Shown here piece after piece: positions 1 through 64,000 of a stretch of DNA of 64,000 nucleotides. Position 1 is the stretch's first letter, and each line of letters begins with the position of its first letter. Position numbers and translations under genes: made by a program. The stretch spans positions 3,658,001 to 3,722,000 of the forward strand of contig NZ_CP007213.1 of the NCBI RefSeq assembly GCF_001411805.1. The letters are read 5' to 3'. A model generated the notes under the pieces. That model did no database searches, was not told where the DNA came from, and saw only the letters and a program-made list of their open reading frames with translations. This stretch comes from Burkholderia plantarii (GTDB lineage Bacteria > Pseudomonadota > Gammaproteobacteria > Burkholderiales > Burkholderiaceae).

Positions 1-332
1 GGCAGGATCCGCGTCGGCCGCACGTTCGCGTACTGGTCGAAGCCCTGGCAGATCTTCAGGCGCAGGCCCCACAGCGTGACGTGGTCGGGCACGTCCGGGT
101 CGCCGGCCGAGCCGAACAGGATCGCGTCCTTGCCGCGCAGCGCGTCGAGCCCGTCGGCCGGCATCATCACGCCGTGGCGGCGGTAGTAGTCGGCGCCCCA
201 GTCGAAATCCTCGAACTCGAACGCGAAGCCGGCGTCCGCGCCGGCCAGCGCCTCCAGCACGCGGCGGCCGGCGGGAATCACTTCCTTGCCGATGCCGTCG
301 CCGGGAATGGTGGCGATGCGATAGGTCTTCAT
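1..332 (-). CDS. ttuC: Tartrate dehydrogenase (isocitrate/isopropylmalate dehydrogenase family), N-terminal part
   Basis: Only the first 110 or so codons lie in the window; the rest is off the left edge. The ATG at 330-332 opens MKTYRIATIPGDGIGKEV, the nucleotide-binding start of the beta-decarboxylating dehydrogenase family. The following FEDFDWGADYYRRHG, ILFGSAGDP and LKICQGFDQYANVRP segments match tartrate dehydrogenase (TtuC/YeaU), which oxidises tartrate or D-malate with NAD and a divalent metal in the cytoplasm. The gene is divergent from a LysR regulator whose start lies about 100 bases away, the usual layout for a LysR-controlled catabolic gene. D-malate dehydrogenase is the main alternative. 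Confidence 0.88.
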   Translation of the reverse strand, partial: MKTYRIATIPGDGIGKEVIPAGRRVLEALAGADAGFAFEFEDFDWGADYYRRHGVMMPADGLDALRGKDAILFGSAGDPDVPDHVTLWGLRLKICQGFDQYANVRPTRIL

Positions 333-434
333 GCAGGTGTCTCCGGTATCCGTCTGTCGGTGGCATGACGGTAACGCGGCGTGTCGGCGGCGAACTGCTG
401 CTAGACTCAAAGCATCTTTAACTTCCATTCACAA

Positions 435-1433
435 GTGAGCGCCGTGACCGATGCCGTGCAAGCCGCCGATCTCGCGTTCTTCTCGACCCTCGCGGCCTCG
501 GGCAGCCTGAGCGCGGCGGCGCGCGAGCTGGGGCTCACGCCGGCCGCGGTCAGCAAACGGCTCGCGCAGATGGAGCAGCGCGCCGGCGTGGCGCTCGTGA
601 ACCGCACCACGCGGCGCATGGCGCTCACGCCCGAGGGCGACGTGTACCTGGAGCGTGCGCGCCGCATCCTCGACGAGATCCAGCAGTTGGGCGACCTGCT
701 GACGAGCGCCAACGACCGGCCGCGCGGCCTGCTGCGCGTGAACGCCACGCTCGGCTTCGGGCGCGGCGCGGTGGGGCCGGCGATCTCGCGCTACGCGCGG
801 CGCTATCCGGAGGTGGACGTGCAGTTGCAGCTGTCGGTCACGCCGCCGCCGCTCACCGACGACACGTTCGACGTCTGCATCCGCTTCGGCGAGCCGCCCG
901 ATGCGCGCGTGGTGGCGCGCCGGCTCGCGCCGAACCGGCGCCTGCTGTGCGCGTCGCCGGCCTATCTGGCCGCACACGGCATGCCGCGCAAGCCGGCCGA
1001 TCTGGCGCGGCACAACTGCATCGGCATCCGCCAGGGCGACGAGGCCTACGGCGTCTGGCGCCTGACCCACGGCCGCGGCGCCGCGCGCACGACCGAGGCG
1101 GTGCGGATCGGCGGCAGCCTCACCACCAACGACGGCGAGATCGCGGTGAAATGGGCGCTCGACGGCCACGGCATCCTGATGCGCGCCGAATGGGATCTGC
1201 ACGACTATCTGGCCGACGGCCGGCTGGTGCTGGTGCTGCCGGGCTGCGAGACGCCCGCCGCCGACATCTACGCCGTCTATCCGCACCGGCTGCAGATGTC
1301 GGCGCGCGTGCGCACCTTCGTCGATTTCATCGCCGCCGAATTCGCGCAGCCGCGCGAGGCGCGGCCCGAGGGCCGCAAGGCGCGCGGGGCGATCGCCACC
1401 GCGCGCAAGGCGCCGCGTCGTAACGTCCGCTAA
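435..1433 (+). CDS. LysR-family transcriptional regulator
   Basis: A protein of about 332 residues with an N-terminal winged HTH (GSLSAAARELGLTPAAVSKR, then RTTRRMALTPEG) and a C-terminal LysR substrate-binding domain containing VCIRFGEPPDARVVAR and the PADLARHNCIGIR segment, typical of the large DsdC/PecT-like group. The start is GTG at 435 or GTG at 444; neither has a strong ribosome-binding site. It is divergent from the tartrate dehydrogenase gene, so it probably controls that gene in response to tartrate or a related acid. The C-terminal tail after residue 300 is Arg/Ala-rich and not conserved. Confidence 0.9.
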   Translation: MSAVTDAVQAADLAFFSTLAASGSLSAAARELGLTPAAVSKRLAQMEQRAGVALVNRTTRRMALTPEGDVYLERARRILDEIQQLGDLLTSANDRPRGLLRVNATLGFGRGAVGPAISRYARRYPEVDVQLQLSVTPPPLTDDTFDVCIRFGEPPDARVVARRLAPNRRLLCASPAYLAAHGMPRKPADLARHNCIGIRQGDEAYGVWRLTHGRGAARTTEAVRIGGSLTTNDGEIAVKWALDGHGILMRAEWDLHDYLADGRLVLVLPGCETPAADIYAVYPHRLQMSARVRTFVDFIAAEFAQPREARPEGRKARGAIATARKAPRRNVR

Positions 1434-1541
1434 CACGCGCCCACGGGCCGTCGATTGCCGCCGCACCGGCCGCGATGCTATCGTCGGCCGACGCGCCCAC
1501 GCCGGTACCGCGTGCCTCCGTCACTCCCTCCACGGACCCTG

Positions 1542-2132
1542 ATGACCCCGACCTCCCCCGCCCCGCAGCGGCCGACCACGCTCGGCCTGTTCCTGATCTT
1601 CGCCCGCATCGGCCTGACCAGCTTCGGCGGCGGCCTGAGCGGCTGGTTCCTGCGCGAGTTCGTCAACGAGCGCCGCTGGCTGTCCGAGGCCGAATTCCTC
1701 GACGGCCTCGCGCTGTCGCAGGCGCTGCCCGGCGTGAACGTGAAGAACCTCGCGATCTGGATCGGCTACCGGCTGCTCGGCTGGCGCGGCGCGACGGCGG
1801 GCTTCTGCGGCATCATCTTCCCGCCCGCGGTCGGCATCGTGCTGCTCGGCGTGCTGTTCTCGTCGATCACGCGCTTTCCGATCGCCCACATCGCGCTGGC
1901 GGGCGCGGCGGCCGCGGCGATCGGGCTGTCGCTGTCGATGGCGATCACCGCGGCGCGGCGCCTGCCGCGCCGCGTGGTGCCCTACGCGGTGTTCGCGGCC
2001 ACCTTCGTGGCCGTCGCCGTGTTCCGGGTGCCGGTGCTGTGGACCGTGCTGACGGCCGGCGTGCTCAACGTCGCCTACGAATACTGGCTGCTCGGGCGCG
2101 ACCCGGCCCGCGCCGACGGCGCCGACCACTGA
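1542..2132 (+). CDS. CHR-family transporter, first half (chromate transporter-like)
   Basis: 196 residues; the ATG at 1542 is chosen because the conserved CHR domain starts about 12 residues later. The sequence LIFARIGLTSFGGGLSGWF is the N-terminal signature of the CHR family, followed by ALSQALPGVNVKNLAIWIGY and several hydrophobic segments. Short CHR proteins work as pairs, each supplying half of a ChrA-like membrane transporter; the partner begins 12 bases downstream. The conserved PGP of chromate transporters reads PGV here, so the true substrate may not be chromate. Confidence 0.85.
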   Translation: MTPTSPAPQRPTTLGLFLIFARIGLTSFGGGLSGWFLREFVNERRWLSEAEFLDGLALSQALPGVNVKNLAIWIGYRLLGWRGATAGFCGIIFPPAVGIVLLGVLFSSITRFPIAHIALAGAAAAAIGLSLSMAITAARRLPRRVVPYAVFAATFVAVAVFRVPVLWTVLTAGVLNVAYEYWLLGRDPARADGADH

Positions 2133-2143
2133 GGAGACCGGTC

Positions 2144-2680
2144 ATGTCCCGCACCCTCGCCGCGCTCGCCGCCCTGTTCGCGCCGCTGTCGATCGCCACG
2201 GTCGGCGGCGGCCAGACCATCATCGCCGACATGCAGCGGCAGGTGGTGGACGTCCACCACTGGATGACGCACACGCAGTTCGTCAACGATTTCGCGATCG
2301 CGCGGCTCGCGCCCGGCCCCGGCTCGCTGCTCGCGACGCTGGTGGGCTTCCAGGTGGGGGGCGCGGCGGGCGCGCTGGTGGCCACGCTGGCGCTGTTCGG
2401 CCCCACCGCGTTCCTGATGATCGCGATCACGCACATGACCTCGCGGCACCGCGACGCGCCGTGGCAGCGCGCGCTGCAGGCGGGCCTGCGGCCGGTGGCG
2501 GCGGGGCTGATCCTGGCGGCCGTCTATACGCTGATCCACGGCCTCGACGGCGGCTGGATCGCGATCGCGACCGCGCTGGTCTCGACGGGGCTGGTGATGA
2601 AGACGCGCGTGAACGCGCTGCTGCTGATCGCGGCGGGCGCCGCGTGGTTCGCGCTGCTGCGGGCCTGCGGCGTGCTGTGA
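2144..2680 (+). CDS. CHR-family transporter, second half
   Basis: 178 residues, ATG at 2144 shortly after a GAGGAGA ribosome-binding site that spans the stop of the preceding gene. FAPLSIATVGGGQTIIADM and ARLAPGPGSLLATLVGF are the CHR signatures, with the PGP motif intact in this half. Four or five membrane segments follow. With the preceding gene it forms a two-gene short-chain CHR pair in the inner membrane. The pair is transcribed toward an intrinsic terminator at 2832-2859. Confidence 0.85.
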   Translation: MSRTLAALAALFAPLSIATVGGGQTIIADMQRQVVDVHHWMTHTQFVNDFAIARLAPGPGSLLATLVGFQVGGAAGALVATLALFGPTAFLMIAITHMTSRHRDAPWQRALQAGLRPVAAGLILAAVYTLIHGLDGGWIAIATALVSTGLVMKTRVNALLLIAAGAAWFALLRACGVL

Positions 2681-2769
2681 ACGCGCCGTGAGCGCCGCGT
2701 CGAACGCCGACATGCCGCGACCGTTCCACCGGGAATAAGCGATCCGCGATGTTCACGGGCCGGCCGATC

Positions 2770-2860
2770 GGACAGAATGGCCGCAGTCGGTCGCTGACCC
2801 CGGGCCGACTGCAGAGTTGAGACGATTGTCAGGCCGCTCCCGCGAGCGGCCTTTTTTTTG
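2770..2860 (+). ncRNA. Candidate small RNA with two stem-loops, the second a terminator
   Basis: The gap between the CHR pair and the next gene holds a perfect 8-base stem (GCAGTCGG at 2783-2790 with CCGACTGC at 2805-2812) followed 19 bases later by a GC-rich terminator stem and a run of eight T. Two tandem hairpins ending in a U-tract is the shape of many bacterial small RNAs. It could equally be the 3' untranslated end of the CHR mRNA, or an RNA processed from it. No promoter was identified with confidence. Confidence 0.35.
2832..2859 (+). terminator. Rho-independent terminator
   Basis: GGCCGCTC (2832-2839) pairs with GAGCGGCC (2844-2851) across a 4-base loop, followed by TTTTTTTT (2852-2859). 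It ends transcription from the CHR pair or from the candidate small RNA. Confidence 0.9.
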
Positions 2861-3077
2861 TCGGCGCGCGACGCACGCATGCGCCGGCCGGACCTCCCGG
2901 CCTGATGCCGTCACGCATCACGCGGCGCCGGCCCGCGTCACGTTACACGCACGTAACATCCCTGCCACGCACGCCGGATTGCCTCCCGTTTCCCTTTGAT
3001 TTCAAAGGGAATTTTCTTTGGCACCGTTCTTGCGTCATTCCCTGCAATCCCGCCATACCACGCACGTGGAGCATCTC

Positions 3078-3362
3078 ATGGACATCGCAGGCGTCGCGCA
3101 CCCCATGCTGCACTTCACCGCCATCGACGAAATCGACGGCGAGATGCTGATCACCGAATCGCGTGCCGCGGCGCCCGTGCGGACCTACGGCACGCTCGGC
3201 ATCGACGAGCCGCCGCTAACGCTCTACGGTGCTTACCGGCAGGGTGTGGCCGACTATTTCGCGCGGCGCCCGAACCCGTATCGCAACGGCAGCCGGCTCG
3301 CGGAGATCTGGCAGGAAGGCCGCACCGAAGCCGCCTCGCGCAACGCCTGGAAGGCGCGCTGA
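3078..3362 (+). CDS. Small conserved-looking hypothetical protein
   Basis: 94 residues beginning MDIAGVAHPMLHFTAIDEIDG, with GTGGAG at 3065-3070 as ribosome-binding site 7 bases before the ATG. There is no signal peptide and no membrane segment; the composition is mixed and soluble, with a Tyr/Arg/Asn-rich end (DYFARRPNPYRNGSRLAEIWQEG). I do not recognise the family. It is convergent with the PilZ gene, 57 bases apart. The upstream stretch 2985-3060 is AT-richer than its surroundings and likely holds its promoter. Confidence 0.6.
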   Translation: MDIAGVAHPMLHFTAIDEIDGEMLITESRAAAPVRTYGTLGIDEPPLTLYGAYRQGVADYFARRPNPYRNGSRLAEIWQEGRTEAASRNAWKAR

Positions 3363-3419
3363 ATCACGCTGGATCCCGCCCGGCCGCGCCGACGCGGCCC
3401 TTCGGCTCGATCGCCCGGC

Positions 3420-4286
3420 TCAGGCCCGCGCCGACCAGTCGAACAGCGCCGCCTTCAGGCGCGCCATGTCGTCGTCGCCCATCGACTCGAACGCCAGATG
3501 ATGCAGCCAGCCCGCCGCGTCGGGCTGCTCGCGCACCTGGCGCACGGCGCCCGCCACGTTCAGTTGCCGCACCTCGCGTATCTCGCCCGTGCCGCCCGCG
3601 CGCGGGCAGGGCAGCTCGACGTGCAGCGTCTCGCCGGTCGCGGCCAGCGCGCGGCCGACCATGATCGACAGCCCGCTCGGGCTGACGTCGTGTACCACGC
3701 CCAGGCCGCGTTCGCCGTCCACGGTCCGGTAGCGCGCCGCGAGCCGCACCGGCACGCGCGTGTCGCGGCGCTCGCGCACGCGCTTCAGGTTGGCCGGCGT
3801 GGAGAGGATCACGCACGTCGCCGGCTCCGACATCACGGCCTCGACGCCGGCGGTGAACCAGTAGACGGCCGCGCGCCCGACCGCCATCGCCTCGATCGCT
3901 TCGCCGGGCACGAGTTCGACCGTGCGCGCGAGCGGCCGCACGAACAGCGGGCCGTCCGGATGCTCGCCGATCAGCCGGAAGCGCAGCAACTGGCGGGTGG
4001 GCGCGGAGCGGCGGCGAATGCCGACGGTCGCGTCGCGCGGCAGCACGAGGCGCGGGGCAAGGCCGCGGCCGTCCGCCTGGGGGGCCGGCGGGGCGCCGTC
4101 CTCGCCGGCGACGGGATCGCGCACCGGCACGAAACGATCGAGCAGGAAAGCGACGTCGGCCTCGTCGAGCACGGCGCCGGCCGGCATCAGCGGCGCGCCG
4201 CCCGCGTCGAAAATCGGCCACGGCAGCGGAACGCCCACCGGCATATCGGTGGCGTCGAGCGACATGACGGCTCGGAAATCGGGCAT
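3420..4286 (-). CDS. PilZ-domain protein with N-terminal YcgR-like domain (c-di-GMP effector)
   Basis: 288 residues from the ATG at 4284-4286, preceded by a GGAG site. The C-terminal PilZ domain carries both c-di-GMP-binding motifs: RERRDTRVPVR (the RxxxR arm) and DVSPSGLSIMVG (the D-x-S-x-x-G motif). The region before it resembles the YcgR-type flagellar brake domain. Such proteins bind cyclic di-GMP in the cytoplasm and tune motility, secretion or polysaccharide production. No flagellar or cyclase gene is nearby, so the target is unknown. Convergent with the small gene at 3078. Confidence 0.85.
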   Translation of the reverse strand: MPDFRAVMSLDATDMPVGVPLPWPIFDAGGAPLMPAGAVLDEADVAFLLDRFVPVRDPVAGEDGAPPAPQADGRGLAPRLVLPRDATVGIRRRSAPTRQLLRFRLIGEHPDGPLFVRPLARTVELVPGEAIEAMAVGRAAVYWFTAGVEAVMSEPATCVILSTPANLKRVRERRDTRVPVRLAARYRTVDGERGLGVVHDVSPSGLSIMVGRALAATGETLHVELPCPRAGGTGEIREVRQLNVAGAVRQVREQPDAAGWLHHLAFESMGDDDMARLKAALFDWSARA

Positions 4287-4647
4287 CAGGGCAAACTCCA
4301 GACGTAATGAACTCGATCCGTGATGTCGGCGGAATGCGCGAAAACCTGAGGGCGAAATCGTTGCGGGCGCGGTGAGCGCCGCGGAGGTGGGGCCGGCGGG
4401 CACGCGCAGGGCAACCGGAATGAGGCGCGCGAGACACCGGAAAAGCCCGTCAAGTCATGCGGACTGGAAGCGTATCCCGGACGCGGCGGAGTCCGCAGCG
4501 GCTTGCACGCCGCCCTCGCCGCGCCACCCGCTTGCGCTTGCCCCTCGCCGTAAACGACAATCGCGCGGACCTTGCGGCCCGCGCGATCGGGTTGGCGAAC
4601 ATCCTCCTGGCAGCGGCGGCGGCAACAGCGGCCCGCCGCGCGTCATC
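4287..4647. other. Intergenic, 361 bases, with one strong hairpin
   Basis: No convincing gene. It holds the PilZ promoter side and the region downstream of ybdD. A 9-base stem (4560-4568 with 4579-4587, 10-base loop) lies about 60 bases after the ybdD stop; it has no T-run, so it may be an mRNA-stabilising or rho-linked structure and not a classical terminator. Confidence 0.5.
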
Positions 4648-4854
4648 TCAGCAGCATTTCCCCGCGCCGCTGCCGTAGCGCGCGGCCTGCCGCTCGCGAA
4701 AGAACGCCTCGTAGCTCATCGGCTCGCGATCGGGGTGGGTCTCCCGCATGTGCGCGACGTAGGTGTCGTAATCGGGAACGCCCACCATCAGCCGGAACGC
4801 CTGCCCGAGATAGCGGCCCGCCGTGCGCAGTTCGTCGCCGAGATCGGTAAACAT
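4648..4854 (-). CDS. ybdD: YbdD/YjiX family protein (DUF466), partner of CstA
   Basis: 68 residues. [27 protein letters not shown] and the ending KCC are typical of the short YbdD/YjiX family. The gene follows cstA on the same strand with a 14-base gap, the same pairing as cstA-ybdD and btsT-yjiX in E. coli. The family is thought to assist the pyruvate/peptide carrier; the molecular role is not settled. Expression should follow cstA. Confidence 0.9.
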
Positions 4855-4868
4855 CGCCGCCGCTCCGC

Positions 4869-6947
4869 TCAGCGCCCGCTGCCGAGCGCCTGGCCGCCCG
4901 GCATCGGCTCGTAGGGCGTCTCGCGCGCGCTCGGCTGCGCCGTGCGGCGTGCGCGCAGCACGGCCAGCACGCCGTACACGGCCGTGCTCAGCACCACGAA
5001 CATGAACAGGCCCGCCAGCGCCGCATCGATGCGATCGTTGAAGATGATCCGCTGCATCTGCGCGAGCGACTTGGCCGGCGCGAGCACCTTGCCGCCGTCC
5101 ACCGCCGCCTGCAGCTTCGCCGCGTGCGAGAGGAAGCCGATCTTCGGGTTCGCGTCGAAGATCTTCTGCCAGCCGGCGGTCAGCGTGCAGATCAGCAGCC
5201 AGGCGGTGGGCACGATCGTCACCCACGCGTAGCGCTCGCGTTTCATCTTGAACAGCACCACGGTGCCGAGCATCAACGCGATCGCCGCGAGCATCTGGTT
5301 CGAGATCCCGAACAGCGGCCAGAGCGTGTTGATGCCGCCGAGCGGATCGACCACGCCCTGATAGAGGAAGTAGCCCCAGGCGGCCACGCAGAGCGCGGTG
5401 GCGACGAGGTTGGCCGGCAGCGATTCGGTGCGCTTGAGCGCCGGGTGGAAGGTGCCGAGCAGGTCCTGCAGCATGAAGCGGCCCGCGCGCGTGCCGGCGT
5501 CCACGGCCGTCAGGATGAACAGCGCCTCGAACAGGATCGCGAAGTGATACCAGAACGCCATCATCGCCTGCCCGCCGATCACCTGGTGCAGGATCTGCGC
5601 CATCCCCACCGCGAGCGTGGGCGCGCCGCCGGCACGCGCGATGATGGTGGTCTCGCCCACCGCCTGCGCGGTCTGCGTGAGCATGTCGGGCGTCAGCATG
5701 AAGCCCCATTGCGTGACGGTCTGCGCAACCGCCTCGGGCGTCGAGCCAAGCACGGCCGCCGGCGCGTTCATCGCGAAGTAGATGCCCGGCTCGATCACGC
5801 AGGCGGCCACCAGCGCCATGATCGCGACGAACGATTCCATCAGCATCGCGCCATAGCCGATGAAGCGCGCGTTCTTTTCGTTGTCGAGCAGCTTGGGCGT
5901 GGTGCCCGACGAGATCAGCGCGTGGAAGCCCGACACGGCCCCGCACGCGATCGTGATGAACAGGAACGGGAACAGGTTGCCCGACCACACCGGGCCGCTG
6001 CCGTCGACGAACTTCGTCAGCGACGGCATCTTCAGTTCCGGCGCCACCACCAGGATGCCGATCGCGAGCCCGACGATGGTGCCGACCTTCAGGAACGTCG
6101 ACAGGTAATCGCGCGGCGCGAGCAGCAGCCACACCGGCAGCACCGAGGCGACGAAGCCGTAGCCGATCAGGATCCAGGTCAGCTGCGTGCCGGTGAACGT
6201 GAACCAGGCGGCCAGCGCCGGCGAATCGTGGACATGCTGGCCGTAGGCGATCGACGCCATCAGCAGCACGAAGCCGATGATCGACACCTCGCCGATGCGG
6301 CCCGGACGGATGTAGCGCGTATAGACGCCCATCAGGATCGCGATCGGGATCGTCGCGGCCACCGTGAACGTGCCCCACGGCGAATTGGTCAGGGCCTTCA
6401 CGACGATCAGCGCGAGCACCGCGAGGATGATCACCATGATCAGGAACGCGCCGAACAGCGCGATCACGCCCGGCACCGTGCCCAGTTCCATCTTCACCAG
6501 ATCGCCGAGCGAGCGGCCGTCGCGGCGCGTCGAGATGAACAGCACGATGAAGTCCTGCACCGCGCCGGCGAACACCACGCCGGCCAGGATCCACAGCATG
6601 CCGGGCGTGAAGCCCATCTGGGCGGCGAGCACCGGCCCGACCAGCGGCCCCGCGCCGGCGATCGCGGCGAAGTGATGGCCGAACAGCACGAAGCGGTTGG
6701 TCGGCACGTAATCGAGGCCGTCGTTGTATTTGACCGCGGGCGTCATGCGCAGCCCGTCGAGCTGCACCACGCGGCTCGCGATGAAGCGGCTGTAGAAGCG
6801 GTAGGCGATCAGATAGACGCAGACCGCGGCGATCACGATCCATAGCGCGCTGACGCGCTCGCCGTGCGCGAGCGCAATCGTGCCGAACGCGAATGCGCCG
6901 AGCAGCGCGACCGCGATCCAGAGCAAGGTTCCGGAAGCCCGATTCAT
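4869..6947 (-). CDS. cstA: Carbon starvation protein CstA (pyruvate/peptide transporter family)
   Basis: 692 residues, about the family length, with some sixteen predicted membrane segments. N-terminal [45 protein letters not shown] and [17 protein letters not shown] are hallmark CstA/BtsT sequences. The protein is an inner-membrane carrier; E. coli members take up pyruvate under nutrient limitation. AGGAGA six bases before the ATG supports the start. The 620-base upstream region contains a perfect dyad and repeated half-sites that may control it. Confidence 0.95.
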
Positions 6948-7567
6948 GGTGTCTCCTGGTTATTGTCGATATCGTCGCGGCGGGCGGCCGCACGAACAGG
7001 CCGGGCGTGAATGCACCGTTTACAGGGGCACAACGCTGCCGCGTATTGTTCGCTTTCGATACCGGCCTTACAAGCGGACAACTACGTATCCACGCTACGT
7101 AGCAATGCGTAGGGGTTAGCGAGGGCACGCGTGCCGGCAGCGATCACGTGGCATGCGCCCGCGTGTCGAACCTCATTCGCTGCCGCCATCGAGATGCCGC
7201 ACGATTTCCCCATGTGGCTTGCGGACGATAGCCGATTCCACCAGAAGGTTGTATGCGCAACGATGCCGCATCGTTGTATGAAAAATCATGCCGGCAGGGG
7301 GCTTGCGATGCGTCATGCCGCACCGCGCTGCATGATGTTTCAATGGAGTCACGTATCGCGCGGCATGTGGAATCTTCTGCATACCTTACATTTTTATTCG
7401 CAACGTGCCCCACCCATCCGGGCGGGATCCGCCAGGATCGTCGGCACCGCTCGCGACAGCCGCCGATGCCAACCCCACGAGGGTGATGCCGATGCCCGTG
7501 TATGCGCCACAAGCGCGTACACGCGCTCACTTGCGCGCCCTTCGACACGATCGACGAGGAAACCACC
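6948..7567. other. Divergent regulatory region, 620 bases, between cstA and yfdX-like gene
   Basis: No gene seen. AT-richer than its flanks, it separates two divergent genes and so must hold both promoters. It contains a 19-base perfect dyad at 7258-7276, three direct copies of ATGCCGCA (7194, 7263, 7315) and one inverted GCGGCAT (7360), plus an 8-base palindrome CTACGTAG at 7095-7102 nearer cstA. Confidence 0.6.
7258..7276. promoter_or_regulatory. Perfect inverted repeat, likely operator
   Basis: CAACGATG (7258-7265), a 3-base centre, and CATCGTTG (7269-7276) form a perfect 19-base dyad. It is flanked by a direct repeat of GTTGTATG. The size and symmetry suit a dimeric repressor or activator site. 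Target gene could be cstA, the YfdX gene or both. Confidence 0.5.
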
Positions 7568-8365
7568 ATGCCCAGATCGCGCCGGACGCTGCTGTCCACG
7601 CTGATGCTCTGCGCCGCGACCGCCGGCGGCACGCTGCCGGCGGTCCGCTCGCTCGCCGCGCAGATGGCTCCGGCTGCGGCCGTGCCGGACTCCGGCGCGT
7701 TCGGTGCGCTGTCCCCGGCGGGACGGCGCGCGATGCTGGACGTGAGCGTGGCGCGCGGCGCGCTGTTCGACGGCAGGACCGACGAGGCGGCGCGACTGAT
7801 CCATGACGCGCGGGTCCGCTTCGACCAGGCGCGCGGCGACGATACCGCGATCCTGAAGCCCGAGGCCGGACTCGTGCCGTCGCCGGACCTGCGGGCCAGC
7901 GCTTCGCTCGTCGCATTGGGGTCGTCCACGGCGCCGGCATCGCATCCCGTTCACGATTTCCACGACGCCCGCGTAATCGCCTGGCTGCCGTATGACGGCG
8001 AGGTGGTGCTGCGCGATGCGCCCGAGGCCGGCCTCATGCACGATCCGCACGATCCGCACGATTCATCCGACGCACGCCGGCGCAAGGCGGCCGCGCTGGC
8101 CGCCGCGAACGCGGCGCTGAGCGGCGGCCGGCGCGCCGAGGCGTTCCAGTTGCTCGCGCGCGCCGAGGTCGGCGTCGATTGCACGCTCGACATCGTGCCG
8201 CTCGAGGCCACGGTGCGGCGCATCGGACAAGCCGATTCGCTGATGCGGGCCGGCAGATACTACGAAGCGGGGCAGATGCTGCACCGGATCGAGCGCAGCA
8301 CGCGCCGCGAGCACGTCGATCTCGGCGCCGCCGCGCAGGCGATCTCCACGCGGCACGCGGGTTGA
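7568..8365 (+). CDS. YfdX-family periplasmic protein
   Basis: 265 residues. A signal peptide (RRTLLSTLMLCAATAGG ... SLAAQ) is followed by a YfdX domain: ARGALFDGRTDEAARLIHDARVRFDQ near residue 60, and AALAAANAALSGGRRAEAFQLL with VPLEATVRRIGQADSLMRAGRYYEAGQML toward the C-terminus. YfdX is a mostly helical periplasmic protein linked to acid and drug tolerance in E. coli and Salmonella, where it is under EvgA control; its biochemical role is unknown. The start ATG sits at 7568 after a GAGGAAACC site. It stands alone, divergent from cstA. Confidence 0.82.
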   Translation: MPRSRRTLLSTLMLCAATAGGTLPAVRSLAAQMAPAAAVPDSGAFGALSPAGRRAMLDVSVARGALFDGRTDEAARLIHDARVRFDQARGDDTAILKPEAGLVPSPDLRASASLVALGSSTAPASHPVHDFHDARVIAWLPYDGEVVLRDAPEAGLMHDPHDPHDSSDARRRKAAALAAANAALSGGRRAEAFQLLARAEVGVDCTLDIVPLEATVRRIGQADSLMRAGRYYEAGQMLHRIERSTRREHVDLGAAAQAISTRHAG

Positions 8366-8508
8366 GCGCCGTGACCACGCCACCGATTTCGCGATCCCGC
8401 ATCCTGCGCGGGCAGCCGGTCCGGCCGATCGGCGCGGCGCAAGAGGCAGCGCATGGGGCAACCGGCAAGGCCGCCGGCCGACCGCGCCGGTGCCCCGCGC
8501 GCGCCGGC

Positions 8509-9522
8509 TCACGCGATGCGCGTCACCGCGATCGCGGCCACGTTGACGCGGCTCGGCAGGATCGCGTCGCGCGCCGCCCGGTCCGCGACCTGCTGCAGCG
8601 TGGCGATGTCGGCCGCCGTCACGGCGCGCTGCACCAGCGGCGCGCGGCCGGTGATGTCGGTGGCGGCCTCGGCCGGCAGCCGCGTGAGCGTGGCGTACAC
8701 GCGCGCATATTCAGCCGGATTGGCGAGCGCCCAACGTCCGGCGCGTTCGAGGCGCGCGAGCACGTCGCCGAGCGCGGCGCGCTTCGCGCGGTCGGCGAGC
8801 GTCGTGTCGGGCGAGGTCAGGAACGCGAGGCCCGAGTTGATGCCGCTGCCGTCGCGCACCACGCGCGCCCCGCGTCGCACCACGTGCCCGTAGTACGGAT
8901 CGAAGGTCGCCCAGATGTCGATGCGCTTCGACTCGAACGCCGCGAACGCATCGACGGGCAGCACGAATCGAACCTCGACGTCGCGCCACGACAGGCCATG
9001 CTCCTCGAGTGCGCCATACAGTTGGTACTGCGAAATGCTGCCACGCGCCGACGACACCACCACGGTCCTGCCCTTCAGGTCGGCCACCGTGCGTACCGCC
9101 GAATCGGGCTGCACGACGATGCCGAGCGAGGCCGGCGAGCCCGCGCGCGTCGCCACGATCCGCAGCGCCGGATCGCCGAGCGCGGCGGTCAGCACCGGCA
9201 GGTCGCCGGCTGGCGCGAGGTCGATCGCGCCGGCGCGCTGCGCTTCGAACAAGGGCGCGGCGCCCTGGAAATTCGCCCAGCGGAACCGGTAGCGCGTGCC
9301 GTCAAGCACGCGGGCCGCCTCGGCCAGCGCGCGCAGGCCGCCCGCCTGGTCGCCGAGCACCAGCGTGACGCCCGTCACGTCCACGGCTTCGGCGGCGCGG
9401 GCCGGTGCCGCGAGTCCGGCCGCGCCGGCCAGCGCGGCGCCGGACAGGCCGGCGAGATCCCGCAACGCACGCAGGGTGCGGCGGCGGGTGGCGAACGAAG
9501 GCGGACAAGCGCGGCGAAGCAT
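8509..9522 (-). CDS. ABC transporter substrate-binding protein, aliphatic sulfonate/nitrate type (orphan)
   Basis: 337 residues from the ATG at 9520-9522, chosen because GAGG sits 9 bases upstream. The N-terminus RRRTLRALRDLAGLSGAALAG is a long, Arg-rich signal that resembles a Tat signal. The mature part has SsuA-like features: FRWANFQGAAPLFEAQRAGAIDLA, GDLPVLTAALG, LKGRTVVVSSARGS and DAFAAFESKRIDIWATFDPY. Such periplasmic proteins deliver sulfonates or similar compounds to an ABC importer. No permease or ATPase gene is next to it, so it must share a system encoded elsewhere. It is convergent with the YfdX gene. Confidence 0.85.
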   Translation of the reverse strand: MLRRACPPSFATRRRTLRALRDLAGLSGAALAGAAGLAAPARAAEAVDVTGVTLVLGDQAGGLRALAEAARVLDGTRYRFRWANFQGAAPLFEAQRAGAIDLAPAGDLPVLTAALGDPALRIVATRAGSPASLGIVVQPDSAVRTVADLKGRTVVVSSARGSISQYQLYGALEEHGLSWRDVEVRFVLPVDAFAAFESKRIDIWATFDPYYGHVVRRGARVVRDGSGINSGLAFLTSPDTTLADRAKRAALGDVLARLERAGRWALANPAEYARVYATLTRLPAEAATDITGRAPLVQRAVTAADIATLQQVADRAARDAILPSRVNVAAIAVTRIA

Positions 9523-9837
9523 CGGCGGCAACCTCGAAGATGCGCCGCGCCCCGATGGCGCGGCTGGCCGCCAAGGTTAAGGAATCGCCGCGCCGCGCCC
9601 AACCATCGGATTGCGAAATGCTTATCAGCGCCGCGCGGGTGCCGGACAGGCCGCGCGCGAGGTGGCACGACGCAACGCCGGCCACCCACACGATGAGCGC
9701 CGCCGCCCGGCTCCGGCCAGGCGACGTGCGCATGCCGGGCGGCGGCGCGGCACGCAACACCGGGCCGTGCCGCCGGGCCGTGCAAAGCAGCACGCGCGGC
9801 TTTCGATCCAAGCAGGTCTCAACAGGGAGAAAATGAC
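9523..9837. other. Intergenic, 315 bases, divergent promoters of the binding protein and porin 1
   Basis: GC-rich with a short AT-richer patch near 9600-9630. I see no gene, clear dyad or terminator. It must hold the promoters of the minus-strand binding protein and of porin 1. Confidence 0.4.
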
Positions 9838-10998
9838 ATGAAACGTAGTGCCTTGACGATCATCTCGCTCGCGTCGCTCGCGATCACGGGCTCCGCGCAC
9901 GCGCAATCGAGCGTGACGCTGTACGGCCTGATCGATACCTCGCTGACGTATCTGAGCCACGGCACGGGCGGGAACAACGCCTGGCTGGTCGGCAACAACA
10001 GCGCCGGCAATCTGGGCGGCTCGCGCTGGGGCATCAAGGGCAGCGAGGATCTCGGCGCCGGCCTGAAGGCGGTCTTCCAGTTGGAAAACGGCTTCGACCC
10101 GAGCAACGGCAAGCTCGGCCAGGGCAGCCGCGAATTCGGCCGGCAGGCCTTCGTCGGCCTCGCGCACGAGCGCCTCGGCACCGTCACGCTGGGCCGCCAG
10201 TACGATCCGCTGACCGATCTGGTCCAGCCGATCACGGAAGACAGCGTGTTTGGCGCCGCGTTCGCGACGGCCGGCGACGTCGACAACTACGACGACAGCT
10301 TCCGCGTCGACCGCTCGGTCAAGTACACCTCGCCCGTGCTCGACGGCGTGCGCTTCGCGGTGATGTATTCGTTCGGCGGCGTGGCGGGCTCGACCGGCGC
10401 CGGGCAGTCGTACTCGGCGGCGGTGGCCTACAGCGGCGGCCCGCTGAGCCTGGCCGGCGGCTACTACCACGCGACCAATTCCGCGAGCGACCTCGGCCCG
10501 CGCGACAGCTGGTCGAGCAGTTCCGACGGCACCTTCGACGGCCCGATCAACCTCGGCTATCGCACCGCGCACTCGCTCGGCATCGCGCGCGTGGCGGGCC
10601 AGTACGCGTTCGGCAAGTTCACGGTGGGCGCCGGCTACAGCAACGCGCAATACCGGCGCGACGGCGCCTCGCTGTTCGGCGAGAACGAGCACTACGACAC
10701 CGCGCAGGGCTTCGTGAACTATCAGGCGAGCCCGTCGATCCTGATGGGCGTCGGCTACAGCTACACGAAGTCGGGCGGCGACAGCTCGGCCACCTATCAT
10801 CAGGTGTCGCTGGGCGGGATCTACTCGCTGTCCAAGCGCACCGCGCTCTACGTGATCGCCGCGTACCAGCACGCGAGCGGCACCACCAGCGACGGCGCGG
10901 GCGGCAAGGCGGCGGCGCAGGCCTCGATCGGTTCGTATGGCTACGCCGGCACGAACTCGCAGACCATCGTCAACCTCGGCATCCGCCACACGTTCTGA
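9838..10998 (+). CDS. Gram-negative porin, OmpC type (porin 1)
   Basis: 386 residues. The signal peptide MKRSALTIISLASLAITGSAHA is followed by QSSVTLYGLIDTSLTYL, the standard first strand of Burkholderia/Bordetella general porins, and by SRWGIKGSEDLGAGLKAVFQLENGF. The C-terminus NLGIRHTF ends in Phe, the signal for the BAM assembly machine. It forms a trimeric 16-strand outer-membrane channel for small solutes. A GGGAG site precedes the ATG. It is closely related along its whole length to porin 2 at 12457, with a reversed lysE-type gene between them. A terminator follows at 11023. Confidence 0.95.
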   Translation: MKRSALTIISLASLAITGSAHAQSSVTLYGLIDTSLTYLSHGTGGNNAWLVGNNSAGNLGGSRWGIKGSEDLGAGLKAVFQLENGFDPSNGKLGQGSREFGRQAFVGLAHERLGTVTLGRQYDPLTDLVQPITEDSVFGAAFATAGDVDNYDDSFRVDRSVKYTSPVLDGVRFAVMYSFGGVAGSTGAGQSYSAAVAYSGGPLSLAGGYYHATNSASDLGPRDSWSSSSDGTFDGPINLGYRTAHSLGIARVAGQYAFGKFTVGAGYSNAQYRRDGASLFGENEHYDTAQGFVNYQASPSILMGVGYSYTKSGGDSSATYHQVSLGGIYSLSKRTALYVIAAYQHASGTTSDGAGGKAAAQASIGSYGYAGTNSQTIVNLGIRHTF

Positions 10999-11022
10999 GC
11001 CCGGCCGCGCCGGCCCAACGAG

Positions 11023-11047
11023 AAGGCTGCCCTCGGGCAGCCTTTTT
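11023..11047. terminator. Rho-independent terminator after porin 1
   Basis: AAGGCTGCCC (11023-11032) pairs with GGGCAGCCTT (11035-11044) and runs into TTTTT. The same stem is found after porin 2, at 13674. It lies between convergent genes (porin 1 and the LysE gene), but the A-run on the far side is short, so it serves mainly porin 1. Confidence 0.9.
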
Positions 11048-11112
11048 CATGCGCGCCTGCCGCGTCGACATCGTATCGATGCCGCGTCGACATCACGACG
11101 GCCCCGCCTGCC

Positions 11113-11751
11113 TCAGGAACGGATCGAGCGGATGAAGCCGGCCGCGAGCACGCAGTAGAAGCCGCCGCAGAACAGGCCGAACGCCTTGCGCGTGCGGGCG
11201 AACAACGGGCCGGCCGCGCGCGCCGAGAACGCCAGCGCGTAGCCGCCGAACACGCCGGTGCCGAGCAGCGCGCAGCAGCCCACCAGCACGAAGCTCGTCC
11301 AGGCGGGCGCGTGCGGCGACAGCCCCAGCGACGTGACGGTCAGCCAGGTGAGGATCGCCTTCGGGTTGGTCAGGTGGATGCCGAGTCCCTGCAGATAGAA
11401 CCGGCCGAGCCGCTCGCTGCGCGCCGGCCCGGCCGCCCCGAGCGGATCGCGCGACGCATAGGCGCCGCGCACGGCCTTGAAGGCGAGCCACAGCAGATAG
11501 AGCGCGCCGAGCACCTTGAGACCGATCAGCCATTGCCGGTAGGTGGCCAGCAGCGCCGACATGCCGGCCGCCGCCGTCACGCCCCAGACGAGCGAGCCGC
11601 TCATCACGCCGGCCGCCATCGCGAAGCCGGGCTTGCGGCCGTAGTGCATCGACGCGTTCGCGATCGACAGGTTCGCGGGGCCGGGCGACGCCGTGCCGAC
11701 CAGATAGACGGCAAAGGCGACACCGAGATTCGACAGCGTGGCGACGGACAT
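11113..11751 (-). CDS. LysE/RhtB-family amino acid exporter
   Basis: 212 residues from the ATG at 11749-11751, which follows GAGGA by 9 bases. LVGTASPGPANLSIANASMHYGRKPGFAMAAGV is the LysE family signature (the SPGP motif and the following G-x-x-x-G region), and LGIHLTNPKAILTW is the second conserved block. About six membrane segments are expected. The family exports amino acids and their derivatives from the cytoplasm. The gene lies reversed between two porin paralogs and has no adjacent regulator. Confidence 0.9.
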   Translation of the reverse strand: MSVATLSNLGVAFAVYLVGTASPGPANLSIANASMHYGRKPGFAMAAGVMSGSLVWGVTAAAGMSALLATYRQWLIGLKVLGALYLLWLAFKAVRGAYASRDPLGAAGPARSERLGRFYLQGLGIHLTNPKAILTWLTVTSLGLSPHAPAWTSFVLVGCCALLGTGVFGGYALAFSARAAGPLFARTRKAFGLFCGGFYCVLAAGFIRSIRS

Positions 11752-12034
11752 CGTGGCAATCCTCGAGGAGCGAGCGAAACGACGCACCGGCGACGGCCAG
11801 GCGGCGGGCAGGCATGACAGGCAGGCATGACGATTATTCGCGGCCGCCGCGGGCTGCGACAGGCACGCCTGCGCGAGCACGCGAGCGGACTGTCATGCCG
11901 TTTCGGGCTGACACTTCAGCGAACACCTTGGCGAGCACATTGAACCGGGGGCCGGCACGGAGAAGCAAAAAAACACGACACGCATCCTCATCAATTCCGA
12001 TTAGAATTCGAAACAATGAATTGCGCAGATTGAA

Positions 12035-12150
12035 ACACAGCAGACGAAAAAGGAGCGGCCGAAGCCGCTCAAGCGTGGACTCGTCTGTCTACCCACCAGA
12101 GTGAGGACGAGCGCGGGAACACTAGCATCAATCGGCCCCTTCTATTGATC
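12035..12150 (-). ncRNA. Candidate small RNA divergent from porin 2
   Basis: On the minus strand a terminator hairpin (GAGCGGC, loop TTCG, GCCGCTC, then CTTTTT) sits at 12050-12070 with no protein-coding gene upstream of it on that strand for more than 3 kb. Just upstream, CTCGTC at 12103-12108 (read on minus) and GACGAG at 12081-12086 can pair into a second hairpin. A short untranslated RNA starting near 12130-12150 would explain the terminator. Placement recalls MicF, which is divergent from ompC in enterobacteria; no sequence relation is claimed. Confidence 0.45.
12050..12070 (-). terminator. Minus-strand rho-independent terminator with TTCG loop
   Basis: On the plus strand GAGCGGC (12053-12059) and GCCGCTC (12064-12070) flank a short CGAA-type loop and are preceded by AAAAAG. 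Read on the minus strand this is a stem closed by a TTCG tetraloop and followed by CTTTTT. No annotated protein gene ends here on that strand. Confidence 0.75.
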
Positions 12151-12168
12151 CGATTTGGTTAAATCACC

Positions 12169-12188
12169 ATTGCTTGAATGCAAGCAAT
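12169..12188. promoter_or_regulatory. Perfect 8+8 inverted repeat in porin 2 leader
   Basis: ATTGCTTG (12169-12176), spacer AATG, CAAGCAAT (12181-12188). The dyad lies between the small-RNA candidate and the porin 2 gene, where it could serve as an operator for either direction. A related imperfect TGCT/AGCA dyad lies at about 12207-12224. Confidence 0.45.
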
Positions 12189-12335
12189 CCCCGCGCCCAC
12201 GCCCGTTGCTCAAGCTTTAAGCAGCATTGTTTCCAATTTTAAAAAGACAATCGACCACTCAGCGCCAACTCACCGCCATTTCAATCAAATACAACAATAA
12301 TTCGACTCAGGCAACCAAGCTTTCGACGTAACCCG

Positions 12336-12357
12336 CTTGTATTGTTTTAGATACAAG
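12336..12357. promoter_or_regulatory. Inverted repeat close to the porin 2 promoter
   Basis: CTTGTAT (12336-12342) and ATACAAG (12351-12357) with an 8-base spacer. It lies 100 bases before the porin start, so it is either an operator or a hairpin in the 5' untranslated region. Confidence 0.4.
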
Positions 12358-12456
12358 ACTGAATTTCATTTTTCCGAATTAAATCTGTCTGGTTAGTCTC
12401 CGTGTCACTCCAAAACCACCACACGCAACAGCACTGTTAAACAGGAGATGACAGAC

Positions 12457-13626
12457 ATGAAACGCACCGCATTGACGATCGTTTCCCTCGCGTCGCTCGC
12501 GGCAATGGGTTCCGCGCATGCACAATCGAGCGTGACGCTGTACGGCTTGATCGATACGTCGCTGACGTACGTCAACCACGCCGACGGCGCGAAGAACTCG
12601 TGGCTGCTCGGCAACAGCAGCGCCGGCAATCTGGCCGGTTCGCGCTGGGGCATCAAGGGTACCGAAGACCTCGGCAGCGGCCTGAAGGCGATCTTCCAGT
12701 TGGAAAACGGCTTCGATCCGAGCAACGGCAAGCTGGGCCAGGGCAGCCGTGAATTCGGCCGTCAGGCATTCGTCGGCCTGGCCAGCGACCGCCTCGGCAC
12801 CGTCACGCTGGGCCGCCAGTACGATCCGCTGATCGACCTGATCCAGCCGATCACGGCCGACAACTACTTCGGCAGCGCGTTCGCGACGGCCGGTGACGTC
12901 GACAACTACGACAACAGCTTCCGCGTCAACAACGCGGTCAAGTACACCTCGCCGGTGTTCGGCGGCCTGCAGTTCGAAGCCATGTACTCGTTCGGCGGCA
13001 CGGCAGGCACGACCAGCGCGGGTCAATCGTACTCGGCGGCGGTGGCGTACAACGGCGGCCCGCTGAGCCTGGCCGGCGGCTACTTCTACGCAGCCAACTC
13101 GGCAGCCAGCACCGCACCGGTGGCCGGCCGCACGGGCTGGAACAGCACCTCGGACGGCACGTTCGACGGCCCGATCAACCTCGGCTACCAGTCGGCGCAC
13201 TCGCTCGGCATCGCGCGCGTGGCGGGCCAGTACACGTTCGGCGGCTTCACGTTCGGCGCGGGCTACAGCAACGCGCAATACCGTCGTGACGGCGCCTCGA
13301 CGTTCGGCCAGAACGAGCGCTACAACACCGGCCAGGGCTTCCTGAACTACCAGGCAACGCCGGCACTGCTGGTGGGCGTCGGCTACAGCTACACGAAGTC
13401 GAACGGCGACACCTCGGCCACCTACCACCAGGCTTCGCTGGGCGCGGACTACACGCTGTCCAAGCGCACCGACATCTACATGACGGCCGCTTACCAGCAC
13501 GCCAGCGGCACGACGGGTGACGGCGCCGGCGGCGCGGTCGCGGCACAGGCATCGATCGGTTCGTATGGCTATGCCGGCACGAACTCGCAGACGATGGTCA
13601 ACCTGGGTCTGCGTCACCGCTTCTAA
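12457..13626 (+). CDS. Gram-negative porin, OmpC type (porin 2)
   Basis: 389 residues from the ATG at 12457; an in-frame ATG nine bases earlier is rejected because AGGAG abuts it, while the spacing suits the later one. Signal peptide MKRTALTIVSLASLAAMGSAHA, then QSSVTLYGLIDTSLTYV, and a C-terminal NLGLRHRF ending in Phe. It is highly similar to porin 1 throughout, with differences concentrated in loop-like segments such as ANSAASTAPVAGRTGW. Role: outer-membrane diffusion channel. The 700-base AT-rich leader suggests much richer control than for porin 1. Confidence 0.95.
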   Translation: MKRTALTIVSLASLAAMGSAHAQSSVTLYGLIDTSLTYVNHADGAKNSWLLGNSSAGNLAGSRWGIKGTEDLGSGLKAIFQLENGFDPSNGKLGQGSREFGRQAFVGLASDRLGTVTLGRQYDPLIDLIQPITADNYFGSAFATAGDVDNYDNSFRVNNAVKYTSPVFGGLQFEAMYSFGGTAGTTSAGQSYSAAVAYNGGPLSLAGGYFYAANSAASTAPVAGRTGWNSTSDGTFDGPINLGYQSAHSLGIARVAGQYTFGGFTFGAGYSNAQYRRDGASTFGQNERYNTGQGFLNYQATPALLVGVGYSYTKSNGDTSATYHQASLGADYTLSKRTDIYMTAAYQHASGTTGDGAGGAVAAQASIGSYGYAGTNSQTMVNLGLRHRF

Positions 13627-13673
13627 GCGCGTCGATACCGGCGAGCGCTTGCGCCTGGCCGGTTACGCGAAAG

Positions 13674-13703
13674 AAAAAGGCTGCCCTCGGGCAGCCTTTT
13701 TTT
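13674..13703. terminator. Bidirectional terminator between porin 2 and the S9 peptidase
   Basis: AAAAAGGCTGCCC and GGGCAGCCTTTTTTT flank a 2-base loop. Runs of A and T on both sides let it serve both porin 2 and the convergent pqq-linked operon. The stem is the same as that after porin 1. Confidence 0.9.
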
Positions 13704-13738
13704 CATGGCGGCGCGCCACGCGCCGCCGCTCCGCTTCG

Positions 13739-15616
13739 TCAGATCCCGCCGTCCAGGATGCGCCGGTAGAACGCGTGCTCGGCATCGAGCGCATGCGCCT
13801 GGTTCGCGGCCTTGCGAAAGCCGTGCCGCTCGTCGGCGTAGTAATGGACCTCGTTCGGCACGCCGTTCGCCTCGAGCGCGGCGACCATCGTGCGCGTCTG
13901 GTCCGGCGTCACCACCGCGTCGAGTTCGCCCTGGAAGAAGATCACCGGCGCGCGGATCGCATCGGCATGCACGAGCGGCGTGCGTGCCAGATAGCGCTCG
14001 CGGTCGGCCACCGGATCGCCGATCAGCCAGCGCAGGTAGCGCGCCTCGAACTTGTGGGTGTGGACGTCGAGCTGCAGCGGATCGCTGACGCCGTAGAGGC
14101 TCGCGCCGCCGCGAAACACGTCGCGGAACGCCAGCGCGCAGAGCACCGTGTAGCCGCCCGCGCTGCCGCCGCGAATGAACGCGCGCCGCGCGTCGACGAG
14201 GCCCTGCCCGGCCAGGTGGGCGATCACGGCGCAGGCGTCGTCGACGTCGGCGATGCCCCAGGTCAGGTGCAGCGCCTGCCGGAACGCGCGGCCGTAGCCG
14301 GTGCTGCCGCGATAGTTGAGCAGCACGATCGCGAAGCCGCGCTGCACCCAGTACTCGTGGCGCGGGCTGAACACCGGATACAGCGCCGCGGTCGGCCCGC
14401 CGTGCGCGAACACGATCACGGGCGGCGGCTCGCCCGCGCCGGCTTCGTCCGCCTCGGCCGCCGCGTCGGGCAGGTACAGGTAGCCGTAAGCGTCGCCGTC
14501 GCCGCTCGGGAAGCGCAGCGCGCGCGGCTGCGTGATGCGCGCGGCCGGGATCGACGCGGCCACCTCACGCAGCACGCTCACGCGATGGTCGCGGCGGTCG
14601 ATCGCGAGGATCGCGGCCGGGCAGGTCGGCGAGGCGGCCACGCAGTACAGGTGCGTGGGGTCGGCGGCGAGATGGTGGAACAGGTTGTAGCCGGGCGCGA
14701 GCGGCGTGAGCGTGCCGTCGGCCGCGTAGACGCCGAGCCGGCCCCAGCCCTCGTCGAACCAGCTGGCGAACACGGCGCCGTCGTCGAGCGGCAGCCAGCT
14801 GCAGGCGCCGAGCTGCCACGGCGCGGCCGCATGGTCGCCGGCCGCGGCCGGCAGCGCCACGAAGCGCTCGCCGTCGAGCCGCCACGGCTGCCAGAAATTG
14901 CCGCGATCGCCGAGGCAGACGAGCCGCCCGTCGTGATCGAAGCCCGGCTGCTGCAGCGCCTCGTCGTGCGCCGCGCCGGCCACCACGCGCGGCGCGCCGG
15001 GCCGCCCATCCGGCCCGGTCTCGCGCAGCACGAGCTGGGTGGCCGTCCACGGCTGGTGCGGATGCTGCCACTCGATCCAGGCGAGCCGCGCGCCGTCGGC
15101 GCTCTGCACCGGCGACGCGTAGAAATCGGCGCCCTCGGCCAGCAGCTCGCGCGTGCCGTCGTGCAGGCCGATCGACACGAGCCGGTGCGTCTCGCCATCC
15201 TGCTCGACGGCCAGAATCCGCCCGCGCGAGACGCGCAGGTCGCCGTAGCGCAAGCCCTCGGCGGTCAGCGGCTCGGGCGCGGCGATGCTGTCGGGCGAGA
15301 AGCGGTAGATGCGCTGGTCGCTCTCGTTGACGAACGCGACCAGATCGCCCGCCACGCAAAACGCGCCGCCGCCGTATTCGTAGACGCGACCGCGCGCGCT
15401 GAAGCCGTCCGGGCTCACGCGCTCGATCGAGCCGTGGCGCGCGCGCCAGATCCGGCACATCGCGTCGGCGGGGTCGTATTCGGTCCAGAACACGCCGGAC
15501 GGGCCGGCGGTCAGTTCGACGAAGTCGCGCCCGGCGGCGACGGCGGCTTCGGCGCTGAGCGGCGCGCCGCGCTCATGAGCGCGCTCACGGGTTGAGTCGG
15601 CGGGATTCCCTGGCAT
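13739..15616 (-). CDS. S9-family prolyl oligopeptidase/dipeptidyl peptidase, PQQ-operon linked
   Basis: 625 residues: an N-terminal beta-propeller and a C-terminal alpha/beta-hydrolase. The catalytic serine is S485 in RGGSAGGYT; the acid is in [15 protein letters not shown] and the histidine in [54 protein letters not shown] is the usual block before the catalytic fold. There is no signal peptide, so it is cytoplasmic. Its ATG at 15614-15616 overlaps the end of pqqE by 32 bases, so the two are co-translated. No pqqF is present, and S9 peptidases occur in pqq clusters of pseudomonads; a role in PqqA peptide processing is inferred. Confidence 0.9.
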
Positions 15617-16772
15617 TGCGAAAGATCAGCGGATGAGTGGTGGAAGGAGCGGGCCGGGCCTGCACGGCTTCGTCGCGCGCGCGCAGGATCACCGGGTGAT
15701 AGGGCGACTTGCTGCACACCGGGTCGGCGTTCGCCGCGTCGCCGGTCAGCATGTAGGCCTGGCAGCGGCAGCCGCCGAAGTCCTTCGGCTTCTCGTCGCA
15801 CGAGCGGCACGGCTCGGCCATCCAGCCGTCGCCGCGAAATCGGTTGAAGCCGAACGAGTCGTACCAGATATGGCGCAGGTCGTGCTCGCGCACGTTCGGA
15901 AACGCGATCGGCAGCTGCCGCGCGCCATGGCACGGCAGCGCGGTGCCGTCCGGCGTGACGGTCAGGAAAATGCTGCCCCAGCCGCTCATGCAGGCCTTCG
16001 GACGCTCCTCGTAGTAATCGGGCGTGACGAAGATCAGCTTGCACGGATGGTTCGCGGCGGCGAGCTTCTCGCGGTATTCGTTGGTGATGCGTTCGGCGCG
16101 CGCGAGCTGCTCGCGGGTGGGCAGCAGCGCCTCGCGGTTCAGGAACGCCCAGCCGTAGAACTGGCAGGTGGCCAGCTCGACGAAATCGGCCTCGAGCGCG
16201 ATGCATAGCTCGATGATGCGGTCGATGTGGTCGATGTTGTGGCGATGCGTGACGAAGTTCAGCACCATCGGGTAGCCGCGCGCCTTGACCGCGCGCGCCA
16301 TCGCGAGCTTCTGCGCGAACGCCTTGTCGGAGCCGGCCAGCATGTTGTTGACCTGCTCGTCGCTCGACTGGAAGCTGATCTGGATGTGATCGAGCCCGGC
16401 GCGCTCGAACGCATCGAGCTTCGCCTCGGTGAGCCCGATGCCCGAGGTGATCAGGTTCGTGTAGAAGCCGAGCCGGCGCGCCTCGGCCACGAGTTCGGGC
16501 AGGTCCTCGCGCACCAGCGGCTCGCCGCCCGAGAAGCCGATCTGCGCGGCGCCCAGCGCGCGCGCCTCGCCCATCACGCGCGCCCAGTCGGCCGTGCTCA
16601 GCTCCTGGCCCTGGCGGGCGAAATCGAGCGGATTCGAGCAGTAGGGGCACTGCAGCGGGCAGCGATACGTGAGTTCCGCGAGCAGCCAGAGCGGCAGCCC
16701 CACGGGCGCGGCCGGCGCCGGGGCCTCGCTCGCGCCCGCGCGGGCCTGGGTGGCGAGGACATCGTCGGCCAT
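15585..16772 (-). CDS. pqqE: PQQ biosynthesis radical SAM protein PqqE
   Basis: 395 residues. The radical SAM cluster is C38-x3-C42-x2-C45 in [17 protein letters not shown]. The C-terminal SPASM-type cysteines include [36 protein letters not shown]. PqqE forms the carbon-carbon bond between the glutamate and tyrosine of PqqA, using SAM and bound PqqD. The family is cytoplasmic and oxygen-sensitive. It starts 4 bases after the pqqD stop; the 3' end overlaps the S9 peptidase start. Confidence 0.98.
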
Positions 16773-16776
16773 CGGC

Positions 16777-17052
16777 TCAGCCCAGCTCGATCCAGTGCTT
16801 CTGGTGCGCGACGAGCATGAACTGCTCGACGTCGTCGCCCAGCTCCGGCACGCCCGGGAACTGCACGTCGAGCTCGGCGATGATCGCCGCGACGCTGCGC
16901 TCGCCGTCGATCAGCGCGCCGATCAGCGCCGCGCTCTCGTTGAGCTTGATCATGCCCTCGGGATAGAGCAGCACGTGCGCGTCCTGGGCAGGTTCGAACT
17001 GGAAGCGGTAGCCGCGACGCCACGTCGGCGTCCGTTGTCGATCGAAGCTCAT
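16777..17052 (-). CDS. pqqD: PQQ biosynthesis peptide chaperone PqqD
   Basis: 91 residues starting [21 protein letters not shown], with [20 protein letters not shown], the conserved RiPP-recognition (RRE) fold, and [21 protein letters not shown]. PqqD binds PqqA and hands it to PqqE. The start ATG overlaps the pqqC TGA by one base (TGATG), which indicates coupled translation. Confidence 0.97.
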
Positions 17053-17819
17053 CACGCGATTCCCTTGATTCCCTTGTGCCAGACCCGCTCGGCGGTCACG
17101 GTGTGATACGGAGGACGATTCAGTTCGTAAGCCATCGACATCGCGTCGAGCATGCTCCAGAGGATGTCGAGCTTGAACTGCAGGATCTCCAGCATACGCT
17201 GCTGGGCCTCGAACGTCGTGTAGTGGGCGAGCGTGATCCGCAGGCCGTGCTCGACGTCGCGGCGCGCCTGGCCGAGCCGCGAGCGGAAGTATTCGTAGCC
17301 GCGCGGATCGATCCACGGGTAATGCCGCGGCCAGGTGTCGAGCCGCGACTGGTGGATCTGCGGCGCGAACAGCTCGGTCAGCGAGCTGCTGGCCGCCTCC
17401 TGCCAGCTCGCGCGGCGCGCGAAGTTCACGTAGGCGTCGACAGCAAAACGCACGCCCGGCAGCACCAGCTCCTGCGAGCGCAGCTGGTCCGGATCGAGCC
17501 CCACCGCCTCGCCGAGCCGCAGCCAGGCCTCGATGCCGCCGTCCTCGCCGGGCGCGCCGTCGTGGTCGATCAGGCGCTGGATCCATTCGCGGCGCACCTC
17601 GCGGTCGGGACAGTTGGCGAGGATCGCCGCGTCCTTCAGCGGGATGTTGACCTGATAGTAGAAGCGGTTCGCGACCCAGCCCTGGATCTGCTCGCGCGTC
17701 GCGCGCCCTTCGTACATCGCGACGTGGAACGGGTGATGGATGTGATAGAAGGCGCCCTTGGCGCGCAGCGCCTGCTCGAACTGCTCGGGGTCGAGGGCGG
17801 GTTGGGCGGTCTGGCTCAT
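17052..17819 (-). CDS. pqqC: Pyrroloquinoline-quinone synthase PqqC
   Basis: 255 residues, normal family length. [66 protein letters not shown] and [18 protein letters not shown] are characteristic. The cofactor-free oxidase carries out ring closure and the final oxidation that makes PQQ. The gene lies between pqqB (about 70 bases upstream) and pqqD (one-base overlap). PQQ would serve periplasmic glucose or alcohol dehydrogenases encoded elsewhere. Confidence 0.98.
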
Positions 17820-17888
17820 GTCGGTTTCGTTTCCAGTGAGTCGGTGGCGGCGGGCGACGGTTAGCCGGCAGCCGGCGCGGGCCGCGGA

Positions 17889-18800
17889 TCAGAGTTCGAT
17901 CCGCATGCCGTCGAACGCGACCTCCACCTGCCGGCGCGCGAGTTCGGCGCGTTCCGGCGAGCGTTCGTCGAGGATCGGGTTCGTGTTGTTGATGTGCGTG
18001 AGGATCTTGCGCTGCGCCGGGAAGCGTTCGAGCACCTCCAGCATGCCGCCGGGGCCGCTCTGCGCGAGGTGGCCCATTTCACGGCCGGTGCGCGTGCCCA
18101 CGCCGCGGCGGCGCATCTCGTCGTCGTGCCAGAGCGTGCCGTCCACCAGCAGGCAGTCGGCCGCAGCCATGCGCGCGGCGAGTGCGTCGTCCACGGCGCC
18201 GAGCCCCGGCGCGTAGAACAGCTTGCCGCCACTGCGCAGGTCCTCCACCACCAGGCCGATGTTGTCGCCCGGATGCGGATCGTGCCGGTGCGGCGAGTAC
18301 GGCGGCGCCGCGCTCTGCAGCACGAACGGCGTGAAGCGCAGCCCCGGGCACGCGGCGATCGTGAAGTCGCGCCCGGGCGCGATCGGGTTCCAGCGCAGGC
18401 CGCCGTTCCAGTGGCCGAGCATCGTGAACAGCGGAAAGCCGGTGCTGAGGTCCTCGTGGACCATGTCGGTACACCAGACGTCGAGCGGGCAGCCCTCGCG
18501 CAGGCTCAGCAGGCCGGTGGTGTGATCGATCTGGCTGTCCATCAGCACGATCGCGGCGATGCCGGTGTCGCGCAGCGCACGGCCCGGCTGCAGCGGCGCG
18601 AACTGCTGGAGCTGCGCGCGGATGTCGGGCGAGGCGTTGCAGAGCACCCACGAGACGCCGTCGTCGGAAATCGCGAGCGACGACTGGGTACGCGCGCGCG
18701 CCTCGATGGCGCCGCTGCGCAAGCCCGCGCAGTTCGCGCAGTTGCAGTTCCATTGCGGAAAGCCGCCGCCCGCCGCGGAGCCCAGGATCTGTATGTGCAT
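17889..18800 (-). CDS. pqqB: PQQ biosynthesis protein PqqB (metallo-beta-lactamase fold)
   Basis: 303 residues from the ATG at 18798-18800 ([19 protein letters not shown]). It has the CxCxxC site (NCNCANC) that binds zinc, [10 protein letters not shown] in the metal-binding loop, and PGLGAVDD and [11 protein letters not shown] in the C-terminal half. PqqB is an iron-dependent hydroxylase acting on the tyrosine of the cross-linked Glu-Tyr intermediate. It lies 123 bases after pqqA, across an intrinsic terminator, and is expected to be made at lower level than pqqA. Confidence 0.97.
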
Positions 18801-18869
18801 GCGTGATGTCGTGAAGGGCCGCCGGGGCCGCGAGAGCGCGCCGCGAAGGCCGCGCGGCCGGCTCACAAG

Positions 18870-18896
18870 AAAAACAGCCCCGGCGAACCGAGGCTG
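18870..18896 (-). terminator. Attenuating terminator between pqqA and pqqB
   Basis: On the minus strand CAGCCTCGG, loop TTCG, CCGGGGCTG (18888-18896 and 18875-18883 on the plus strand) is followed by TTTTTCTT. The stem is 9 base pairs with one G-T pair. It lies inside the pqq operon, so most transcripts should stop after pqqA with partial read-through into pqqBCDE. Confidence 0.85.
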
Positions 18897-18923
18897 GTCA
18901 TACGGCCTTGCAGGAGGGGCGAA

Positions 18924-19001
18924 TCAACGATTCGAGATGTACATCGTGATTTCGAAACCGAGACGCAGGTCGGTGTAGGCGGGCTTGATCCACTTGGACA
19001 T
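18924..19001 (-). CDS. pqqA: PQQ precursor peptide PqqA
   Basis: 25 residues, starting [12 protein letters not shown] and ending EITMYISNR. The glutamate and tyrosine that become PQQ are E17 and Y21, spaced E-x-x-x-Y as in all PqqA. The ATG at 18999-19001 follows GGAG by 9 bases. It is the substrate of PqqD/PqqE and is consumed one peptide per cofactor, which fits the terminator just downstream that would keep its transcript in excess. Confidence 0.97.
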
Positions 19002-19286
19002 GGCGATTCTCCATTGGGGCGATACGGGGGTGCGGGCCGTCCGGCACCGGGCCGGACACGAACGGAACCGGAAACAGATGACGCGGCCGCGGCGGCTGCC
19101 GTGCGATCGCGTTCGCTATCGAACAGGTCCGGTGCCAATCCTACCACTTTGTCCGGAATGGTGAATCGGGGCGCCCCGAGGCCCGCCGGACGGGCCCCGG
19201 CGGGTGGGCGGGCGGGCGCGCCATCCACCGCGAGCGCACTGCCGGCCCGCCTGCCGGCGCGGCACGCCTCCCCTCGCCGCCCCACT

Positions 19287-20273
19287 TCAGTCCATCGTCA
19301 GGATGATCTTGCCGACGTTGGCGGCCGACTCCATCCGGCGGTGCGCGTCGGCCGCGCGCGCCAGCGGGAACGTGCTGTCCACCACCGGCTCGAGGCTCGC
19401 GCCGCCCGAGAAGCGCGCGAGCCAGTGCTCGCGGAAGCGCCGCACCATCGCGTGCTTCTCGGCCTGCGGGCGCGACTTCATCACGGTGCCGAGGATCTGC
19501 AGATGCCGGTACAGGATCGTCTCCAGCGCGACGCCAACCTCCCCGCCGCCGCCGAGGATGCCGACCTGCACGAGCCGGCCGCCGTCGGCGAGCGCGGCGA
19601 GGTTGCGCGCGAAGTACGGCGCGCCGATGAAATCGATCACCACGTCCACGCCGCGCCCGCCCGTCTCGTGCGCGATCACCTCGGCGAAATCGTGCGCGCG
19701 GTAGTCGATCGCGAGGTCGGCGCCGAGCTGTTCGACGCGCTCGCGCTTGCCAGCGTCGGCGGTCGCGAACACCTTCGCGCCCGTCGCGTAGGCGAGCTGC
19801 ACGGCCGCCGAGCCAACCCCGCCCGCCGCCGCGTGGATCAGCACGCTGTCGCCGCGCTGCAGGCGGCCCAGATGCAGCAGCGCTTCGTGCGCGGTGACGA
19901 ACACCTCGGGGATCGCCGCCGCGTGGATGTAGTCGAGCGCGGCCGGCACCGGCATCGCCATCCGGTAATCGATGCGCGCGACCTCGGCATAGGCGCCGCC
20001 GCCCACCACGCCCATCACGCGGTCGCCCACCGCGAAGCCGGCCGTGTCGCGCCCCGTTTCGATCACCTCGCCGGCGATCTCGAGGCCCATCAGCGTCGAG
20101 TCGCCGAAATCGGGCCGGCCGTAGCCGCCGCGCCGGTGGGTGAGATCGGCGCGATTCACGCCGGCCGCGTGGACCCGCACCAGCAGGTCGGTGGGGCGCG
20201 TCTCGGGCGCGGGCAGCTCGGCGAGTTCGAGCACGCCGGCGTCGCCGAAGCTGGGGAAGACGATGGCTTTCAT
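19287..20273 (-). CDS. Zinc-independent NADPH:quinone oxidoreductase (MDR family)
   Basis: 328 residues from the ATG at 20271-20273. The N-terminal GroES-like part has VRVHAAGVNRADLTHRRGGY, and AAAGGVGSAAVQLAYATGAKVFATA is the NADPH-binding Rossmann motif. There are no structural zinc cysteines. The PIG3/QorB-like subgroup reduces quinones in the cytoplasm. It follows the semialdehyde dehydrogenase gene by 41 bases on the same strand, so the two probably form an operon under the divergent LysR gene at 22091. Confidence 0.9.
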   Translation of the reverse strand: MKAIVFPSFGDAGVLELAELPAPETRPTDLLVRVHAAGVNRADLTHRRGGYGRPDFGDSTLMGLEIAGEVIETGRDTAGFAVGDRVMGVVGGGAYAEVARIDYRMAMPVPAALDYIHAAAIPEVFVTAHEALLHLGRLQRGDSVLIHAAAGGVGSAAVQLAYATGAKVFATADAGKRERVEQLGADLAIDYRAHDFAEVIAHETGGRGVDVVIDFIGAPYFARNLAALADGGRLVQVGILGGGGEVGVALETILYRHLQILGTVMKSRPQAEKHAMVRRFREHWLARFSGGASLEPVVDSTFPLARAADAHRRMESAANVGKIILTMD

Positions 20274-20314
20274 GATGGGGTTGCCTCGATGTGGATGAAA
20301 TTCGCGGGCCGGCT

Positions 20315-21784
20315 TCATGCCTGGCTGATGAACTGATTGACCAGATACGGCGCGATGCCCTCGACGCCGCCCTCCGAGCCGTGGCCGCTTTCCTTGATGC
20401 CGCCGAACGGCAGCTCGGTCGCGACGATCCGGTACTGGTTGATGCCGACCATGCCGGCCTCGAGCCCGTCGCCGACCGCGAGCGCGGTGCGCGCGCTGCT
20501 CGTGAACGCGTAGGCGGCCAGCCCGTAGGGCAGCCGGTTCGCCTCGGCGAGGCCCGCCTCCAGCGTGTCGAACCGCATCAGCACGGCGATCGGACCGAAC
20601 GGCTCCTCGTGCATCACGCGCGCGTCGGCCGGCACCTCGGCCAGCACGGTCGGCTCGAAGAAGAAGCCGTCGCCCGCGATGCGGCGCCCGCCCGCCAGCA
20701 CGCGCGCGCCGCGCGCCACCGCATCGGCCACCAGCGCCTCGACCTTGGCCAGCTGCCGTGCGTTGGCAAGCGGCCCCACCTGGGTGTCGGGCCGCAGGCC
20801 GTCGCCCACCACCAGCGCGCGCGTGGCCGCCACGAACTGCTCGACGAACGCGTCGTAGGCGCGCCGCTGGATCAGGAAGCGCGTCGCCGAAATGCAGACC
20901 TGCCCGGTGCCGCGAAAGCGGTTCGCCGCGCCGCCGCTGGCCGCGTGCGCGAGATCGGCGTCGTCGAACACGAGCACCGGGCCGTGGCCGCCCAGTTCGA
21001 GCGTGACCGGCTTGACGCCCTCGGCCGCGCGCGCCGAGAGCAGGCGCCCGACCGGGGCCGAGCCGGTGAACGCCACCTTGCGGATCGCGGGCGAGGCGAT
21101 CAGCCGGCGCGAGACCTCGTCGGGCACGCCGAACACCACTTGCAGCACGCCCTTGGGCAGGCCCGCGTCGTCGAGCGCGCGGGCCAGCGCGAGCGCCGTG
21201 GCCGGGCTTTCCTCGCCGGGCTTGAGGACCACGCTGCAGCCGGCGGCCAGCGCGGCCGAGAGCTTGCGCGCCGGCGTGATGGCCGGGAAGTTCCAGGGCG
21301 TGAACGCGGCCACCGGGCCGATCGGCAGGCGCTTGACGAGCTGCTGCACGCCGGGGCGGTTCGACGGCACCACGCGGCCGTCGATGCGGCGCGCCTCTTC
21401 CGCGAACCATTCGAAATAGTCGGCCGCGCGCAGCACCTCGTCGCGGCTCTCGGCGAGCGGCTTGCCTTCCTCCAGCGTCAGCAGCGTGGCGATCCGCCCG
21501 GCGCGCTCGCGGATCAGCGCCGCCGCGCCCTTCAGCACGCGGGCGCGCTCGGCCGGCACCGTGCGGCGCCAGACGGCGAAGGCCCGCGCCGTGGCGTCGA
21601 GCGCGCGGTCGAGGTCGGCCGCCGTGGCCAGCGGCACGCGGCCCAGCTCGCGGCCGCTGGCCGGATTGATCACGGGCGCCGTGGCGCGCGCGCCGGCCGG
21701 CAGCCATTCGCCGTCGATGAACAGGTGCAGCGCGTCGTAGGCGGCTTCGGTCGCGGCGTCGGGGCTGGAAACAGGATGTGTCAT
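20315..21784 (-). CDS. NAD(P)-dependent succinate-semialdehyde-type dehydrogenase
   Basis: 489 residues. The ATG at 21782-21784 is preferred over an upstream in-frame TTG. FTPWNFPAITPARKL binds the cofactor, TLELGGHGP carries the general-base glutamate and GTGQVCISATRF the catalytic C297. LFIDGEWLPA and PASGRELG place it in the GabD-like class of aldehyde dehydrogenases, which oxidise succinate semialdehyde and similar aldehydes. No GABA transaminase gene is adjacent, so the exact substrate is open. Operon with the quinone oxidoreductase. Confidence 0.88.
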   Translation of the reverse strand: MTHPVSSPDAATEAAYDALHLFIDGEWLPAGARATAPVINPASGRELGRVPLATAADLDRALDATARAFAVWRRTVPAERARVLKGAAALIRERAGRIATLLTLEEGKPLAESRDEVLRAADYFEWFAEEARRIDGRVVPSNRPGVQQLVKRLPIGPVAAFTPWNFPAITPARKLSAALAAGCSVVLKPGEESPATALALARALDDAGLPKGVLQVVFGVPDEVSRRLIASPAIRKVAFTGSAPVGRLLSARAAEGVKPVTLELGGHGPVLVFDDADLAHAASGGAANRFRGTGQVCISATRFLIQRRAYDAFVEQFVAATRALVVGDGLRPDTQVGPLANARQLAKVEALVADAVARGARVLAGGRRIAGDGFFFEPTVLAEVPADARVMHEEPFGPIAVLMRFDTLEAGLAEANRLPYGLAAYAFTSSARTALAVGDGLEAGMVGINQYRIVATELPFGGIKESGHGSEGGVEGIAPYLVNQFISQA

Positions 21785-22090
21785 GCGCTTCTCCAATCAG
21801 TAATCCGAATTGATTCATGACGAAGCCGGCACGCGAGGCATCGGGCCGCCGGCGGCTTCGGTAAGGCTGGAGCCGCCCCGCCGGATCGGGCGGAGCCGGG
21901 CGTCGAACCATGCCGTGCAGTCTAGGGGCGACGGGCGCGCCGGGTTAGCCGCGCGGGAGGGAAACAATCTTGTCCGCCACAGCAGAATCGGAACGCCGAA
22001 ACGGCTTGCCGGAACGGCGCGGCGAATTCATCATGCACGCTCGTCGACGGGCCGCGGCCGGCCCGGGCCAGCCGCAACCAGGGAGCGCAT
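21785..22090. other. Divergent promoter region, 306 bases
   Basis: No gene seen. It separates the aldehyde dehydrogenase operon from a divergent LysR gene and should contain the LysR binding sites. I could not pick out a convincing dyad. Confidence 0.4.
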
Positions 22091-23044
22091 ATGGACAAAT
22101 TCCACAACATGTCGGTGTTCGCGAAGGTAGTCGAGATGGGCAGCTTCACGGCGGTCGCGAATCATCTCGACTCGACGGTCGGCAACATCTCGCGCGCCGT
22201 TTCCACGCTGGAAGAAACGCTGGACACGCGGCTGCTGCACCGATCGACGCGTCGCCTGACCGTCACCGACGCGGGCCGGCGCTTCTACGAGCGCTGCGCC
22301 GCGATCCTCGCCGATCTCGACCATGCCGAGGCCGAGGCGCGCGACGCGCTGCTCGAACCGCGCGGCCTGCTGCGCGTGCACAGCGTGCCGGGACTCGGGC
22401 GCGGGCTCGTCACGCGCGCCGTGCTCGCCTACCGCGCCGCGTTCCCGCAGGTCAGCGTCGACCTGCGCCTGTCGCAGCGCATGCCGAACCTGCTCGAGGA
22501 CCAGCTCGACGTGTCGATCGTGATCGCCCGTGCGCTGCCCGATTCGGCCTACGTCGGCCAGCGCCTCGGCAGCAGCCATTGCGTGCTGGCGGCCTCGCCC
22601 GCCTATCTGGCCGCGCATCCGGCGCCGGCGCGGCCCGAGGATCTGGCCGATCACCGCTGCGTGCTGCTGGCCACGGTCGATTACGCGCCCGACGTCTGGC
22701 AGCTGCACGGCCCGCACGGCGAGGCGACGTTCCGGCCCGCCGGCCCGCATCTCGCCGTCAACGACATGGAGGCGATGGCCACCGCGCTGCGCGAGGGCGC
22801 CGGCATCGGCCTGATCGCCGGCTTCGCGGCGCTCGACGAACTGCGCGCGGGACGGCTCGTGCGCGTGCTGCCCGGGTTTCATACGCATCAGCGCAACGTT
22901 TACGCGGTCTACTCGTCGCGCCAGTTCGTCGATGCGCGTATCAAGCGCTTCGTCGAACTCGCGCGCACCGAGCTGGGCGAGGCGCTCGATGCCTGCGCGC
23001 GGGAGCTGGGTATCGCGGCGGACGAGGCCGTGGCGGGGCGTTGA
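22091..23044 (+). CDS. LysR-family transcriptional regulator
   Basis: 317 residues. HTH in EMGSFTAVANHLDSTVGNISRAVSTLE, then RSTRRLTVTDAGRRFYERC; effector domain with LRLSQRMPNLLEDQLDVSIVIARALPDSAYVGQRLG and NDMEAMATALREGAGIGLIAGF. The ATG at 22091 follows AGGGAG. It is divergent from the semialdehyde dehydrogenase/quinone reductase pair, its likely target. The effector is unknown. Confidence 0.9.
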   Translation: MDKFHNMSVFAKVVEMGSFTAVANHLDSTVGNISRAVSTLEETLDTRLLHRSTRRLTVTDAGRRFYERCAAILADLDHAEAEARDALLEPRGLLRVHSVPGLGRGLVTRAVLAYRAAFPQVSVDLRLSQRMPNLLEDQLDVSIVIARALPDSAYVGQRLGSSHCVLAASPAYLAAHPAPARPEDLADHRCVLLATVDYAPDVWQLHGPHGEATFRPAGPHLAVNDMEAMATALREGAGIGLIAGFAALDELRAGRLVRVLPGFHTHQRNVYAVYSSRQFVDARIKRFVELARTELGEALDACARELGIAADEAVAGR

Positions 23045-23237
23045 GCCGGCCGCCGGCTCGGCGGGGCGTCGAATCGGCGGCCGAACCGGCTTGCATGCCA
23101 GACGCCCGAGCCGGCGGCGGCGCCGGACCGCACGGCGCCCACCAGACCACCTCGCCCAGCGTCCACCGGGCGCGGGATTCGCGGGCCGCGCGATGCGCTA
23201 AGATCCGCACTCTCCCCCTTCGCGCAAGGCAACCGGC

Positions 23238-23513
23238 ATGGGCATCGAACTGACGAAACCGACACGCGACGAAGCCATCGCTTCGCTGCAACGCTACTTC
23301 GAAGAGCACATGGACGAGCCGATCGGCAACGTCACGGCCGGCGCGCTGCTCGCGTTCTTCCTCGAGGAAATCGGCCCGTCGATCTACAACCAGGCCGTGG
23401 CCGACGCGCAGGAACATTTGCAGCGGCGCGTGATGGAACTCGATTTCGAAGTCCACGAGGAAGAATTCCCTTACTGGCCGAAGCACGCGCCGAAGCCGAA
23501 GACACGCAAGTAG
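23238..23513 (+). CDS. DUF2164-family protein
   Basis: 91 residues. The segment EAIASLQRYFEEHMDEPIGNVTAGALLAFFLEEIGPSIYNQAV matches the DUF2164 family of small soluble proteins of unknown function. It has no signal peptide and ends in a Lys/Pro-rich tail. Start ATG at 23238. It stands alone after the LysR gene; no partner gene indicates a role. Confidence 0.85.
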   Translation: MGIELTKPTRDEAIASLQRYFEEHMDEPIGNVTAGALLAFFLEEIGPSIYNQAVADAQEHLQRRVMELDFEVHEEEFPYWPKHAPKPKTRK

Positions 23514-24114
23514 GGGCGCGACGGCGTGTTGCCTTTTCTGAAATCAGGGCGGACAAATCCGGACATTCGAGCCGGCATGGGTAGCGCGCGAGGCAAGGCC
23601 TCGTGCGGCGAAGGAATCCGGATTTGCCGCTGCTCCGGAACGCAGGACCATCACATGAAACATGATGTTGCGTGCCTTCGGGCGCGGGATGGTCGCAACC
23701 GGGATGGTCGCGACGAGTCGCCGAGCCGCGGCAATCCGATCGCGCCGATTGAAGACATCCCCATGGCCGCGTTCGATGCCGCCGCGCGGTGGCATACGGG
23801 CCGGTGCGCGAAGCCACGCGCTCGACAACTTGATCGCCGCGCACGCGATTGCACTCGACGTCATTCTGGTTACCAACGACGCGCGTGATTTTGCCGGTGA
23901 TCCGGGCATCAAGCTCGAGAACAGGATCCATCCTTGGGAAACAGCCCGCCGAGGGATGGCGTGGGTGACATGGCATCGGGCGAGTCAAGGCGGCTTACCG
24001 GACGCGGACCTCGATCATCAGCGGCAACTTCCCGAAGCATCGCGCTACTCGGCGAGGCGGGCGCCGGGGCCGCGACGACTCAAGCTTGAAGGTTCCGGAC
24101 CTTCACGCCCGGCC
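23514..24114. other. Gene-poor stretch, 601 bases, with a toxin-gene remnant
   Basis: Apart from the VapC-like fragment at 23745-23930 no credible gene is present, and composition is slightly less GC-rich than the flanks. No repeat or attachment site was noticed. It looks like an old insertion or deletion scar. Confidence 0.5.
23745..23930 (+). pseudogene. VapC-like PIN-domain toxin remnant, frameshifted
   Basis: Two adjacent frames encode matching pieces of the C-terminal half of a VapC ribonuclease. One gives IEDIPMAAFDAAARWHTG (to about 23810); the next gives ALDNLIAAHAIALDVILVTND plus the closing segment FAGDPGIKLEN (23818-23928). Intact VapC has these two joined by roughly ten further residues, so a small deletion or frameshift separates them. 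The N-terminal half with the first catalytic aspartate and the partner antitoxin VapB are absent. It is presumably non-functional. Confidence 0.7.
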
Positions 24115-25026
24115 TCACGCACCCACCTGCCCCAGCAACCATTCGCGGAACGCCACCACCGGCGCCTCGTTCTCGCGCTCCTTGCGATAGACGAGGTAAT
24201 AGGCCAGCTCGCAGGTCTGCGCGAGTTCGAACGGGCGCACGAGGCGCCCTTCGGCGAGGTCGCGTTCGACCAGCGTGGTGCGCCCGAGCGCGACGCCGTT
24301 GCCCGAGATCGCGGTCTGGTAGGCGGCGGCCGAATCGCTCAGTTGCAGGCCGCGATCGCAATCGACGTCCTTCAGGTGGCCGGCCTTGCCCAGCCACGAG
24401 CGCCAGGTCGGGAACACGCCGAAGTCGCTCATCGAGATGTCGTGCAGCAGCCGGTGATGCCGCAGCTCGGCCGGGCTCGTCAGCGGATGCTCGCCCCGCA
24501 TCAGCGCGGGGCTGCAGACCGGAAAGAAATCGTCGCGCAACGGGTAGGTCGACACCATGTCGGGCCATGCGCCGCGGCCGTAGCGAATGCCGACGTCGAT
24601 CCGCTTCGTGGTGAAGTCGACCAGTTCGCGGCTCGTGTCGATGCGCAGGTCGTAATACGGATGCTGCGCCTGGAACGACTCGACGCGCCAGAGCAGCCAC
24701 TTGTCGGCGAACGCGGGCGGCACCGTGACCGTGAACACGATCCGCGACTTGCTCGCGCGCAGCCGCTCGACCGCCGTTGACAGCAGGTCGAAGCCCGCCT
24801 GCAGCTCGGGCAGCGCGACGCGCGCCGCGTCGGTCGGCGTCAGGCGCGACGGCCCCGAACCCGCGCGATGGAACAGCTCGACGTCGAGGTAGCTCTCGAG
24901 CCCGCGGATCAGCTGCCCGACGGCGGCCGGCGTGACGTTCAGCTCGGCCGCGGCGGCCGGATAGCTCAGGTGCCGCGCCACCGCCTCGAAGGCGCGAAGG
25001 GCGTTCAGGTTGTTCGGTGCGCGCAT
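24115..25026 (-). CDS. LysR-family regulator, GcvA-like
   Basis: 303 residues starting MRAPNNLNALRAFEAVARHLSY. HTH region AAAAELNVTPAAVGQLIRGLE and effector domain with FTVTVPPAFADKWLLWRVESFQ, VDFTTKRIDVGIRYGRGAW and GVALGRTTLVERDLAEGRLVRPF are typical of the GcvA/AmpR-like branch. The ATG at 25024-25026 is the first possible start. It lies 176 bases from the hydrolase gene on the same strand. No target gene is obvious next to it. Confidence 0.88.
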   Translation of the reverse strand: MRAPNNLNALRAFEAVARHLSYPAAAAELNVTPAAVGQLIRGLESYLDVELFHRAGSGPSRLTPTDAARVALPELQAGFDLLSTAVERLRASKSRIVFTVTVPPAFADKWLLWRVESFQAQHPYYDLRIDTSRELVDFTTKRIDVGIRYGRGAWPDMVSTYPLRDDFFPVCSPALMRGEHPLTSPAELRHHRLLHDISMSDFGVFPTWRSWLGKAGHLKDVDCDRGLQLSDSAAAYQTAISGNGVALGRTTLVERDLAEGRLVRPFELAQTCELAYYLVYRKERENEAPVVAFREWLLGQVGA

Positions 25027-25202
25027 GATCGGGGCTCGACGAAAGGCTGAGGGAACGCTCGGGCGTCGAGCGGATTGTCCCAGCGGCCCCGCGGCCGGTC
25101 AATCGCGCGGCGGGCGGCCTGCGGAGCTGCCCGCCGCGCGTTTGGCCGCCGCTGGCGCCCGCATCGAGCGCGCGCCAGATACGCCCCGGCGGCGGCCAGG
25201 GT

Positions 25203-26171
25203 TCAACGACGCGGCACGTTGCGGTCGAGGAACTGGTGGATCACCGGCGCGATCTCGGCGACGTGCGTTTCGAGCGCGAAGTGGCCGGTGTCGAAGAAAC
25301 GCACTTCCGCGTTCGGCACGTCGCGCTTGAACGCCTCCGCGCCCGGCGGCAGGAAGAACGGATCGTTCTTGCCCCACACCGCGAGGATCGGCGGATGGTA
25401 CTTCCGGAAGTAGGCCTGGAATTCCGGATAACGCGCGACGTTGCTCGCGTAATCGCGGAACAGGTCGAGCTGGATCTCGTCGTTGCCGGGGCGCGCGACG
25501 AACGCGGCGTCGAGCGTGTAGGCCTCGGGGGCGATTGCATCCGGATCCTTCACGCCGTGCGTGTACTGCCACCTGATCGCCTCGGGCTTCAGGAACTCGC
25601 GCAGCGCGTCGCGGTTTTCCCCGGACGGATCCTTCCAGTACTTCTGGATCGGATTCCAGCCTTCGCTCAGGCCTTCCACGTAGGCATTGCCGTTCTGCGA
25701 AATGATCGCCGTCACGCGCTCCGGATGCGCGACCGCGAGGCGCCAGCCGACCGGCGCGCCGTAGTCGAACACCTGCAGCGCGTACTTGTCGAGGTGCAGC
25801 GTTTCGGTGAAGTGGTCGATGGTGCTGGCGAGGTGGTCGAACGTGTAGGCGTACCGGCTGCGGTCCGGGCTCTGCGTGAAGCCGAAGCCGGGCAGGTCCG
25901 GCGCGATCACGTGGTAGCGGTCGGCCAGGCGCGGAATCAGGTCGCGGTACATGAACGACGAGGTCGGGAAGCCATGCAGCAGCAGCACGGTGGGCGCCGA
26001 CGGGCTGCCGGCCTCGCGGTAGAACACCTTGACGTCGTCCACCTGCACGTAGTGATGGCTGACCACCGGCACGGCGGCGGCCGGCGCGACGTGCGAGGCG
26101 GCCGCTTCGGCGTCGCCGCCCACGACGCCGACCGTCATCAGCGCGCCCATCAGCAGCTTGTTGATCTTCAT
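25203..26171 (-). CDS. Secreted alpha/beta hydrolase of the haloalkane dehalogenase/epoxide hydrolase group
   Basis: 322 residues. Residues 1-25 form a signal peptide (KINKLLMGALMTVGVVGGDAEA). LLLHGFPTSSFMYRDLIPRLA gives the oxyanion HGFP motif, QVFDYGAPVGWRLA places an aspartate nucleophile at D136, AVWGKNDPFF is near the acid, and DTGHFALETH holds the catalytic histidine. An Asp nucleophile, unlike Ser, points to epoxide hydrolase or dehalogenase chemistry. It is divergent from a CGNR regulator across a 171-base region with repeated GTAACC/GGTTAC sites, so it is probably regulated by that protein. Confidence 0.88.
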   Translation of the reverse strand: MKINKLLMGALMTVGVVGGDAEAAASHVAPAAAVPVVSHHYVQVDDVKVFYREAGSPSAPTVLLLHGFPTSSFMYRDLIPRLADRYHVIAPDLPGFGFTQSPDRSRYAYTFDHLASTIDHFTETLHLDKYALQVFDYGAPVGWRLAVAHPERVTAIISQNGNAYVEGLSEGWNPIQKYWKDPSGENRDALREFLKPEAIRWQYTHGVKDPDAIAPEAYTLDAAFVARPGNDEIQLDLFRDYASNVARYPEFQAYFRKYHPPILAVWGKNDPFFLPPGAEAFKRDVPNAEVRFFDTGHFALETHVAEIAPVIHQFLDRNVPRR

Positions 26172-26238
26172 GGCAAACCTCCAGTTATCGGTAATGAATC
26201 GACAGGGAAATGTCGTGGACAGGTGTCGCGGTTTTTGT

Positions 26239-26285
26239 GTAACCATCAACAACGTTTTTGAAGGTTACCGATGCGAGCAGTAACC
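26239..26285. promoter_or_regulatory. Repeated GTAACC/GGTTAC sites in the hydrolase/CGNR divergent promoter
   Basis: GTAACC at 26239-26244, GGTTAC at 26263-26268 and GTAACC at 26280-26285, with related GGTAAT at about 26192 and AGTTAC at about 26305. The repeated half-sites between two divergent genes suit binding by the CGNR protein. Confidence 0.45.
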
Positions 26286-26342
26286 TGTCAACAGAAATTT
26301 TATGAGTTACAATCCGTCCATCGACTTTTCCGGGAGGGCAGG

Positions 26343-26927
26343 ATGAGCACCGAAACCTCGACGGGCGCGCCGCCGGTGCTGTTCGTCGGCGACAACCTCG
26401 CGCTCGATTTCATCAACACCGCCTATGGCGTCGGCGACGGGCGCTGCGACCACCTCACCAGCGACGCGAGCGTGATCGAGTGGCTGCGCCAGGCCGGCGC
26501 GCTGCCCGACGACCATCGCGATACCGCGCCGCCGGGCCTGCTGGGCGCCGCGCTCGAGCTGCGCACGGCCGCGCGCCAGCTCGTCGAGAAGCGCCAGGCC
26601 GGCAAATGGGGCGATCCGGCCGCGCTGAACCACGTACTCGGGTTCGGCAGCCGGCATCTGGAACTGCAATGGAAGAAGGGCGGGCAGCCCGAGATCGTGT
26701 CGCGGCAGACCGCCCTGCACCCGGCCGCCACGCTGCTGCCGGTGGCCGAGGCGCTCGCGCGGCTGCTCGCCGACGTCGATTTCACGCTGGTGCGCAAGTG
26801 CGAATGCGAGGACTGCACGCTGATGTTCCACGACCGCACGAAATCGCACCGGCGGCGCTGGTGCAGCATGGCGATGTGCGGCAACCGCATGAAGGTGGCC
26901 GCCTATCGCGCGCGGCAGAAAGCCTGA
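26343..26927 (+). CDS. CGNR zinc-finger (ABATE-domain) transcriptional regulator
   Basis: 194 residues from the ATG at 26343, after GGGAGG. The N-terminal ABATE domain begins LFVGDNLALDFINTAYG. The C-terminal zinc finger has CECEDCTLMFHD, RRRWCSMAMCGNRMKVAAYRAR, which contains the family CGNR signature. Such proteins are predicted stress or detoxification regulators. Divergent position next to the secreted hydrolase suggests it controls that gene. A strong terminator follows. Confidence 0.92.
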   Translation: MSTETSTGAPPVLFVGDNLALDFINTAYGVGDGRCDHLTSDASVIEWLRQAGALPDDHRDTAPPGLLGAALELRTAARQLVEKRQAGKWGDPAALNHVLGFGSRHLELQWKKGGQPEIVSRQTALHPAATLLPVAEALARLLADVDFTLVRKCECEDCTLMFHDRTKSHRRRWCSMAMCGNRMKVAAYRARQKA

Positions 26928-26967
26928 GACGGCCCCGCGCGCGACACGACGCGACTCACGACATGCA

Positions 26968-27000
26968 GCCGGCCCCGGTCCTGACGGAACCGGGGCCGGC
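26968..27000 (+). terminator. Strong GC hairpin after the CGNR gene
   Basis: GCCGGCCCCGGT (26968-26979) pairs fully with ACCGGGGCCGGC (26989-27000) over a 9-base loop. The T-run after it is weak (TTCGTT). It lies between convergent genes, so it may block both directions. Confidence 0.75.
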
Positions 27001-27089
27001 TTCGTTGCGCCTTCGGATCTTCCAACCTCGAACCCATCAGGTGTCCGAATCATTGCGCGGGTTATCGCGCAAACCACACCCGCGTCGGA

Positions 27090-27836
27090 TCAGATCTGCG
27101 AGAGGCCGCCGTCCACCACGAGTTCGGCGCCCGTCACGTATGACGCGTCGTCGCTGGCGAGGAACAGCGCCGCCTTCGCGACCTCCACCGCCGCGCCGAT
27201 CCGCTTGAGCGGCACGGCCGCCGCGAGCGCCTCGCCCGACTTCTGCAGGTCCGCTTCGGGGATGCCCATCTTGCTCGCGAACGGCGTGGCGATCGGGCCG
27301 GGGCTGACCGCGTTCACGCGGATGCCGCGCGGCGCGAGTTCGGCGCCGAGCGAGCGCACCAGCGAACGCACGGCGGCCTTGGTCGCCGACAGGATCGACA
27401 GGCCCGGCGTGCCGACCTCGTTCAGGAACGAAGTGGTCACCACGATGCTGCCGCGGTCCACCAGATGCGGCGCCGCCTTCTGGATCGTGAAGAACAGGCC
27501 CGTCACGTTCAGCGCGAACTGCTCCTCGATCTGTGCGGCGGTCACGGCCGCGAGCGGCGCGGCCCTGCCGGCGCCCGCGTTGGCGAACACCACGTCGATC
27601 CGGCCATGCGTCTCGACCACCTCGGCGATCGCGCGATCGATCTGCGCCGCGTCGCGCAGGTCGGCCTGCAGCGCGGTGACCTGATCGCCCAGCTCGCGCT
27701 CGGCGTCCTTCAGGCGCGCCGCGTTGCTGCCCACCACCACCACCTTCGCGCCTTCGTCGCGAAACAGCTTCGCGGCTTCCAGGCCGATGCCCGAGGTACC
27801 GCCCGTGATCAGTGCCACCTTGTTTGCCAGCTTCAT
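27090..27836 (-). CDS. Short-chain dehydrogenase/reductase lacking the catalytic tyrosine
   Basis: 248 residues, standard SDR length. TGGTSGIG binds the nucleotide, NAGAG is the stabilising motif, S136 is in place, and K153 lies in SATKAAVRSL. The catalytic tyrosine of Y-x-x-x-K is replaced by L149 (LSATK), confirmed in the nucleotide sequence (CTG). Ends in the usual VVDGG. Without the tyrosine normal reductase activity is doubtful; it may be a regulator-like or altered-chemistry member. It stands alone downstream of the long minus-strand cluster. Confidence 0.9.
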   Translation of the reverse strand: MKLANKVALITGGTSGIGLEAAKLFRDEGAKVVVVGSNAARLKDAERELGDQVTALQADLRDAAQIDRAIAEVVETHGRIDVVFANAGAGRAAPLAAVTAAQIEEQFALNVTGLFFTIQKAAPHLVDRGSIVVTTSFLNEVGTPGLSILSATKAAVRSLVRSLGAELAPRGIRVNAVSPGPIATPFASKMGIPEADLQKSGEALAAAVPLKRIGAAVEVAKAALFLASDDASYVTGAELVVDGGLSQI

Positions 27837-28122
27837 GATGTTGCTCCTTCAAGTGCGTCGAGAGGGGGTTTCGGCGGGTGCCGTGCGTGGCGTCCCGTTG
27901 GCTCGACTATCGTCGCCGGCCGCCGCGGCGTCGAACGAGAAGATCTGGCGAGGCCGGATAGAAAAACTATCCGGGGGTGAACACCGCCCGGCCGCGGGCG
28001 CGGCGGCGGCACGATGGCGCCGGGCGTGGTGACCGGCGGGCGCGCGGCCGAGCTGGTCGGCCGCGCTCACGGGCGCCGGGCATCGCTCCACGCGCGCGGG
28101 CATGGGGCGATGCCGGCGTGTC

Positions 28123-30792
28123 CTATTGGGCGCCGCCGCCGCCCGCGCCCGCGGACGGCGTATCAGGTGTCGGCGTCGGCGATTCGGACGGCGCCTCGGT
28201 CGGCAAACCATTGCCCGCGCCGCCATCGCTGCCGCCGGTTCCAGCGTTGCCGTTGCCGCCATGCCCGCCGTTCGCCGGCGCCGCCGGCAGCAGCGGCGGC
28301 GCCGACGCGCTGAAGGTATCGACGCCCGACGCCGACGGCGCCCGACGCGTGCCCGGCGTCCCCGTGGTACTCGTGGCCCCCGCCGCGCCGGACGCGCCGT
28401 TCAGGAACGCGCCGAGCGGGTCCGACGCCGCCTCGGCCGGCACGGCGGCGGCGCTCGCCGCACTGGCCGCGCTCGCGGCGCTGGCCGCCTGCTGCGCCGC
28501 GTCCGGCGCGGGCGCCGGGGCCGGTCCGCGCGAGGCAGCGGGCGCCGCCGGTTTCGGCGACCTGGCCGGGAACAGATAAGCGATCCAGTCGTCGAGCTTG
28601 CCGCGCAGCGTGTCGAAGAAGCCCGGCGGCGTCTCGGTGTCGAACTTCGCGTGCGCGTCGATCAATCTGGCCCGGAACGCGCGCTGGTAGAAATCGCCGA
28701 CCATCGGCAGCGCGCTGCGCGCGCCCTGCCCCCAGGTGTCGCCGAGCGTCACGCGCCCGTCGTCGAAGCCCACCCATGCGCCCGCCACCAGCTGCGGCTG
28801 GATCAGGATGAACCAGCCGTCGGTGTTGCCCTGCGTGGTGCCGGTCTTGCCGGCCACGTCGGCGCGGATCCCGAAGCGCGAGCGGATCGCCGCGCCGGTG
28901 CCGCGATTGATCACGCCGCGCATGGTTTCCACCAGCGTGCGCGCCGCGTCGGGCGCGAGCGCGCGCTCGGGCGGCGCCGGCGCGAATTCGGCCAGCACCT
29001 GGCCGTCGCGGTCCTCGATGCGCGTGACCATGCGCGGTTCGACGTAGCCGCCGAGGTTCGCGATGGTCGCGTAGCCCGACACCATCTCCTTCAGCGTGAC
29101 CGGGCTGGTGCCGAGCGCGAGCGACGGCACCGCCTCCAGCGTGCTGTCGCGCACGCCCATCGCGCGCGCGAGCCGCGCGACCTTGGCCGGCCCGACCTGC
29201 TGCATCAGCTGCGCGGTGATGCGGTTGCGCGAGTAGGCGAGCGCGTCGGCCAGCGTCATCGGCTTGCCGGTGGGCGGCTCGACGTCGTCGGGGCGCCAGA
29301 TCTCGCCGCCCTTCAGCGGAATCTCGACCGGCTGGTCGATGAACGTGTCGGTGGGCTTCGCGCCGTCCGCGAACGCGGCGCCGTAGACGAACGGCTTGAA
29401 GGTCGAGCCCGGCTGGCGGCGCGCCTGCTGCACATGGTCGAACGGCTCGGTGGCGAAGTCGCGGCTGCCCACCCAGGCACGGATCGCGCCGTCGCGCGGA
29501 TCGATCGCAACGAAGCCGGCCTGCAGGTCTGCCTTGGCCTTGCAGAGGTTGCGCAGGAACTCGCGATCGTGGCCGAGCGCCTTGAGCGCCGCGTCGTCGT
29601 CGGCGCCGCCGTCGCGCGCGGCCTTGTATTCGGGCGATTCGCGCATGAAGGTCTTGAACAGCGCGTTGCCCGGCGCGCAGCCGCTGCCGGCGTTCCAGGC
29701 GCCGTTGGCGATGCCCTGCAGCTGGTTGGCCTGCAGCTTCAGGGCCTGGGTGGCCATCGCCTGCAGCCGCGAGTCGATCGTGGTGCGCACGACGAGGCCG
29801 TCCGAATAGACGTTGTAGTCGTTGCGGTCGGCCCAGCCGATCAGCCATTTCTTCAGCTGCTGCGCGAAATGCGGCGCCGGGCCGGGCGGCTCCTTCTGGC
29901 GCTCGAAGTCGATGCGCAGCGGCTTCTTCTGCAGCACCGCGAACTGCGCGGGCGAGAGCTTGCCGTATTTCACCATCTGCCCGAGCACGGTGTTGCGCCG
30001 CTGCAGCGCGCGCTCGGGGTTGATCACCGGGTTGTAGTAGCTGTTGCCCTTGAGCATGCCCACCAGCGTCGCGCTGTCGAGCACGTCGAGCTGGTCGGCC
30101 GACTTGTCGAAATAGGTGCGCGCGGCCATCTCCACGCCGTAGGCGTTGTAGAGGAACGGCACCGTGTTCAGATAGGTCTCGAGGATCTGCTGCTTGTTGT
30201 AGACGGCCTCGATCTTCAGCGCCGTGATCGCTTCCTTGAGCTTGCGCGTGAGCGTGGGCGCGCGGCCGATCTGGTCGGGATAAAGGTTGCGCGCGAGCTG
30301 CTGGGTAATGGTGGAGCCGCCCTGCCGGTCGCCCGAGAACGTGTGCAGCGCGGCGCCGGCGGTGCGCCGCCAGTCGAGGCCGTGGTGCTGGTAGAAGCGG
30401 TGGTCCTCGGTGGCGATCAGCGCGTCCACCATGTGCGGCGAGATGTCGGCCAGCGCGACCCATTCGCGGTTCGACGGCTTGAACTCGGCGAGCAGCTTGC
30501 CGTCGGCCGACATCACCTGGGCCGGCGCGTCCACGCGCGCCTTGCGGATGTCGCCGATGCTCGGCGTGAACGGGATCAGGATCAGCACGTAGAGCACCAG
30601 CAGCGCCGGCGGCACGGCGCAGGCGATCAGCACGCCGCGGCGCGTCGGGCGCCGGATCTGCGCCCACAGCGCGGCGAGCGCCTGCGCCACGGGCGGCCGG
30701 GCGCGCGCGACGGCGGCGGCCACGACAGGCTGGACGGCGGCCCGCCACGCGGCGGCACGGGCAAGCAGACGGGACACGAAACGACGATTCAC
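28123..30792 (-). CDS. Class A penicillin-binding protein (PBP1A type, glycosyltransferase plus transpeptidase)
   Basis: About 889 residues. Order: cytoplasmic basic N-terminus, one membrane anchor (VLIACAVPPALLVLYVLILIPF), GT51 domain with ATEDHRFYQHHGLD and GGSTITQQLARNLY, then transpeptidase motifs GSTFKP (SxxK), YSRNR (SxN) and GKTGTT (KTG). It polymerises and cross-links peptidoglycan on the periplasmic side. The last 110 residues are a low-complexity Ala/Pro/Gly/Ser tail. The start is uncertain: GTG at 30792 is used, a TTG at 30831 is possible. It follows the RND gene by 96 bases and may read through from that operon. Confidence 0.9.
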   Translation of the reverse strand: MNRRFVSRLLARAAAWRAAVQPVVAAAVARARPPVAQALAALWAQIRRPTRRGVLIACAVPPALLVLYVLILIPFTPSIGDIRKARVDAPAQVMSADGKLLAEFKPSNREWVALADISPHMVDALIATEDHRFYQHHGLDWRRTAGAALHTFSGDRQGGSTITQQLARNLYPDQIGRAPTLTRKLKEAITALKIEAVYNKQQILETYLNTVPFLYNAYGVEMAARTYFDKSADQLDVLDSATLVGMLKGNSYYNPVINPERALQRRNTVLGQMVKYGKLSPAQFAVLQKKPLRIDFERQKEPPGPAPHFAQQLKKWLIGWADRNDYNVYSDGLVVRTTIDSRLQAMATQALKLQANQLQGIANGAWNAGSGCAPGNALFKTFMRESPEYKAARDGGADDDAALKALGHDREFLRNLCKAKADLQAGFVAIDPRDGAIRAWVGSRDFATEPFDHVQQARRQPGSTFKPFVYGAAFADGAKPTDTFIDQPVEIPLKGGEIWRPDDVEPPTGKPMTLADALAYSRNRITAQLMQQVGPAKVARLARAMGVRDSTLEAVPSLALGTSPVTLKEMVSGYATIANLGGYVEPRMVTRIEDRDGQVLAEFAPAPPERALAPDAARTLVETMRGVINRGTGAAIRSRFGIRADVAGKTGTTQGNTDGWFILIQPQLVAGAWVGFDDGRVTLGDTWGQGARSALPMVGDFYQRAFRARLIDAHAKFDTETPPGFFDTLRGKLDDWIAYLFPARSPKPAAPAASRGPAPAPAPDAAQQAASAASAASAASAAAVPAEAASDPLGAFLNGASGAAGATSTTGTPGTRRAPSASGVDTFSASAPPLLPAAPANGGHGGNGNAGTGGSDGGAGNGLPTEAPSESPTPTPDTPSAGAGGGGAQ

Positions 30793-30888
30793 GCGAAACA
30801 CCCGAGGAGGCGAAAGCGTGCATCGTATCAAAGCCGGTGGCGGCGGCCGGCACGCGACGGCGGTGAGCGGGCGGCGCCCGCCGGGCGC

Positions 30889-33800
30889 TCAGGCCGACGT
30901 CGCGCCGCCGCCGCGATCGACGTCGGCCGCCTCCGCCACCCCGCGCGCGCGGCCCAACCCGGCCACCAGCCGATAGGCGAGCGGCGCGAACGCAAGCCCG
31001 AACAGCGTGGCCGCCAGCACGCCGCCGAACGCGCCGGTGCCGATCGAGCGCCGGCTCTCGGCGCCGGCGCCGGTCGCGAGCACGAGCGGCACCACGCCGA
31101 GCAGGAACGCCATCGAGGTCATCACGATCGGCCGGAACCGCAGCGCGGCCGCGTCGAGCACCGCCTCGCGCAGCGCGGTGCCGCGCCGGTGCGCGTCGCG
31201 CGCGAACTGCACGATCAGGATCGCGTTCTTCGCCGCCAGCCCGATCACGGTGATCAGCCCGACCTTGAAATAGACGTCGTTCGGCAGGTCGCGCGCGAGC
31301 GCCGCGGCCAGCGCGCCGGCCGCGCCGAGCGGCAGGATGGTCAGCACCGCGAACGGCACGATCCAGCTCTCGTAGAGCGCGGCCAGCACCATGAACACGG
31401 CCAGCACCGACAGGCCGATCAGGAGCGGCGTCTGGCGCGCGGCCTCGCGCTGCTCGCGCGCCGCGTCCACCCAGTCGAAATCGATGCCGGCCGGCAGCGC
31501 CGCGGCAAGCCGCTCCATCTGCGCCATCGCCGCGCCCGAACTGACGCCCGGCGCGCTGCGGCCGCTCACGTCGAGCGACGGATAGCCGTTGAAGCGCGAC
31601 AGCGCCACCGGCCCCACGCTCCAGCGCCGCGTGGCGATCGCCGAGAGCGGCACCATCTGGCCGCCGTGGTTCGGCACCATCAGCGCCATCAGCGCGTCGT
31701 CGGACATGCGCGCGCCGGCGTCGGCCTCGACGATCACGCGCCGCATCCGGCCGTTGGCCGGAAAGTCGTTGACGTAGTTCGAGCCGAAGGTGCCGCCGAG
31801 CAGGCTCGACAGCCGCTCGAACGGCACCCCGAGCGCGTAGGCCTTGGCGCGGTCGATCTCGAGCTCCACGCGCGGGCCGTCGGGCTGGTCCTCGGTGCGG
31901 ATCGCGGCGAGCCGCGAGTCGGCGCGCGCCGCCGCCACCAGCTGCGCGCGCGCCGCCTTCAGCGCGTCGAGCCCCACCCCGCCGCGGTCCTCGAGGCGCA
32001 GCGTGAAGCCGTCGCCGTGGCCGAGGCCCGGCACCGGCGGCGGCAGCGACACGTCGACGTCGGCGTCGACGATCTTCGCGAACGCGCCGTTGAGCCGGTC
32101 GCGCAGCGCCAGCGCGCCGGTGCCGCGGCGCGCCCAGTCCTTCAGCTCGACGAACGCCATCGCCACGTTCTGGCCGCTGCTCGCGAAGCTCCAGCCGATC
32201 ACGCTCGTCACGTTGGCCACCGCCGGCTCGCGCGCGAGGATCGACTCGACGCGCTCGACCACGGCCAGCGTGCGCGCCTGGGTGGCGCCGGCCGGCAGCT
32301 GCAGCATCACCTGCAGCTGCCCGGTGTCCTCCGCGGGCAGGAAGCCGCCCGGAATCATCCAGGCCAGCAGCGCGCAGAGCGCGACCAGCGCCGCGTAGAC
32401 GAGCAGCACCGGCCGCGGCCGGTCGATCGTGAACGCCACCAGCCGGCGGTAGCGCGCGCCGAGCCGGTCGAAGCCGCGCGAGAACGCGTCGGCCGCGCTC
32501 GTGGCGAGCGCGGGTACGCGCCGCCGCGCGGCCGGGCCGCCCGCCGCGACCGGCTGGAGCAGGCTCGCGCACAGCGCCGGCGTGAGCGACAGCGCGACGA
32601 ACGACGACACCGCCATCGACGCGATCATCGCGATCGAGAACTGCCGGTAGATGCCGCCCACCCCGCCGGGGAAGAACGCCATCGGCACGAACACGGCGGT
32701 CAGCACCGCCGTCACGCCCACGATCGCGCCGCCGATGCGCCGCATCGCGCGCCGCGTGGCCTCGCGCGGCGGCAGCCCCTCGTCCTCCATGATGCGGTGG
32801 ACGCTCTCGACCACCACGATCGCGTCGTCCACCAGGATGCCGATCGCGAGCACCAGCCCGAACATCGTGAATACGTTGATCGACAGCCCGAATGCCCACA
32901 TCGCCACGAACGCGCCCATCAGCGTGACTGGAATCACCACGGCCGGCACCAGCGTGTAGCGCAGCCCGCGCAGGAACACCCACATCACGAGGAACACGAG
33001 CACCACGGCTTCGACGAGCGTCAGCACCACCTCGTCGATCGCGAGCTTGACGAAATGCGCGCTGTCGAACGGCACGCGGATCTCGGCGCCGGGCGGCAGG
33101 CGCTTCTGCAACGCGGCGATCCGCGCGTGGATCGCGTTCGAGGTGTCGAGCGCGTTGCCGCGCGGACCGAGCTGGATACCGATCGCGGCGGCCGGCTTGC
33201 CGTTCAGGCGCGACCAGTACGAGTAGTCGTCGCGGCCGATCTCGATGCGCGCGACGTCGGCCAGGCGCACCGCCGAGCCGTCGGGCTGCGCCTTCAGCAC
33301 GATCCGGCCGAACTCGGCCGGCGTGGCGAGCTGCCCCTTCACGATCACCGAGGCGGTCAGCTGCTGGCCGGGCTCGAACGGCGTGTCGCCGATCGCGCCG
33401 GCCGTGACGGTGGCGTTCTGCGCGCTCACCGCCGCGATCACGTCGTCGGCGCCGAGCCCAAATTCGCGCAGCTTCATCGGATCGAGCCAGATCCGCAGCG
33501 CGACGTCGGCGTCCCACAGCGTGGCGGCGCCCACGCCCGGCACGCGCTTGATCTCGCGCAGCAGGTTGCGGGTCAGAAAATCGCCGAGCGTGGTGGAATC
33601 CTGGCCGCCTTCGGTGGACGCCAGCGTGACGAGCATCAGGAACGTGTTGGCCGACTTGAAGACGTCGATGCCCTGCTGCACCACCTGCTGCGGCAGGCGC
33701 GCCTCCACCTGCTTGAGGCGGTTCTGCACCTCCACCACGGCGATGTCGGGGTCGGTGCCGGGCTCGAAGGTCACGTCGATCTCGAGGTTGCCGTGGCTGT

Positions 33801-34047
33801 CGCTGGTGGTTTCGTAGAACTGCAGGCGGTCGATGCCGTCGAGGCTCTCCTCGATGATGCTGGCCACGTCCTCGTCGACGGTCTCGGGCGCGGCGCCCGG
33901 GTAGGTCGCCGACACCACCACGCGCGGCGGCGCGAGGCGCGGATACTGCGCGACCGGCAGCTGCGGGATCGCGAGCAGGCCGGCCACCACGATCGCCAGC
34001 GCGACGATCCAGGCGAACACCGGGCGGTCGATGAAAAACGACGGCAT
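30889..34047 (-). CDS. RND-family multidrug efflux permease (HAE1 type), without adjacent adaptor
   Basis: 1052 residues, the usual length. MPSFFIDRPVFAWIVALAIVVAG is the classic start; the proton-relay aspartates are D407 and D408 (GILVDDAIVVVE), and the matching lysine is in GLAAKNAILIVQFA. Two large periplasmic loops are present. HAE1 pumps expel drugs, dyes and lipophilic products. The membrane-fusion and outer-membrane partners that normally sit beside the pump are missing here; the gene instead starts 3 bases after a GNAT gene at the end of the peptide-uptake operon. Confidence 0.95.
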   Translation of the reverse strand: MPSFFIDRPVFAWIVALAIVVAGLLAIPQLPVAQYPRLAPPRVVVSATYPGAAPETVDEDVASIIEESLDGIDRLQFYETTSDSHGNLEIDVTFEPGTDPDIAVVEVQNRLKQVEARLPQQVVQQGIDVFKSANTFLMLVTLASTEGGQDSTTLGDFLTRNLLREIKRVPGVGAATLWDADVALRIWLDPMKLREFGLGADDVIAAVSAQNATVTAGAIGDTPFEPGQQLTASVIVKGQLATPAEFGRIVLKAQPDGSAVRLADVARIEIGRDDYSYWSRLNGKPAAAIGIQLGPRGNALDTSNAIHARIAALQKRLPPGAEIRVPFDSAHFVKLAIDEVVLTLVEAVVLVFLVMWVFLRGLRYTLVPAVVIPVTLMGAFVAMWAFGLSINVFTMFGLVLAIGILVDDAIVVVESVHRIMEDEGLPPREATRRAMRRIGGAIVGVTAVLTAVFVPMAFFPGGVGGIYRQFSIAMIASMAVSSFVALSLTPALCASLLQPVAAGGPAARRRVPALATSAADAFSRGFDRLGARYRRLVAFTIDRPRPVLLVYAALVALCALLAWMIPGGFLPAEDTGQLQVMLQLPAGATQARTLAVVERVESILAREPAVANVTSVIGWSFASSGQNVAMAFVELKDWARRGTGALALRDRLNGAFAKIVDADVDVSLPPPVPGLGHGDGFTLRLEDRGGVGLDALKAARAQLVAAARADSRLAAIRTEDQPDGPRVELEIDRAKAYALGVPFERLSSLLGGTFGSNYVNDFPANGRMRRVIVEADAGARMSDDALMALMVPNHGGQMVPLSAIATRRWSVGPVALSRFNGYPSLDVSGRSAPGVSSGAAMAQMERLAAALPAGIDFDWVDAAREQREAARQTPLLIGLSVLAVFMVLAALYESWIVPFAVLTILPLGAAGALAAALARDLPNDVYFKVGLITVIGLAAKNAILIVQFARDAHRRGTALREAVLDAAALRFRPIVMTSMAFLLGVVPLVLATGAGAESRRSIGTGAFGGVLAATLFGLAFAPLAYRLVAGLGRARGVAEAADVDRGGGATSA

Positions 34048-34050
34048 CGA

Positions 34051-34602
34051 TCAGCTCCGTTGCGTGACCGGCACGAGCGGCGGCGCGCCGGTCACGCGCG
34101 CCATCGACAGCACGTCGGCCAGCTCGCCGTCGCGAACCGCGAACGCGCGCTGGCGCGCCTCGACCACGAAGCCGAAGCGCGCGTAGAGGTCGATTGCGCG
34201 ATGGTTGTCGTCGAACACGGTCAGCTCGATGCGTCGCAGGCCCAGCGCGCCATCGGCGGCGGCCAGCATCTCGCGCATCAGGCGCGCGCCGATCCCGCGT
34301 CCGGCATGCGCGTCGTGGACGGCGATGCCGAAGCTGGCCGCGTGGGCGCGCGGCGCCGGCTGCACGAACAGCGCGACGTGGCCGACCACCTCGCCGCCCG
34401 CCACGGCACAGAGCGCGAAGCCGCCGGTGGCGCCGCGTTCGAGCGGCTCGTGCCAGGCAGCGATCGTCTCGGGCGCGCGAAACGGCATCGCCAGCGTGTT
34501 GCGCAACGCGTGCGGCTGCTGGTGGATCGCGGAGATGGCCGCCGCGTCGGCGCCTTCGTAGGGGCGCACGATCACGGCCGCCGCGAGCGCGCGCTCGCTC
34601 AT
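34051..34602 (-). CDS. GNAT-family N-acetyltransferase (second of two)
   Basis: 183 residues with the acetyl-CoA loop HAGRGIGARLMREML and the C-terminal motif RAIDLYARFGFVVEARQRAF, typical of the L-amino-acid/RimI-like branch. It is cytoplasmic. The ATG shares ATGA with the stop of the preceding GNAT gene, and the RND gene begins 3 bases after its stop. GNAT enzymes of this type acetylate alpha-amino groups; in microcin C producers a related GNAT domain detoxifies the drug. The substrate here is unknown. Confidence 0.88.
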   Translation of the reverse strand: MSERALAAAVIVRPYEGADAAAISAIHQQPHALRNTLAMPFRAPETIAAWHEPLERGATGGFALCAVAGGEVVGHVALFVQPAPRAHAASFGIAVHDAHAGRGIGARLMREMLAAADGALGLRRIELTVFDDNHRAIDLYARFGFVVEARQRAFAVRDGELADVLSMARVTGAPPLVPVTQRS

Positions 34603-35285
34603 GCGCGACCCTCCCGCAGCGGATCGCGCGGATCGCGTGGATGGTCCGTGCCGCCATTCGAAGCGTTCACGTCGTTCGAGACCGGCGAAGCGTCCGGCGC
34701 GCGCGCCGCCGGATCGGCGGGTGCCGCCTCCGGCATCGGCGCGCGCAGCCGCGCGAGCATCCGCAGATCGACCAGCGCGCCATCGCGCAGCAGGCCGCCG
34801 CGCCGGAACCCCTCGGTCTCGAAGCCGAAGCCGGCGTAAAGCGCCAGCGCGGCCGTGTCGTCGGCGTGCAGGTCGAGTTCGAGCCGGCGCAGCCCGAGCC
34901 AGCGGTCGGCGAAGCGCAGCATCTCGCGCAGCAGCGCTGTGCCGACGCCGCGACGCCGCCAGCCGTCGTGGACGGCCAGTTCGAGCGTCGCCGCGTGCTG
35001 GCGGCGCAGCCGCAGCGGCGCGAGTTCGCCGAAGCCGGCCAGCGTGCCGTCGGCCCAGGCGCCGAAGCCGTGACGCTGCGCGAGCAGCTTGCCGAGCCAG
35101 TCACGCCGCCAGGCGAGCGAGCGATGCGGCGCCTCGATCCGCCACGCGGCCACGGCCGGCCGCGACAGCAGCGCATGCAGCGCCTCGGCGTCGTCGCCGC
35201 GCAGCGCGCGGATCACCACCGGCGCGTGCGCCTCGCGGCCGGCCGTGGGCGGGGCCGATGCCGGGGCGGCCGCGCGCTCGCTCAC
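34599..35285 (-). CDS. GNAT-family N-acetyltransferase (first of two)
   Basis: 228 residues from the GTG at 35283-35285, which overlaps the tldE-like stop (GTGA). The acetyl-CoA motif is WRRRGVGTALLREMLRFAD and the C-terminal motif AALALYAGFGFETEGFRRG. It is a paralog of the next gene, most alike in these motifs. The last 35 residues (after LRAPMPEAAP) are a charged low-complexity tail. Overlaps on both sides mean it is co-translated with tldE and the second GNAT. Confidence 0.87.
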   Translation of the reverse strand: MSERAAAPASAPPTAGREAHAPVVIRALRGDDAEALHALLSRPAVAAWRIEAPHRSLAWRRDWLGKLLAQRHGFGAWADGTLAGFGELAPLRLRRQHAATLELAVHDGWRRRGVGTALLREMLRFADRWLGLRRLELDLHADDTAALALYAGFGFETEGFRRGGLLRDGALVDLRMLARLRAPMPEAAPADPAARAPDASPVSNDVNASNGGTDHPRDPRDPLREGRA

Positions 35286-36658
35286 AGCGTCAGCGCGAAG
35301 TTGCGCGCGAGCAGGCCCGGCACGCTCGCGCCGACCGTCTCGCGCTCGTCGTAGGTGCCCTCGCCGAGCAGCAGGCGCGGCGTGGCGCCGAGCCGCTCCA
35401 GCTCGCCGCCGAACAGCGAATAGAAGCTGTCGTCGAAGCGCATCGCCTCGACCGGCGCGACGATCCGGCCGTCCTCGACCCAGAACGTCGCGAAGCGCGT
35501 CATGCCGGTCATCCGGCAGTGGATGCGGTCGGAGAAGTTCAGGTACCAGAGATTGCCGACGTAGAGACCGGTGCCGAGCGCGTCGAGCACGTCGGCATCG
35601 GCGAGATCGCCGCCCGCGATCGCGAGCGACTCGGGCACCTCGCGCGCGGCGGCGCCGTTCGGCGCCAGGCCGTGCTCGCGCGCGGTGCGCGCGCTGACCA
35701 GTTGCGCGGTGCCGCGCCCTTCGACCACGAGCGGCACGCTCTCGCGCCGGTAGCCGTCGGCGCTGAACGCGGGCGCCACGCCGAGCGAGAGATCCTCGCG
35801 GATCGACACGCGCGGATCGAGCGCCGTTTCGCCGTCGTAGAGCCGCTGCAGCGCGCCGCGCGCGCTGCGCTGGGCGCGCGCCGAGAAGCCCGACCAGCCG
35901 GCCAGGTCCACCATCTCGCGCACCGCGGCCGGCTCGAACCAGGTGCGGTAGCGGCCCGGCGCCAGCGCCTTCGGCGCGCGGCCGAGCACGGGCAGCCGCG
36001 CGGCGGCCTCGTCGAGCTTCGCGGCGAACGTGTCGTCCTGCCAGTCGTCGCCGGCGTAGACGGACTTGATGGCGCGCCCGCTCGGGTCGTACAGCGACCA
36101 GCTGAAGTTGAAGTTCTCGACCTCGTGCCAGCCGCGGCTGCCGGTGGACGACGCGAAGCCGCGCGCGACCGTGCCGCCGGCGTGGAAGCCGACGAAGTCG
36201 AGCCCGCGCGCGCATTCGGCAACGCGCGCGGCCAGCGCGTCGGCATCGGGCAGGCGCCCCTGGCGGCAGGTGGTGTGGACCCAGCTGCTGGTGTCGAACA
36301 GCAGGTGCGGATCGTCGGCGGCGTCGCGCACGGCCTCGCGCAATCCGGCCAGCGCCTCGGCCAGCTCGGCGTGGTCGGCCGCCCGGTCGCCGCTCAGCGT
36401 CTGCATCTGCGCGGCCTGCCGCGCGCCGGCCACGAGCCGCACCGTGAGCCGGCCCTGCAGCACGCGGCCGGTCTGGCGCACGCGCGCCGCGTTGAAGCGC
36501 ACGAAGTCGGACTGCTCGCCGGCGAACCAGAGCAGGATCGTCTCGCCCGGCTGGCGCAGCGCGTCGGCCTGGTCGGCGAGCTGCATGAAGTGGGCATGCC
36601 AGTCGATCGAGCCGGCACGGTTCGCGGCGCGCACCGCGCTCATCAGCGAATCGTCCAT
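35282..36658 (-). CDS. TldE/PmbA-type subunit of the TldD/TldE metalloprotease
   Basis: 458 residues. It lacks the HExxxH zinc motif and ends in HCRMTGMTRFATFWVEDGRI and EAMRFDDSFYSLFGGELERLG, the typical PmbA/TldE C-terminal part. In E. coli TldD/TldE is a heterodimer that cleaves unfolded and modified peptides, including the microcin B17 leader, and TldE is the non-catalytic partner. Start ATG at 36656-36658 overlaps the tldD stop by one base. Divergent enough from PmbA that a cluster-specific copy is likely. Confidence 0.88.
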   Translation of the reverse strand: MDDSLMSAVRAANRAGSIDWHAHFMQLADQADALRQPGETILLWFAGEQSDFVRFNAARVRQTGRVLQGRLTVRLVAGARQAAQMQTLSGDRAADHAELAEALAGLREAVRDAADDPHLLFDTSSWVHTTCRQGRLPDADALAARVAECARGLDFVGFHAGGTVARGFASSTGSRGWHEVENFNFSWSLYDPSGRAIKSVYAGDDWQDDTFAAKLDEAAARLPVLGRAPKALAPGRYRTWFEPAAVREMVDLAGWSGFSARAQRSARGALQRLYDGETALDPRVSIREDLSLGVAPAFSADGYRRESVPLVVEGRGTAQLVSARTAREHGLAPNGAAAREVPESLAIAGGDLADADVLDALGTGLYVGNLWYLNFSDRIHCRMTGMTRFATFWVEDGRIVAPVEAMRFDDSFYSLFGGELERLGATPRLLLGEGTYDERETVGASVPGLLARNFALTL

Positions 36659-38091
36659 CAGGCGCCTCCGAACACGTCGACGTCGGCGAACACGCAGGCC
36701 GGCGAGGCATGCCCGACGCGAATGATCTGCGCCGGCTCGCCCTTGCCGCAATAGGGCGTGCCGTGGACGCCGAAGGTGCTGGCGTCGCCCACGGCGCGCA
36801 GGCTGCGCCAGAAGCCGGCCGAGATGCCGCGATAGTTGGGCTTGCGCACCACCTGCGTGAGCCGGCCGTTCTCGATCAGCTGGCCGTATTCGCAGCCGAA
36901 CTGGAATTTGTTGCGGTGATCGTCGATCGACCAGGAGGTGTTGGTGCGCATCAGGATGCCGCGTTCGGTGCCGGCGATCAGCGCGTCGAGCGATGCGTCG
37001 CCGGGTTCGATGTTGAGGTTCGCCATGCGGTCGATCGGCGGGCGGTTCCAGCTCGAGGCGCGCGTGTTGGCAACGCCGGGCAGCCCGGCGCGCCGCTGCG
37101 ACAGCGCCCCGCCGAGCGGCCGTTCGAGGATGCCGTCGCGGATCAGGTAGGCGCGCTCGGCGCGCATGCCGTCGTCGTCATAGCCATACGACGCGGCCTC
37201 GCCGGCCACCTCGGGCGCGAACGTGACGTTGAGCAGCGGCGAGCCGTAGCGGTAGCTGCCGAACATGTCGGGCTTCACGAAGCTCGAGCCGGCGAAGTTG
37301 CGCTCGTCGCCGAGGATGCGGTCGAGTTCGAGCGGATGGCCGATCGACTCGTGGATCTGCAGCATCATCTGGTCGGGCATCAGCAGCAGGTCGCGCGGGC
37401 CGCTCGGGCAGTTCGGCGCGGCCAGCAGCTGCAGCGCCTCGGCCGCCACGCGCGCGCCGGCGCCGTCGAAGCCGGCGCGCGCCAGCAGCTCGGCGCCGCC
37501 CTGCGCGAGCAGACCGCCGCCGCCGAGCGAGCGCATCTCGGTGTCGCCGTCGGCATGCGCGACCACCTGCAGCTCGGGCGCGGCGAACGCGAAGCGCTGC
37601 ACGATGCGCACGCCGTCGCTCGTCAGGTAGAACTGGTCGGTGTCGATCAGCAGCAGGCTGGCGGTGCGCTCGACGATGCGCGCGTCGAGCGCGGCGGCGG
37701 CGCATTCGTGCGCGAGCCGGTCGACCCATTCGGCGCGCGTGGGCCGCGCGGCGTCGACGCCGGGCGAGGCGAAGCTGCCGTCCTGCGCGGGGCGCGCGGC
37801 GCCGCGATGGTCGATCAGCGACCAGGCCGCGCTGGCCCGCGCGCGCGCGATCGCGACGTCGAGCGCGGCCTGCAGGCCGGCCGGCGACAGGTCGGGCGTG
37901 GCCGCGTAGCCGGCGCCCGCGCCGCACCAGGCGGTCAGCATCGCGCCGCGGTCGCGGCTGCGCTTGAGCGGCTCGGCCACGTCGTTGCGCACCGCGTGTT
38001 CGTCGGTCCGTTCGTCGACCACGCGCAGCGACCAGAAATCGGCGTCGCCGCGCAGGTTGCGGGCCGCCTCGGCCCAGCGTGTTTCACTCAT
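36658..38091 (-). CDS. TldD-type zinc metalloprotease subunit
   Basis: 477 residues. The zinc site is H247-E248-x3-H252 in IHESIGHPLELDRI, with the third ligand cysteine in FGCEYGQLIENG. NRPPIDRMANLNIEPGDASLD and ILMRTNTSWSIDDHRNKFQFG are family-typical. It would supply the catalytic half of the heterodimer with the next gene. The ATG at 38089-38091 overlaps the yejF stop by 8 bases, tying the protease directly to the peptide importer. It acts in the cytoplasm on imported or stalled peptides. Confidence 0.92.
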   Translation of the reverse strand: MSETRWAEAARNLRGDADFWSLRVVDERTDEHAVRNDVAEPLKRSRDRGAMLTAWCGAGAGYAATPDLSPAGLQAALDVAIARARASAAWSLIDHRGAARPAQDGSFASPGVDAARPTRAEWVDRLAHECAAAALDARIVERTASLLLIDTDQFYLTSDGVRIVQRFAFAAPELQVVAHADGDTEMRSLGGGGLLAQGGAELLARAGFDGAGARVAAEALQLLAAPNCPSGPRDLLLMPDQMMLQIHESIGHPLELDRILGDERNFAGSSFVKPDMFGSYRYGSPLLNVTFAPEVAGEAASYGYDDDGMRAERAYLIRDGILERPLGGALSQRRAGLPGVANTRASSWNRPPIDRMANLNIEPGDASLDALIAGTERGILMRTNTSWSIDDHRNKFQFGCEYGQLIENGRLTQVVRKPNYRGISAGFWRSLRAVGDASTFGVHGTPYCGKGEPAQIIRVGHASPACVFADVDVFGGA

Positions 38092-39718
38092 TCGCGCTCT
38101 CCTCGGCCGCGCGCGGCGCCGCGAGCAGCGACGACGCGAGCAGCGCCCTGGTATAGGCGTGGGACGGCGCGTTCAGCACGTCGAGCGCGTCGCCCGACTC
38201 CACCACCCGGCCGCTCTTCATCACGATCACCCGGTGCGCCATCGCGCGCATCACCGCGAGATCGTGGGTGATGAACAGATAGCTGAGCCGGTATTTCTTC
38301 TGCAGATTGGTGAGCAGGTTCAGCACCTGCTTCTGGATCGACACGTCGAGTGCGCTGGTGGGCTCGTCGAGCACCAGCAGCTCGGGCTCGACGGCGAGCG
38401 CGCGCGCGATCGCGATGCGCTGCCGCTGGCCGCCCGAGAACTCGTGCGGGTAACGCAGCATCGCCTCGCCCGGCAGGCCGACTTCCTCCAGCAGCGCGGC
38501 GATTCTCGCACGCCGTGCCGGCACCGTCATCCCCGGCCGGTGCAGCGTGAGCCCCTCGCCGACGATCTGCTCGACGGTCATGCGCGGCGACAGCGAGCCG
38601 AACGGATCCTGGAACACCACCTGCATGCGCCCGTACAGCTCGCGCTTGCCGCGCGCGCCGCGCACCTCGGCGAGCGGCAGCCCGTCGATCTCGATCGCGC
38701 CGGCGGCCGGCCGCTGCAGGCCGAGCACCGCCGAGGCCAGCGTCGACTTGCCCGAGCCCGATTCACCGACGATCCCGACCGTCTCGCCGCGCCGCAGCGT
38801 GAGGCTCACCTCGTGGACGGCGCGAAAGGCGGTCTTGCCGAACAGCGAGGCAAGGCCCTTGCCGGCCGTGCGGTAGTCGACGGCCACCTCGCGCACGTCG
38901 AGGATCGGCCGCGCGTCGGGCGCCACCGGCTCGACCGCGCGCACCGGCTCGCTGTCGAGCAGGCGCCGCGTATACGGATGCTGCGGGTTCGCGAACAGCT
39001 CGGCGGTGGCGTTGGTCTCCACCAGCACGCCCTTCTCCATCACCGCGACGCGCTGCGCGAAGCGGCGCACCAGGTTCAGGTCGTGGGTGATCAGCAGCAC
39101 CGCCATGCCGCGCGTGGCGGCCTCCTGCTCCTGCAGCTCGATCAGCAGGTCGACGATCTGCTGGCGCACCGTCACGTCGAGCGCGGTGGTCGGCTCGTCG
39201 GCGAGCAAGAGGCGCGGCCGGCAGGCCAGCGCCATCGCGATCATCGCGCGCTGGCGCTGGCCGCCCGACAGCTGGTGCGGGAAGCTGTCGATGCGCCGCT
39301 CCGGCTCGGGAATCCCGGTGCGGCGCAGCAACTCGATGCCGCGCGCGCGCGCCGCGCCGGGCCGCAGCCCCTCGTGCAGGCGCAGGCTCTCGGCGATCTG
39401 CTTGCCGACCGTGTAGAGCGGGTTGAGCGCCGTCATCGGCTCCTGGAACACCATCGCGACGTCGGCGCCGCGGATCCCGCGCATCTGCTGCTCGCTCTTC
39501 GCGAGCAGGTCGTCGCCGTCCAGCAGGATGCGCCCCGACAGCTCGGCCTCGCGCACCAGGCGCAGGATCGACAGCGCCGTCACGCTCTTGCCCGAGCCCG
39601 ACTCGCCCACCAGCGCGACGCGCTCGCCGCGCGCCACGGACAGCGAAAGATCCTGCACGGCGGCGCGAGCGCCGAACTTCGCCGAGAAATGCTCGATCTG
39701 CAACAGCGGTGCCGTCAT
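38084..39718 (-). CDS. yejF: Peptide ABC importer, double ATP-binding protein YejF
   Basis: 544 residues with two fused nucleotide-binding domains. Walker A is GESGSGKS in both halves (near residues 40 and 325), signatures are LSGGQRQR and FSGGQRQR, and Walker B regions are LLLADEPTTALD and LLVLDEPTSALD. Each half ends in the oligopeptide-binding C-terminal extension HPYTRRLLDSEP / HAYTRALLAS. It energises import through YejB/YejE. Its start overlaps the yejE stop by one base, its end overlaps tldD. Confidence 0.95.
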   Translation of the reverse strand: MTAPLLQIEHFSAKFGARAAVQDLSLSVARGERVALVGESGSGKSVTALSILRLVREAELSGRILLDGDDLLAKSEQQMRGIRGADVAMVFQEPMTALNPLYTVGKQIAESLRLHEGLRPGAARARGIELLRRTGIPEPERRIDSFPHQLSGGQRQRAMIAMALACRPRLLLADEPTTALDVTVRQQIVDLLIELQEQEAATRGMAVLLITHDLNLVRRFAQRVAVMEKGVLVETNATAELFANPQHPYTRRLLDSEPVRAVEPVAPDARPILDVREVAVDYRTAGKGLASLFGKTAFRAVHEVSLTLRRGETVGIVGESGSGKSTLASAVLGLQRPAAGAIEIDGLPLAEVRGARGKRELYGRMQVVFQDPFGSLSPRMTVEQIVGEGLTLHRPGMTVPARRARIAALLEEVGLPGEAMLRYPHEFSGGQRQRIAIARALAVEPELLVLDEPTSALDVSIQKQVLNLLTNLQKKYRLSYLFITHDLAVMRAMAHRVIVMKSGRVVESGDALDVLNAPSHAYTRALLASSLLAAPRAAEESANE

Positions 39719-40827
39719 CACTTGCCCCCGCCGAAAGCCGAACCGCGCGTGCGCGTGTCGAGCGCGTTGCGCAGCGCGTCGCCCATGAAGGTCAGCAGCA
39801 GCAGCGTGATGACCAGCGCGGCGAACGCCGAGATCGAGATCCACCAGGCGTCGAGGTTGCTCTTGCCCTCCTGCAGCAGCTCGCCGAGGCTCGGGGTGGG
39901 CGGCGGCACGCCGAGCCCGAGGAAGTCGAGGCTGGTCAGCGACAGGATCGCCGCGCTCATGCGGAACGGCAGGAACGTGATGACGGGCGTGAGGCTGTTG
40001 GGCAGCACGTGGCGCCAGATGATCTGGCCGCTGGTCAGGCCCATCGTGCGCGCGGCCTTCACGTAGTCGAGCGCGCGGTTGCGCAGGAACTCGGCGCGCA
40101 CGTAGTCGGACAGCACCAGCCAGCCGAACATCGACAGCAGCAGGAACAGCAGCCACAGCGACGGGTTGAAGATCGAGGCGAAGATGATCAGCAGGTAGAG
40201 GTCGGGCATCGCGCTCCAGATCTCGATCAGGCGCTGGCCGATCAGGTCGGTGCGCCCGCCGTAGAAGCCCTGCAGCGCGCCCGTGGCAACCCCGATCACC
40301 ACGCCCGAGATCGTCAGCGCGAACGCCATCAGCACCGACAGCCGGAACCCGTAGAGCAGCCGCGCGAGCACGTCGCGGCCGAACTGGTCGGTGCCGAGCC
40401 AGTTGCTGGCCGAGGGCCGCGCCGGATACGGGTTCGCGGCGAAGTAGTCGATCGTGTCGTAGCGGTAGCGGCTCGGCGGATAGATCGCGAAGTTGCCGTG
40501 CGTCTCGATGCGCTCGCGGATGTACGGGTCGAGGTAGTTGGCCTTGGCCGGGAAATCGCCGCCGAACAGCGTCTCGGGGTAGTCCTTCACGATCGGGAAG
40601 TAATAATGCCCTTCGTAGCGCACCACCAGCGGACGGTCGTTCGAGAGCACCTCGGCGAACAGGCTCACCACGAACAGCGTGGTGAAGATCACGAAGCTCC
40701 AGTAGCCGAGCGGCTGGCCGCGAAACCGCCGCCAGGTGCGCCGCCACGGCGACGGCGAGGCCTGCAGGCCGGCCACCGGATCAGTGGTCCAGGCGGGAGA
40801 ATTGGATGCGGGGGTCGACGAGGACAT
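39718..40827 (-). CDS. yejE: Peptide ABC importer permease YejE
   Basis: 369 residues. After a basic N-terminus it has a first membrane segment, a periplasmic insertion (GHYYFPIVKDYPETLFGGDFPAKANYLDPYI) that is characteristic of YejE, and a DppC-like permease domain with NWLGTDQFGRDVLARLLYGFR and the EAA loop VRAEFLRNRALDYVKAARTMGLTSGQIIWRHVLPN. The start ATG lies 47 bases inside yejB; a GTG at 40776, five bases after the yejB stop, is a possible alternative. Confidence 0.94.
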   Translation of the reverse strand: MSSSTPASNSPAWTTDPVAGLQASPSPWRRTWRRFRGQPLGYWSFVIFTTLFVVSLFAEVLSNDRPLVVRYEGHYYFPIVKDYPETLFGGDFPAKANYLDPYIRERIETHGNFAIYPPSRYRYDTIDYFAANPYPARPSASNWLGTDQFGRDVLARLLYGFRLSVLMAFALTISGVVIGVATGALQGFYGGRTDLIGQRLIEIWSAMPDLYLLIIFASIFNPSLWLLFLLLSMFGWLVLSDYVRAEFLRNRALDYVKAARTMGLTSGQIIWRHVLPNSLTPVITFLPFRMSAAILSLTSLDFLGLGVPPPTPSLGELLQEGKSNLDAWWISISAFAALVITLLLLTFMGDALRNALDTRTRGSAFGGGK

Positions 40828-41833
40828 AGCAGACGTCAGCGATGAGTTTGGTGATGAGGCCGATCAGCGTGAACAGGAACAGCGAGCCGAGCACGACCGG
40901 GTAATCGCGGCGGATCACGGAGTCGTAGGAGAGCTGGCCCATCCCGTCGAGCGAGAACAGCGTCTCGATCAGCAGGTTGCCGTTCAGGAACGCGCCCACG
41001 AACGCGGCGGGCAGGCCGGTGACGAGCGGGATCGCGGCGTTGCGCAGCACGTGCTTCCAGAGCACGTCGCGCTCGGGCGCGCCCTTGGCGCGCGCGGTCA
41101 GCACGTATTGCCGGCCGATCTCCTCCAGGAACGTGTTCTTGGTCAGGATCGTGACGATCGCGAAGTTGCCGACCACGGCCGCCGTGACCGGCAGCACGAT
41201 GTGCCAGAGGTAGTCGAGCACCTTGCCGGCCAGCGACAGGTCGGCGAAGTTGTCGGAGGTGATGCCGCGCATCGGGAACACCTGCCAGAACGTGCCGCCG
41301 CCGAACAGCATCAGCAGCAGCACGCCCAGCACGAAGCCGGGGATCGCGTAGCCGGTCAGCACCATCACGCTCGTCACGGTGTCGAAGCGCGAGCCGTTGC
41401 GCACCGCCTTGGCGATGCCGAGCGGCACCGCGATCAGGTAGGTGAGGAGCACCGTCCAGAGCCCGAGCGTGATCGACACCGGCAGCTTGGAGCGGATCAC
41501 CGACCACACGCTGCGGTGCGCGTAGTACGACTGGCCCAGGTCGAAGCGCACGTAGCTGCGGAGCATCATCAGGTAGCGCGTGAGCGGCGGCTTGTCGAAG
41601 CCGAACTGCTTCTTGATCTGCTCGATCTGCTGCGGGTCCACGCCCTGGCTGCCGTGATAGCCGCCGCCGCTACCGCCGCCCTCGCCGCCGCGCGCGCCGC
41701 CGTGGCGCAGCTGCGTGAGCACCTGCTCGACCGGCCCGCCCGGCACGAACTGCGTGACCACGAAGGTGATCGTCACCACGCCGAGGATGGTCGGGATCAT
41801 CAGCAGCAGGCGTCTGAGTATGTAGGCGAGCAT
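40781..41833 (-). CDS. yejB: Peptide ABC importer permease YejB
   Basis: 350 residues. MLAYILRRLLLMIPTILGVVTITFVVTQFVPGGPVEQ is the DppB/YejB opening; a Gly/His-rich insertion follows at about residues 45-65. The permease domain has the EAA loop YVLTARAKGAPERDVLWKHVLRNAAIPLVTG. With YejE it forms the inner-membrane channel. The start is 4 bases after the yejA stop. Confidence 0.95.
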   Translation of the reverse strand: MLAYILRRLLLMIPTILGVVTITFVVTQFVPGGPVEQVLTQLRHGGARGGEGGGSGGGYHGSQGVDPQQIEQIKKQFGFDKPPLTRYLMMLRSYVRFDLGQSYYAHRSVWSVIRSKLPVSITLGLWTVLLTYLIAVPLGIAKAVRNGSRFDTVTSVMVLTGYAIPGFVLGVLLLMLFGGGTFWQVFPMRGITSDNFADLSLAGKVLDYLWHIVLPVTAAVVGNFAIVTILTKNTFLEEIGRQYVLTARAKGAPERDVLWKHVLRNAAIPLVTGLPAAFVGAFLNGNLLIETLFSLDGMGQLSYDSVIRRDYPVVLGSLFLFTLIGLITKLIADVCYVLVDPRIQFSRLDH

Positions 41834-41837
41834 CGTG

Positions 41838-43763
41838 TCACTCCTTGCCGGCGGCGCCCGAGGCGCCGGCCGCGTTCGCGGCGCCCGCGGCGGGGCGCTT
41901 GCGGTACCAGTAGTCGATCATCCAGTCCTCGTAGTTGTACGAAGCGGGGATCACCTGCGGATGGCCATAGGTGGTCTTGTAGCCGATCCGCGCGTTGGGC
42001 AGGTAGTAATGCGGCACCAGGATGTAGAGGTTGATCAGCACGCGGTCGAGCGCGTGGGTGGCCGTCTCCAGCTCGTCGAGCGTGTTGGCCGCGAGCGCGG
42101 CGCGGATCAGCGCGTCCACCGCCTTCGACTTCACGCCCGGATAGTTCTCCGAGCCGGGCTCGTCGGCGGCCGCGCTGCCGAAGCGGCGTGTCAGCTCCGC
42201 GCCGGGAATCGTCACCGGTGAGTAGATGTAGGTCGTCATGTCGTACTGGAAGTTGTCGAGGCGCTTCTGATACAGCGCGCTGTCGATCTCGTGCAGCCAG
42301 GCGTGGATGCCGAGCTCCGCGAGCGCCTGCGTGTACGGCAGGATCAGGCGGTCCATGCCGGGCTCGTCGTCCATGATCTCGATCGTCATCGGCGTGCCGC
42401 TGGCGTCGCGCAGCGCGCCGTCGCGATAGTGCCAGCCGGCCGCCTCCAGCAGCGCCCGCGCCTGCTTGAGGTTGTCGCGCAGCGAGTTCGGCGGCAGCGT
42501 GCTGGGCTGCTTCACCATCGGCCCGAACACCTCGGGCGGCAGCGTCTTGCGGAACGGTTCTAGCAGCGCCAGCTCCTTCTCGCTGGGCATGCCGGTGGCG
42601 CCGAACGGGCTCGCCTCCCAGAAGCTGTTGGTGCGCCGGTACTGGTGGTAGAACATCATCCGGTTCATCCAGTCGTAGTCGAACGCCAGCGCGAGCGCGT
42701 GGCGCACCCGCACGTCCTGGAACATCGGCTTGCGCATGTTGATCAGGAAGCCCTGCATCTGCGCCGGGCCGTCCGGGAACAGCCCCTGTTTCAACAGCCC
42801 GTTGTCGAAATTCTTGCCGACGTAACGGCGCGCCCACTGCGTCGAGCTGTATTCCATGCGCATGTCGATGTCGCCGGCCTTGAACGCCTCGAGCATGGTG
42901 TAGAGGTCGACGTAAAGCTTGAACGTAACGCGCCGGAAGCGGTACATGCCGCGCCGCGACGGCAGGTCGGCGGCCCAGTACTGCGGATTGCGCTCGTAGG
43001 CGATCTGCTTGTCGTTGCCGCGCTCGGCGATCCGGTAGGCGCCGCTCGCGATCGGCGGCTCGTCCACGATCTGGTCGAACGGCGGGCGAGTCCCGTCGGC
43101 GCGCTGCCCCCACTTCGGCGAGAACACCGGCAGGTCGCCCGCGATCAGCGGCGCCGAGCGCTCGGGCCGCTTGAAGTCGAAACGCACCGTGAGGCGGTCC
43201 ACCACCGTGGCGCGGCGGATCACCTCGAACTGCGCGTTGAACAGCGGCGAGGCCTGCGGGCTCGTCAGCGTGTCGAACGAATACTTGACGTCGGCGGCCG
43301 TGATCGGGTCGCCGTTCGAGAAGCGCGCGGCGGGATTGATGTGGAAGGTGGCCGAGCTGCGGTCCGGCGCGACCTCGACGTCGTCGGCGATCAGCGGATA
43401 TTCGGAGGCCAGCTCGTCCCAGCTACGCTGCATCAGCGTGTCGAACATCAGGTTCTGGATGTCCGGCGCCGGCGCGCCGCGCACCAGGAACGGATTCAGC
43501 GAGTCGTAGCTCTGCAGCTGGTTGTAGTTGTTGAACGTGAGCGTGCCGTCGGTGGGCGCGTCCGGGTCCGCGTAATCGAAATGCGTGAAGTTCGGCGGAT
43601 ATTTCGGCGCGTCGTACTGCGCGATCGCCGGCACGGCGAGCGCGGCGCCCGGCTGCGCGAGACAGGCCGCCGCCGCGACGCACGCGAAGGCGGCCGCGCG
43701 CGCAAGGCGGGCGGCCAGGGCACGGCCCGCGGCCCGCGGCCGGCGCATCGAGACAGAATTCAT
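41838..43763 (-). CDS. yejA: Peptide ABC importer periplasmic binding protein YejA
   Basis: 641 residues from the ATG at 43761-43763; an ATG two codons earlier abuts the AGGA site and is less likely. Signal peptide through about residue 42 (AAFACVAAAACLAQPGAALAVP). PNFTHFDYADPDAPTDGTLTF and SLNPFLVRGAPAPD, with the later FDYDWMNRMMFYHQYRRTNSFWE, are typical of YejA in the SBP family 5. YejA binds peptides in the periplasm; E. coli YejABEF takes up microcin C. Start of the tightly coupled part of the operon, 154 bases after the receptor gene. Confidence 0.94.
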   Translation of the reverse strand: MNSVSMRRPRAAGRALAARLARAAAFACVAAAACLAQPGAALAVPAIAQYDAPKYPPNFTHFDYADPDAPTDGTLTFNNYNQLQSYDSLNPFLVRGAPAPDIQNLMFDTLMQRSWDELASEYPLIADDVEVAPDRSSATFHINPAARFSNGDPITAADVKYSFDTLTSPQASPLFNAQFEVIRRATVVDRLTVRFDFKRPERSAPLIAGDLPVFSPKWGQRADGTRPPFDQIVDEPPIASGAYRIAERGNDKQIAYERNPQYWAADLPSRRGMYRFRRVTFKLYVDLYTMLEAFKAGDIDMRMEYSSTQWARRYVGKNFDNGLLKQGLFPDGPAQMQGFLINMRKPMFQDVRVRHALALAFDYDWMNRMMFYHQYRRTNSFWEASPFGATGMPSEKELALLEPFRKTLPPEVFGPMVKQPSTLPPNSLRDNLKQARALLEAAGWHYRDGALRDASGTPMTIEIMDDEPGMDRLILPYTQALAELGIHAWLHEIDSALYQKRLDNFQYDMTTYIYSPVTIPGAELTRRFGSAAADEPGSENYPGVKSKAVDALIRAALAANTLDELETATHALDRVLINLYILVPHYYLPNARIGYKTTYGHPQVIPASYNYEDWMIDYWYRKRPAAGAANAAGASGAAGKE

Positions 43764-43917
43764 CGTCATCCTGCGGTGGACGGCGCGCCGCCGGGCGGCC
43801 GGCATGCCGTCATCAAGAGTTGAGGGAAACGGGCCGCCGCGCCTGCCCGCGCGGCAACGGGGGCGAGCGCGGCGGCCCGATGGCCGCCCGCACGGGGCGG
43901 GCGGACCTGCCACGAGA

Positions 43918-46683
43918 TCAGAACTTGTAGGTCGCGCCGATCTGGGCGAAGCGGCCGATGTAGGTGTAGATCGACTGATCGTAACCGGTCTGGCTCAGCG
44001 TGCCGTTCGCGAAGATCGGGTCATACGGCGGCGTGCGGTTGAAGATGTTGTCGATGCCGCCGTAGATCGTCCAGTTCTTGAAGCCCGTGTAGGTCACCAT
44101 CAGGTTGAACTGGCTGTACGAGCCGACCTTGTCCGGCGCCGGCGCCGCGAACAGGTTCTGCGCATACGGGCCGGTGAACTGCCAGGTGAGCGCGGCATCC
44201 CAGCGGTGGTAGCTCCAGTCCAGCGTGGTGTTGCCGCGCCAGCGCGGGAAGCTGCCGCCGAACGGCTGGGTCAGCGTGTAGTTGTTGCCCGCGCCGTCCA
44301 CCGGGGCCGCACCCGGCGAGCCGATCTTGAAGTTCTTCACGTAGGCCCAGTCACCCGACAGCGTGAACGTGCCCAGGCCCTTGACCGGCACCGCCTGGCG
44401 GAACGTCGACTCGAAGCCGTTGGTGTCGAGGTAGCCGAGGTTCTGGTACGGGATCACCTTGTAGATCAGCGCGCCCGTGGTCGGATCGGTCACCACGCTC
44501 GACGGGCTGCCCTGGCCGATCACGTTGTCCACGCGGATCTTGTACCAGTCGAGGCTGAAGTCGGTGTAGCGGCTCGGCGAGAGCTGGAAGCCGATGTTCA
44601 GGTTGCGGGTGCGCTCCGGCGCGATGTTCGGGTTGCCCACCGTGATCGACGTGTAGTTCAGGCCGGTGGCCTGATCGATCTGGCTGCCGATGGTGCGCGA
44701 GGAGCTATCCTCGACGAAGGTCGGCGCACGGAAGCCGCGGCTGTACGACGTGTACAGCGTGAGCTGCTGGGCCGGCTGGTAGCGCAACGCGAAGCGCGGC
44801 GAGAACGCGCCGCCGACGTCCGAGTAGTGGTCGTAGCGACCCGACTGGCTGAACGTCAGGTTCTGCAGGATCGGCACGTTGACCTGGTAGTAGACCGCCG
44901 CGACGTTGCGCTGGCCGTTCACCGACTGCAGGTTCGGCGAGATCACGGCGCCGTCCACGTAGCCCGAGCCCGGCGCGAGGAATTCGCTCTGGTGCGTGAA
45001 CTGCGCGCCCAGGCCGAGGCCGACGTCACCCGTGGGCAGATGGAACAGGTTCGGCGTGGACAGCGTCGCGTCCACCGTATCGAGCTTCGAGATGCCGAAC
45101 GTGCTGGCATCCTGGTACAGGCCGTTGAACGCGCCCGGCGTGGACGACGGATTCGCGAAGTTCAGCGCGCCGTTCTGGTAGATGTTGGTCAGCTGGTTGA
45201 CGTTGAGCTCGTTCGAGAACGAGTTGCTGACCGTGCTCTGCGAATGGCTCAGCGAGGTCGACCAGTCCCAGTCGCCGCCGTACCCGTGCGGCAACGTGAA
45301 CGAGCCCTTGACGCCGGTGGACGCGCGCCAGAACGTCGAGTTGGTCTTCTCGGCGATCGCGGCCGGGAACGTGTAGGTCAGCGCCGAGGGTGCGCCCGTG
45401 GTGTTGAACGGGTTGCTGGTCGGCACCACCGTGTTGAACGGCGTGAGCTGCTGCGTGGCCGGGTTCCAGACCAGCGCCGGCCCCTGCGGGTTGCCCACGG
45501 TGTGGGTGCCCTGGTTCGAGGTCGACGAGATGCTGCTGATCATGAAGTCGGCGAACGCGGTGGTCTTGTCGTCCACCTTGAAGTCGCCGTGCAGCTTCGC
45601 GTTCAGGCGCTCCGTCATCGGCAGGATCGACATGCTCTGCGCGGTGTTGATGCCGCAGACGGTGCCCGGCAGGCCCTGCGTGAGCGAGTTGGTGGCGGCC
45701 GGATGCGGCGCGCAGCCGTTCAGCGCCTGGGTCGAGCCGTCCGGCAGGTTCCAGTACGACGGCCCGAGCAGCGACAGGCCGCCCGGCAGGCCGGTGTAGT
45801 CCATGCTGCGGGTGGAGTCGCGGTCGGCCAGCGTGAAGCCGTTGGACTTGTAGAAGCTGGCCGCGGCGGTGATGTTGAAGCGGTCGGCGTTCAGGTCGCC
45901 GAAGCCGCCGAGCACGCCGAACTTGGTGGTGCCGTCGCCGTTGCCGGCGTTGATCGCGCTGCCGAGGCTGCCGTCGAGCTGCAGGCCGCGGAAGTCGTGC
46001 TTGGTGATGATGTTGACCACCCCGCCGATCGCGTCCGAGCCGTATTGCGACACGGCGCCGGTCTTGACCACCTCGATGCGGTCGATCGCGTTGAGCGGGA
46101 TCGTGTTCAGGTCGAAGAACGAGTCGTCGGCGTTCGAGAAGAACGCGAACGGCGCCACGCGCTGGCCGTCCACCAGCACCAGCGTGTACTTCTCGGGCAG
46201 GCCGCGCAGCGCGATGCCGGCCGCGCCGGCCGCGAAGTTGTTGCTCTGGCCTTCGCTCCAGCTGTTGGCCGAGTTGGCGGTGGTGTTGCGCAGGAAGTCG
46301 GACACGGTCACCGCGCCGCTGCTCGTGATGTCCTTCTGCGTGATCGTCTGGACCTGGTTGAAGCCGACCTTGTCCGAGCTGCGGATCAGCGACCCGGTCA
46401 CCTCGAAGCGCTTGATCTGCGCCACCTTCTTGCCGCCCGGCGTCGTCGCCGCGGCACCCGAGGCCGCGGCGGGCGCCTCGGCCGTGCTCGTCGTGCCCAC
46501 GCTCGACGGCGTGTCGGCCTGCGCCACCGTCACGGCCGGGCCGTTCGCCACCGCGTCGGCCACCGTCGCCGGACCGGCCGCCGGCTGGCTTTGCGCGAAC
46601 GCCGGCACGGCCAGCGTGGCCGCCAATGCGATTTCCGCCCAGACGATCTGCCTGACGGCCATCGCCAATACTCTCTGTTTCAT
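43918..46683 (-). CDS. TonB-dependent outer-membrane receptor
   Basis: 921 residues from the ATG at 46681-46683 with GAGAGGGG upstream. Signal peptide to about residue 30, then a variable stretch, the plug domain (TQKDITSSGAVTVSDFLRNT; GLPEKYTLVLVDGQRVAPF; IPLNAIDRIEVVKTGAVSQYGSDAIGGVVNIIT) and the barrel ending in YKF. The plug type resembles receptors for peptides and carbohydrates more than classical ferric siderophore receptors, but that is not certain. It lies directly upstream of yejABEF and downstream of its own TonB/ExbBD genes, so it likely imports the ligand then passed to YejA. Confidence 0.93.
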   Translation of the reverse strand: MKQRVLAMAVRQIVWAEIALAATLAVPAFAQSQPAAGPATVADAVANGPAVTVAQADTPSSVGTTSTAEAPAAASGAAATTPGGKKVAQIKRFEVTGSLIRSSDKVGFNQVQTITQKDITSSGAVTVSDFLRNTTANSANSWSEGQSNNFAAGAAGIALRGLPEKYTLVLVDGQRVAPFAFFSNADDSFFDLNTIPLNAIDRIEVVKTGAVSQYGSDAIGGVVNIITKHDFRGLQLDGSLGSAINAGNGDGTTKFGVLGGFGDLNADRFNITAAASFYKSNGFTLADRDSTRSMDYTGLPGGLSLLGPSYWNLPDGSTQALNGCAPHPAATNSLTQGLPGTVCGINTAQSMSILPMTERLNAKLHGDFKVDDKTTAFADFMISSISSTSNQGTHTVGNPQGPALVWNPATQQLTPFNTVVPTSNPFNTTGAPSALTYTFPAAIAEKTNSTFWRASTGVKGSFTLPHGYGGDWDWSTSLSHSQSTVSNSFSNELNVNQLTNIYQNGALNFANPSSTPGAFNGLYQDASTFGISKLDTVDATLSTPNLFHLPTGDVGLGLGAQFTHQSEFLAPGSGYVDGAVISPNLQSVNGQRNVAAVYYQVNVPILQNLTFSQSGRYDHYSDVGGAFSPRFALRYQPAQQLTLYTSYSRGFRAPTFVEDSSSRTIGSQIDQATGLNYTSITVGNPNIAPERTRNLNIGFQLSPSRYTDFSLDWYKIRVDNVIGQGSPSSVVTDPTTGALIYKVIPYQNLGYLDTNGFESTFRQAVPVKGLGTFTLSGDWAYVKNFKIGSPGAAPVDGAGNNYTLTQPFGGSFPRWRGNTTLDWSYHRWDAALTWQFTGPYAQNLFAAPAPDKVGSYSQFNLMVTYTGFKNWTIYGGIDNIFNRTPPYDPIFANGTLSQTGYDQSIYTYIGRFAQIGATYKF

Positions 46684-46991
46684 CTTGCCCCTCTCGCTGA
46701 ACAAATAGACCCCCACCCGTCGCGCGCCCGGAATCTCGTGAAATCCGTTTACCGCCTGCGCGGCATCGCGTCCCGGCACCCGTTGCCAAACCCTTGTCTT
46801 GCCGATTGCGTACTGCCCTTGCTGCCTGCTGCCATCTCGTTCGCACCGGCCGCACGGTATCCGTCCGACCTTTCATTTTGTTAGTCATGCGAACGAGTCA
46901 TTCCGGTCGCTCACCCTCGCCGCACCGAAATCTCGCTTCACCGCCTTACGCCCCGGCTACCCACCCCTGCCGGCCGCATCACCTGCCTTCA
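46684..46991. other. Intergenic, 308 bases, receptor gene promoter region
   Basis: It separates the Xre-cupin gene from the receptor gene and is the only long gap in the cluster besides that before yejA. It is AC-rich on the plus strand and has no clear dyad. A second promoter for receptor and importer is likely here, possibly controlled by the Xre-cupin protein. Confidence 0.45.
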
Positions 46992-47567
46992 TCAAAACAA
47001 TCTCGGCGTGCCCACCCAGACCACCCACGCTTCCTCGTCCGCCGCGTTGCGCCACGCGTGCGTGAGCGCCGCCTCGTAGTGCGCCGTGTCGCCGGGCTGC
47101 AGCGTCAGCGTGCGGCCGTTCAGCGTCAGCGCGATCTCGCCGCGCACCACGTACAGGAACTGCTCGCCCGCGTCCGACGGCATCGCGGAGCCCGGCTCGC
47201 GGGCCGGCAGCTTCACCAGCACCGCGTCGAGCTGGCGGCTGCTGCCCGGGTTCGTCATGCGCGCGAACGAGTTCGCCGAATCCGCGAAGCTGAAGAACTG
47301 CAGCGTGTTCGCGCGCCTGACCGCCTTCGCCTCGCTCGGCGCCTCGACGAAGTACTGCATCGTCACGCCGAGCGCGCGGGCGATGCCGGCCAGCGAGGTC
47401 AGCGACGGCGTGGCCCGGCCGCGCTCGACCTGCGACAGGAACGGCTTCGAGATGCCCGCCGCCGCCGCGACTTCGTCGAGCGTGAGCTTCAGCCGCTGGC
47501 GCAGCGCCCGGATCCGCGCGCCGATCGCGGCCGCGGCCGACATCGTTTCATCGCTGAACGGGCCCAT
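46992..47567 (-). CDS. Xre-family regulator with C-terminal cupin domain
   Basis: 191 residues. HTH: IRALRQRLKLTLDEVAAAAGISKPFLSQVERGRATPSL. Cupin: FLYVVRGEIALTLNGRTLTLQPGDTAHYEAALTHAWRN, a small-molecule-binding beta-barrel. Such PuuR/SutR-like proteins sense amino acids, polyamines or similar ligands. It lies 25 bases after the TPR gene and 308 bases before the receptor, and is the only DNA-binding protein in the 23-kb cluster, so it is the probable regulator of the pathway. An alternative start is the ATG at 47543. Confidence 0.9.
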   Translation of the reverse strand: MGPFSDETMSAAAAIGARIRALRQRLKLTLDEVAAAAGISKPFLSQVERGRATPSLTSLAGIARALGVTMQYFVEAPSEAKAVRRANTLQFFSFADSANSFARMTNPGSSRQLDAVLVKLPAREPGSAMPSDAGEQFLYVVRGEIALTLNGRTLTLQPGDTAHYEAALTHAWRNAADEEAWVVWVGTPRLF

Positions 47568-47592
47568 GGTCGTTCGCTATCCCGTTCGTGGT

Positions 47593-48786
47593 TCATTTCG
47601 CCGCGACGAGGGTCCACAGCCGTGCGACGTCGGCCGTCCCGTCGTTCCCGTTGACGGCGCGCCAGGCCTGCACCGCGCGAGGCTTGTCGCCCGCCACGTA
47701 GTACGCCTCGCCGAGGCGCAGCTGCGCGAGGTCCGGATGCGCGAGGCCGCCCTTGGCGATCGCCTGGCGGATCTGCGCGAGACCGTCGGCGGCCTTGCCG
47801 GCGAACACCTGGTTGAGCCCCGCGTCGACCGGATCGACCGGGTTGGCCGGATCGGGCGGCGCCACCGCGCGCCTGGCGGCCAGCGCCTGCAGGCGCTTCT
47901 CGCGGTCGGCCTGCGCGTCGCGGCCAAGCACGCCGGCGGCGAAACCCTGATCCACCACCTGCTTGCCCTCGGCCGTCGAGCCGGCCACGATCGCGAGCTG
48001 GGTCATCTCCATGTAGTCGTCGGCGCTCGCCAGGCCGCCGCTGGCGCGCCGCAGCCGGTACAGGTCGAGATCGAGCGACGACAGATAGCCGGGCCGCGTG
48101 CGGATCGCGTCGAACAGCTGGGTCTGATAAGCCGGATTCGGATGGTGCACCACCAGCGATTCGAGCGCGGCGCGGTAGGTCGCGCCGTCACCGGCGTGCT
48201 GCGCGCAGGTGGCCAGCATCTGCAGCGACGCCTCGTCGGGCACGCGGCCCGCGCGCGTGTCGGCGTCGAGCGCGGGCTTGAGCGTCGCCACCACCGCCTT
48301 GCAGTCGTTCGACAGGTAGTACGACTGCAGCAGCAGCGTGCGCATGTCGGGATCGCTGCCGCCCGCCTTCTGGTAGCGCTGCGCGGTGCGGATCGCGAGC
48401 GGATAGTTCTTCTGCTGGAAATAGAGGCCGGCGAGCGTGGCGGCGGTGCGCTGCTCGTCGGCGGCGCTCGCGTGGCCCGAGGCCAGCACGGCCTCGTAGG
48501 CCTGCTCGGCGGTGCCCGAATCGCCAGCCGCGATCGCCGCGGCGCCGCGCATCTCGTCCACCGTCACCGCCTCGTAGGGCGTCTTGTTCGGCACCGCCTG
48601 CGCCAGCGCGATCTTGCCGAGCGCGTCGCGATACTTGTGGGCGCGATAGAGATCCTGCGCGGCCGCGAGCGGCTTCGCCACCTCGGGCCGCAGCGTGTCG
48701 GCGGCGTGCGCGAGCGGCGCGGCGCAGGCAAAAAGCATCCCCAGCGCGGCCGCGAGCGCGGCGCGCGTCATCCGTTGGTCGATCAT
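47593..48786 (-). CDS. Periplasmic TPR-repeat protein
   Basis: 397 residues with a signal peptide (AALAAALGMLFACAAPLAHA). Helical repeats: PLAAAQDLYRAHKYRDALGKI, AEQAYEAVLASG, LYFQQKNYPLAIRTAQRYQKAG and near the end GLAQIRQAIAKGGLAHPDLAQLRLGEAYYVAGDKPRAVQAW. TPR proteins of this type accompany TonB-ExbB-ExbD sets in many proteobacteria and may scaffold the complex in the periplasm. The gene begins 16 bases after the second exbD. Confidence 0.85.
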   Translation of the reverse strand: MIDQRMTRAALAAALGMLFACAAPLAHAADTLRPEVAKPLAAAQDLYRAHKYRDALGKIALAQAVPNKTPYEAVTVDEMRGAAAIAAGDSGTAEQAYEAVLASGHASAADEQRTAATLAGLYFQQKNYPLAIRTAQRYQKAGGSDPDMRTLLLQSYYLSNDCKAVVATLKPALDADTRAGRVPDEASLQMLATCAQHAGDGATYRAALESLVVHHPNPAYQTQLFDAIRTRPGYLSSLDLDLYRLRRASGGLASADDYMEMTQLAIVAGSTAEGKQVVDQGFAAGVLGRDAQADREKRLQALAARRAVAPPDPANPVDPVDAGLNQVFAGKAADGLAQIRQAIAKGGLAHPDLAQLRLGEAYYVAGDKPRAVQAWRAVNGNDGTADVARLWTLVAAK

Positions 48787-48802
48787 CGAAGTGCCCGGTT
48801 CG

Positions 48803-49231
48803 TTACTGCATGTACTGTTCGTTGCCGATCAGGCCGATCTTGGTGGCGCCCACGCGCTGCGCGGCGGCCAGCACGCCGGCCACGTCGCGGTACGGCACCA
48901 GCTTGTTCGGGCGCAGATGGATCTCGGGCTGCACCGGTTCGGCGGCGGCCTGCTGCAGCTTCGCCTCCAGCGCCGCGCGGTTCGGCACCGGCGCGCCGTT
49001 CCAGGTGGTGGTGCCGTCGAAGTCGATGTCGATCTGCACGATCTCCGGCGGCGTGGGCGGCGGCGGCGGATTGCCCACCGGCAGGTCCATCTTCACCGAG
49101 TGCATCTGGATCGGGATGGTGATGATCAGCATGATCAGCAGCACCAGCATCACGTCGATCAGCGGCGTGGTGTTGATGTCGACCATCACCTCCGGCTCGC
49201 CGCCGCTGCGCGAGGACACGTTCATACCCAT
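48803..49231 (-). CDS. exbD: ExbD-family energy-transduction protein (second)
   Basis: 142 residues. One membrane segment at the N-terminus carries the essential aspartate D26 in INTTPLIDVMLVLLIMLIITIP. A Pro-rich linker (VGNPPPPPTPPEI) leads to a periplasmic domain. It forms the proton-driven motor with ExbB. The presence of two different exbD genes suggests a heterotypic ExbD pair, as seen in Xanthomonas-like systems. Confidence 0.93.
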   Translation of the reverse strand: MGMNVSSRSGGEPEVMVDINTTPLIDVMLVLLIMLIITIPIQMHSVKMDLPVGNPPPPPTPPEIVQIDIDFDGTTTWNGAPVPNRAALEAKLQQAAAEPVQPEIHLRPNKLVPYRDVAGVLAAAQRVGATKIGLIGNEQYMQ

Positions 49232-49247
49232 AGTCGGCTCCCTGGCC

Positions 49248-49670
49248 TTAACCGCCGCGCGCCGGCGGCTCGGTGATGAAGGACACCTTGACGATGCCCG
49301 CCCGCTCGCAGTCGGTGATCAGGCGCCCGATGAACTCGTAGCGCGTGTCCTGGTCGCCGCGCACGTGGACGTCCGGCTGCGGCGTCATCTGCGAGACCGC
49401 CTTCAGCTTGGCGAGCAGCGTCGGCCCGTCCACCAGCTGCTCGCCCCAGAAGTACTGGCCCTCGCGGTTCACCGCGAGTTCGATGCTCTTGGGCGTGGTC
49501 TGCAGCGGTTGCACGGCTTCCTTCGGCAGTTGCAGCGGAATCGTGTGCGTGACGACCGGGATCGTGATCAGGAAGATGATCAGCAGCACCAGCATCACGT
49601 CGACGAGCGGCGTGGTGTTGATCGCGGAGATCACCTCGTCGTCGTCTTCCTGCCCGACACTCATGGCCAT
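49248..49670 (-). CDS. exbD: ExbD-family energy-transduction protein (first)
   Basis: 140 residues, with the essential aspartate D24 in INTTPLVDVMLVLLIIFLITIPVV and a periplasmic C-terminal domain ending FITEPPARGG. It differs clearly from the second ExbD in the periplasmic part. It lies 13 bases after exbB and 16 before the other exbD, so all are one transcript. Confidence 0.93.
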   Translation of the reverse strand: MAMSVGQEDDDEVISAINTTPLVDVMLVLLIIFLITIPVVTHTIPLQLPKEAVQPLQTTPKSIELAVNREGQYFWGEQLVDGPTLLAKLKAVSQMTPQPDVHVRGDQDTRYEFIGRLITDCERAGIVKVSFITEPPARGG

Positions 49671-49683
49671 GGCGTGCCTCCGC

Positions 49684-50595
49684 TCAGCGGCCGAGCGTGG
49701 CGGCCGGCGCGCCGGCCACGCGGGCGCGCTTGCCGCCCGCCAGCACCACGGTGTGCAGTTGCGCGCCGAAGTTGCGCACGCGCTCCATCACGGTCTTGTT
49801 GCGGCGAACCAGGAAGTTGTAGCCGAGCACCGCCGGCACCGCCACGGCCAGGCCGATGGCCGTCATGATCAGCGCCTCGCCCACCGGGCCGGCCACCTTG
49901 TCGATCGAGGCCTGGCCCGCGATGCCGATCGCGGTCAGCGCGTGATAGATGCCCCAGACGGTGCCGAACAGGCCGACGAACGGCGCCGTGGAGCCGACCG
50001 TGCCGAGGAACGCGAGGCCGTCCTGCAGGCGGTTCGAGACGTTGGTGATGCCGCGCTCGACCGACGCGTCGATCCAGGTGTTGCGGTCCACCGCCTCCAG
50101 CAGCGCCTCCTGGTGATGCTCGCCCGCCTCGATCGCGGTTTCGGTCAGGAAGCGGAACGGCGAGGCCTCGTCGAGCAGCTTGACGCCCTCGCTCAGCGAC
50201 GGCGCGGTCCACAGCTGCTGGTCGGCGTGCTTGGCCCGGCGGTTCGCGCGCATCTGCTCGAGGAACTTGGTGATCATGATGTACCAGCTGCCCATCGACA
50301 TGATCACCAGCAGCACCAGCACGAAGCGCGCGACGAAGTCGCCGCCCTTCCAGAGCGCGCCGAGCCCGTAGGGGTTGGCCACCGCCTCGGTGGCGGCCGG
50401 CATCGGCGGCGGCACCGCGTCGGTGGCGGCGGGCGCGGCCTGCACGGCGGCGGGCGCCGAGCCGGCGGCCGCGTCGCTCGACTGCGCGAACGCGCTTTGC
50501 GGCGCGAGCAACGCCACGGGGGCCACCGATACGGCCACGCCGGTGGCGGAAATCATCATGCTTGCCGCGAGCGCGGCGATCGAACGCTTGGCCAT
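49684..50595 (-). CDS. exbB: ExbB-family proton channel protein
   Basis: 303 residues from the ATG at 50593-50595 (AGGAG upstream; an upstream TTG is rejected). It has a signal-like N-terminal extension followed by a Pro/Ala stretch, then three membrane segments including FVARFVLVLLVIMSMGSWYIMI, LGTVGSTAPFVGLFGTVWGIYHALTAIG and GEALIMTAIGLAVAVPAVLGYN. The last two are the family's conserved pore helices. It powers TonB with the proton gradient. Confidence 0.95.
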   Translation of the reverse strand: MAKRSIAALAASMMISATGVAVSVAPVALLAPQSAFAQSSDAAAGSAPAAVQAAPAATDAVPPPMPAATEAVANPYGLGALWKGGDFVARFVLVLLVIMSMGSWYIMITKFLEQMRANRRAKHADQQLWTAPSLSEGVKLLDEASPFRFLTETAIEAGEHHQEALLEAVDRNTWIDASVERGITNVSNRLQDGLAFLGTVGSTAPFVGLFGTVWGIYHALTAIGIAGQASIDKVAGPVGEALIMTAIGLAVAVPAVLGYNFLVRRNKTVMERVRNFGAQLHTVVLAGGKRARVAGAPAATLGR

Positions 50596-50690
50596 ACCCA
50601 ACTCCTATTCTTTCGTTGTACTGACGAAGGCCTGTCATGCTTCGCCGCCTGGCGCCGGCACTGCCGGCGCCCGATCCAGATTGAGGGAAT

Positions 50691-51392
50691 TCAGTTCAGA
50701 TTGAAGGAGAACGGAACCTGTACGCGCACCGGTTGCCCCTGCGCCACGCACTTGAACTGCTTGACCGCATTGAACGCTGCACGGTCGAGATCCGAGTCGG
50801 CCGACTGCGCGACGCGCTCGTTGGTGATCTTGCCGTCCGCATCGACGGTGAATTCGATCAGCACGTCGCCCGTGATGTTGTTTTCCTGCGCTTCCTTCGG
50901 ATAGCGGATCGAGCCGCGGATCTGATCCGAATTCGGGCACACCACGCCGACTTCATGGCTCACCGGCTTCGGGGCCGGCGCGGGCGGCGCGACCACCGGC
51001 GGCGCCGTGACGGGCGCGGACACCACCGGCGCGGCCTGATGCACGATCGGCGTCTGCGGCGGCGCCTGCACCGGCACCTCGGGCGGCGGCACGAACGGCG
51101 GCGGCGGCGGCGCGAACTTCGGCGGCGGCAGCTTGACGGTGGGCATCGGCGGCGGCGGCGGCGGCTTGACCGGCTCGATGATGCGGGTTTCGATGGGGTG
51201 CTGGATCACCTGCACGACCTTGGTCGCGAGGCCGTTGAGCAGCGCGTAGATCAGCACCACGTGCAGCAGCAGCACGACGGCGATGCCGGCGTAGCGGCGC
51301 ACCGGCTGCTTGCGTGTTGCCTCGTACTGGCGGGGACGGCCGAGTTGCGCCAGACCGCTGTTCGACGTGGCGAGGCCCTCTTCAATCTTCAT
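50691..51392 (-). CDS. tonB: Energy transducer TonB
   Basis: 233 residues from the ATG at 51390-51392. One N-terminal membrane helix (YAGIAVVLLLHVVLIYALLNGL, with the conserved histidine), a long Pro-rich periplasmic spacer with PPPPPPMP and related repeats (about residues 73-145), and the C-terminal domain GSIRYPKEAQENNITGDVLIEFTVDADGKI to the end. It transmits energy from ExbB/ExbD to outer-membrane receptors, here most likely the one at 43918. It is the first gene of the minus-strand cluster. Confidence 0.95.
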   Translation of the reverse strand: MKIEEGLATSNSGLAQLGRPRQYEATRKQPVRRYAGIAVVLLLHVVLIYALLNGLATKVVQVIQHPIETRIIEPVKPPPPPPMPTVKLPPPKFAPPPPPFVPPPEVPVQAPPQTPIVHQAAPVVSAPVTAPPVVAPPAPAPKPVSHEVGVVCPNSDQIRGSIRYPKEAQENNITGDVLIEFTVDADGKITNERVAQSADSDLDRAAFNAVKQFKCVAQGQPVRVQVPFSFNLN

Positions 51393-51773
51393 TGTCAAAT
51401 CTATCCCCCCGGGCGGGATTCACCCGGTAACCGGCCGCCTCCGGATCGGAAGCCGCCGACGTCTCGTAACCGGGACGACCCGGTGCCGCGCCAACCCGAC
51501 CCGGTTTCCGTTCGGATTCCGAATCGATAGCGCCGCTGCCCGCCGCCCGAATGACCAAATTGCCAGACCGCCATGTTTTTCGTCCGCCGCGCACCGGTCT
51601 CGACGTCATGACGGATCGTCGTCGCGGCGCGCGTTCCGGCGGTGATCGACCTGCCGGGACCTCGCCGCCGGTTTGCTGCGTGACTTGGGTGCAGAAGATA
51701 TCAAGGAAAAAAAACACCCGTCAAACTTTATTTGATGCGCTCACACTAAATTTCGAGGGATTATTCCAATTTC

Positions 51774-51795
51774 AGGCCGACTCCCCGCTCGGCCT
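51774..51795. terminator. Hairpin with short T-run, possible weak terminator
   Basis: AGGCCGA (51774-51780) pairs with TCGGCCT (51789-51795) and is followed on the plus strand by TTATTT. It could end a short transcript from the left or act as a leader hairpin. Confidence 0.35.
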
Positions 51796-51871
51796 TTATT
51801 TACAAGGGGTTTACGAAGTTCTCCAACGCATCTGTAAACTACATTACAAGCCATTTTTTGGTGAAAAAGTT

Positions 51872-51923
51872 ATGCACGATAATCGTGCGATGCACCAATT
51901 TGAGTTGCATTCCATCAGTGCAA
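51872..51923. promoter_or_regulatory. Two tandem 19-base dyads resembling NtrC-type sites
   Basis: Site 1, 51872-51890, has GCACGAT, A, ATCGTGC as a perfect 15-base core. Site 2, 51905-51923, has TTGCA and TGCAA separated by 9 bases. The centres are 33 bases apart, about three helical turns. Both follow the GCAC-N7-GTGC or TTGCA-N9-TGCAA layout of NtrC sites. A matching sigma-54 promoter was not found. Confidence 0.35.
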
Positions 51924-52320
51924 TGGGCTCCGGTCAATAAAGTGATTGGCTTGCCGTTCTGACTTGCATTGGAATTTGTTTATTCCTTCGGACGAGAATT
52001 CGACATGACGTTTCGGCATGAAGGCGTGCTGCGGCGGGCGGGCATTTCGGGCCGCCGGCTTCGCGCCTCGTTTCGTTCGTCATCCCTATCATTTCGATGG
52101 ACCATCTTCGTCCGACACGCAAAACGAATAGGAAGAACTCCTGATCAAGTCCCATGACCCGAAGGTCGCCAGCATCGGCGCCGGCCCGCCGCGATGACGC
52201 CCGGCCGCGTCGCGGCGCGCGCCCGGGTCATCCGTGCGCCGCCGCCCGGTGGCATAATCGGCTGGCCCCGACTCCCCGCTGCATGTCGCGTGCCCAGGCG
52301 CGCCGGCATGCGCCGCCACG

Positions 52321-54150
52321 ATGACCGATCCGATCACGCTCACCGCACCCGACAATCCGCTGCACGTGCTCGTCGTCGACGACATCGGCGCGAGCCGCGC
52401 GGAAACCGCCTCGCAGGTCCGCGCCGCCGGCCACCACGTGATCGAGGCCGACAGCGGCCGCGCCGCGCTCGCCGTGGTCGAGGCCACCGCCGTCGATCTC
52501 GTGCTGCTCGACCTGCTGATGCCCGACATGGACGGCTTCGAGGCCACGCGCCGCCTGCGCGCGAGCCACGAGCGCGCCTGGCTGCCGATCGTCGTGATGT
52601 CTTCGCTGCACGGCGCCGAGCATTTCGTGCGCGCGGTGGAGGAAGGCGCCGACGACTACCTCGTCAAGCCCGTGGACGGCGCGCTGCTGGCCGCGAAGAT
52701 CCGCAACATCGGCCACGTGCTCGACCTGCAGTCGCGCGTGGCCAATCTCGCGGCGCACAATCGCGAACTGTTCGACCATGTCGGCGACGCGGTGCTGACG
52801 ATCGAGGACGGCACGCGCATCTGCGACGCGAACGCGGCCGGCTACGCGCTGCTCGGGCTCGACGCGCTGCCCGACGACGGCGCGCCGCTCGACGCGCTGC
52901 TGCCCGCCGAGCTGGCCGAGCGGCTGCGCGCCGACACGCCGCCTGCCGCCTGCCAGGCGCTGGTGCGCGGCCCGTCGGGCGACACCTTCCCGGCCGACAT
53001 CCGCATCAGCCGCTGGCGCACCAGCGCGCACCCGCGCGTGTCGCTGGTGATCCGCGATCTCACCGAGCAGCGCCGGCTCGACCGCCTCAAGGACGATTTC
53101 CTCAGCACCGTCAGCCACGAGCTGCGCACCCCGCTGACCTCGGTGAAGGGCGCCGTGGACCTGCTCGCGGGCGGCGCGGCCGGCGTGCTGCCGGCGCCCG
53201 CGCAGAAACTGGTCGACATCGCGCGGCGCAACGGCGAGCGCCTCGGCCGGCTGATCGACGACGTGCTCGACGTCGCCAAGCTCGAAGCCGACCGCATGAC
53301 GCTGCAGCGCCGCGCCTGCGCGCTCGACGGGCTCGTCGACGAGGCGCTCGCGGCCAACCTCGACTACGCGCGACGCGTGGGCGTCCACCTCGCCCGCGTG
53401 GGCGCGCGCTTCGACTGCGAGGTGTGGGTCGATCCCGACCGCTTCCTGCAGGTGATGGCGAACCTGCTGTCGAACGCGATCAAGAACTCGCCGGCCGGCA
53501 GCACCGTGGAGATCCGCGGCACGCGCGACGGCGTGCGCGCGCGCATCGCCGTGCGCGATCACGGCGGCGGCATCCCCGAGGCGTTCCGCGCGCGCATCTT
53601 CGAGAAGTTCTCGCAGGCCGACGAGCGCGACCGCCGCGTCGGCACCGGCACCGGGCTCGGCCTGCACATCACGCAGGTGCTGGTCGAGCGCATGCACGGC
53701 ATGGTCGGGGTGGTGTCCACGCCGGGCCACGGCGCCGAGTTCCGCGTCGACCTGCCGACCGGCGACGCCGCCGCGGTGCTGCCGCCCGCGCGGCCCACCG
53801 CGTTCGTGATCGATCCCGACGCGGCGGCGCGCGCGCGGATCACCGCCGCGCTCGCGCCCCGATTCGCGACGCTCGCCGCGGCCGACCCCGAGGCGCTCGC
53901 CGCCGCCGCGATCACCGCGCCGGCGCTGGTGGTGGCCGATCCGTCGCGCGGGCGCGACGCGCCCGAGGCGGTGGCGCGCCGGCTGCGAGAAATCGCCGGC
54001 CCCGCGCCGATCCTGCTCTACACTGACGACGTCTCGGCCGCCGCCACGGCGATCGCGGCCGACCGGCTGCCCAAGCGCGGCACCGACGACGATGCGTTGC
54101 TGCGTGCCGCGCGGCGCATCGCCCATCCCGACGGAGGACCCCATCGATGA
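52321..54150 (+). CDS. Hybrid histidine kinase: receiver-PAS-kinase-receiver
   Basis: 609 residues without membrane segments. Order: receiver domain (about 15-130, phospho-acceptor D64 in VLLDLLMPD, K in LVKPVDG), PAS-like domain (145-255), HisKA with H266 in TVSHELRTPLTSVKG, HATPase with NLLSNAIKNS, DHGGGIPE, FEKFSQADE and GTGLGLHITQ, then a degenerate C-terminal receiver (after 490). The kinase therefore is controlled by phosphorylation of its own first domain. It overlaps the next gene by 4 bases (ATGA) and begins the signalling cluster. Confidence 0.92.
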   Translation: MTDPITLTAPDNPLHVLVVDDIGASRAETASQVRAAGHHVIEADSGRAALAVVEATAVDLVLLDLLMPDMDGFEATRRLRASHERAWLPIVVMSSLHGAEHFVRAVEEGADDYLVKPVDGALLAAKIRNIGHVLDLQSRVANLAAHNRELFDHVGDAVLTIEDGTRICDANAAGYALLGLDALPDDGAPLDALLPAELAERLRADTPPAACQALVRGPSGDTFPADIRISRWRTSAHPRVSLVIRDLTEQRRLDRLKDDFLSTVSHELRTPLTSVKGAVDLLAGGAAGVLPAPAQKLVDIARRNGERLGRLIDDVLDVAKLEADRMTLQRRACALDGLVDEALAANLDYARRVGVHLARVGARFDCEVWVDPDRFLQVMANLLSNAIKNSPAGSTVEIRGTRDGVRARIAVRDHGGGIPEAFRARIFEKFSQADERDRRVGTGTGLGLHITQVLVERMHGMVGVVSTPGHGAEFRVDLPTGDAAAVLPPARPTAFVIDPDAAARARITAALAPRFATLAAADPEALAAAAITAPALVVADPSRGRDAPEAVARRLREIAGPAPILLYTDDVSAAATAIAADRLPKRGTDDDALLRAARRIAHPDGGPHR

Positions 54151-54557
54151 GCACCACGCTGCACAGGGTGCTGTGCGCCGAGGATGACCCGGACATTCGG
54201 GCGATCCTCGAATTCAGCCTCGGCATCGTCGGCGGCTACGACGTCCGGCTCTGCCCGGACGGCACCGACGCGCTGGCCGAGGCCGACGCGTTCGCGCCGG
54301 ACCTGATCCTGCTCGACGTGATGATGCCGACGCTGAGCGGCCCGGACACGATGCGCGCGCTGCGCGAGAAGCCGGCGCTGCGCGACACGCCGATCGTGCT
54401 GATGTCGGCGCGCGCGCTGCCCGACGAGATCGAGGCGCTGCTCGAGCACGGCGCCACCGGCGTGATCGTCAAGCCGTTCGATCCGATGACGCTGCCCGAA
54501 CATCTGAAGATTTACTGGGACTACGCCCGTGATAAACGCGCCGGACTCTCCTCCTGA
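54147..54557 (+). CDS. Single-domain response regulator (receiver only)
   Basis: 136 residues: acidic pocket EDDPD near residue 12, phospho-acceptor D57 in DLILLDVMMP, then VLMSARA and IVKPFDP. With no output domain it acts as a phosphate shuttle, like CheY or Spo0F. ATGA overlap with the kinase gene and a 29-base overlap with the next gene place it in one translational unit. Confidence 0.93.
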   Translation: MSTTLHRVLCAEDDPDIRAILEFSLGIVGGYDVRLCPDGTDALAEADAFAPDLILLDVMMPTLSGPDTMRALREKPALRDTPIVLMSARALPDEIEALLEHGATGVIVKPFDPMTLPEHLKIYWDYARDKRAGLSS

Positions 54558-54909
54558 CTTCGAACGCCAGCTCGCGGCGCTGCGCGCGCGTTTCACCGCC
54601 GGGCTCGCCGCGCGGCGCGACGAACTCGACGCCGCCTGGACCGAATGGAACGCGCTGGCGGGCACGCCCGATGCTGATCGGCCGCGCGCGGTGCTGGGCA
54701 TCGCGCTGCACCGGCTGGCGGGCGCCGCGCTGTCCTACGGCTACGAGACGCTCGGCCAGGAATCGCGCGTGCTGGAGGCCCGCGTGACCGCGGACGGCGC
54801 GCAGCCGGGCGGCCTGGCCGTGCCGTTCGCCGCGATCGTCGGCGGCATCAACGAAGCGCTCGCCGCGGCCGCGGGCGCCCGGCCCGAGCCGCCGCCCGCG
54901 GCCCAGTAG
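54529..54909 (+). CDS. Hpt-like histidine phosphotransfer protein
   Basis: 126 residues from a GTG at 54529. IALHRLAGAALSYGYETLG matches the Hpt motif H-x-L-x-G-A-A, with H61 as the probable phosphorylated residue. It is helical and soluble with a Pro-rich end. In a relay it would take phosphate between receivers of the two preceding proteins. Identification rests on the motif and position. Confidence 0.75.
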   Translation: MINAPDSPPDFERQLAALRARFTAGLAARRDELDAAWTEWNALAGTPDADRPRAVLGIALHRLAGAALSYGYETLGQESRVLEARVTADGAQPGGLAVPFAAIVGGINEALAAAAGARPEPPPAAQ

Positions 54910-54987
54910 CCGGCTCGCGCCGCTGACCGGGCGCGCCGCCGGCCCCGGGGCCCTCCCCTGGCCGCGCGCGTCCTTTGAGGACATCCC

Positions 54988-55326
54988 ATGGAACTGCTGA
55001 CCACCCCCGCGCCCGCCGGCCCGCTGCTCGTCCGCCCGACGGACGCCCACCTCGACGCCGGCAACGTGCAGGCGTTCAAGGACGCGATCGCGCCGCTGCT
55101 CGCCCAGGAAGCGCGCATCGTGTTCGACATGTCGTCGCTCACGTTCGTCGACAGCTCGGGGCTCGGCGCGCTGCTCGCCTGCCTGCGCGAGACGCACCGG
55201 CGCGGCGGCGACTTCAAGCTCTGCGCGATGACCAAGCCCGTCAACGCGCTGTTCGAGCTGATGCGCATGCACCGCGTGTTCAGCGTCCACCGCAGCCAGG
55301 AGGACGCCCTGGCCGCCTTCGCCTGA
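54988..55326 (+). CDS. STAS-domain anti-sigma-factor antagonist
   Basis: 112 residues. IVFDMSSLTFVDSSGLGALLACL is the STAS signature, with S56 (or S57) as the serine that partner kinases phosphorylate. RsbV/SpoIIAA-type proteins bind an anti-sigma or other target when unphosphorylated. The natural partners are the PP2C and HATPase domains of the 1013-residue protein at 56369. ATG at 54988 is the first fitting start. Confidence 0.93.
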   Translation: MELLTTPAPAGPLLVRPTDAHLDAGNVQAFKDAIAPLLAQEARIVFDMSSLTFVDSSGLGALLACLRETHRRGGDFKLCAMTKPVNALFELMRMHRVFSVHRSQEDALAAFA

Positions 55327-55472
55327 GTCCCGCCCGCGCGAGACGGGCCAGGTTCACGATCACGCCATGCTTTTCGCCCCGGCCCGTGCTGCAATCGAGC
55401 CGGCACGGCGCCGGCACCCGCCCGGGCCGGCACCGACGCCCGCCGCGCATGCCTCACGCAAGGAACGACACG

Positions 55473-56372
55473 ATGGTTTGCTGGCCCGATCCGCGCAGGT
55501 TCACGCACCGGCTGGCCCGCCGGCGCCCGGCGTCCGCCCTCCCGTCGGGCGCGCCGGGGCCGGGCCTGGGGCCGCCGTTCGCGCGCTCGCGTGCGGTCGT
55601 GCTGCTCTGCCTGCTGCTGTCGGCCGGCTGCGGGGCGGCCCGCGCGGGGGCCGTGCTCGACCGCGTCCACGCCACCCGCACGCTGCGCGTGTGCCTGTCG
55701 CTCAATGACGGCGGCATCACCTATCGCGACCCGCGCACCGGCGAGGCGCGCGGCATCGACGTGGACCTGTCGGCGGCGTTCGCCGCCGATCTCGACGCGC
55801 AGATCGTCACCATCGACACCTCGTTCGCCACCTTCACCACCGACCTGCTCGCGGACCGCTGCGACATCGCCATGCTCGCGGTGGCCGCCACCCAGGCCCG
55901 CCGCGCGACGCTGCGCTTCAGCCGCCCGTACCTGATGAGCGGCATCGTCGGCGTCGCCTCGCGCGGCAGCGAGGTGGTGACGGCCTGGAACGACATCGAC
56001 CGGCCCGGCGTGCGGGTCGGCGTGCAGCGCGGCTCGCAGATCGAGCCGCTGCTGCGCGATACGCTGAAGCACGCTACCGTGGTGGTGCTCGACTCGCGAC
56101 AGAATCGCGAGGACGAGTTGCAGGCGGGGCGCCTGGACGTGCTGCTCGCGGGCCTTCCGTATGCGTATCGCCTGCTGGAGAATGCCGAATGGGCGCGCAT
56201 CGTCGCGCCGCCGGAGCCGTTTCACCCGATGCCTTACGCATATGCGGTCCGTCCCGGCGACGATGCGTGGCTTGCCACCGTCGACGCGTTCGTCGCGCGC
56301 ATCCAGCGCGACGGCCGGCTCGCCGCGGCGGCTCGCCGTCACCATCTGACCGAGGTCATGCTGCTCCAGTGA
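55473..56372 (+). CDS. Periplasmic solute-binding protein, amino-acid type (SBP family 3), likely lipoprotein
   Basis: 299 residues with AAGGA upstream. A 40-residue Arg/Pro-rich N-terminus precedes VVLLCLLLSAGC, a lipobox whose cysteine may be lipidated. The rest matches amino-acid-binding proteins: TLRVCLSLNDGGITYRDPRTGEARGIDVDL, CDIAMLAVAATQARRATLRFSRPYLM and GVRVGVQRGSQIE. No ABC permease is nearby. GTGA overlap with the next gene, a membrane sensor, suggests that it feeds ligand status to that sensor and not to a transporter. Confidence 0.85.
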   Translation: MVCWPDPRRFTHRLARRRPASALPSGAPGPGLGPPFARSRAVVLLCLLLSAGCGAARAGAVLDRVHATRTLRVCLSLNDGGITYRDPRTGEARGIDVDLSAAFAADLDAQIVTIDTSFATFTTDLLADRCDIAMLAVAATQARRATLRFSRPYLMSGIVGVASRGSEVVTAWNDIDRPGVRVGVQRGSQIEPLLRDTLKHATVVVLDSRQNREDELQAGRLDVLLAGLPYAYRLLENAEWARIVAPPEPFHPMPYAYAVRPGDDAWLATVDAFVARIQRDGRLAAAARRHHLTEVMLLQ

Positions 56373-59300
56373 AACGAATCGAAGCGATCATCGGGCATCA
56401 CACCGCGCAGCTTCCCGCCTGGCTGAACAGCCGCTCGGTGCTGATCGGCGGGGCTTTCGTCGGCGCGCTGCTGGTTGGCGCGGCCGGCGCCTTCGCGTGG
56501 TGGGAGCACCGCGGCGCGATCGACGACGAGCGCGCCAGCGCCACCATGCTGGCGCGCGCCATCGACGACGAAAGCGCGCGGGCGGCCAGCACCGCGAACT
56601 CGATCGCGCGCGCGATCGACAGCACGCTGCAGACCAGCGACCTGCGCCACGCCGACTACGCGAACGCGCTGCTCGCACGCTTCGTCGCCGGCGCGCCGGT
56701 GGTGCGCAGCCTGTCGCTGGTCGACAGCACCGGGCTGGTGTTCGCGAGCTCGAACGAGGCGAACGTCGGCGCCCGCCTCGACCTGGGCCAACTGCCCGGC
56801 CCGCGCGTGCCGTCCACCGACGGCGATCTCGCGATCGGCCACCCGCTCGCCGGGCGCGACCTGGCCGATTCGGCGCTCGCGCGCGGCACGCGCCCCAACG
56901 CCGCCCGCGCGCTGCCGCTGCGCTTCCTGCCGCTCGCGCGCGCGGTCGTGACGCCCGACGGCGACGTGATCCGGATCGTGGTCGCGCTCAATCCCGACTA
57001 CCTGAAGACCACCTTCCAGATGCTGCTGGCCGACGCGCCGCGCTCGGCCGCGCTGGTGTCGCTCGACGGCACGCCGATCGCGGCCACCGGCGCGCCGCTC
57101 GCCGCGACCGACGCCTACGCCTCGCATCCGCTGTTTCGCACGCTGCTGCCGCGCGGCAATGCCGGCACCTTCGACGCGCTCGAGTTCGGCGGCACGGCGA
57201 GCGTGGGCGCCTGGCGCACCGCGCGCCGCTGGCCGTTCGTGACGATCGTGGCCACCCCCGAGGCCAACGCGCTCGCGGGCTGGGCCCTGATCGTGCGCTG
57301 GGTCGCGTTCGGCACCGGCGTGGTGCTGGTGCTGTGGGGCGTGTTCTGCACCGCGGCCGCGCGCAGCCTGCGCCAGAACGCGCTGACGATCGCCGCGCTC
57401 GGCCAGCTGATGCGCGAGATCGCGAGCAGCGAGGCGCGCAACACCGCGGTGCTGACGAGCGCGATGGACGGCATGGTCACGCTCGACGCGCTCGGCCACG
57501 TGGTGGAGTTCAACCGCGAGGCCGAACGGATCTTCGGCTACCGCGCCGAGAACCTGATCGGCCAGCCCGGCGAGGCGCTGCTGCCCGACGAGATCCACGA
57601 GCTGATGCGCGCCGGCCGCGCGCCCGGCGACGACGACCGGCTCGCCGCGCCGCGCCGCCGGCTCGAGCTGAACGCGCGCCGCGCCAACGGCCGCGTGTTC
57701 CCGGCCGAGATCTCGGTCGCGCCGGTGGACGTGGACGGCGAGCTCTACTACTTCTGCACCGTGCGCGACCTCTCCGAGGCCAAGCGCGCCGCGCACGAAC
57801 GCGCGCAGCTGCTGGCGAAATACCGCGATTCGTCGTCGGACCTGCGCGGCCTGAAGAGCGCGCTCGACGAGCACGCGATCGTCAGCATCCTCGCGCCGGA
57901 CGGCACGATCCTCTACGCCAACACCATGCTCGCCTCGGTCAGCGGCTACCAGAGCGACGAGCTGGTCGGCCAGTCGTACCGGATGCTGCGCCCCGACGAC
58001 GCCTCGGGCGGGCTCGCCGTGGACGGCCTGCCCGCGCTGATCCGCGAGGGCGCGCCGTGGAGCGGCCAGCTGGTCCACCGGCGCCGCGACGGCTCGCTGT
58101 TCTGGACCGCCTCCACGCTGGTGCCGATCATGAACACGTCGCACGACACCAAGCACGCGTTCCTGATCCAGACCGACATCAGCCTGCAGGTGGCCGGCGA
58201 ACGCGCGCTGAAGGACGCGCATCGGGCCGAGCTCGAACTCGGCGCCGGCATCCAGCGCGGCCTGCTGATCGGCGATCTGCCGCCGGCCGTCCACGACTGC
58301 CTGGTCGCCAGCTTCAACGTCGCCTCGCGCGGCATCAACGGCGACTTCTTCGACCTGTTCGAATTCGACGACGGCTGCTTCGACCTGCTGGTCGGCGACG
58401 CGATGGGCAAGGGCGTGCCCGCCGCGCTGCTCGGCGCGGCGTTGAAGATGCAGTTCTCGCGGTCGATCGCCGAGCTGGTCGCGCACGGCGGCGCGCCGGG
58501 CACCATGCGGCGGCCGTCGCCGGCACAGATCGTGGCGCACGCGCAGCGCGCGATGCATACGCGGCTGCAGGCGCTAGACAGCTTCGTCACGCTCTGCTAC
58601 CTGCGCATCGACCGCGTGCGCGGCACCGCCACCTGGGTCGGCTGCGGCCACGAGGAAACCATGCTGTTTCGCGGCAACGCGCCGCCCGAATTCCTGCGCA
58701 ACCAGCATCCGCCGCTCGGCGTGATCGAGGAGGCCGAGGTGTTCGAGGACACGGTACGGCTCGGCTCCGGCGACACGCTCGCGCTCTACTCGGACGGCCT
58801 CACCGACGCGGTCGATCGTGCCGGCGAGCGCTTCGGGCTCGACCGCCTGGCGGCGACGCTGCGCGCGCTGCTGCCCTCGCACCGCCGCCCCGGCACGATC
58901 GTGCGCGGCATGCGCGCGGCCGTCGAGGCGTTCACCAACAGCGCCCGGATTCCCGACGACATGACGATGCTGGTGCTGCAGCTGCCCGACGGCGGCCCCA
59001 ACGCGCGCCGCGCGCGGCTCGACATGCCGCGCACGCTCTCGCAGCTGCAGCTGCTGCGCACCTTCGTCACAACGCACGCGACGGCCGGGCTCGGCGACGA
59101 CGACGCGGCCGCGCTGGCGCTGGCCGCGGTCGAACTCGCGAGCAACATCGTGCGGCACGACTCGCGGCCCGGCGACGGGCCGATCGAGGTGGTCGGCACC
59201 GCCGGCGCCGGCTTCGCGATGCTCGAATTCGTCTACGACGGGCGGCCGTTCACGCCGCCAGCCGAGCTCGCGCCGGACTTCTCGGGCGAATCGGAAGGCG

Positions 59301-59410
59301 GCTTCGGCCTGTTCATCATCCGCGAGAGCTGCGACGAGGTCAGCCACGATCACGCGAACGGCATCAATCGCGTCGTGCTCGTGAAGCGGCGCCGCCTGCT
59401 GGCCGGATGA
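56369..59410 (+). CDS. Membrane sensor: Cache-like region, two PAS domains, PP2C phosphatase and RsbW-like kinase
   Basis: 1013 residues from a GTG at 56369. Order: membrane helix (LIGGAFVGALLVGAAGAFAW), periplasmic sensor of about 250 residues, second helix (ALIVRWVAFGTGVVLVLWGVFC), two PAS domains (about 355-480 and 500-610), SpoIIE/RsbU-type PP2C (INGDFFDLFEF, LLVGDAMGKG, YSDGLTDAVD, DDMTMLVLQ) and a C-terminal HATPase (VELASNIVRHD, YDGRPFTPP, GGFGLFIIRE). It thus holds both the phosphatase and the kinase of a partner switch in one chain, with the STAS protein as probable substrate. Confidence 0.92.
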   Translation: MKRIEAIIGHHTAQLPAWLNSRSVLIGGAFVGALLVGAAGAFAWWEHRGAIDDERASATMLARAIDDESARAASTANSIARAIDSTLQTSDLRHADYANALLARFVAGAPVVRSLSLVDSTGLVFASSNEANVGARLDLGQLPGPRVPSTDGDLAIGHPLAGRDLADSALARGTRPNAARALPLRFLPLARAVVTPDGDVIRIVVALNPDYLKTTFQMLLADAPRSAALVSLDGTPIAATGAPLAATDAYASHPLFRTLLPRGNAGTFDALEFGGTASVGAWRTARRWPFVTIVATPEANALAGWALIVRWVAFGTGVVLVLWGVFCTAAARSLRQNALTIAALGQLMREIASSEARNTAVLTSAMDGMVTLDALGHVVEFNREAERIFGYRAENLIGQPGEALLPDEIHELMRAGRAPGDDDRLAAPRRRLELNARRANGRVFPAEISVAPVDVDGELYYFCTVRDLSEAKRAAHERAQLLAKYRDSSSDLRGLKSALDEHAIVSILAPDGTILYANTMLASVSGYQSDELVGQSYRMLRPDDASGGLAVDGLPALIREGAPWSGQLVHRRRDGSLFWTASTLVPIMNTSHDTKHAFLIQTDISLQVAGERALKDAHRAELELGAGIQRGLLIGDLPPAVHDCLVASFNVASRGINGDFFDLFEFDDGCFDLLVGDAMGKGVPAALLGAALKMQFSRSIAELVAHGGAPGTMRRPSPAQIVAHAQRAMHTRLQALDSFVTLCYLRIDRVRGTATWVGCGHEETMLFRGNAPPEFLRNQHPPLGVIEEAEVFEDTVRLGSGDTLALYSDGLTDAVDRAGERFGLDRLAATLRALLPSHRRPGTIVRGMRAAVEAFTNSARIPDDMTMLVLQLPDGGPNARRARLDMPRTLSQLQLLRTFVTTHATAGLGDDDAAALALAAVELASNIVRHDSRPGDGPIEVVGTAGAGFAMLEFVYDGRPFTPPAELAPDFSGESEGGFGLFIIRESCDEVSHDHANGINRVVLVKRRRLLAG

Positions 59411-59855
59411 GTCGCGCGGCCGGAGGCCGGGCCGGCCACGAGCCGGCGCCGAAGCGATGCCGAAGCGGGGCCGAGCCGATGCTGGCCCGCCGCCGCGGGC
59501 GCGCCGAAACGGCTCCGGATCGGCGTGGCCCGGGCGCCACGCCGGCGGCCCGGGCCGGACCGGCGATCTGACCGTTCAGGCGCCCGCGCCACACGTCCCA
59601 AGCTTGTTCCGCGGGCCGCCCGAAGCCGCCCCGCGAGCCCTTCTGCCACGCCCCCGACACGCCTCGCGCGAGCCCGGCGGCGCCCGTCGGCCAGCCCCCC
59701 TCGTCCGGCCGAATCCCGCGCCGGTCGTGCCATTCCTCATACTTTCAGAATCGCAGGAAATGGCTTGGCCGACGCGGCGACGTTTGCAGTTCTGTCACGA
59801 TTCCCGCTCTGATTCGCGTTGCAATGGAGCCCATCCACCCAGGAGGGCCCACGCG
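59411..59855. other. Intergenic, 445 bases, before the glycosyltransferase genes
   Basis: GC-rich at first, less so from about 59730 to 59830, where the promoter of the following small gene should lie. No terminator with a T-run follows the sensor gene, so read-through into the next genes cannot be excluded. Confidence 0.4.
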
Positions 59856-60065
59856 ATGATCGCAATCTCTTTGGACGCACAACAACGCTGCAGCCGTCGC
59901 TCGGGCCGCCGGCAGGCCGCGGCTCGTCCGCAGTCGGGACGCGCGCGTCAGCTTCGCCGGGCTCGCGCGTGGCGCATGCAGTCCACCGTCGTGCCGCTGC
60001 GCCGCGCGTTCGTGCCGTGCTGGGTGGGCAGCGCGTTCCGCGCGCCGATGGAGGACGAATTTTGA
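59856..60065 (+). CDS. Small basic protein coupled to a glycosyltransferase gene
   Basis: 69 residues, MIAISLDAQQRCSRRSGRRQ to the end FRAPMEDEF, very rich in arginine (about 16). A perfect AGGAGG at 59841-59846 lies 9 bases before the ATG. The stop TGA at 60063-60065 overlaps the TTG start of the glycosyltransferase. No family is recognised; it may be a leader peptide for coupling or a small nucleic-acid- or membrane-binding protein. Confidence 0.55.
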   Translation: MIAISLDAQQRCSRRSGRRQAAARPQSGRARQLRRARAWRMQSTVVPLRRAFVPCWVGSAFRAPMEDEF

Positions 60066-61096
60066 ACCCGCATCAGGTCGCCGTGGTCGTCACGGGGCGT
60101 GATCGCGACGGCACGCTGGCGCGCTGCCTGCGCGGCGTGCGGGCCGCCGACTGGCGCGAGCTGCCGGTCGAGCTGCTGTACGCGACCGACGACCCACATG
60201 GCGCCGACGCCGTGCGCGCCGCCCGTCACGGCGCGCGCGTCGTAGCGGTCGAGCCGCGCATGGCGAGCGCGCCCGCCGGCCCGGCCGTCACGCGCGCCGC
60301 GCTGCGCAACGCCGGCTGGCGCGCGAGCGGTGCCGATACCGTGCTGTTTCTCGGCGCCGACACCCTGCTCGACCGCGCGTTTCCGAAGCGCGCGCTGGCC
60401 CGCCTCGAAGCCGCCGGCTGCGCGGCCGTGCGCGGCCAGTGCCGCGAGGCGCTGCCGCATCAGTCGCCGTATGCGGCCGTGGTGGATCTGGACGGGCTGA
60501 TGCCGTCCGGCGACGCGCTCGATCGCGTCGGCGACGCCCTGTTTCGCCGCGCCGCGCTCGAGGAAGTCGGCGGCTTCGACGCGAACCTCGCCGACGGCGA
60601 GGCGGCCGACCTGTGCCGGCGTCTGGCCGCGCGCCGCTGGTGGGTGGACGAACCGGCGATCCCGATGGCGCGCCACGACGACGTGCTCGCCGGCTTTCGC
60701 GACTACTGGCGCCGCGCGGTGCGGATCGGCGAGGCCTACGCGGCCGCCGACGCACGCTGCGCGGGCCGCGCCGCTTTCCCGCACGGCTACGCGCCGCAAC
60801 GCAACCGCGCCCACGGCAGCGCGCTCGGCGTCGCGGCGCTGCTGCTCGCCGTGACGCTCGCGCTCGCGCCGGCCGCCGCCTGGGGCCTCGTCGCGCTGTT
60901 CGGCGCGGCGCTGCTGCACACGGCGTGGCGCGCCCGGCCGGGCGCCGGCGACTGGCGCCTCGCGACGCTCTATGCGCTCCACGCGCACCTGCAACAACTG
61001 CCGATTCTTTATGGCCAACTCGCTTACCGCCGCCGTCATGCCGCCGCCGCTCGTCCGCGACGCGCACCTCGCCATCTCCCCGGGGGGGTTCGATGA
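60062..61096 (+). CDS. Family 2 glycosyltransferase
   Basis: 344 residues from a TTG at 60062 with GGAGGA upstream. The Rossmann half has VAVVVTGRDRDGTLARCLRGVRAADW and TVLFLGADTLLDRAF (DxD-like position). The C-terminal half contains GDALFRRAALEEVGGFDANLADGEAADLCRRL and a membrane segment (GVAALLLAVTLALAPAAAWGLVALFGAALL). It adds a sugar to a polysaccharide, lipid or protein acceptor; which is unknown. It overlaps the next glycosyltransferase gene. Confidence 0.8.
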   Translation: MNPHQVAVVVTGRDRDGTLARCLRGVRAADWRELPVELLYATDDPHGADAVRAARHGARVVAVEPRMASAPAGPAVTRAALRNAGWRASGADTVLFLGADTLLDRAFPKRALARLEAAGCAAVRGQCREALPHQSPYAAVVDLDGLMPSGDALDRVGDALFRRAALEEVGGFDANLADGEAADLCRRLAARRWWVDEPAIPMARHDDVLAGFRDYWRRAVRIGEAYAAADARCAGRAAFPHGYAPQRNRAHGSALGVAALLLAVTLALAPAAAWGLVALFGAALLHTAWRARPGAGDWRLATLYALHAHLQQLPILYGQLAYRRRHAAAARPRRAPRHLPGGVR

Positions 61097-62216
61097 CGAG
61101 GCGGGCCGGGCGCGATCGGCCCGGCCCGTCGTGAGCGGCGGCCTTCACGGCGGCCACGGCGCGGGCCGCGCGCTGCGCCCGTCGCCGCACGAACACGTGC
61201 TGGCCCGGCGCGCGCTCTCGATCCTGATTGTCGCGCACGACTGCGTCGAGCACATCGACCGCCAGCTCGCGCTGCTGAGCGTGGCCGCGCGCTATCGCGA
61301 CTGGCAGGTGATCGTGGTCGACAACGCATCCACCGACGGCACGCCCGACCTCGTCGAGGCCAATCACCCGTGGGCGCGGCTGATCCGCTCGCCCGTCAAC
61401 ATCGGCTACGCGGCGGCCTGCAACCTCGCCGCGCAGGAAGCGCACGGCGCGTTGCTGCTGCTGATGCATCCGGACACGCATGCGCAGCCGGCGATGATCG
61501 CGCGCGCCGCCGCGCGCATGCTCGTCAATCCGCACGTGGGCATCGCCGGCGGCCGGCTGGTGGACGCGGCCGGCAACGAGATCCCCGCCTCGCACCGCTT
61601 CCCGAGCGCGCTCGGCGACGCGTTCGCGTGGCGCGGCCCGCTCGGGCGCGCGGCGGCACGGCGCGCGCAACTCGACCCTGACCTGCAGCCGCGCCGGCCG
61701 GCGCGCGTCGTCGACTGGGTGTCCGATGCGTTCGCGATGGTGCGCCACGACGTGTTCCGCTACCTGAACGGCTTCGACACGCGCTTTTTCATGTACTGCG
61801 AGGATATCGACCTGTGCCAGCGCGCCGGCGCGGCGGGGTTCGAGGTGATGTACTGGCCGGACGTGCGCGCGCGCTGCGTGAGCGGCGGCACGGCGGGCGT
61901 GGGCGGCGGAATCGGCCAGGCGGCCGGCGACGCGGCCCGGCGCGAGCGCTGGCAGATCCGCAGCCGCCTGCTGTACCACCACAAGCACCAAGGCTCCACC
62001 AGCGCCTGGATCGCGAGCCGCGTCGAGGCGGCCTGGCTCACGCTGGCGGGTTGGGGTTATCGCTGCGGCGACGCGCTGCAGCCGGCCGACGCCGGCGCCG
62101 GCGAGGGCGATGCGGCGAGCGGCCATCGCGATGCGTTCGCGCGCCGCGCGCAGGTGGATGATGCCTGGCGCGCCACCGATGGCGGCCGCGAATCGCCGCC
62201 GGGGCCGTGGCGCTGA
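61011..62216 (+). CDS. Family 2 glycosyltransferase, rhamnosyltransferase-like
   Basis: 401 residues from the ATG at 61011; other in-frame starts such as 61038 are possible because the recognised domain begins about residue 68. LSILIVAHDCVEHIDRQLALL, VIVVDNASTDGTPDLVEA, SPVNIGYAAACNLAAQEAHG and LLMHPDTH form the nucleotide-sugar site; DAFAMVRHDVFRYLNGFDTRFFMYCEDIDLCQR is the acceptor and catalytic region. It resembles WbbL-type rhamnosyltransferases. The overlap with the preceding gene indicates a shared polysaccharide pathway. Confidence 0.88.
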   Translation: MANSLTAAVMPPPLVRDAHLAISPGGFDDEAGRARSARPVVSGGLHGGHGAGRALRPSPHEHVLARRALSILIVAHDCVEHIDRQLALLSVAARYRDWQVIVVDNASTDGTPDLVEANHPWARLIRSPVNIGYAAACNLAAQEAHGALLLLMHPDTHAQPAMIARAAARMLVNPHVGIAGGRLVDAAGNEIPASHRFPSALGDAFAWRGPLGRAAARRAQLDPDLQPRRPARVVDWVSDAFAMVRHDVFRYLNGFDTRFFMYCEDIDLCQRAGAAGFEVMYWPDVRARCVSGGTAGVGGGIGQAAGDAARRERWQIRSRLLYHHKHQGSTSAWIASRVEAAWLTLAGWGYRCGDALQPADAGAGEGDAASGHRDAFARRAQVDDAWRATDGGRESPPGPWR

Positions 62217-62320
62217 GCGCCGTGTCCGCTCCGGCCGCGCGGGCGCGGGCCGAGGCCGCCGCGCCGTGGCGGGCCGCCCGGGGCGTTTTACGCGCGCCGC
62301 GTCCGGGCCTCGTTCAGGCC

Positions 62321-63010
62321 TTATTCCGGCGAATCGAGCCGCACGCAGCGGTAGCCGTAGCCGTAGATCGGGATGACCTTCCAGCCGTTGGAACCGTCGA
62401 GCTGCAGCTTCTTGCGCAGCCGGCTCACGTGGGTGTCGACGGTGCGCGTGTCGACGTCGGCATGCACGCCCCAGACGCGGTTCAGCAGATGGTCGCGCGA
62501 CAGCAGCTGCCCCGGGCTCTGGAACATGTAGACTGCGAGGTCGAACTCCTTCTGCGTGAGATCGACCGAACTGCCGTTCACGGCGATCCGCACCCGCTGG
62601 ATGTCGATCTCGTAGGCGCCGAGCGTGAGCGGCGCCTTGCCGCCGATCCCGTAGCGGCGCGCCACCGCCGCGATCCGCGCCAGCATCTCGGCCGCGCGGG
62701 CCGGCTTCACCAGGTAGTCGTCGGCGCCGGCGCGCAGCGCGGTCAGCACCGTCTGCTCGTCGTCGCGCGCGGTCAGCACGATCACGGGCACGTTCCAGCC
62801 CACGTGGTCGCGCACCCACTGGATCATCGCGTCGCCCGTGGTGTCGGGCAGCATCCAGTCGATCACGAGCAACTGGAATCGCTCGTTCTTCAGCGCCTCG
62901 GTAAACGCGGCGCCCGTCGCAAAACCCTGTACGCGATGCCCGCCATGTTCGAGCCACAACATGATCAGGTCGCGTTGGTCGGCATCGTCTTCCAGCACGG
63001 CGGTCAGCAT
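62321..63010 (-). CDS. OmpR-family response regulator
   Basis: 229 residues. Receiver: ED at residues 7-8, phospho-acceptor D51 in LLVIDWMLPD, K in YLVKPA. DNA-binding winged helix: VDLTQKEFDLAVYMFQSPGQLLSRDHLLNRVWG, VDTHVSRLRKKL, IYGYGYRCV. No kinase gene is adjacent on its strand; the Cache-domain protein starting 320 bases away on the other strand may be the sensor. Convergent with the second glycosyltransferase. Confidence 0.95.
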   Translation of the reverse strand: MLTAVLEDDADQRDLIMLWLEHGGHRVQGFATGAAFTEALKNERFQLLVIDWMLPDTTGDAMIQWVRDHVGWNVPVIVLTARDDEQTVLTALRAGADDYLVKPARAAEMLARIAAVARRYGIGGKAPLTLGAYEIDIQRVRIAVNGSSVDLTQKEFDLAVYMFQSPGQLLSRDHLLNRVWGVHADVDTRTVDTHVSRLRKKLQLDGSNGWKVIPIYGYGYRCVRLDSPE

Positions 63011-63330
63011 TGCGGGTACTCCATCCAGAAAATGGCCCCATCTTACTCACCCGCCGGGCGATTGGGAAATCGCGTGTGACCGGCGCCGTGCGCCACGCGC
63101 GTCGCCATCCCGGCCGGCGTGCTGCCCGACGGCGATACGCTGCGCCGCACGCTGCCTCGCGTGTTGCCCCCGGCAGGCCGGCACGCGGCCATGTCACAAA
63201 CTTGCAGCGCGATCAGCCAGGCGCGCGCGGTGCGTCGCGGCGGCCCGAAATCGCGGACAATAGCTGACCCTGGCGCGCCGGCGCCGCGTTGCGCGGCGGG
63301 TGCGCCGCCGCTTGTTTGCGTCGATCGACC
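63011..63330. other. Divergent intergenic region, 320 bases
   Basis: No gene is seen. It holds the promoters of the OmpR-type regulator and of the Cache-domain sensor. I could not identify a clear dyad. Confidence 0.4.
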
Positions 63331-64000
63331 ATGAAACTCAAGGCGAAGATATTCCTGCTCGCGATCGTGCCGTTCCTGGCCGCGATCGCCGGCATCGGCT
63401 TCGGCGTGCGCCAGCAGGCCACGGCGCTCGCACGCGCGCAGCACGAGACGGTCGAGGCCGCCTACCTGTCGAGCAAGGAGCTCGAGCTCAAGCATTACGT
63501 CGAGATCGCCACCAGCGCCATCGCGCCGCTCTACGACGCCTCGCGCGACGGCGCGCCCGGCAACGACGCGCGCCGCGCGCAGGCGCTCGAAATCCTGCGC
63601 AAGATGGACTTCGGCCCCGACGGCTATTTCTTCGTCTACGACATGCAGGGCGACTCGCTGATGCATCCGCGCGAGCCGGAGCGCGTGGGCCGCAACTTCT
63701 GGGCGATGCGCGACCCGCAGGGCGCGCCCACCATGCAGCACCTGCTCGCCGCCGCCGCGCACGGCCACGGCTACGTCCGCTATCTGTGGCAGCGGCCCAC
63801 CACCGGCAAGGTCGAGCCGAAGCTCGGCTACGTGGTCGGGCTCGATCGCTGGGGCTGGATGCTCGGCACCGGCATCTATCTCGACGACGTCGATCGCGCG
63901 CTCGCGCGCATCGACGAGCGTGCCTCGGCCGAGATCGACGGCACCATGAAGGGCCTCGCTGCGATCGCACTGGCCGGCGCCGCCGCGATCGCGCTGTGCG
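63331..64000 (+). CDS. Cache-domain membrane sensor, N-terminal part
   Basis: The gene runs off the right edge; 223 codons are present. A membrane helix (KIFLLAIVPFLAAIAGIGFGV) is followed by a periplasmic single-Cache domain (LRKMDFGPDGYFFVYDMQGDSLMHPREPERVGRNFW; LGYVVGLDRWGWMLGTGIYLDDV) and the beginning of a second helix (GLAAIALAGAAAIALC). The missing part would be a histidine kinase or chemoreceptor signalling domain. This Cache type often binds small organic acids. Divergent from the response regulator at 62321. Confidence 0.85.
   Translation, partial: MKLKAKIFLLAIVPFLAAIAGIGFGVRQQATALARAQHETVEAAYLSSKELELKHYVEIATSAIAPLYDASRDGAPGNDARRAQALEILRKMDFGPDGYFFVYDMQGDSLMHPREPERVGRNFWAMRDPQGAPTMQHLLAAAAHGHGYVRYLWQRPTTGKVEPKLGYVVGLDRWGWMLGTGIYLDDVDRALARIDERASAEIDGTMKGLAAIALAGAAAIALC

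Follow-up and report, generated by a model that had tools for sequence, protein, structure and literature searches.

A minus-strand gene run in Burkholderia-group genomes suggests a modular, TonB-powered system for the uptake and processing of foreign peptides

Sixteen genes, all on the minus strand between positions 30889 and 51398 of the 64-kb stretch of DNA analyzed here (the window), form a single run in the order TonB-ExbB-ExbD-ExbD-TPR-XRE/cupin-TonB-dependent receptor (TBDR)-YejABEF-TldD-TldE-GNAT-GNAT-RND. We judge the evidence to lean, if modestly, toward the run encoding a modular, TonB-powered system that takes up and processes foreign peptides, probably modified or protease-resistant ones. 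The initial annotation had described a minus-strand row of fifteen genes, of which the shared strand holds and the count does not. The gene identities that it proposed were borne out, by Pfam and NCBIfam models for the scanned genes and by translations and annotated orthologues for the TPR, ExbB, ExbD and TonB genes:

50691..51398, minus strand: TonB energy transducer (translation; orthologue annotated as energy transducer TonB)
49684..50601, minus strand: ExbB proton channel (translation; orthologue annotated as MotA/TolQ/ExbB)
49248..49670, minus strand: ExbD, first copy (translation; Pfam ExbD match in the same genome at C2:3707266)
48803..49231, minus strand: ExbD, second copy (translation; Pfam ExbD match in the same genome at C2:3706830)
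47593..48786, minus strand: TPR-like protein with a signal-peptide-like start (translation; present in 57 of 80 loci)
46992..47567, minus strand: XRE-type helix-turn-helix regulator with a cupin domain (Pfam HTH_3 and Cupin_2)
43918..46683, minus strand: TonB-dependent outer-membrane receptor (Pfam Plug and TonB_dep_Rec_b-barrel)
41838..43769, minus strand: YejA-like solute-binding protein with a signal-peptide-like start (Pfam SBP_bac_5; YejA and MbnE among the best PDB matches)
40781..41833, minus strand: YejB-like permease (top NCBIfam hit to the model for microcin C permease YejB, with 427.7 bits and a cut-off of 445)
39718..40827, minus strand: YejE-like permease (top NCBIfam hit to a microcin C permease model, with 383.8 bits and a cut-off of 439)
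38084..39718, minus strand: YejF-like ATPase with two ABC domains (best NCBIfam model YejF, 623.6 against 834)
36658..38091, minus strand: TldD-type metallopeptidase retaining HExxxH and CGK (Pfam; alignment to solved TldD; motif counts)
35282..36658, minus strand: TldE-type partner without HExxxH (Pfam PmbA_TldD_3rd; motif counts)
34599..35285, minus strand: GNAT acetyltransferase 1, GTG start (Pfam Acetyltransf_1; start position)
34051..34602, minus strand: GNAT acetyltransferase 2 (Pfam Acetyltransf_1)
30889..34047, minus strand: AcrB-type RND permease (Pfam ACR_tran; NCBIfam RND_permease_1 over its cut-off)

Several junctions within the run are very short or overlapping: the start of the first GNAT gene (35285) overlaps the TldE stop, TldE and TldD have one base in common, and TldD and YejF overlap by 8. 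Wider gaps of about 300, 150 and 90 nucleotides lie ahead of the TBDR, YejA and ExbB genes, respectively. Annotated orthologues (TonB, ExbB, both ExbD copies, XRE regulator, TBDR, solute-binding protein, permeases, ATPase and TldD) follow the same order, with XRE-TBDR placed ahead of TonB in some relatives. Promoter and terminator scans returned background levels, and footprinting of 55 XRE/cupin-TBDR gaps mostly recovered the receptor gene start, which we set at an ATG conserved among relatives together with the region around it. Between the XRE/cupin and TBDR genes, a few Burkholderia loci also have a short element in common.

In the pathway that we favor, a dedicated TonB/ExbB/ExbD complex would power the outer-membrane receptor, YejA would capture the peptide in the periplasm, and YejB, YejE and YejF would carry it into the cytosol. 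There TldD/E would trim the peptide, the two GNATs would acetylate a product of that cleavage, and the RND pump, paired with an adaptor encoded elsewhere, would export toxic or useless products. The XRE/cupin protein probably senses a ligand, and the TPR-like protein is probably periplasmic. The benefit to the cell could be amino acids, protection, or both; this, like the nature of the ligand and the direction and order of the steps, is what we infer. The initial annotation had likewise proposed a path of import, cleavage and acetylation for a peptide, which survives as the best reading, although two of its accompanying suggestions (an MccE analogy and a siderophore role) are not supported.

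The arrangement is conserved above chance. Among 80 named Burkholderia-group loci, 22 keep the exact sixteen-gene order (L127 of Paraburkholderia xenovorans LB400 is one with all sixteen in order), 67 carry the TBDR and YejABEF on one strand, and 51 have a contiguous YejF-TldD-TldE. The order persists across Burkholderia, Paraburkholderia and others, with comparable sets elsewhere, and is thus not limited to close relatives, an outcome that the initial annotation had named as counting against it. TldDE is patchy, being absent from 29 of the 80 loci (six of these have no YejF or stop less than 4 kb beyond it), which indicates that the pair would be inessential to uptake. GNAT genes on the same strand occur solely with TldDE (37 of 51 loci with the pair against 0 of 23 without it, excluding L114, L134, L146, L171, L182 and L186, in which YejF is missing or the end lies within 4 kb). 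A Fisher test of this association treats the loci as unrelated, for which a count of changes on the Yej tree (10 in TldDE state and 7 in GNAT state) is a partial remedy. Given the confinement of the GNATs to TldDE loci and these repeated changes, their most likely substrates are the products of TldDE. One of the excluded loci, L114, has an RND gene.

The receptor has both plug and barrel domains and is accompanied by TonB, ExbB and ExbD genes, as expected of a TonB-energized receptor. It is the most divergent part of the run apart from the GNATs, with a median identity to the window of 57% against 89% for YejB and 74% for TldD, a divergence that would be expected if ligands differ between strains. 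Together with TonB dependence, the YejA protein raises the alternative of a peptidic metallophore system, in which the receptor would import a metal complex, TldD/E or acetylation would free the metal, and the RND pump would return the chelator: YejA matches the methanobactin-binding protein MbnE (3e-96) nearly as well as it does the YejA structures, and the receptor of a second operon in the same genome exceeds the siderophore-receptor cut-off (279.1 against 223.5). The window receptor, however, scores far below that cut-off (TIGR01783; 76.6 against 223.5 bits), and a search that allowed up to three mismatches found no canonical Fur box in the window or in L273, a weak test made with a consensus sequence; neither result gives positive support to the siderophore role suggested in the initial annotation. 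The regulators are instead of the XRE/cupin and Lrp/AsnC types, and the M3, S9 and M20 peptidases of sister assemblies suggest cleavage as an end in itself. In methanobactin import the receptor is MbnT; the window shares with that system an MbnE relative, but its scanned flanks contain no biosynthetic genes and it has YejBEF and TldDE. We regard metallophore uptake or recycling as unlikely.

The importer reproduces the YejABEF layout, with an SBP_bac_5 protein, two permeases and a two-domain ATPase in order, and its YejA matches solved YejA. YejB, YejE and YejF fall below the curated cut-offs of their models, marking them as close relatives and not E. coli-type equivalogs of the systems that import microcin C and phazolicin, from which the window copy also differs in adjoining its own receptor and TonB complex. 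A second YejABEF in the same genome (YejB 70% identical) has no receptor within its 18-kb stretch. Phazolicin, an azole RiPP, is imported by both YejABEF and BacA (PMC10128002, in part). Import solely for destruction has been proposed for the Sap and YejABEF systems. A role of this kind, in resistance to host antimicrobial peptides, would fit the greater sensitivity of Salmonella and Brucella YejABEF mutants to such peptides (PMC9629497, in part), and disulfide-rich peptides could be reduced by the thioredoxin that the second operon encodes. A TonB-driven receptor would nevertheless increase the dose, active uptake of a toxic peptide would be a risky road to resistance, a variable receptor suits bacterial ligands at least equally, and the cluster is present also in loci from soil isolates; we therefore consider this role rather improbable.

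In the peptidase pair, the domains exceed the Pfam cut-offs for PmbA/TldD, TldE through its C-terminal domain only. The window TldD carries HExxxH at residue 247 and CGK at residue 448, and across the 56 pairs passing a length filter, TldD retains HExxxH in 56 and CGK in 55, while TldE lacks HExxxH in 55. The pair thereby resembles the TldD/TldE of microcin B17 (M103), which has two subunits with HExxxH and CGK solely in TldD, but forms a divergent branch (TldD model: 62.6 bits against 513) with transporter genes adjoining; canonical TldD/TldE copies lie elsewhere in the same genome. Azole RiPPs are trimmed by TldD/E (PMC10885120, in part).

Among solved structures the GNATs are closest to PA1377; of the NCBIfam models, PRK10140 fits them best, with a score below its cut-off. 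Among their structure matches, no chain is named MccE or RimL and RimI is weakly present, so the analogy to MccE drawn in the initial annotation is not supported. Microcin C immunity (MccE, the MccC pump and MccF) is nonetheless alike in logic, combining Yej import, a peptidase, acetylation and export (PMC7680869, in part). The window differs in showing no MccE-type GNAT, in having TldDE for MccF and an RND pump for the MFS one, and in providing a dedicated TonB receptor where microcin C enters through a porin. The RND permease reaches 1312.1 bits against a cut-off of 1250, as expected of the AcrB type. When a single adaptor protein, that of a Pseudomonas plasmid, served as tblastn query, neither the window nor any of the 80 loci yielded an adaptor gene, so the window does not show a complete efflux pump.

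After the RND gene lies a gene for a class A penicillin-binding protein. We dropped this gene as a sign of cell-wall function, its presence as a neighbor being limited to the two closest relatives. The same limit weakens the idea of muropeptide import in the style of YejBEF-YepA, which takes up muropeptides in Agrobacterium tumefaciens (PMC9790009, in part); since the genome already has an AmpG-family permease over its cut-off (475.6 against 350), we hold this idea to be extremely improbable. Flanking genes also bear on whether the run belongs to a RiPP producer, serving re-uptake, maturation and self-immunity for its own peptide. In Burkholderia stagnalis, a few kilobases downstream, lie genes for an M16 peptidase and for three radical SAM proteins of the B12-binding type, along with a 55-residue ORF, a set that we considered as a candidate cognate RiPP locus. 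This set has no matches in L073, L074 and L122, the closest relatives that share the downstream layout, and no modification enzyme was found among the scanned flanking genes of the window, which leaves a producer role very doubtful.

Comparable combinations recur in other genomes. A P. aeruginosa plasmid carries the same parts in another order (TldD-TldE-ABC exporter-TonB-ExbB-ExbD-TBDR-YejABEF-adaptor-RND-GNAT); the Pseudomonas stretches span the adaptor and part of the RND position, with the GNAT position outside them. In a TldDE tree built without L107, L253, L260 and L261, the Pseudomonas plasmid and Burkholderiaceae form sister clades (support 1.0), compatible with an old shared linkage that may lie behind both clusters. 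G1072 has TBDR-ExbB-ExbD-TonB-SBP-M3 peptidase-OppBC-OppDF-S9 peptidase-MFS-TldD-TldE on one strand, and G263 has ExbB-ExbD-TonB-TBDR-SBP-OppBCDF-TldD-TldE-SBP-M20 peptidase; neither stretch, as read, contains GNAT or RND homologues. The additional M3, S9 and M20 peptidases point to peptide cleavage, and the full TBDR-to-TldE run at L243 strengthens the peptide-uptake reading. The second operon of the window's own genome (AsnC-TBDR-TonB-ExbB-ExbD-BacA-like-thioredoxin-TldE-TldD) uses a BacA/SbmA-like importer. With its siderophore-type receptor it resembles the FhuA-TonB and SbmA route of microcin J25, both relying on a receptor and a nonspecific peptide importer, but differs in having its parts in a single gene run with TldDE and thioredoxin.

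These assemblies also bear on whether the window simply places a TBDR-Yej uptake operon beside an unrelated TldDE-GNAT-RND operon. TldDE, GNAT and RND genes are each missing at many loci, and TldDE of the window's branch is mostly solitary outside Burkholderiaceae, where, of 20 class loci and 28 phylum/order loci, just one each has a YejB-like gene on the same strand. Such chance proximity is at odds, however, with the overlapping gene ends and with the repeated joining of these parts in other lineages, with other importers, and it appears highly unlikely; judged by these comparisons, the linkage exceeds inherited synteny.

Beyond the peptide system favored for the window, we tentatively raise a broader possibility, in our view less likely than not: that such clusters constitute a recurring, unrecognized class in which a TonB-powered receptor, an interchangeable importer (YejABEF, Opp or BacA/SbmA) and TldD/E with other peptidases capture and dismantle competitors' modified peptides, with GNAT and RND modules neutralizing protease-released products. 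If so, the variable receptor would tell which peptide a strain eats or disarms, and the clusters would allow unseen peptide ligands to be charted from genome sequence. Little is known of the fate of released modified peptides, or of their use as food or disarming by neighbors, and a dedicated gene set for crossing both membranes and for first processing would make that fate testable. The predicted TonB route to the cytosol in Burkholderia-group bacteria and some Pseudomonas would also matter for the design of peptide antibiotics that enter via such transporters. As a separate observation, two of three TldD loci have an ExbD locus no more than 12 kb away (P ~0.001, estimated post hoc).

The window cluster, delineated from translations and profile matches, comprises sixteen genes on the minus strand of a genome of 8.08 Mb in three contigs, placed by its relatives in the Burkholderia group:

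51398 down to 30889, minus strand: TonB, ExbB, ExbD, ExbD, a TPR-like protein, an XRE/cupin regulator, a TonB-dependent outer-membrane receptor (TBDR), YejA, YejB, YejE, YejF, TldD, TldE, two GNAT acetyltransferases and an AcrB-type RND permease (30889-34047)

The separate parts are of known kinds, and the joined receptor-Yej-TldDE system is a variant on them; searches of open-licence PubMed Central listed no paper describing such a cluster in its title, the opening of its abstract or the excerpts consulted. The metal motif is kept in the window TldD and absent from the window TldE. A penicillin-binding protein gene lies on one side of the cluster and a sensor kinase with a response regulator on the other; the family matches of these flanking genes are to general functions only, and among the relatives fetched they were seen beside only the two closest.

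Comparison with loci fetched by a YejA query (the best 80 of 116, from named records of Burkholderia, Paraburkholderia, Trinickia and Caballeronia, plus one MAG labelled Rudaea) revealed a complete YejABEF in 77 of 80, a TBDR and YejABEF on one strand in 67, contiguous YejF-TldD-TldE in 51, and all sixteen genes in exactly the window's order in 22. TldE has a scattered distribution. With the window's own genome counted each time, it occurs in 25 of 65 genomes at genus level, 41 of 299 at family level (6 of 25 genera) and 26 of 274 at class level. In Paraburkholderia sprentiae (NZ_CP017563.2), one receptor sits between two divergent peptide ABC importers, and ExbB-ExbD-TonB precede YejABEF.

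Gene content after YejF could be scored in 74 of the 80 loci.

Content after YejF (loci of 74)
TldDE, GNAT and RND: 36
Nothing: 13
RND alone: 10
TldDE and RND: 9
TldDE alone: 5
TldDE and GNAT: 1

GNATs occur in 37 of 51 loci with TldDE versus 0 of 23 without, and RND in 45 of 51 versus 10 of 23 (two scorings of RND differ by one, solely owing to the loci dropped). On the YejBEF tree, TldDE, GNAT and RND change state 10, 7 and 8 times, fewer than the minima of 15, 19 and 12 reached by label shuffling, indicating that all three are inherited, yet have been repeatedly gained or lost. On the simplest interpretation, the uptake core functions alone, TldDE add processing, and the GNATs depend on TldDE products.

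Under a strict count, in which a gene must share the strand of TldD within the fetched stretch, a YejB-like gene was found in 14 of 20 stretches from the family, 1 of 20 from the class and 1 of 28 from the phylum and order; for a receptor, the values were 13 of 20, 2 of 20 and 1 of 28 (the receptor of stretch L243 sits in a later-fetched stretch, L352). The rarity of a same-strand YejB-like gene outside the family indicates that most TldDE of the window branch act without a YejB-type transporter. One Burkholderia-group TldE-TldD pair (L075:4307-9103) lacks Yej genes; its same-strand neighbors are genes for a GNAT and for an MFS transporter. L245:5073-6938 has a same-strand TBDR gene ~2.4 kb past TldE and no YejB-like gene in the stretch.

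A comparable assembly is found on a Pseudomonas aeruginosa plasmid, adjoining a mercury-resistance region:

CP124675.1, all one strand: TldD, TldE, an ABC exporter-type protein, TonB, ExbB, ExbD, TBDR, YejA, YejB, YejE, YejF, RND adaptor, RND permease, GNAT

A TldE search matched two further P. aeruginosa plasmids. In CP124675.1 the adaptor stands beside the RND permease, whereas a search with one adaptor query found no adaptor gene in the window or the 80 loci. Plasmid YejA, B and E are 42, 65 and 60% identical to Klebsiella canonical YejABEF, above their values against the window (34, 52 and 49%); YejF is about equally near to both (59 and 58%). The plasmid TldDE fall outside the Burkholderiaceae TldDE clade, in a sister clade of ten (support 1.0) alongside nine TldDE without a YejB-like or receptor match in the fetched stretch. 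A relative of the plasmid receptor occurs in 56 of 298 genomes of the genus of genome G713; of 20 stretches fetched from that genus, 18 carry consecutive TBDR-YejABEF, 13 of these behind TonB-ExbB-ExbD, and none contains TldDE or an adaptor. Together with the tree placement, these TldDE-free stretches suggest that TldDE, RND and GNAT joined a Pseudomonas-type core separately on the plasmid.

The window's own genome carries a second receptor-TldDE operon:

L273, G000:C2:709500-729000, outside the window: Lrp/AsnC regulator, TBDR, TonB, ExbB, ExbD, an ABC protein with ABC_membrane_2 and SbmA_BacA domains, a thioredoxin-domain protein, TldE, TldD, then DUF2891

Its TldD is close to the canonical model (511.9 bits; cut-off 513) and lies on a different branch from that of the window (62.6 bits). 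L305, L306, L307, L308 and L309 all keep the AsnC-to-TldD order, as does L310 apart from a missing thioredoxin match; L279 is a short contig, and L311, taken as a more distant BacA-like match, has no part of the run. This BacA/SbmA-like gene order, kept in relatives, indicates that a non-homologous peptide importer is joined to receptor and TldDE. The mobilizable Burkholderia glumae plasmid NC_012723.1 (L304), with insertion sequences nearby, holds the receptor-TonB-ExbBD-BacA-like-thioredoxin run without a TldDE match. Of the three TldD-bearing loci of the own genome, two are no more than 12 kb away from one of its six ExbD loci (P ~0.001, estimated post hoc). A second YejABEF (G000:C1:2905000-2911000; YejB ~70% and YejA 53% identical to the window's) has no receptor gene homologue within its 18-kb stretch.

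Two further assemblies use Opp-type importers and include additional peptidases:

G1072 (same order as the window genome, different family), stretches L352 and L243, one strand: TBDR, ExbB, ExbD, TonB, SBP_bac_5, M3 peptidase, two permeases, two-domain Opp-type ATPase, S9 prolyl-oligopeptidase-type protein, MFS protein, TldD, TldE
G263 (same class), L105: ExbB, ExbD, TonB, TBDR (by barrel match), solute-binding protein, two permeases, two ATPases, TldD, TldE, second solute-binding protein, M20 peptidase

The G263 TldDE group with L099 (support 0.995), among loci without YejB-like matches. L107:4198-17548 holds a second TldD in addition to a distant TldE/TldD pair; upstream, a TBDR and an MFS protein share their strand, and an M61 peptidase gene lies in between.

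YejABEF and BacA/SbmA are known importers: as excerpts of the sources state, phazolicin uses both YejABEF and BacA (PMC10128002), microcin C enters through YejABEF, and microcin J25 takes a receptor and SbmA (PMC7680869). In the assemblies described here, such importers are co-located with their own TonB complex and TldD/E. TldD/E tolerate many sequences and trim an azole-peptide leader up to the point where the modified portion obstructs the channel, according to parts of PMC10885120. The best-supported mechanism is that peptides would be actively captured, imported and then cleaved, while acetylation and efflux would serve for disposal or protection; the benefit to the cell may be either nutritional or protective. 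TldDE and the GNATs could alternatively form an acetyl-removing and acetyl-adding pair, as a title cited in PMC10885120 names N-deacetylases within the TldD/TldE family. In Burkholderia stagnalis (NZ_CP156687.1), a few kb downstream of TldE, L188:24331-31120 holds an M16 peptidase, three B12-binding radical SAM proteins and, between them, a 55-residue ORF, a possible RiPP cluster.
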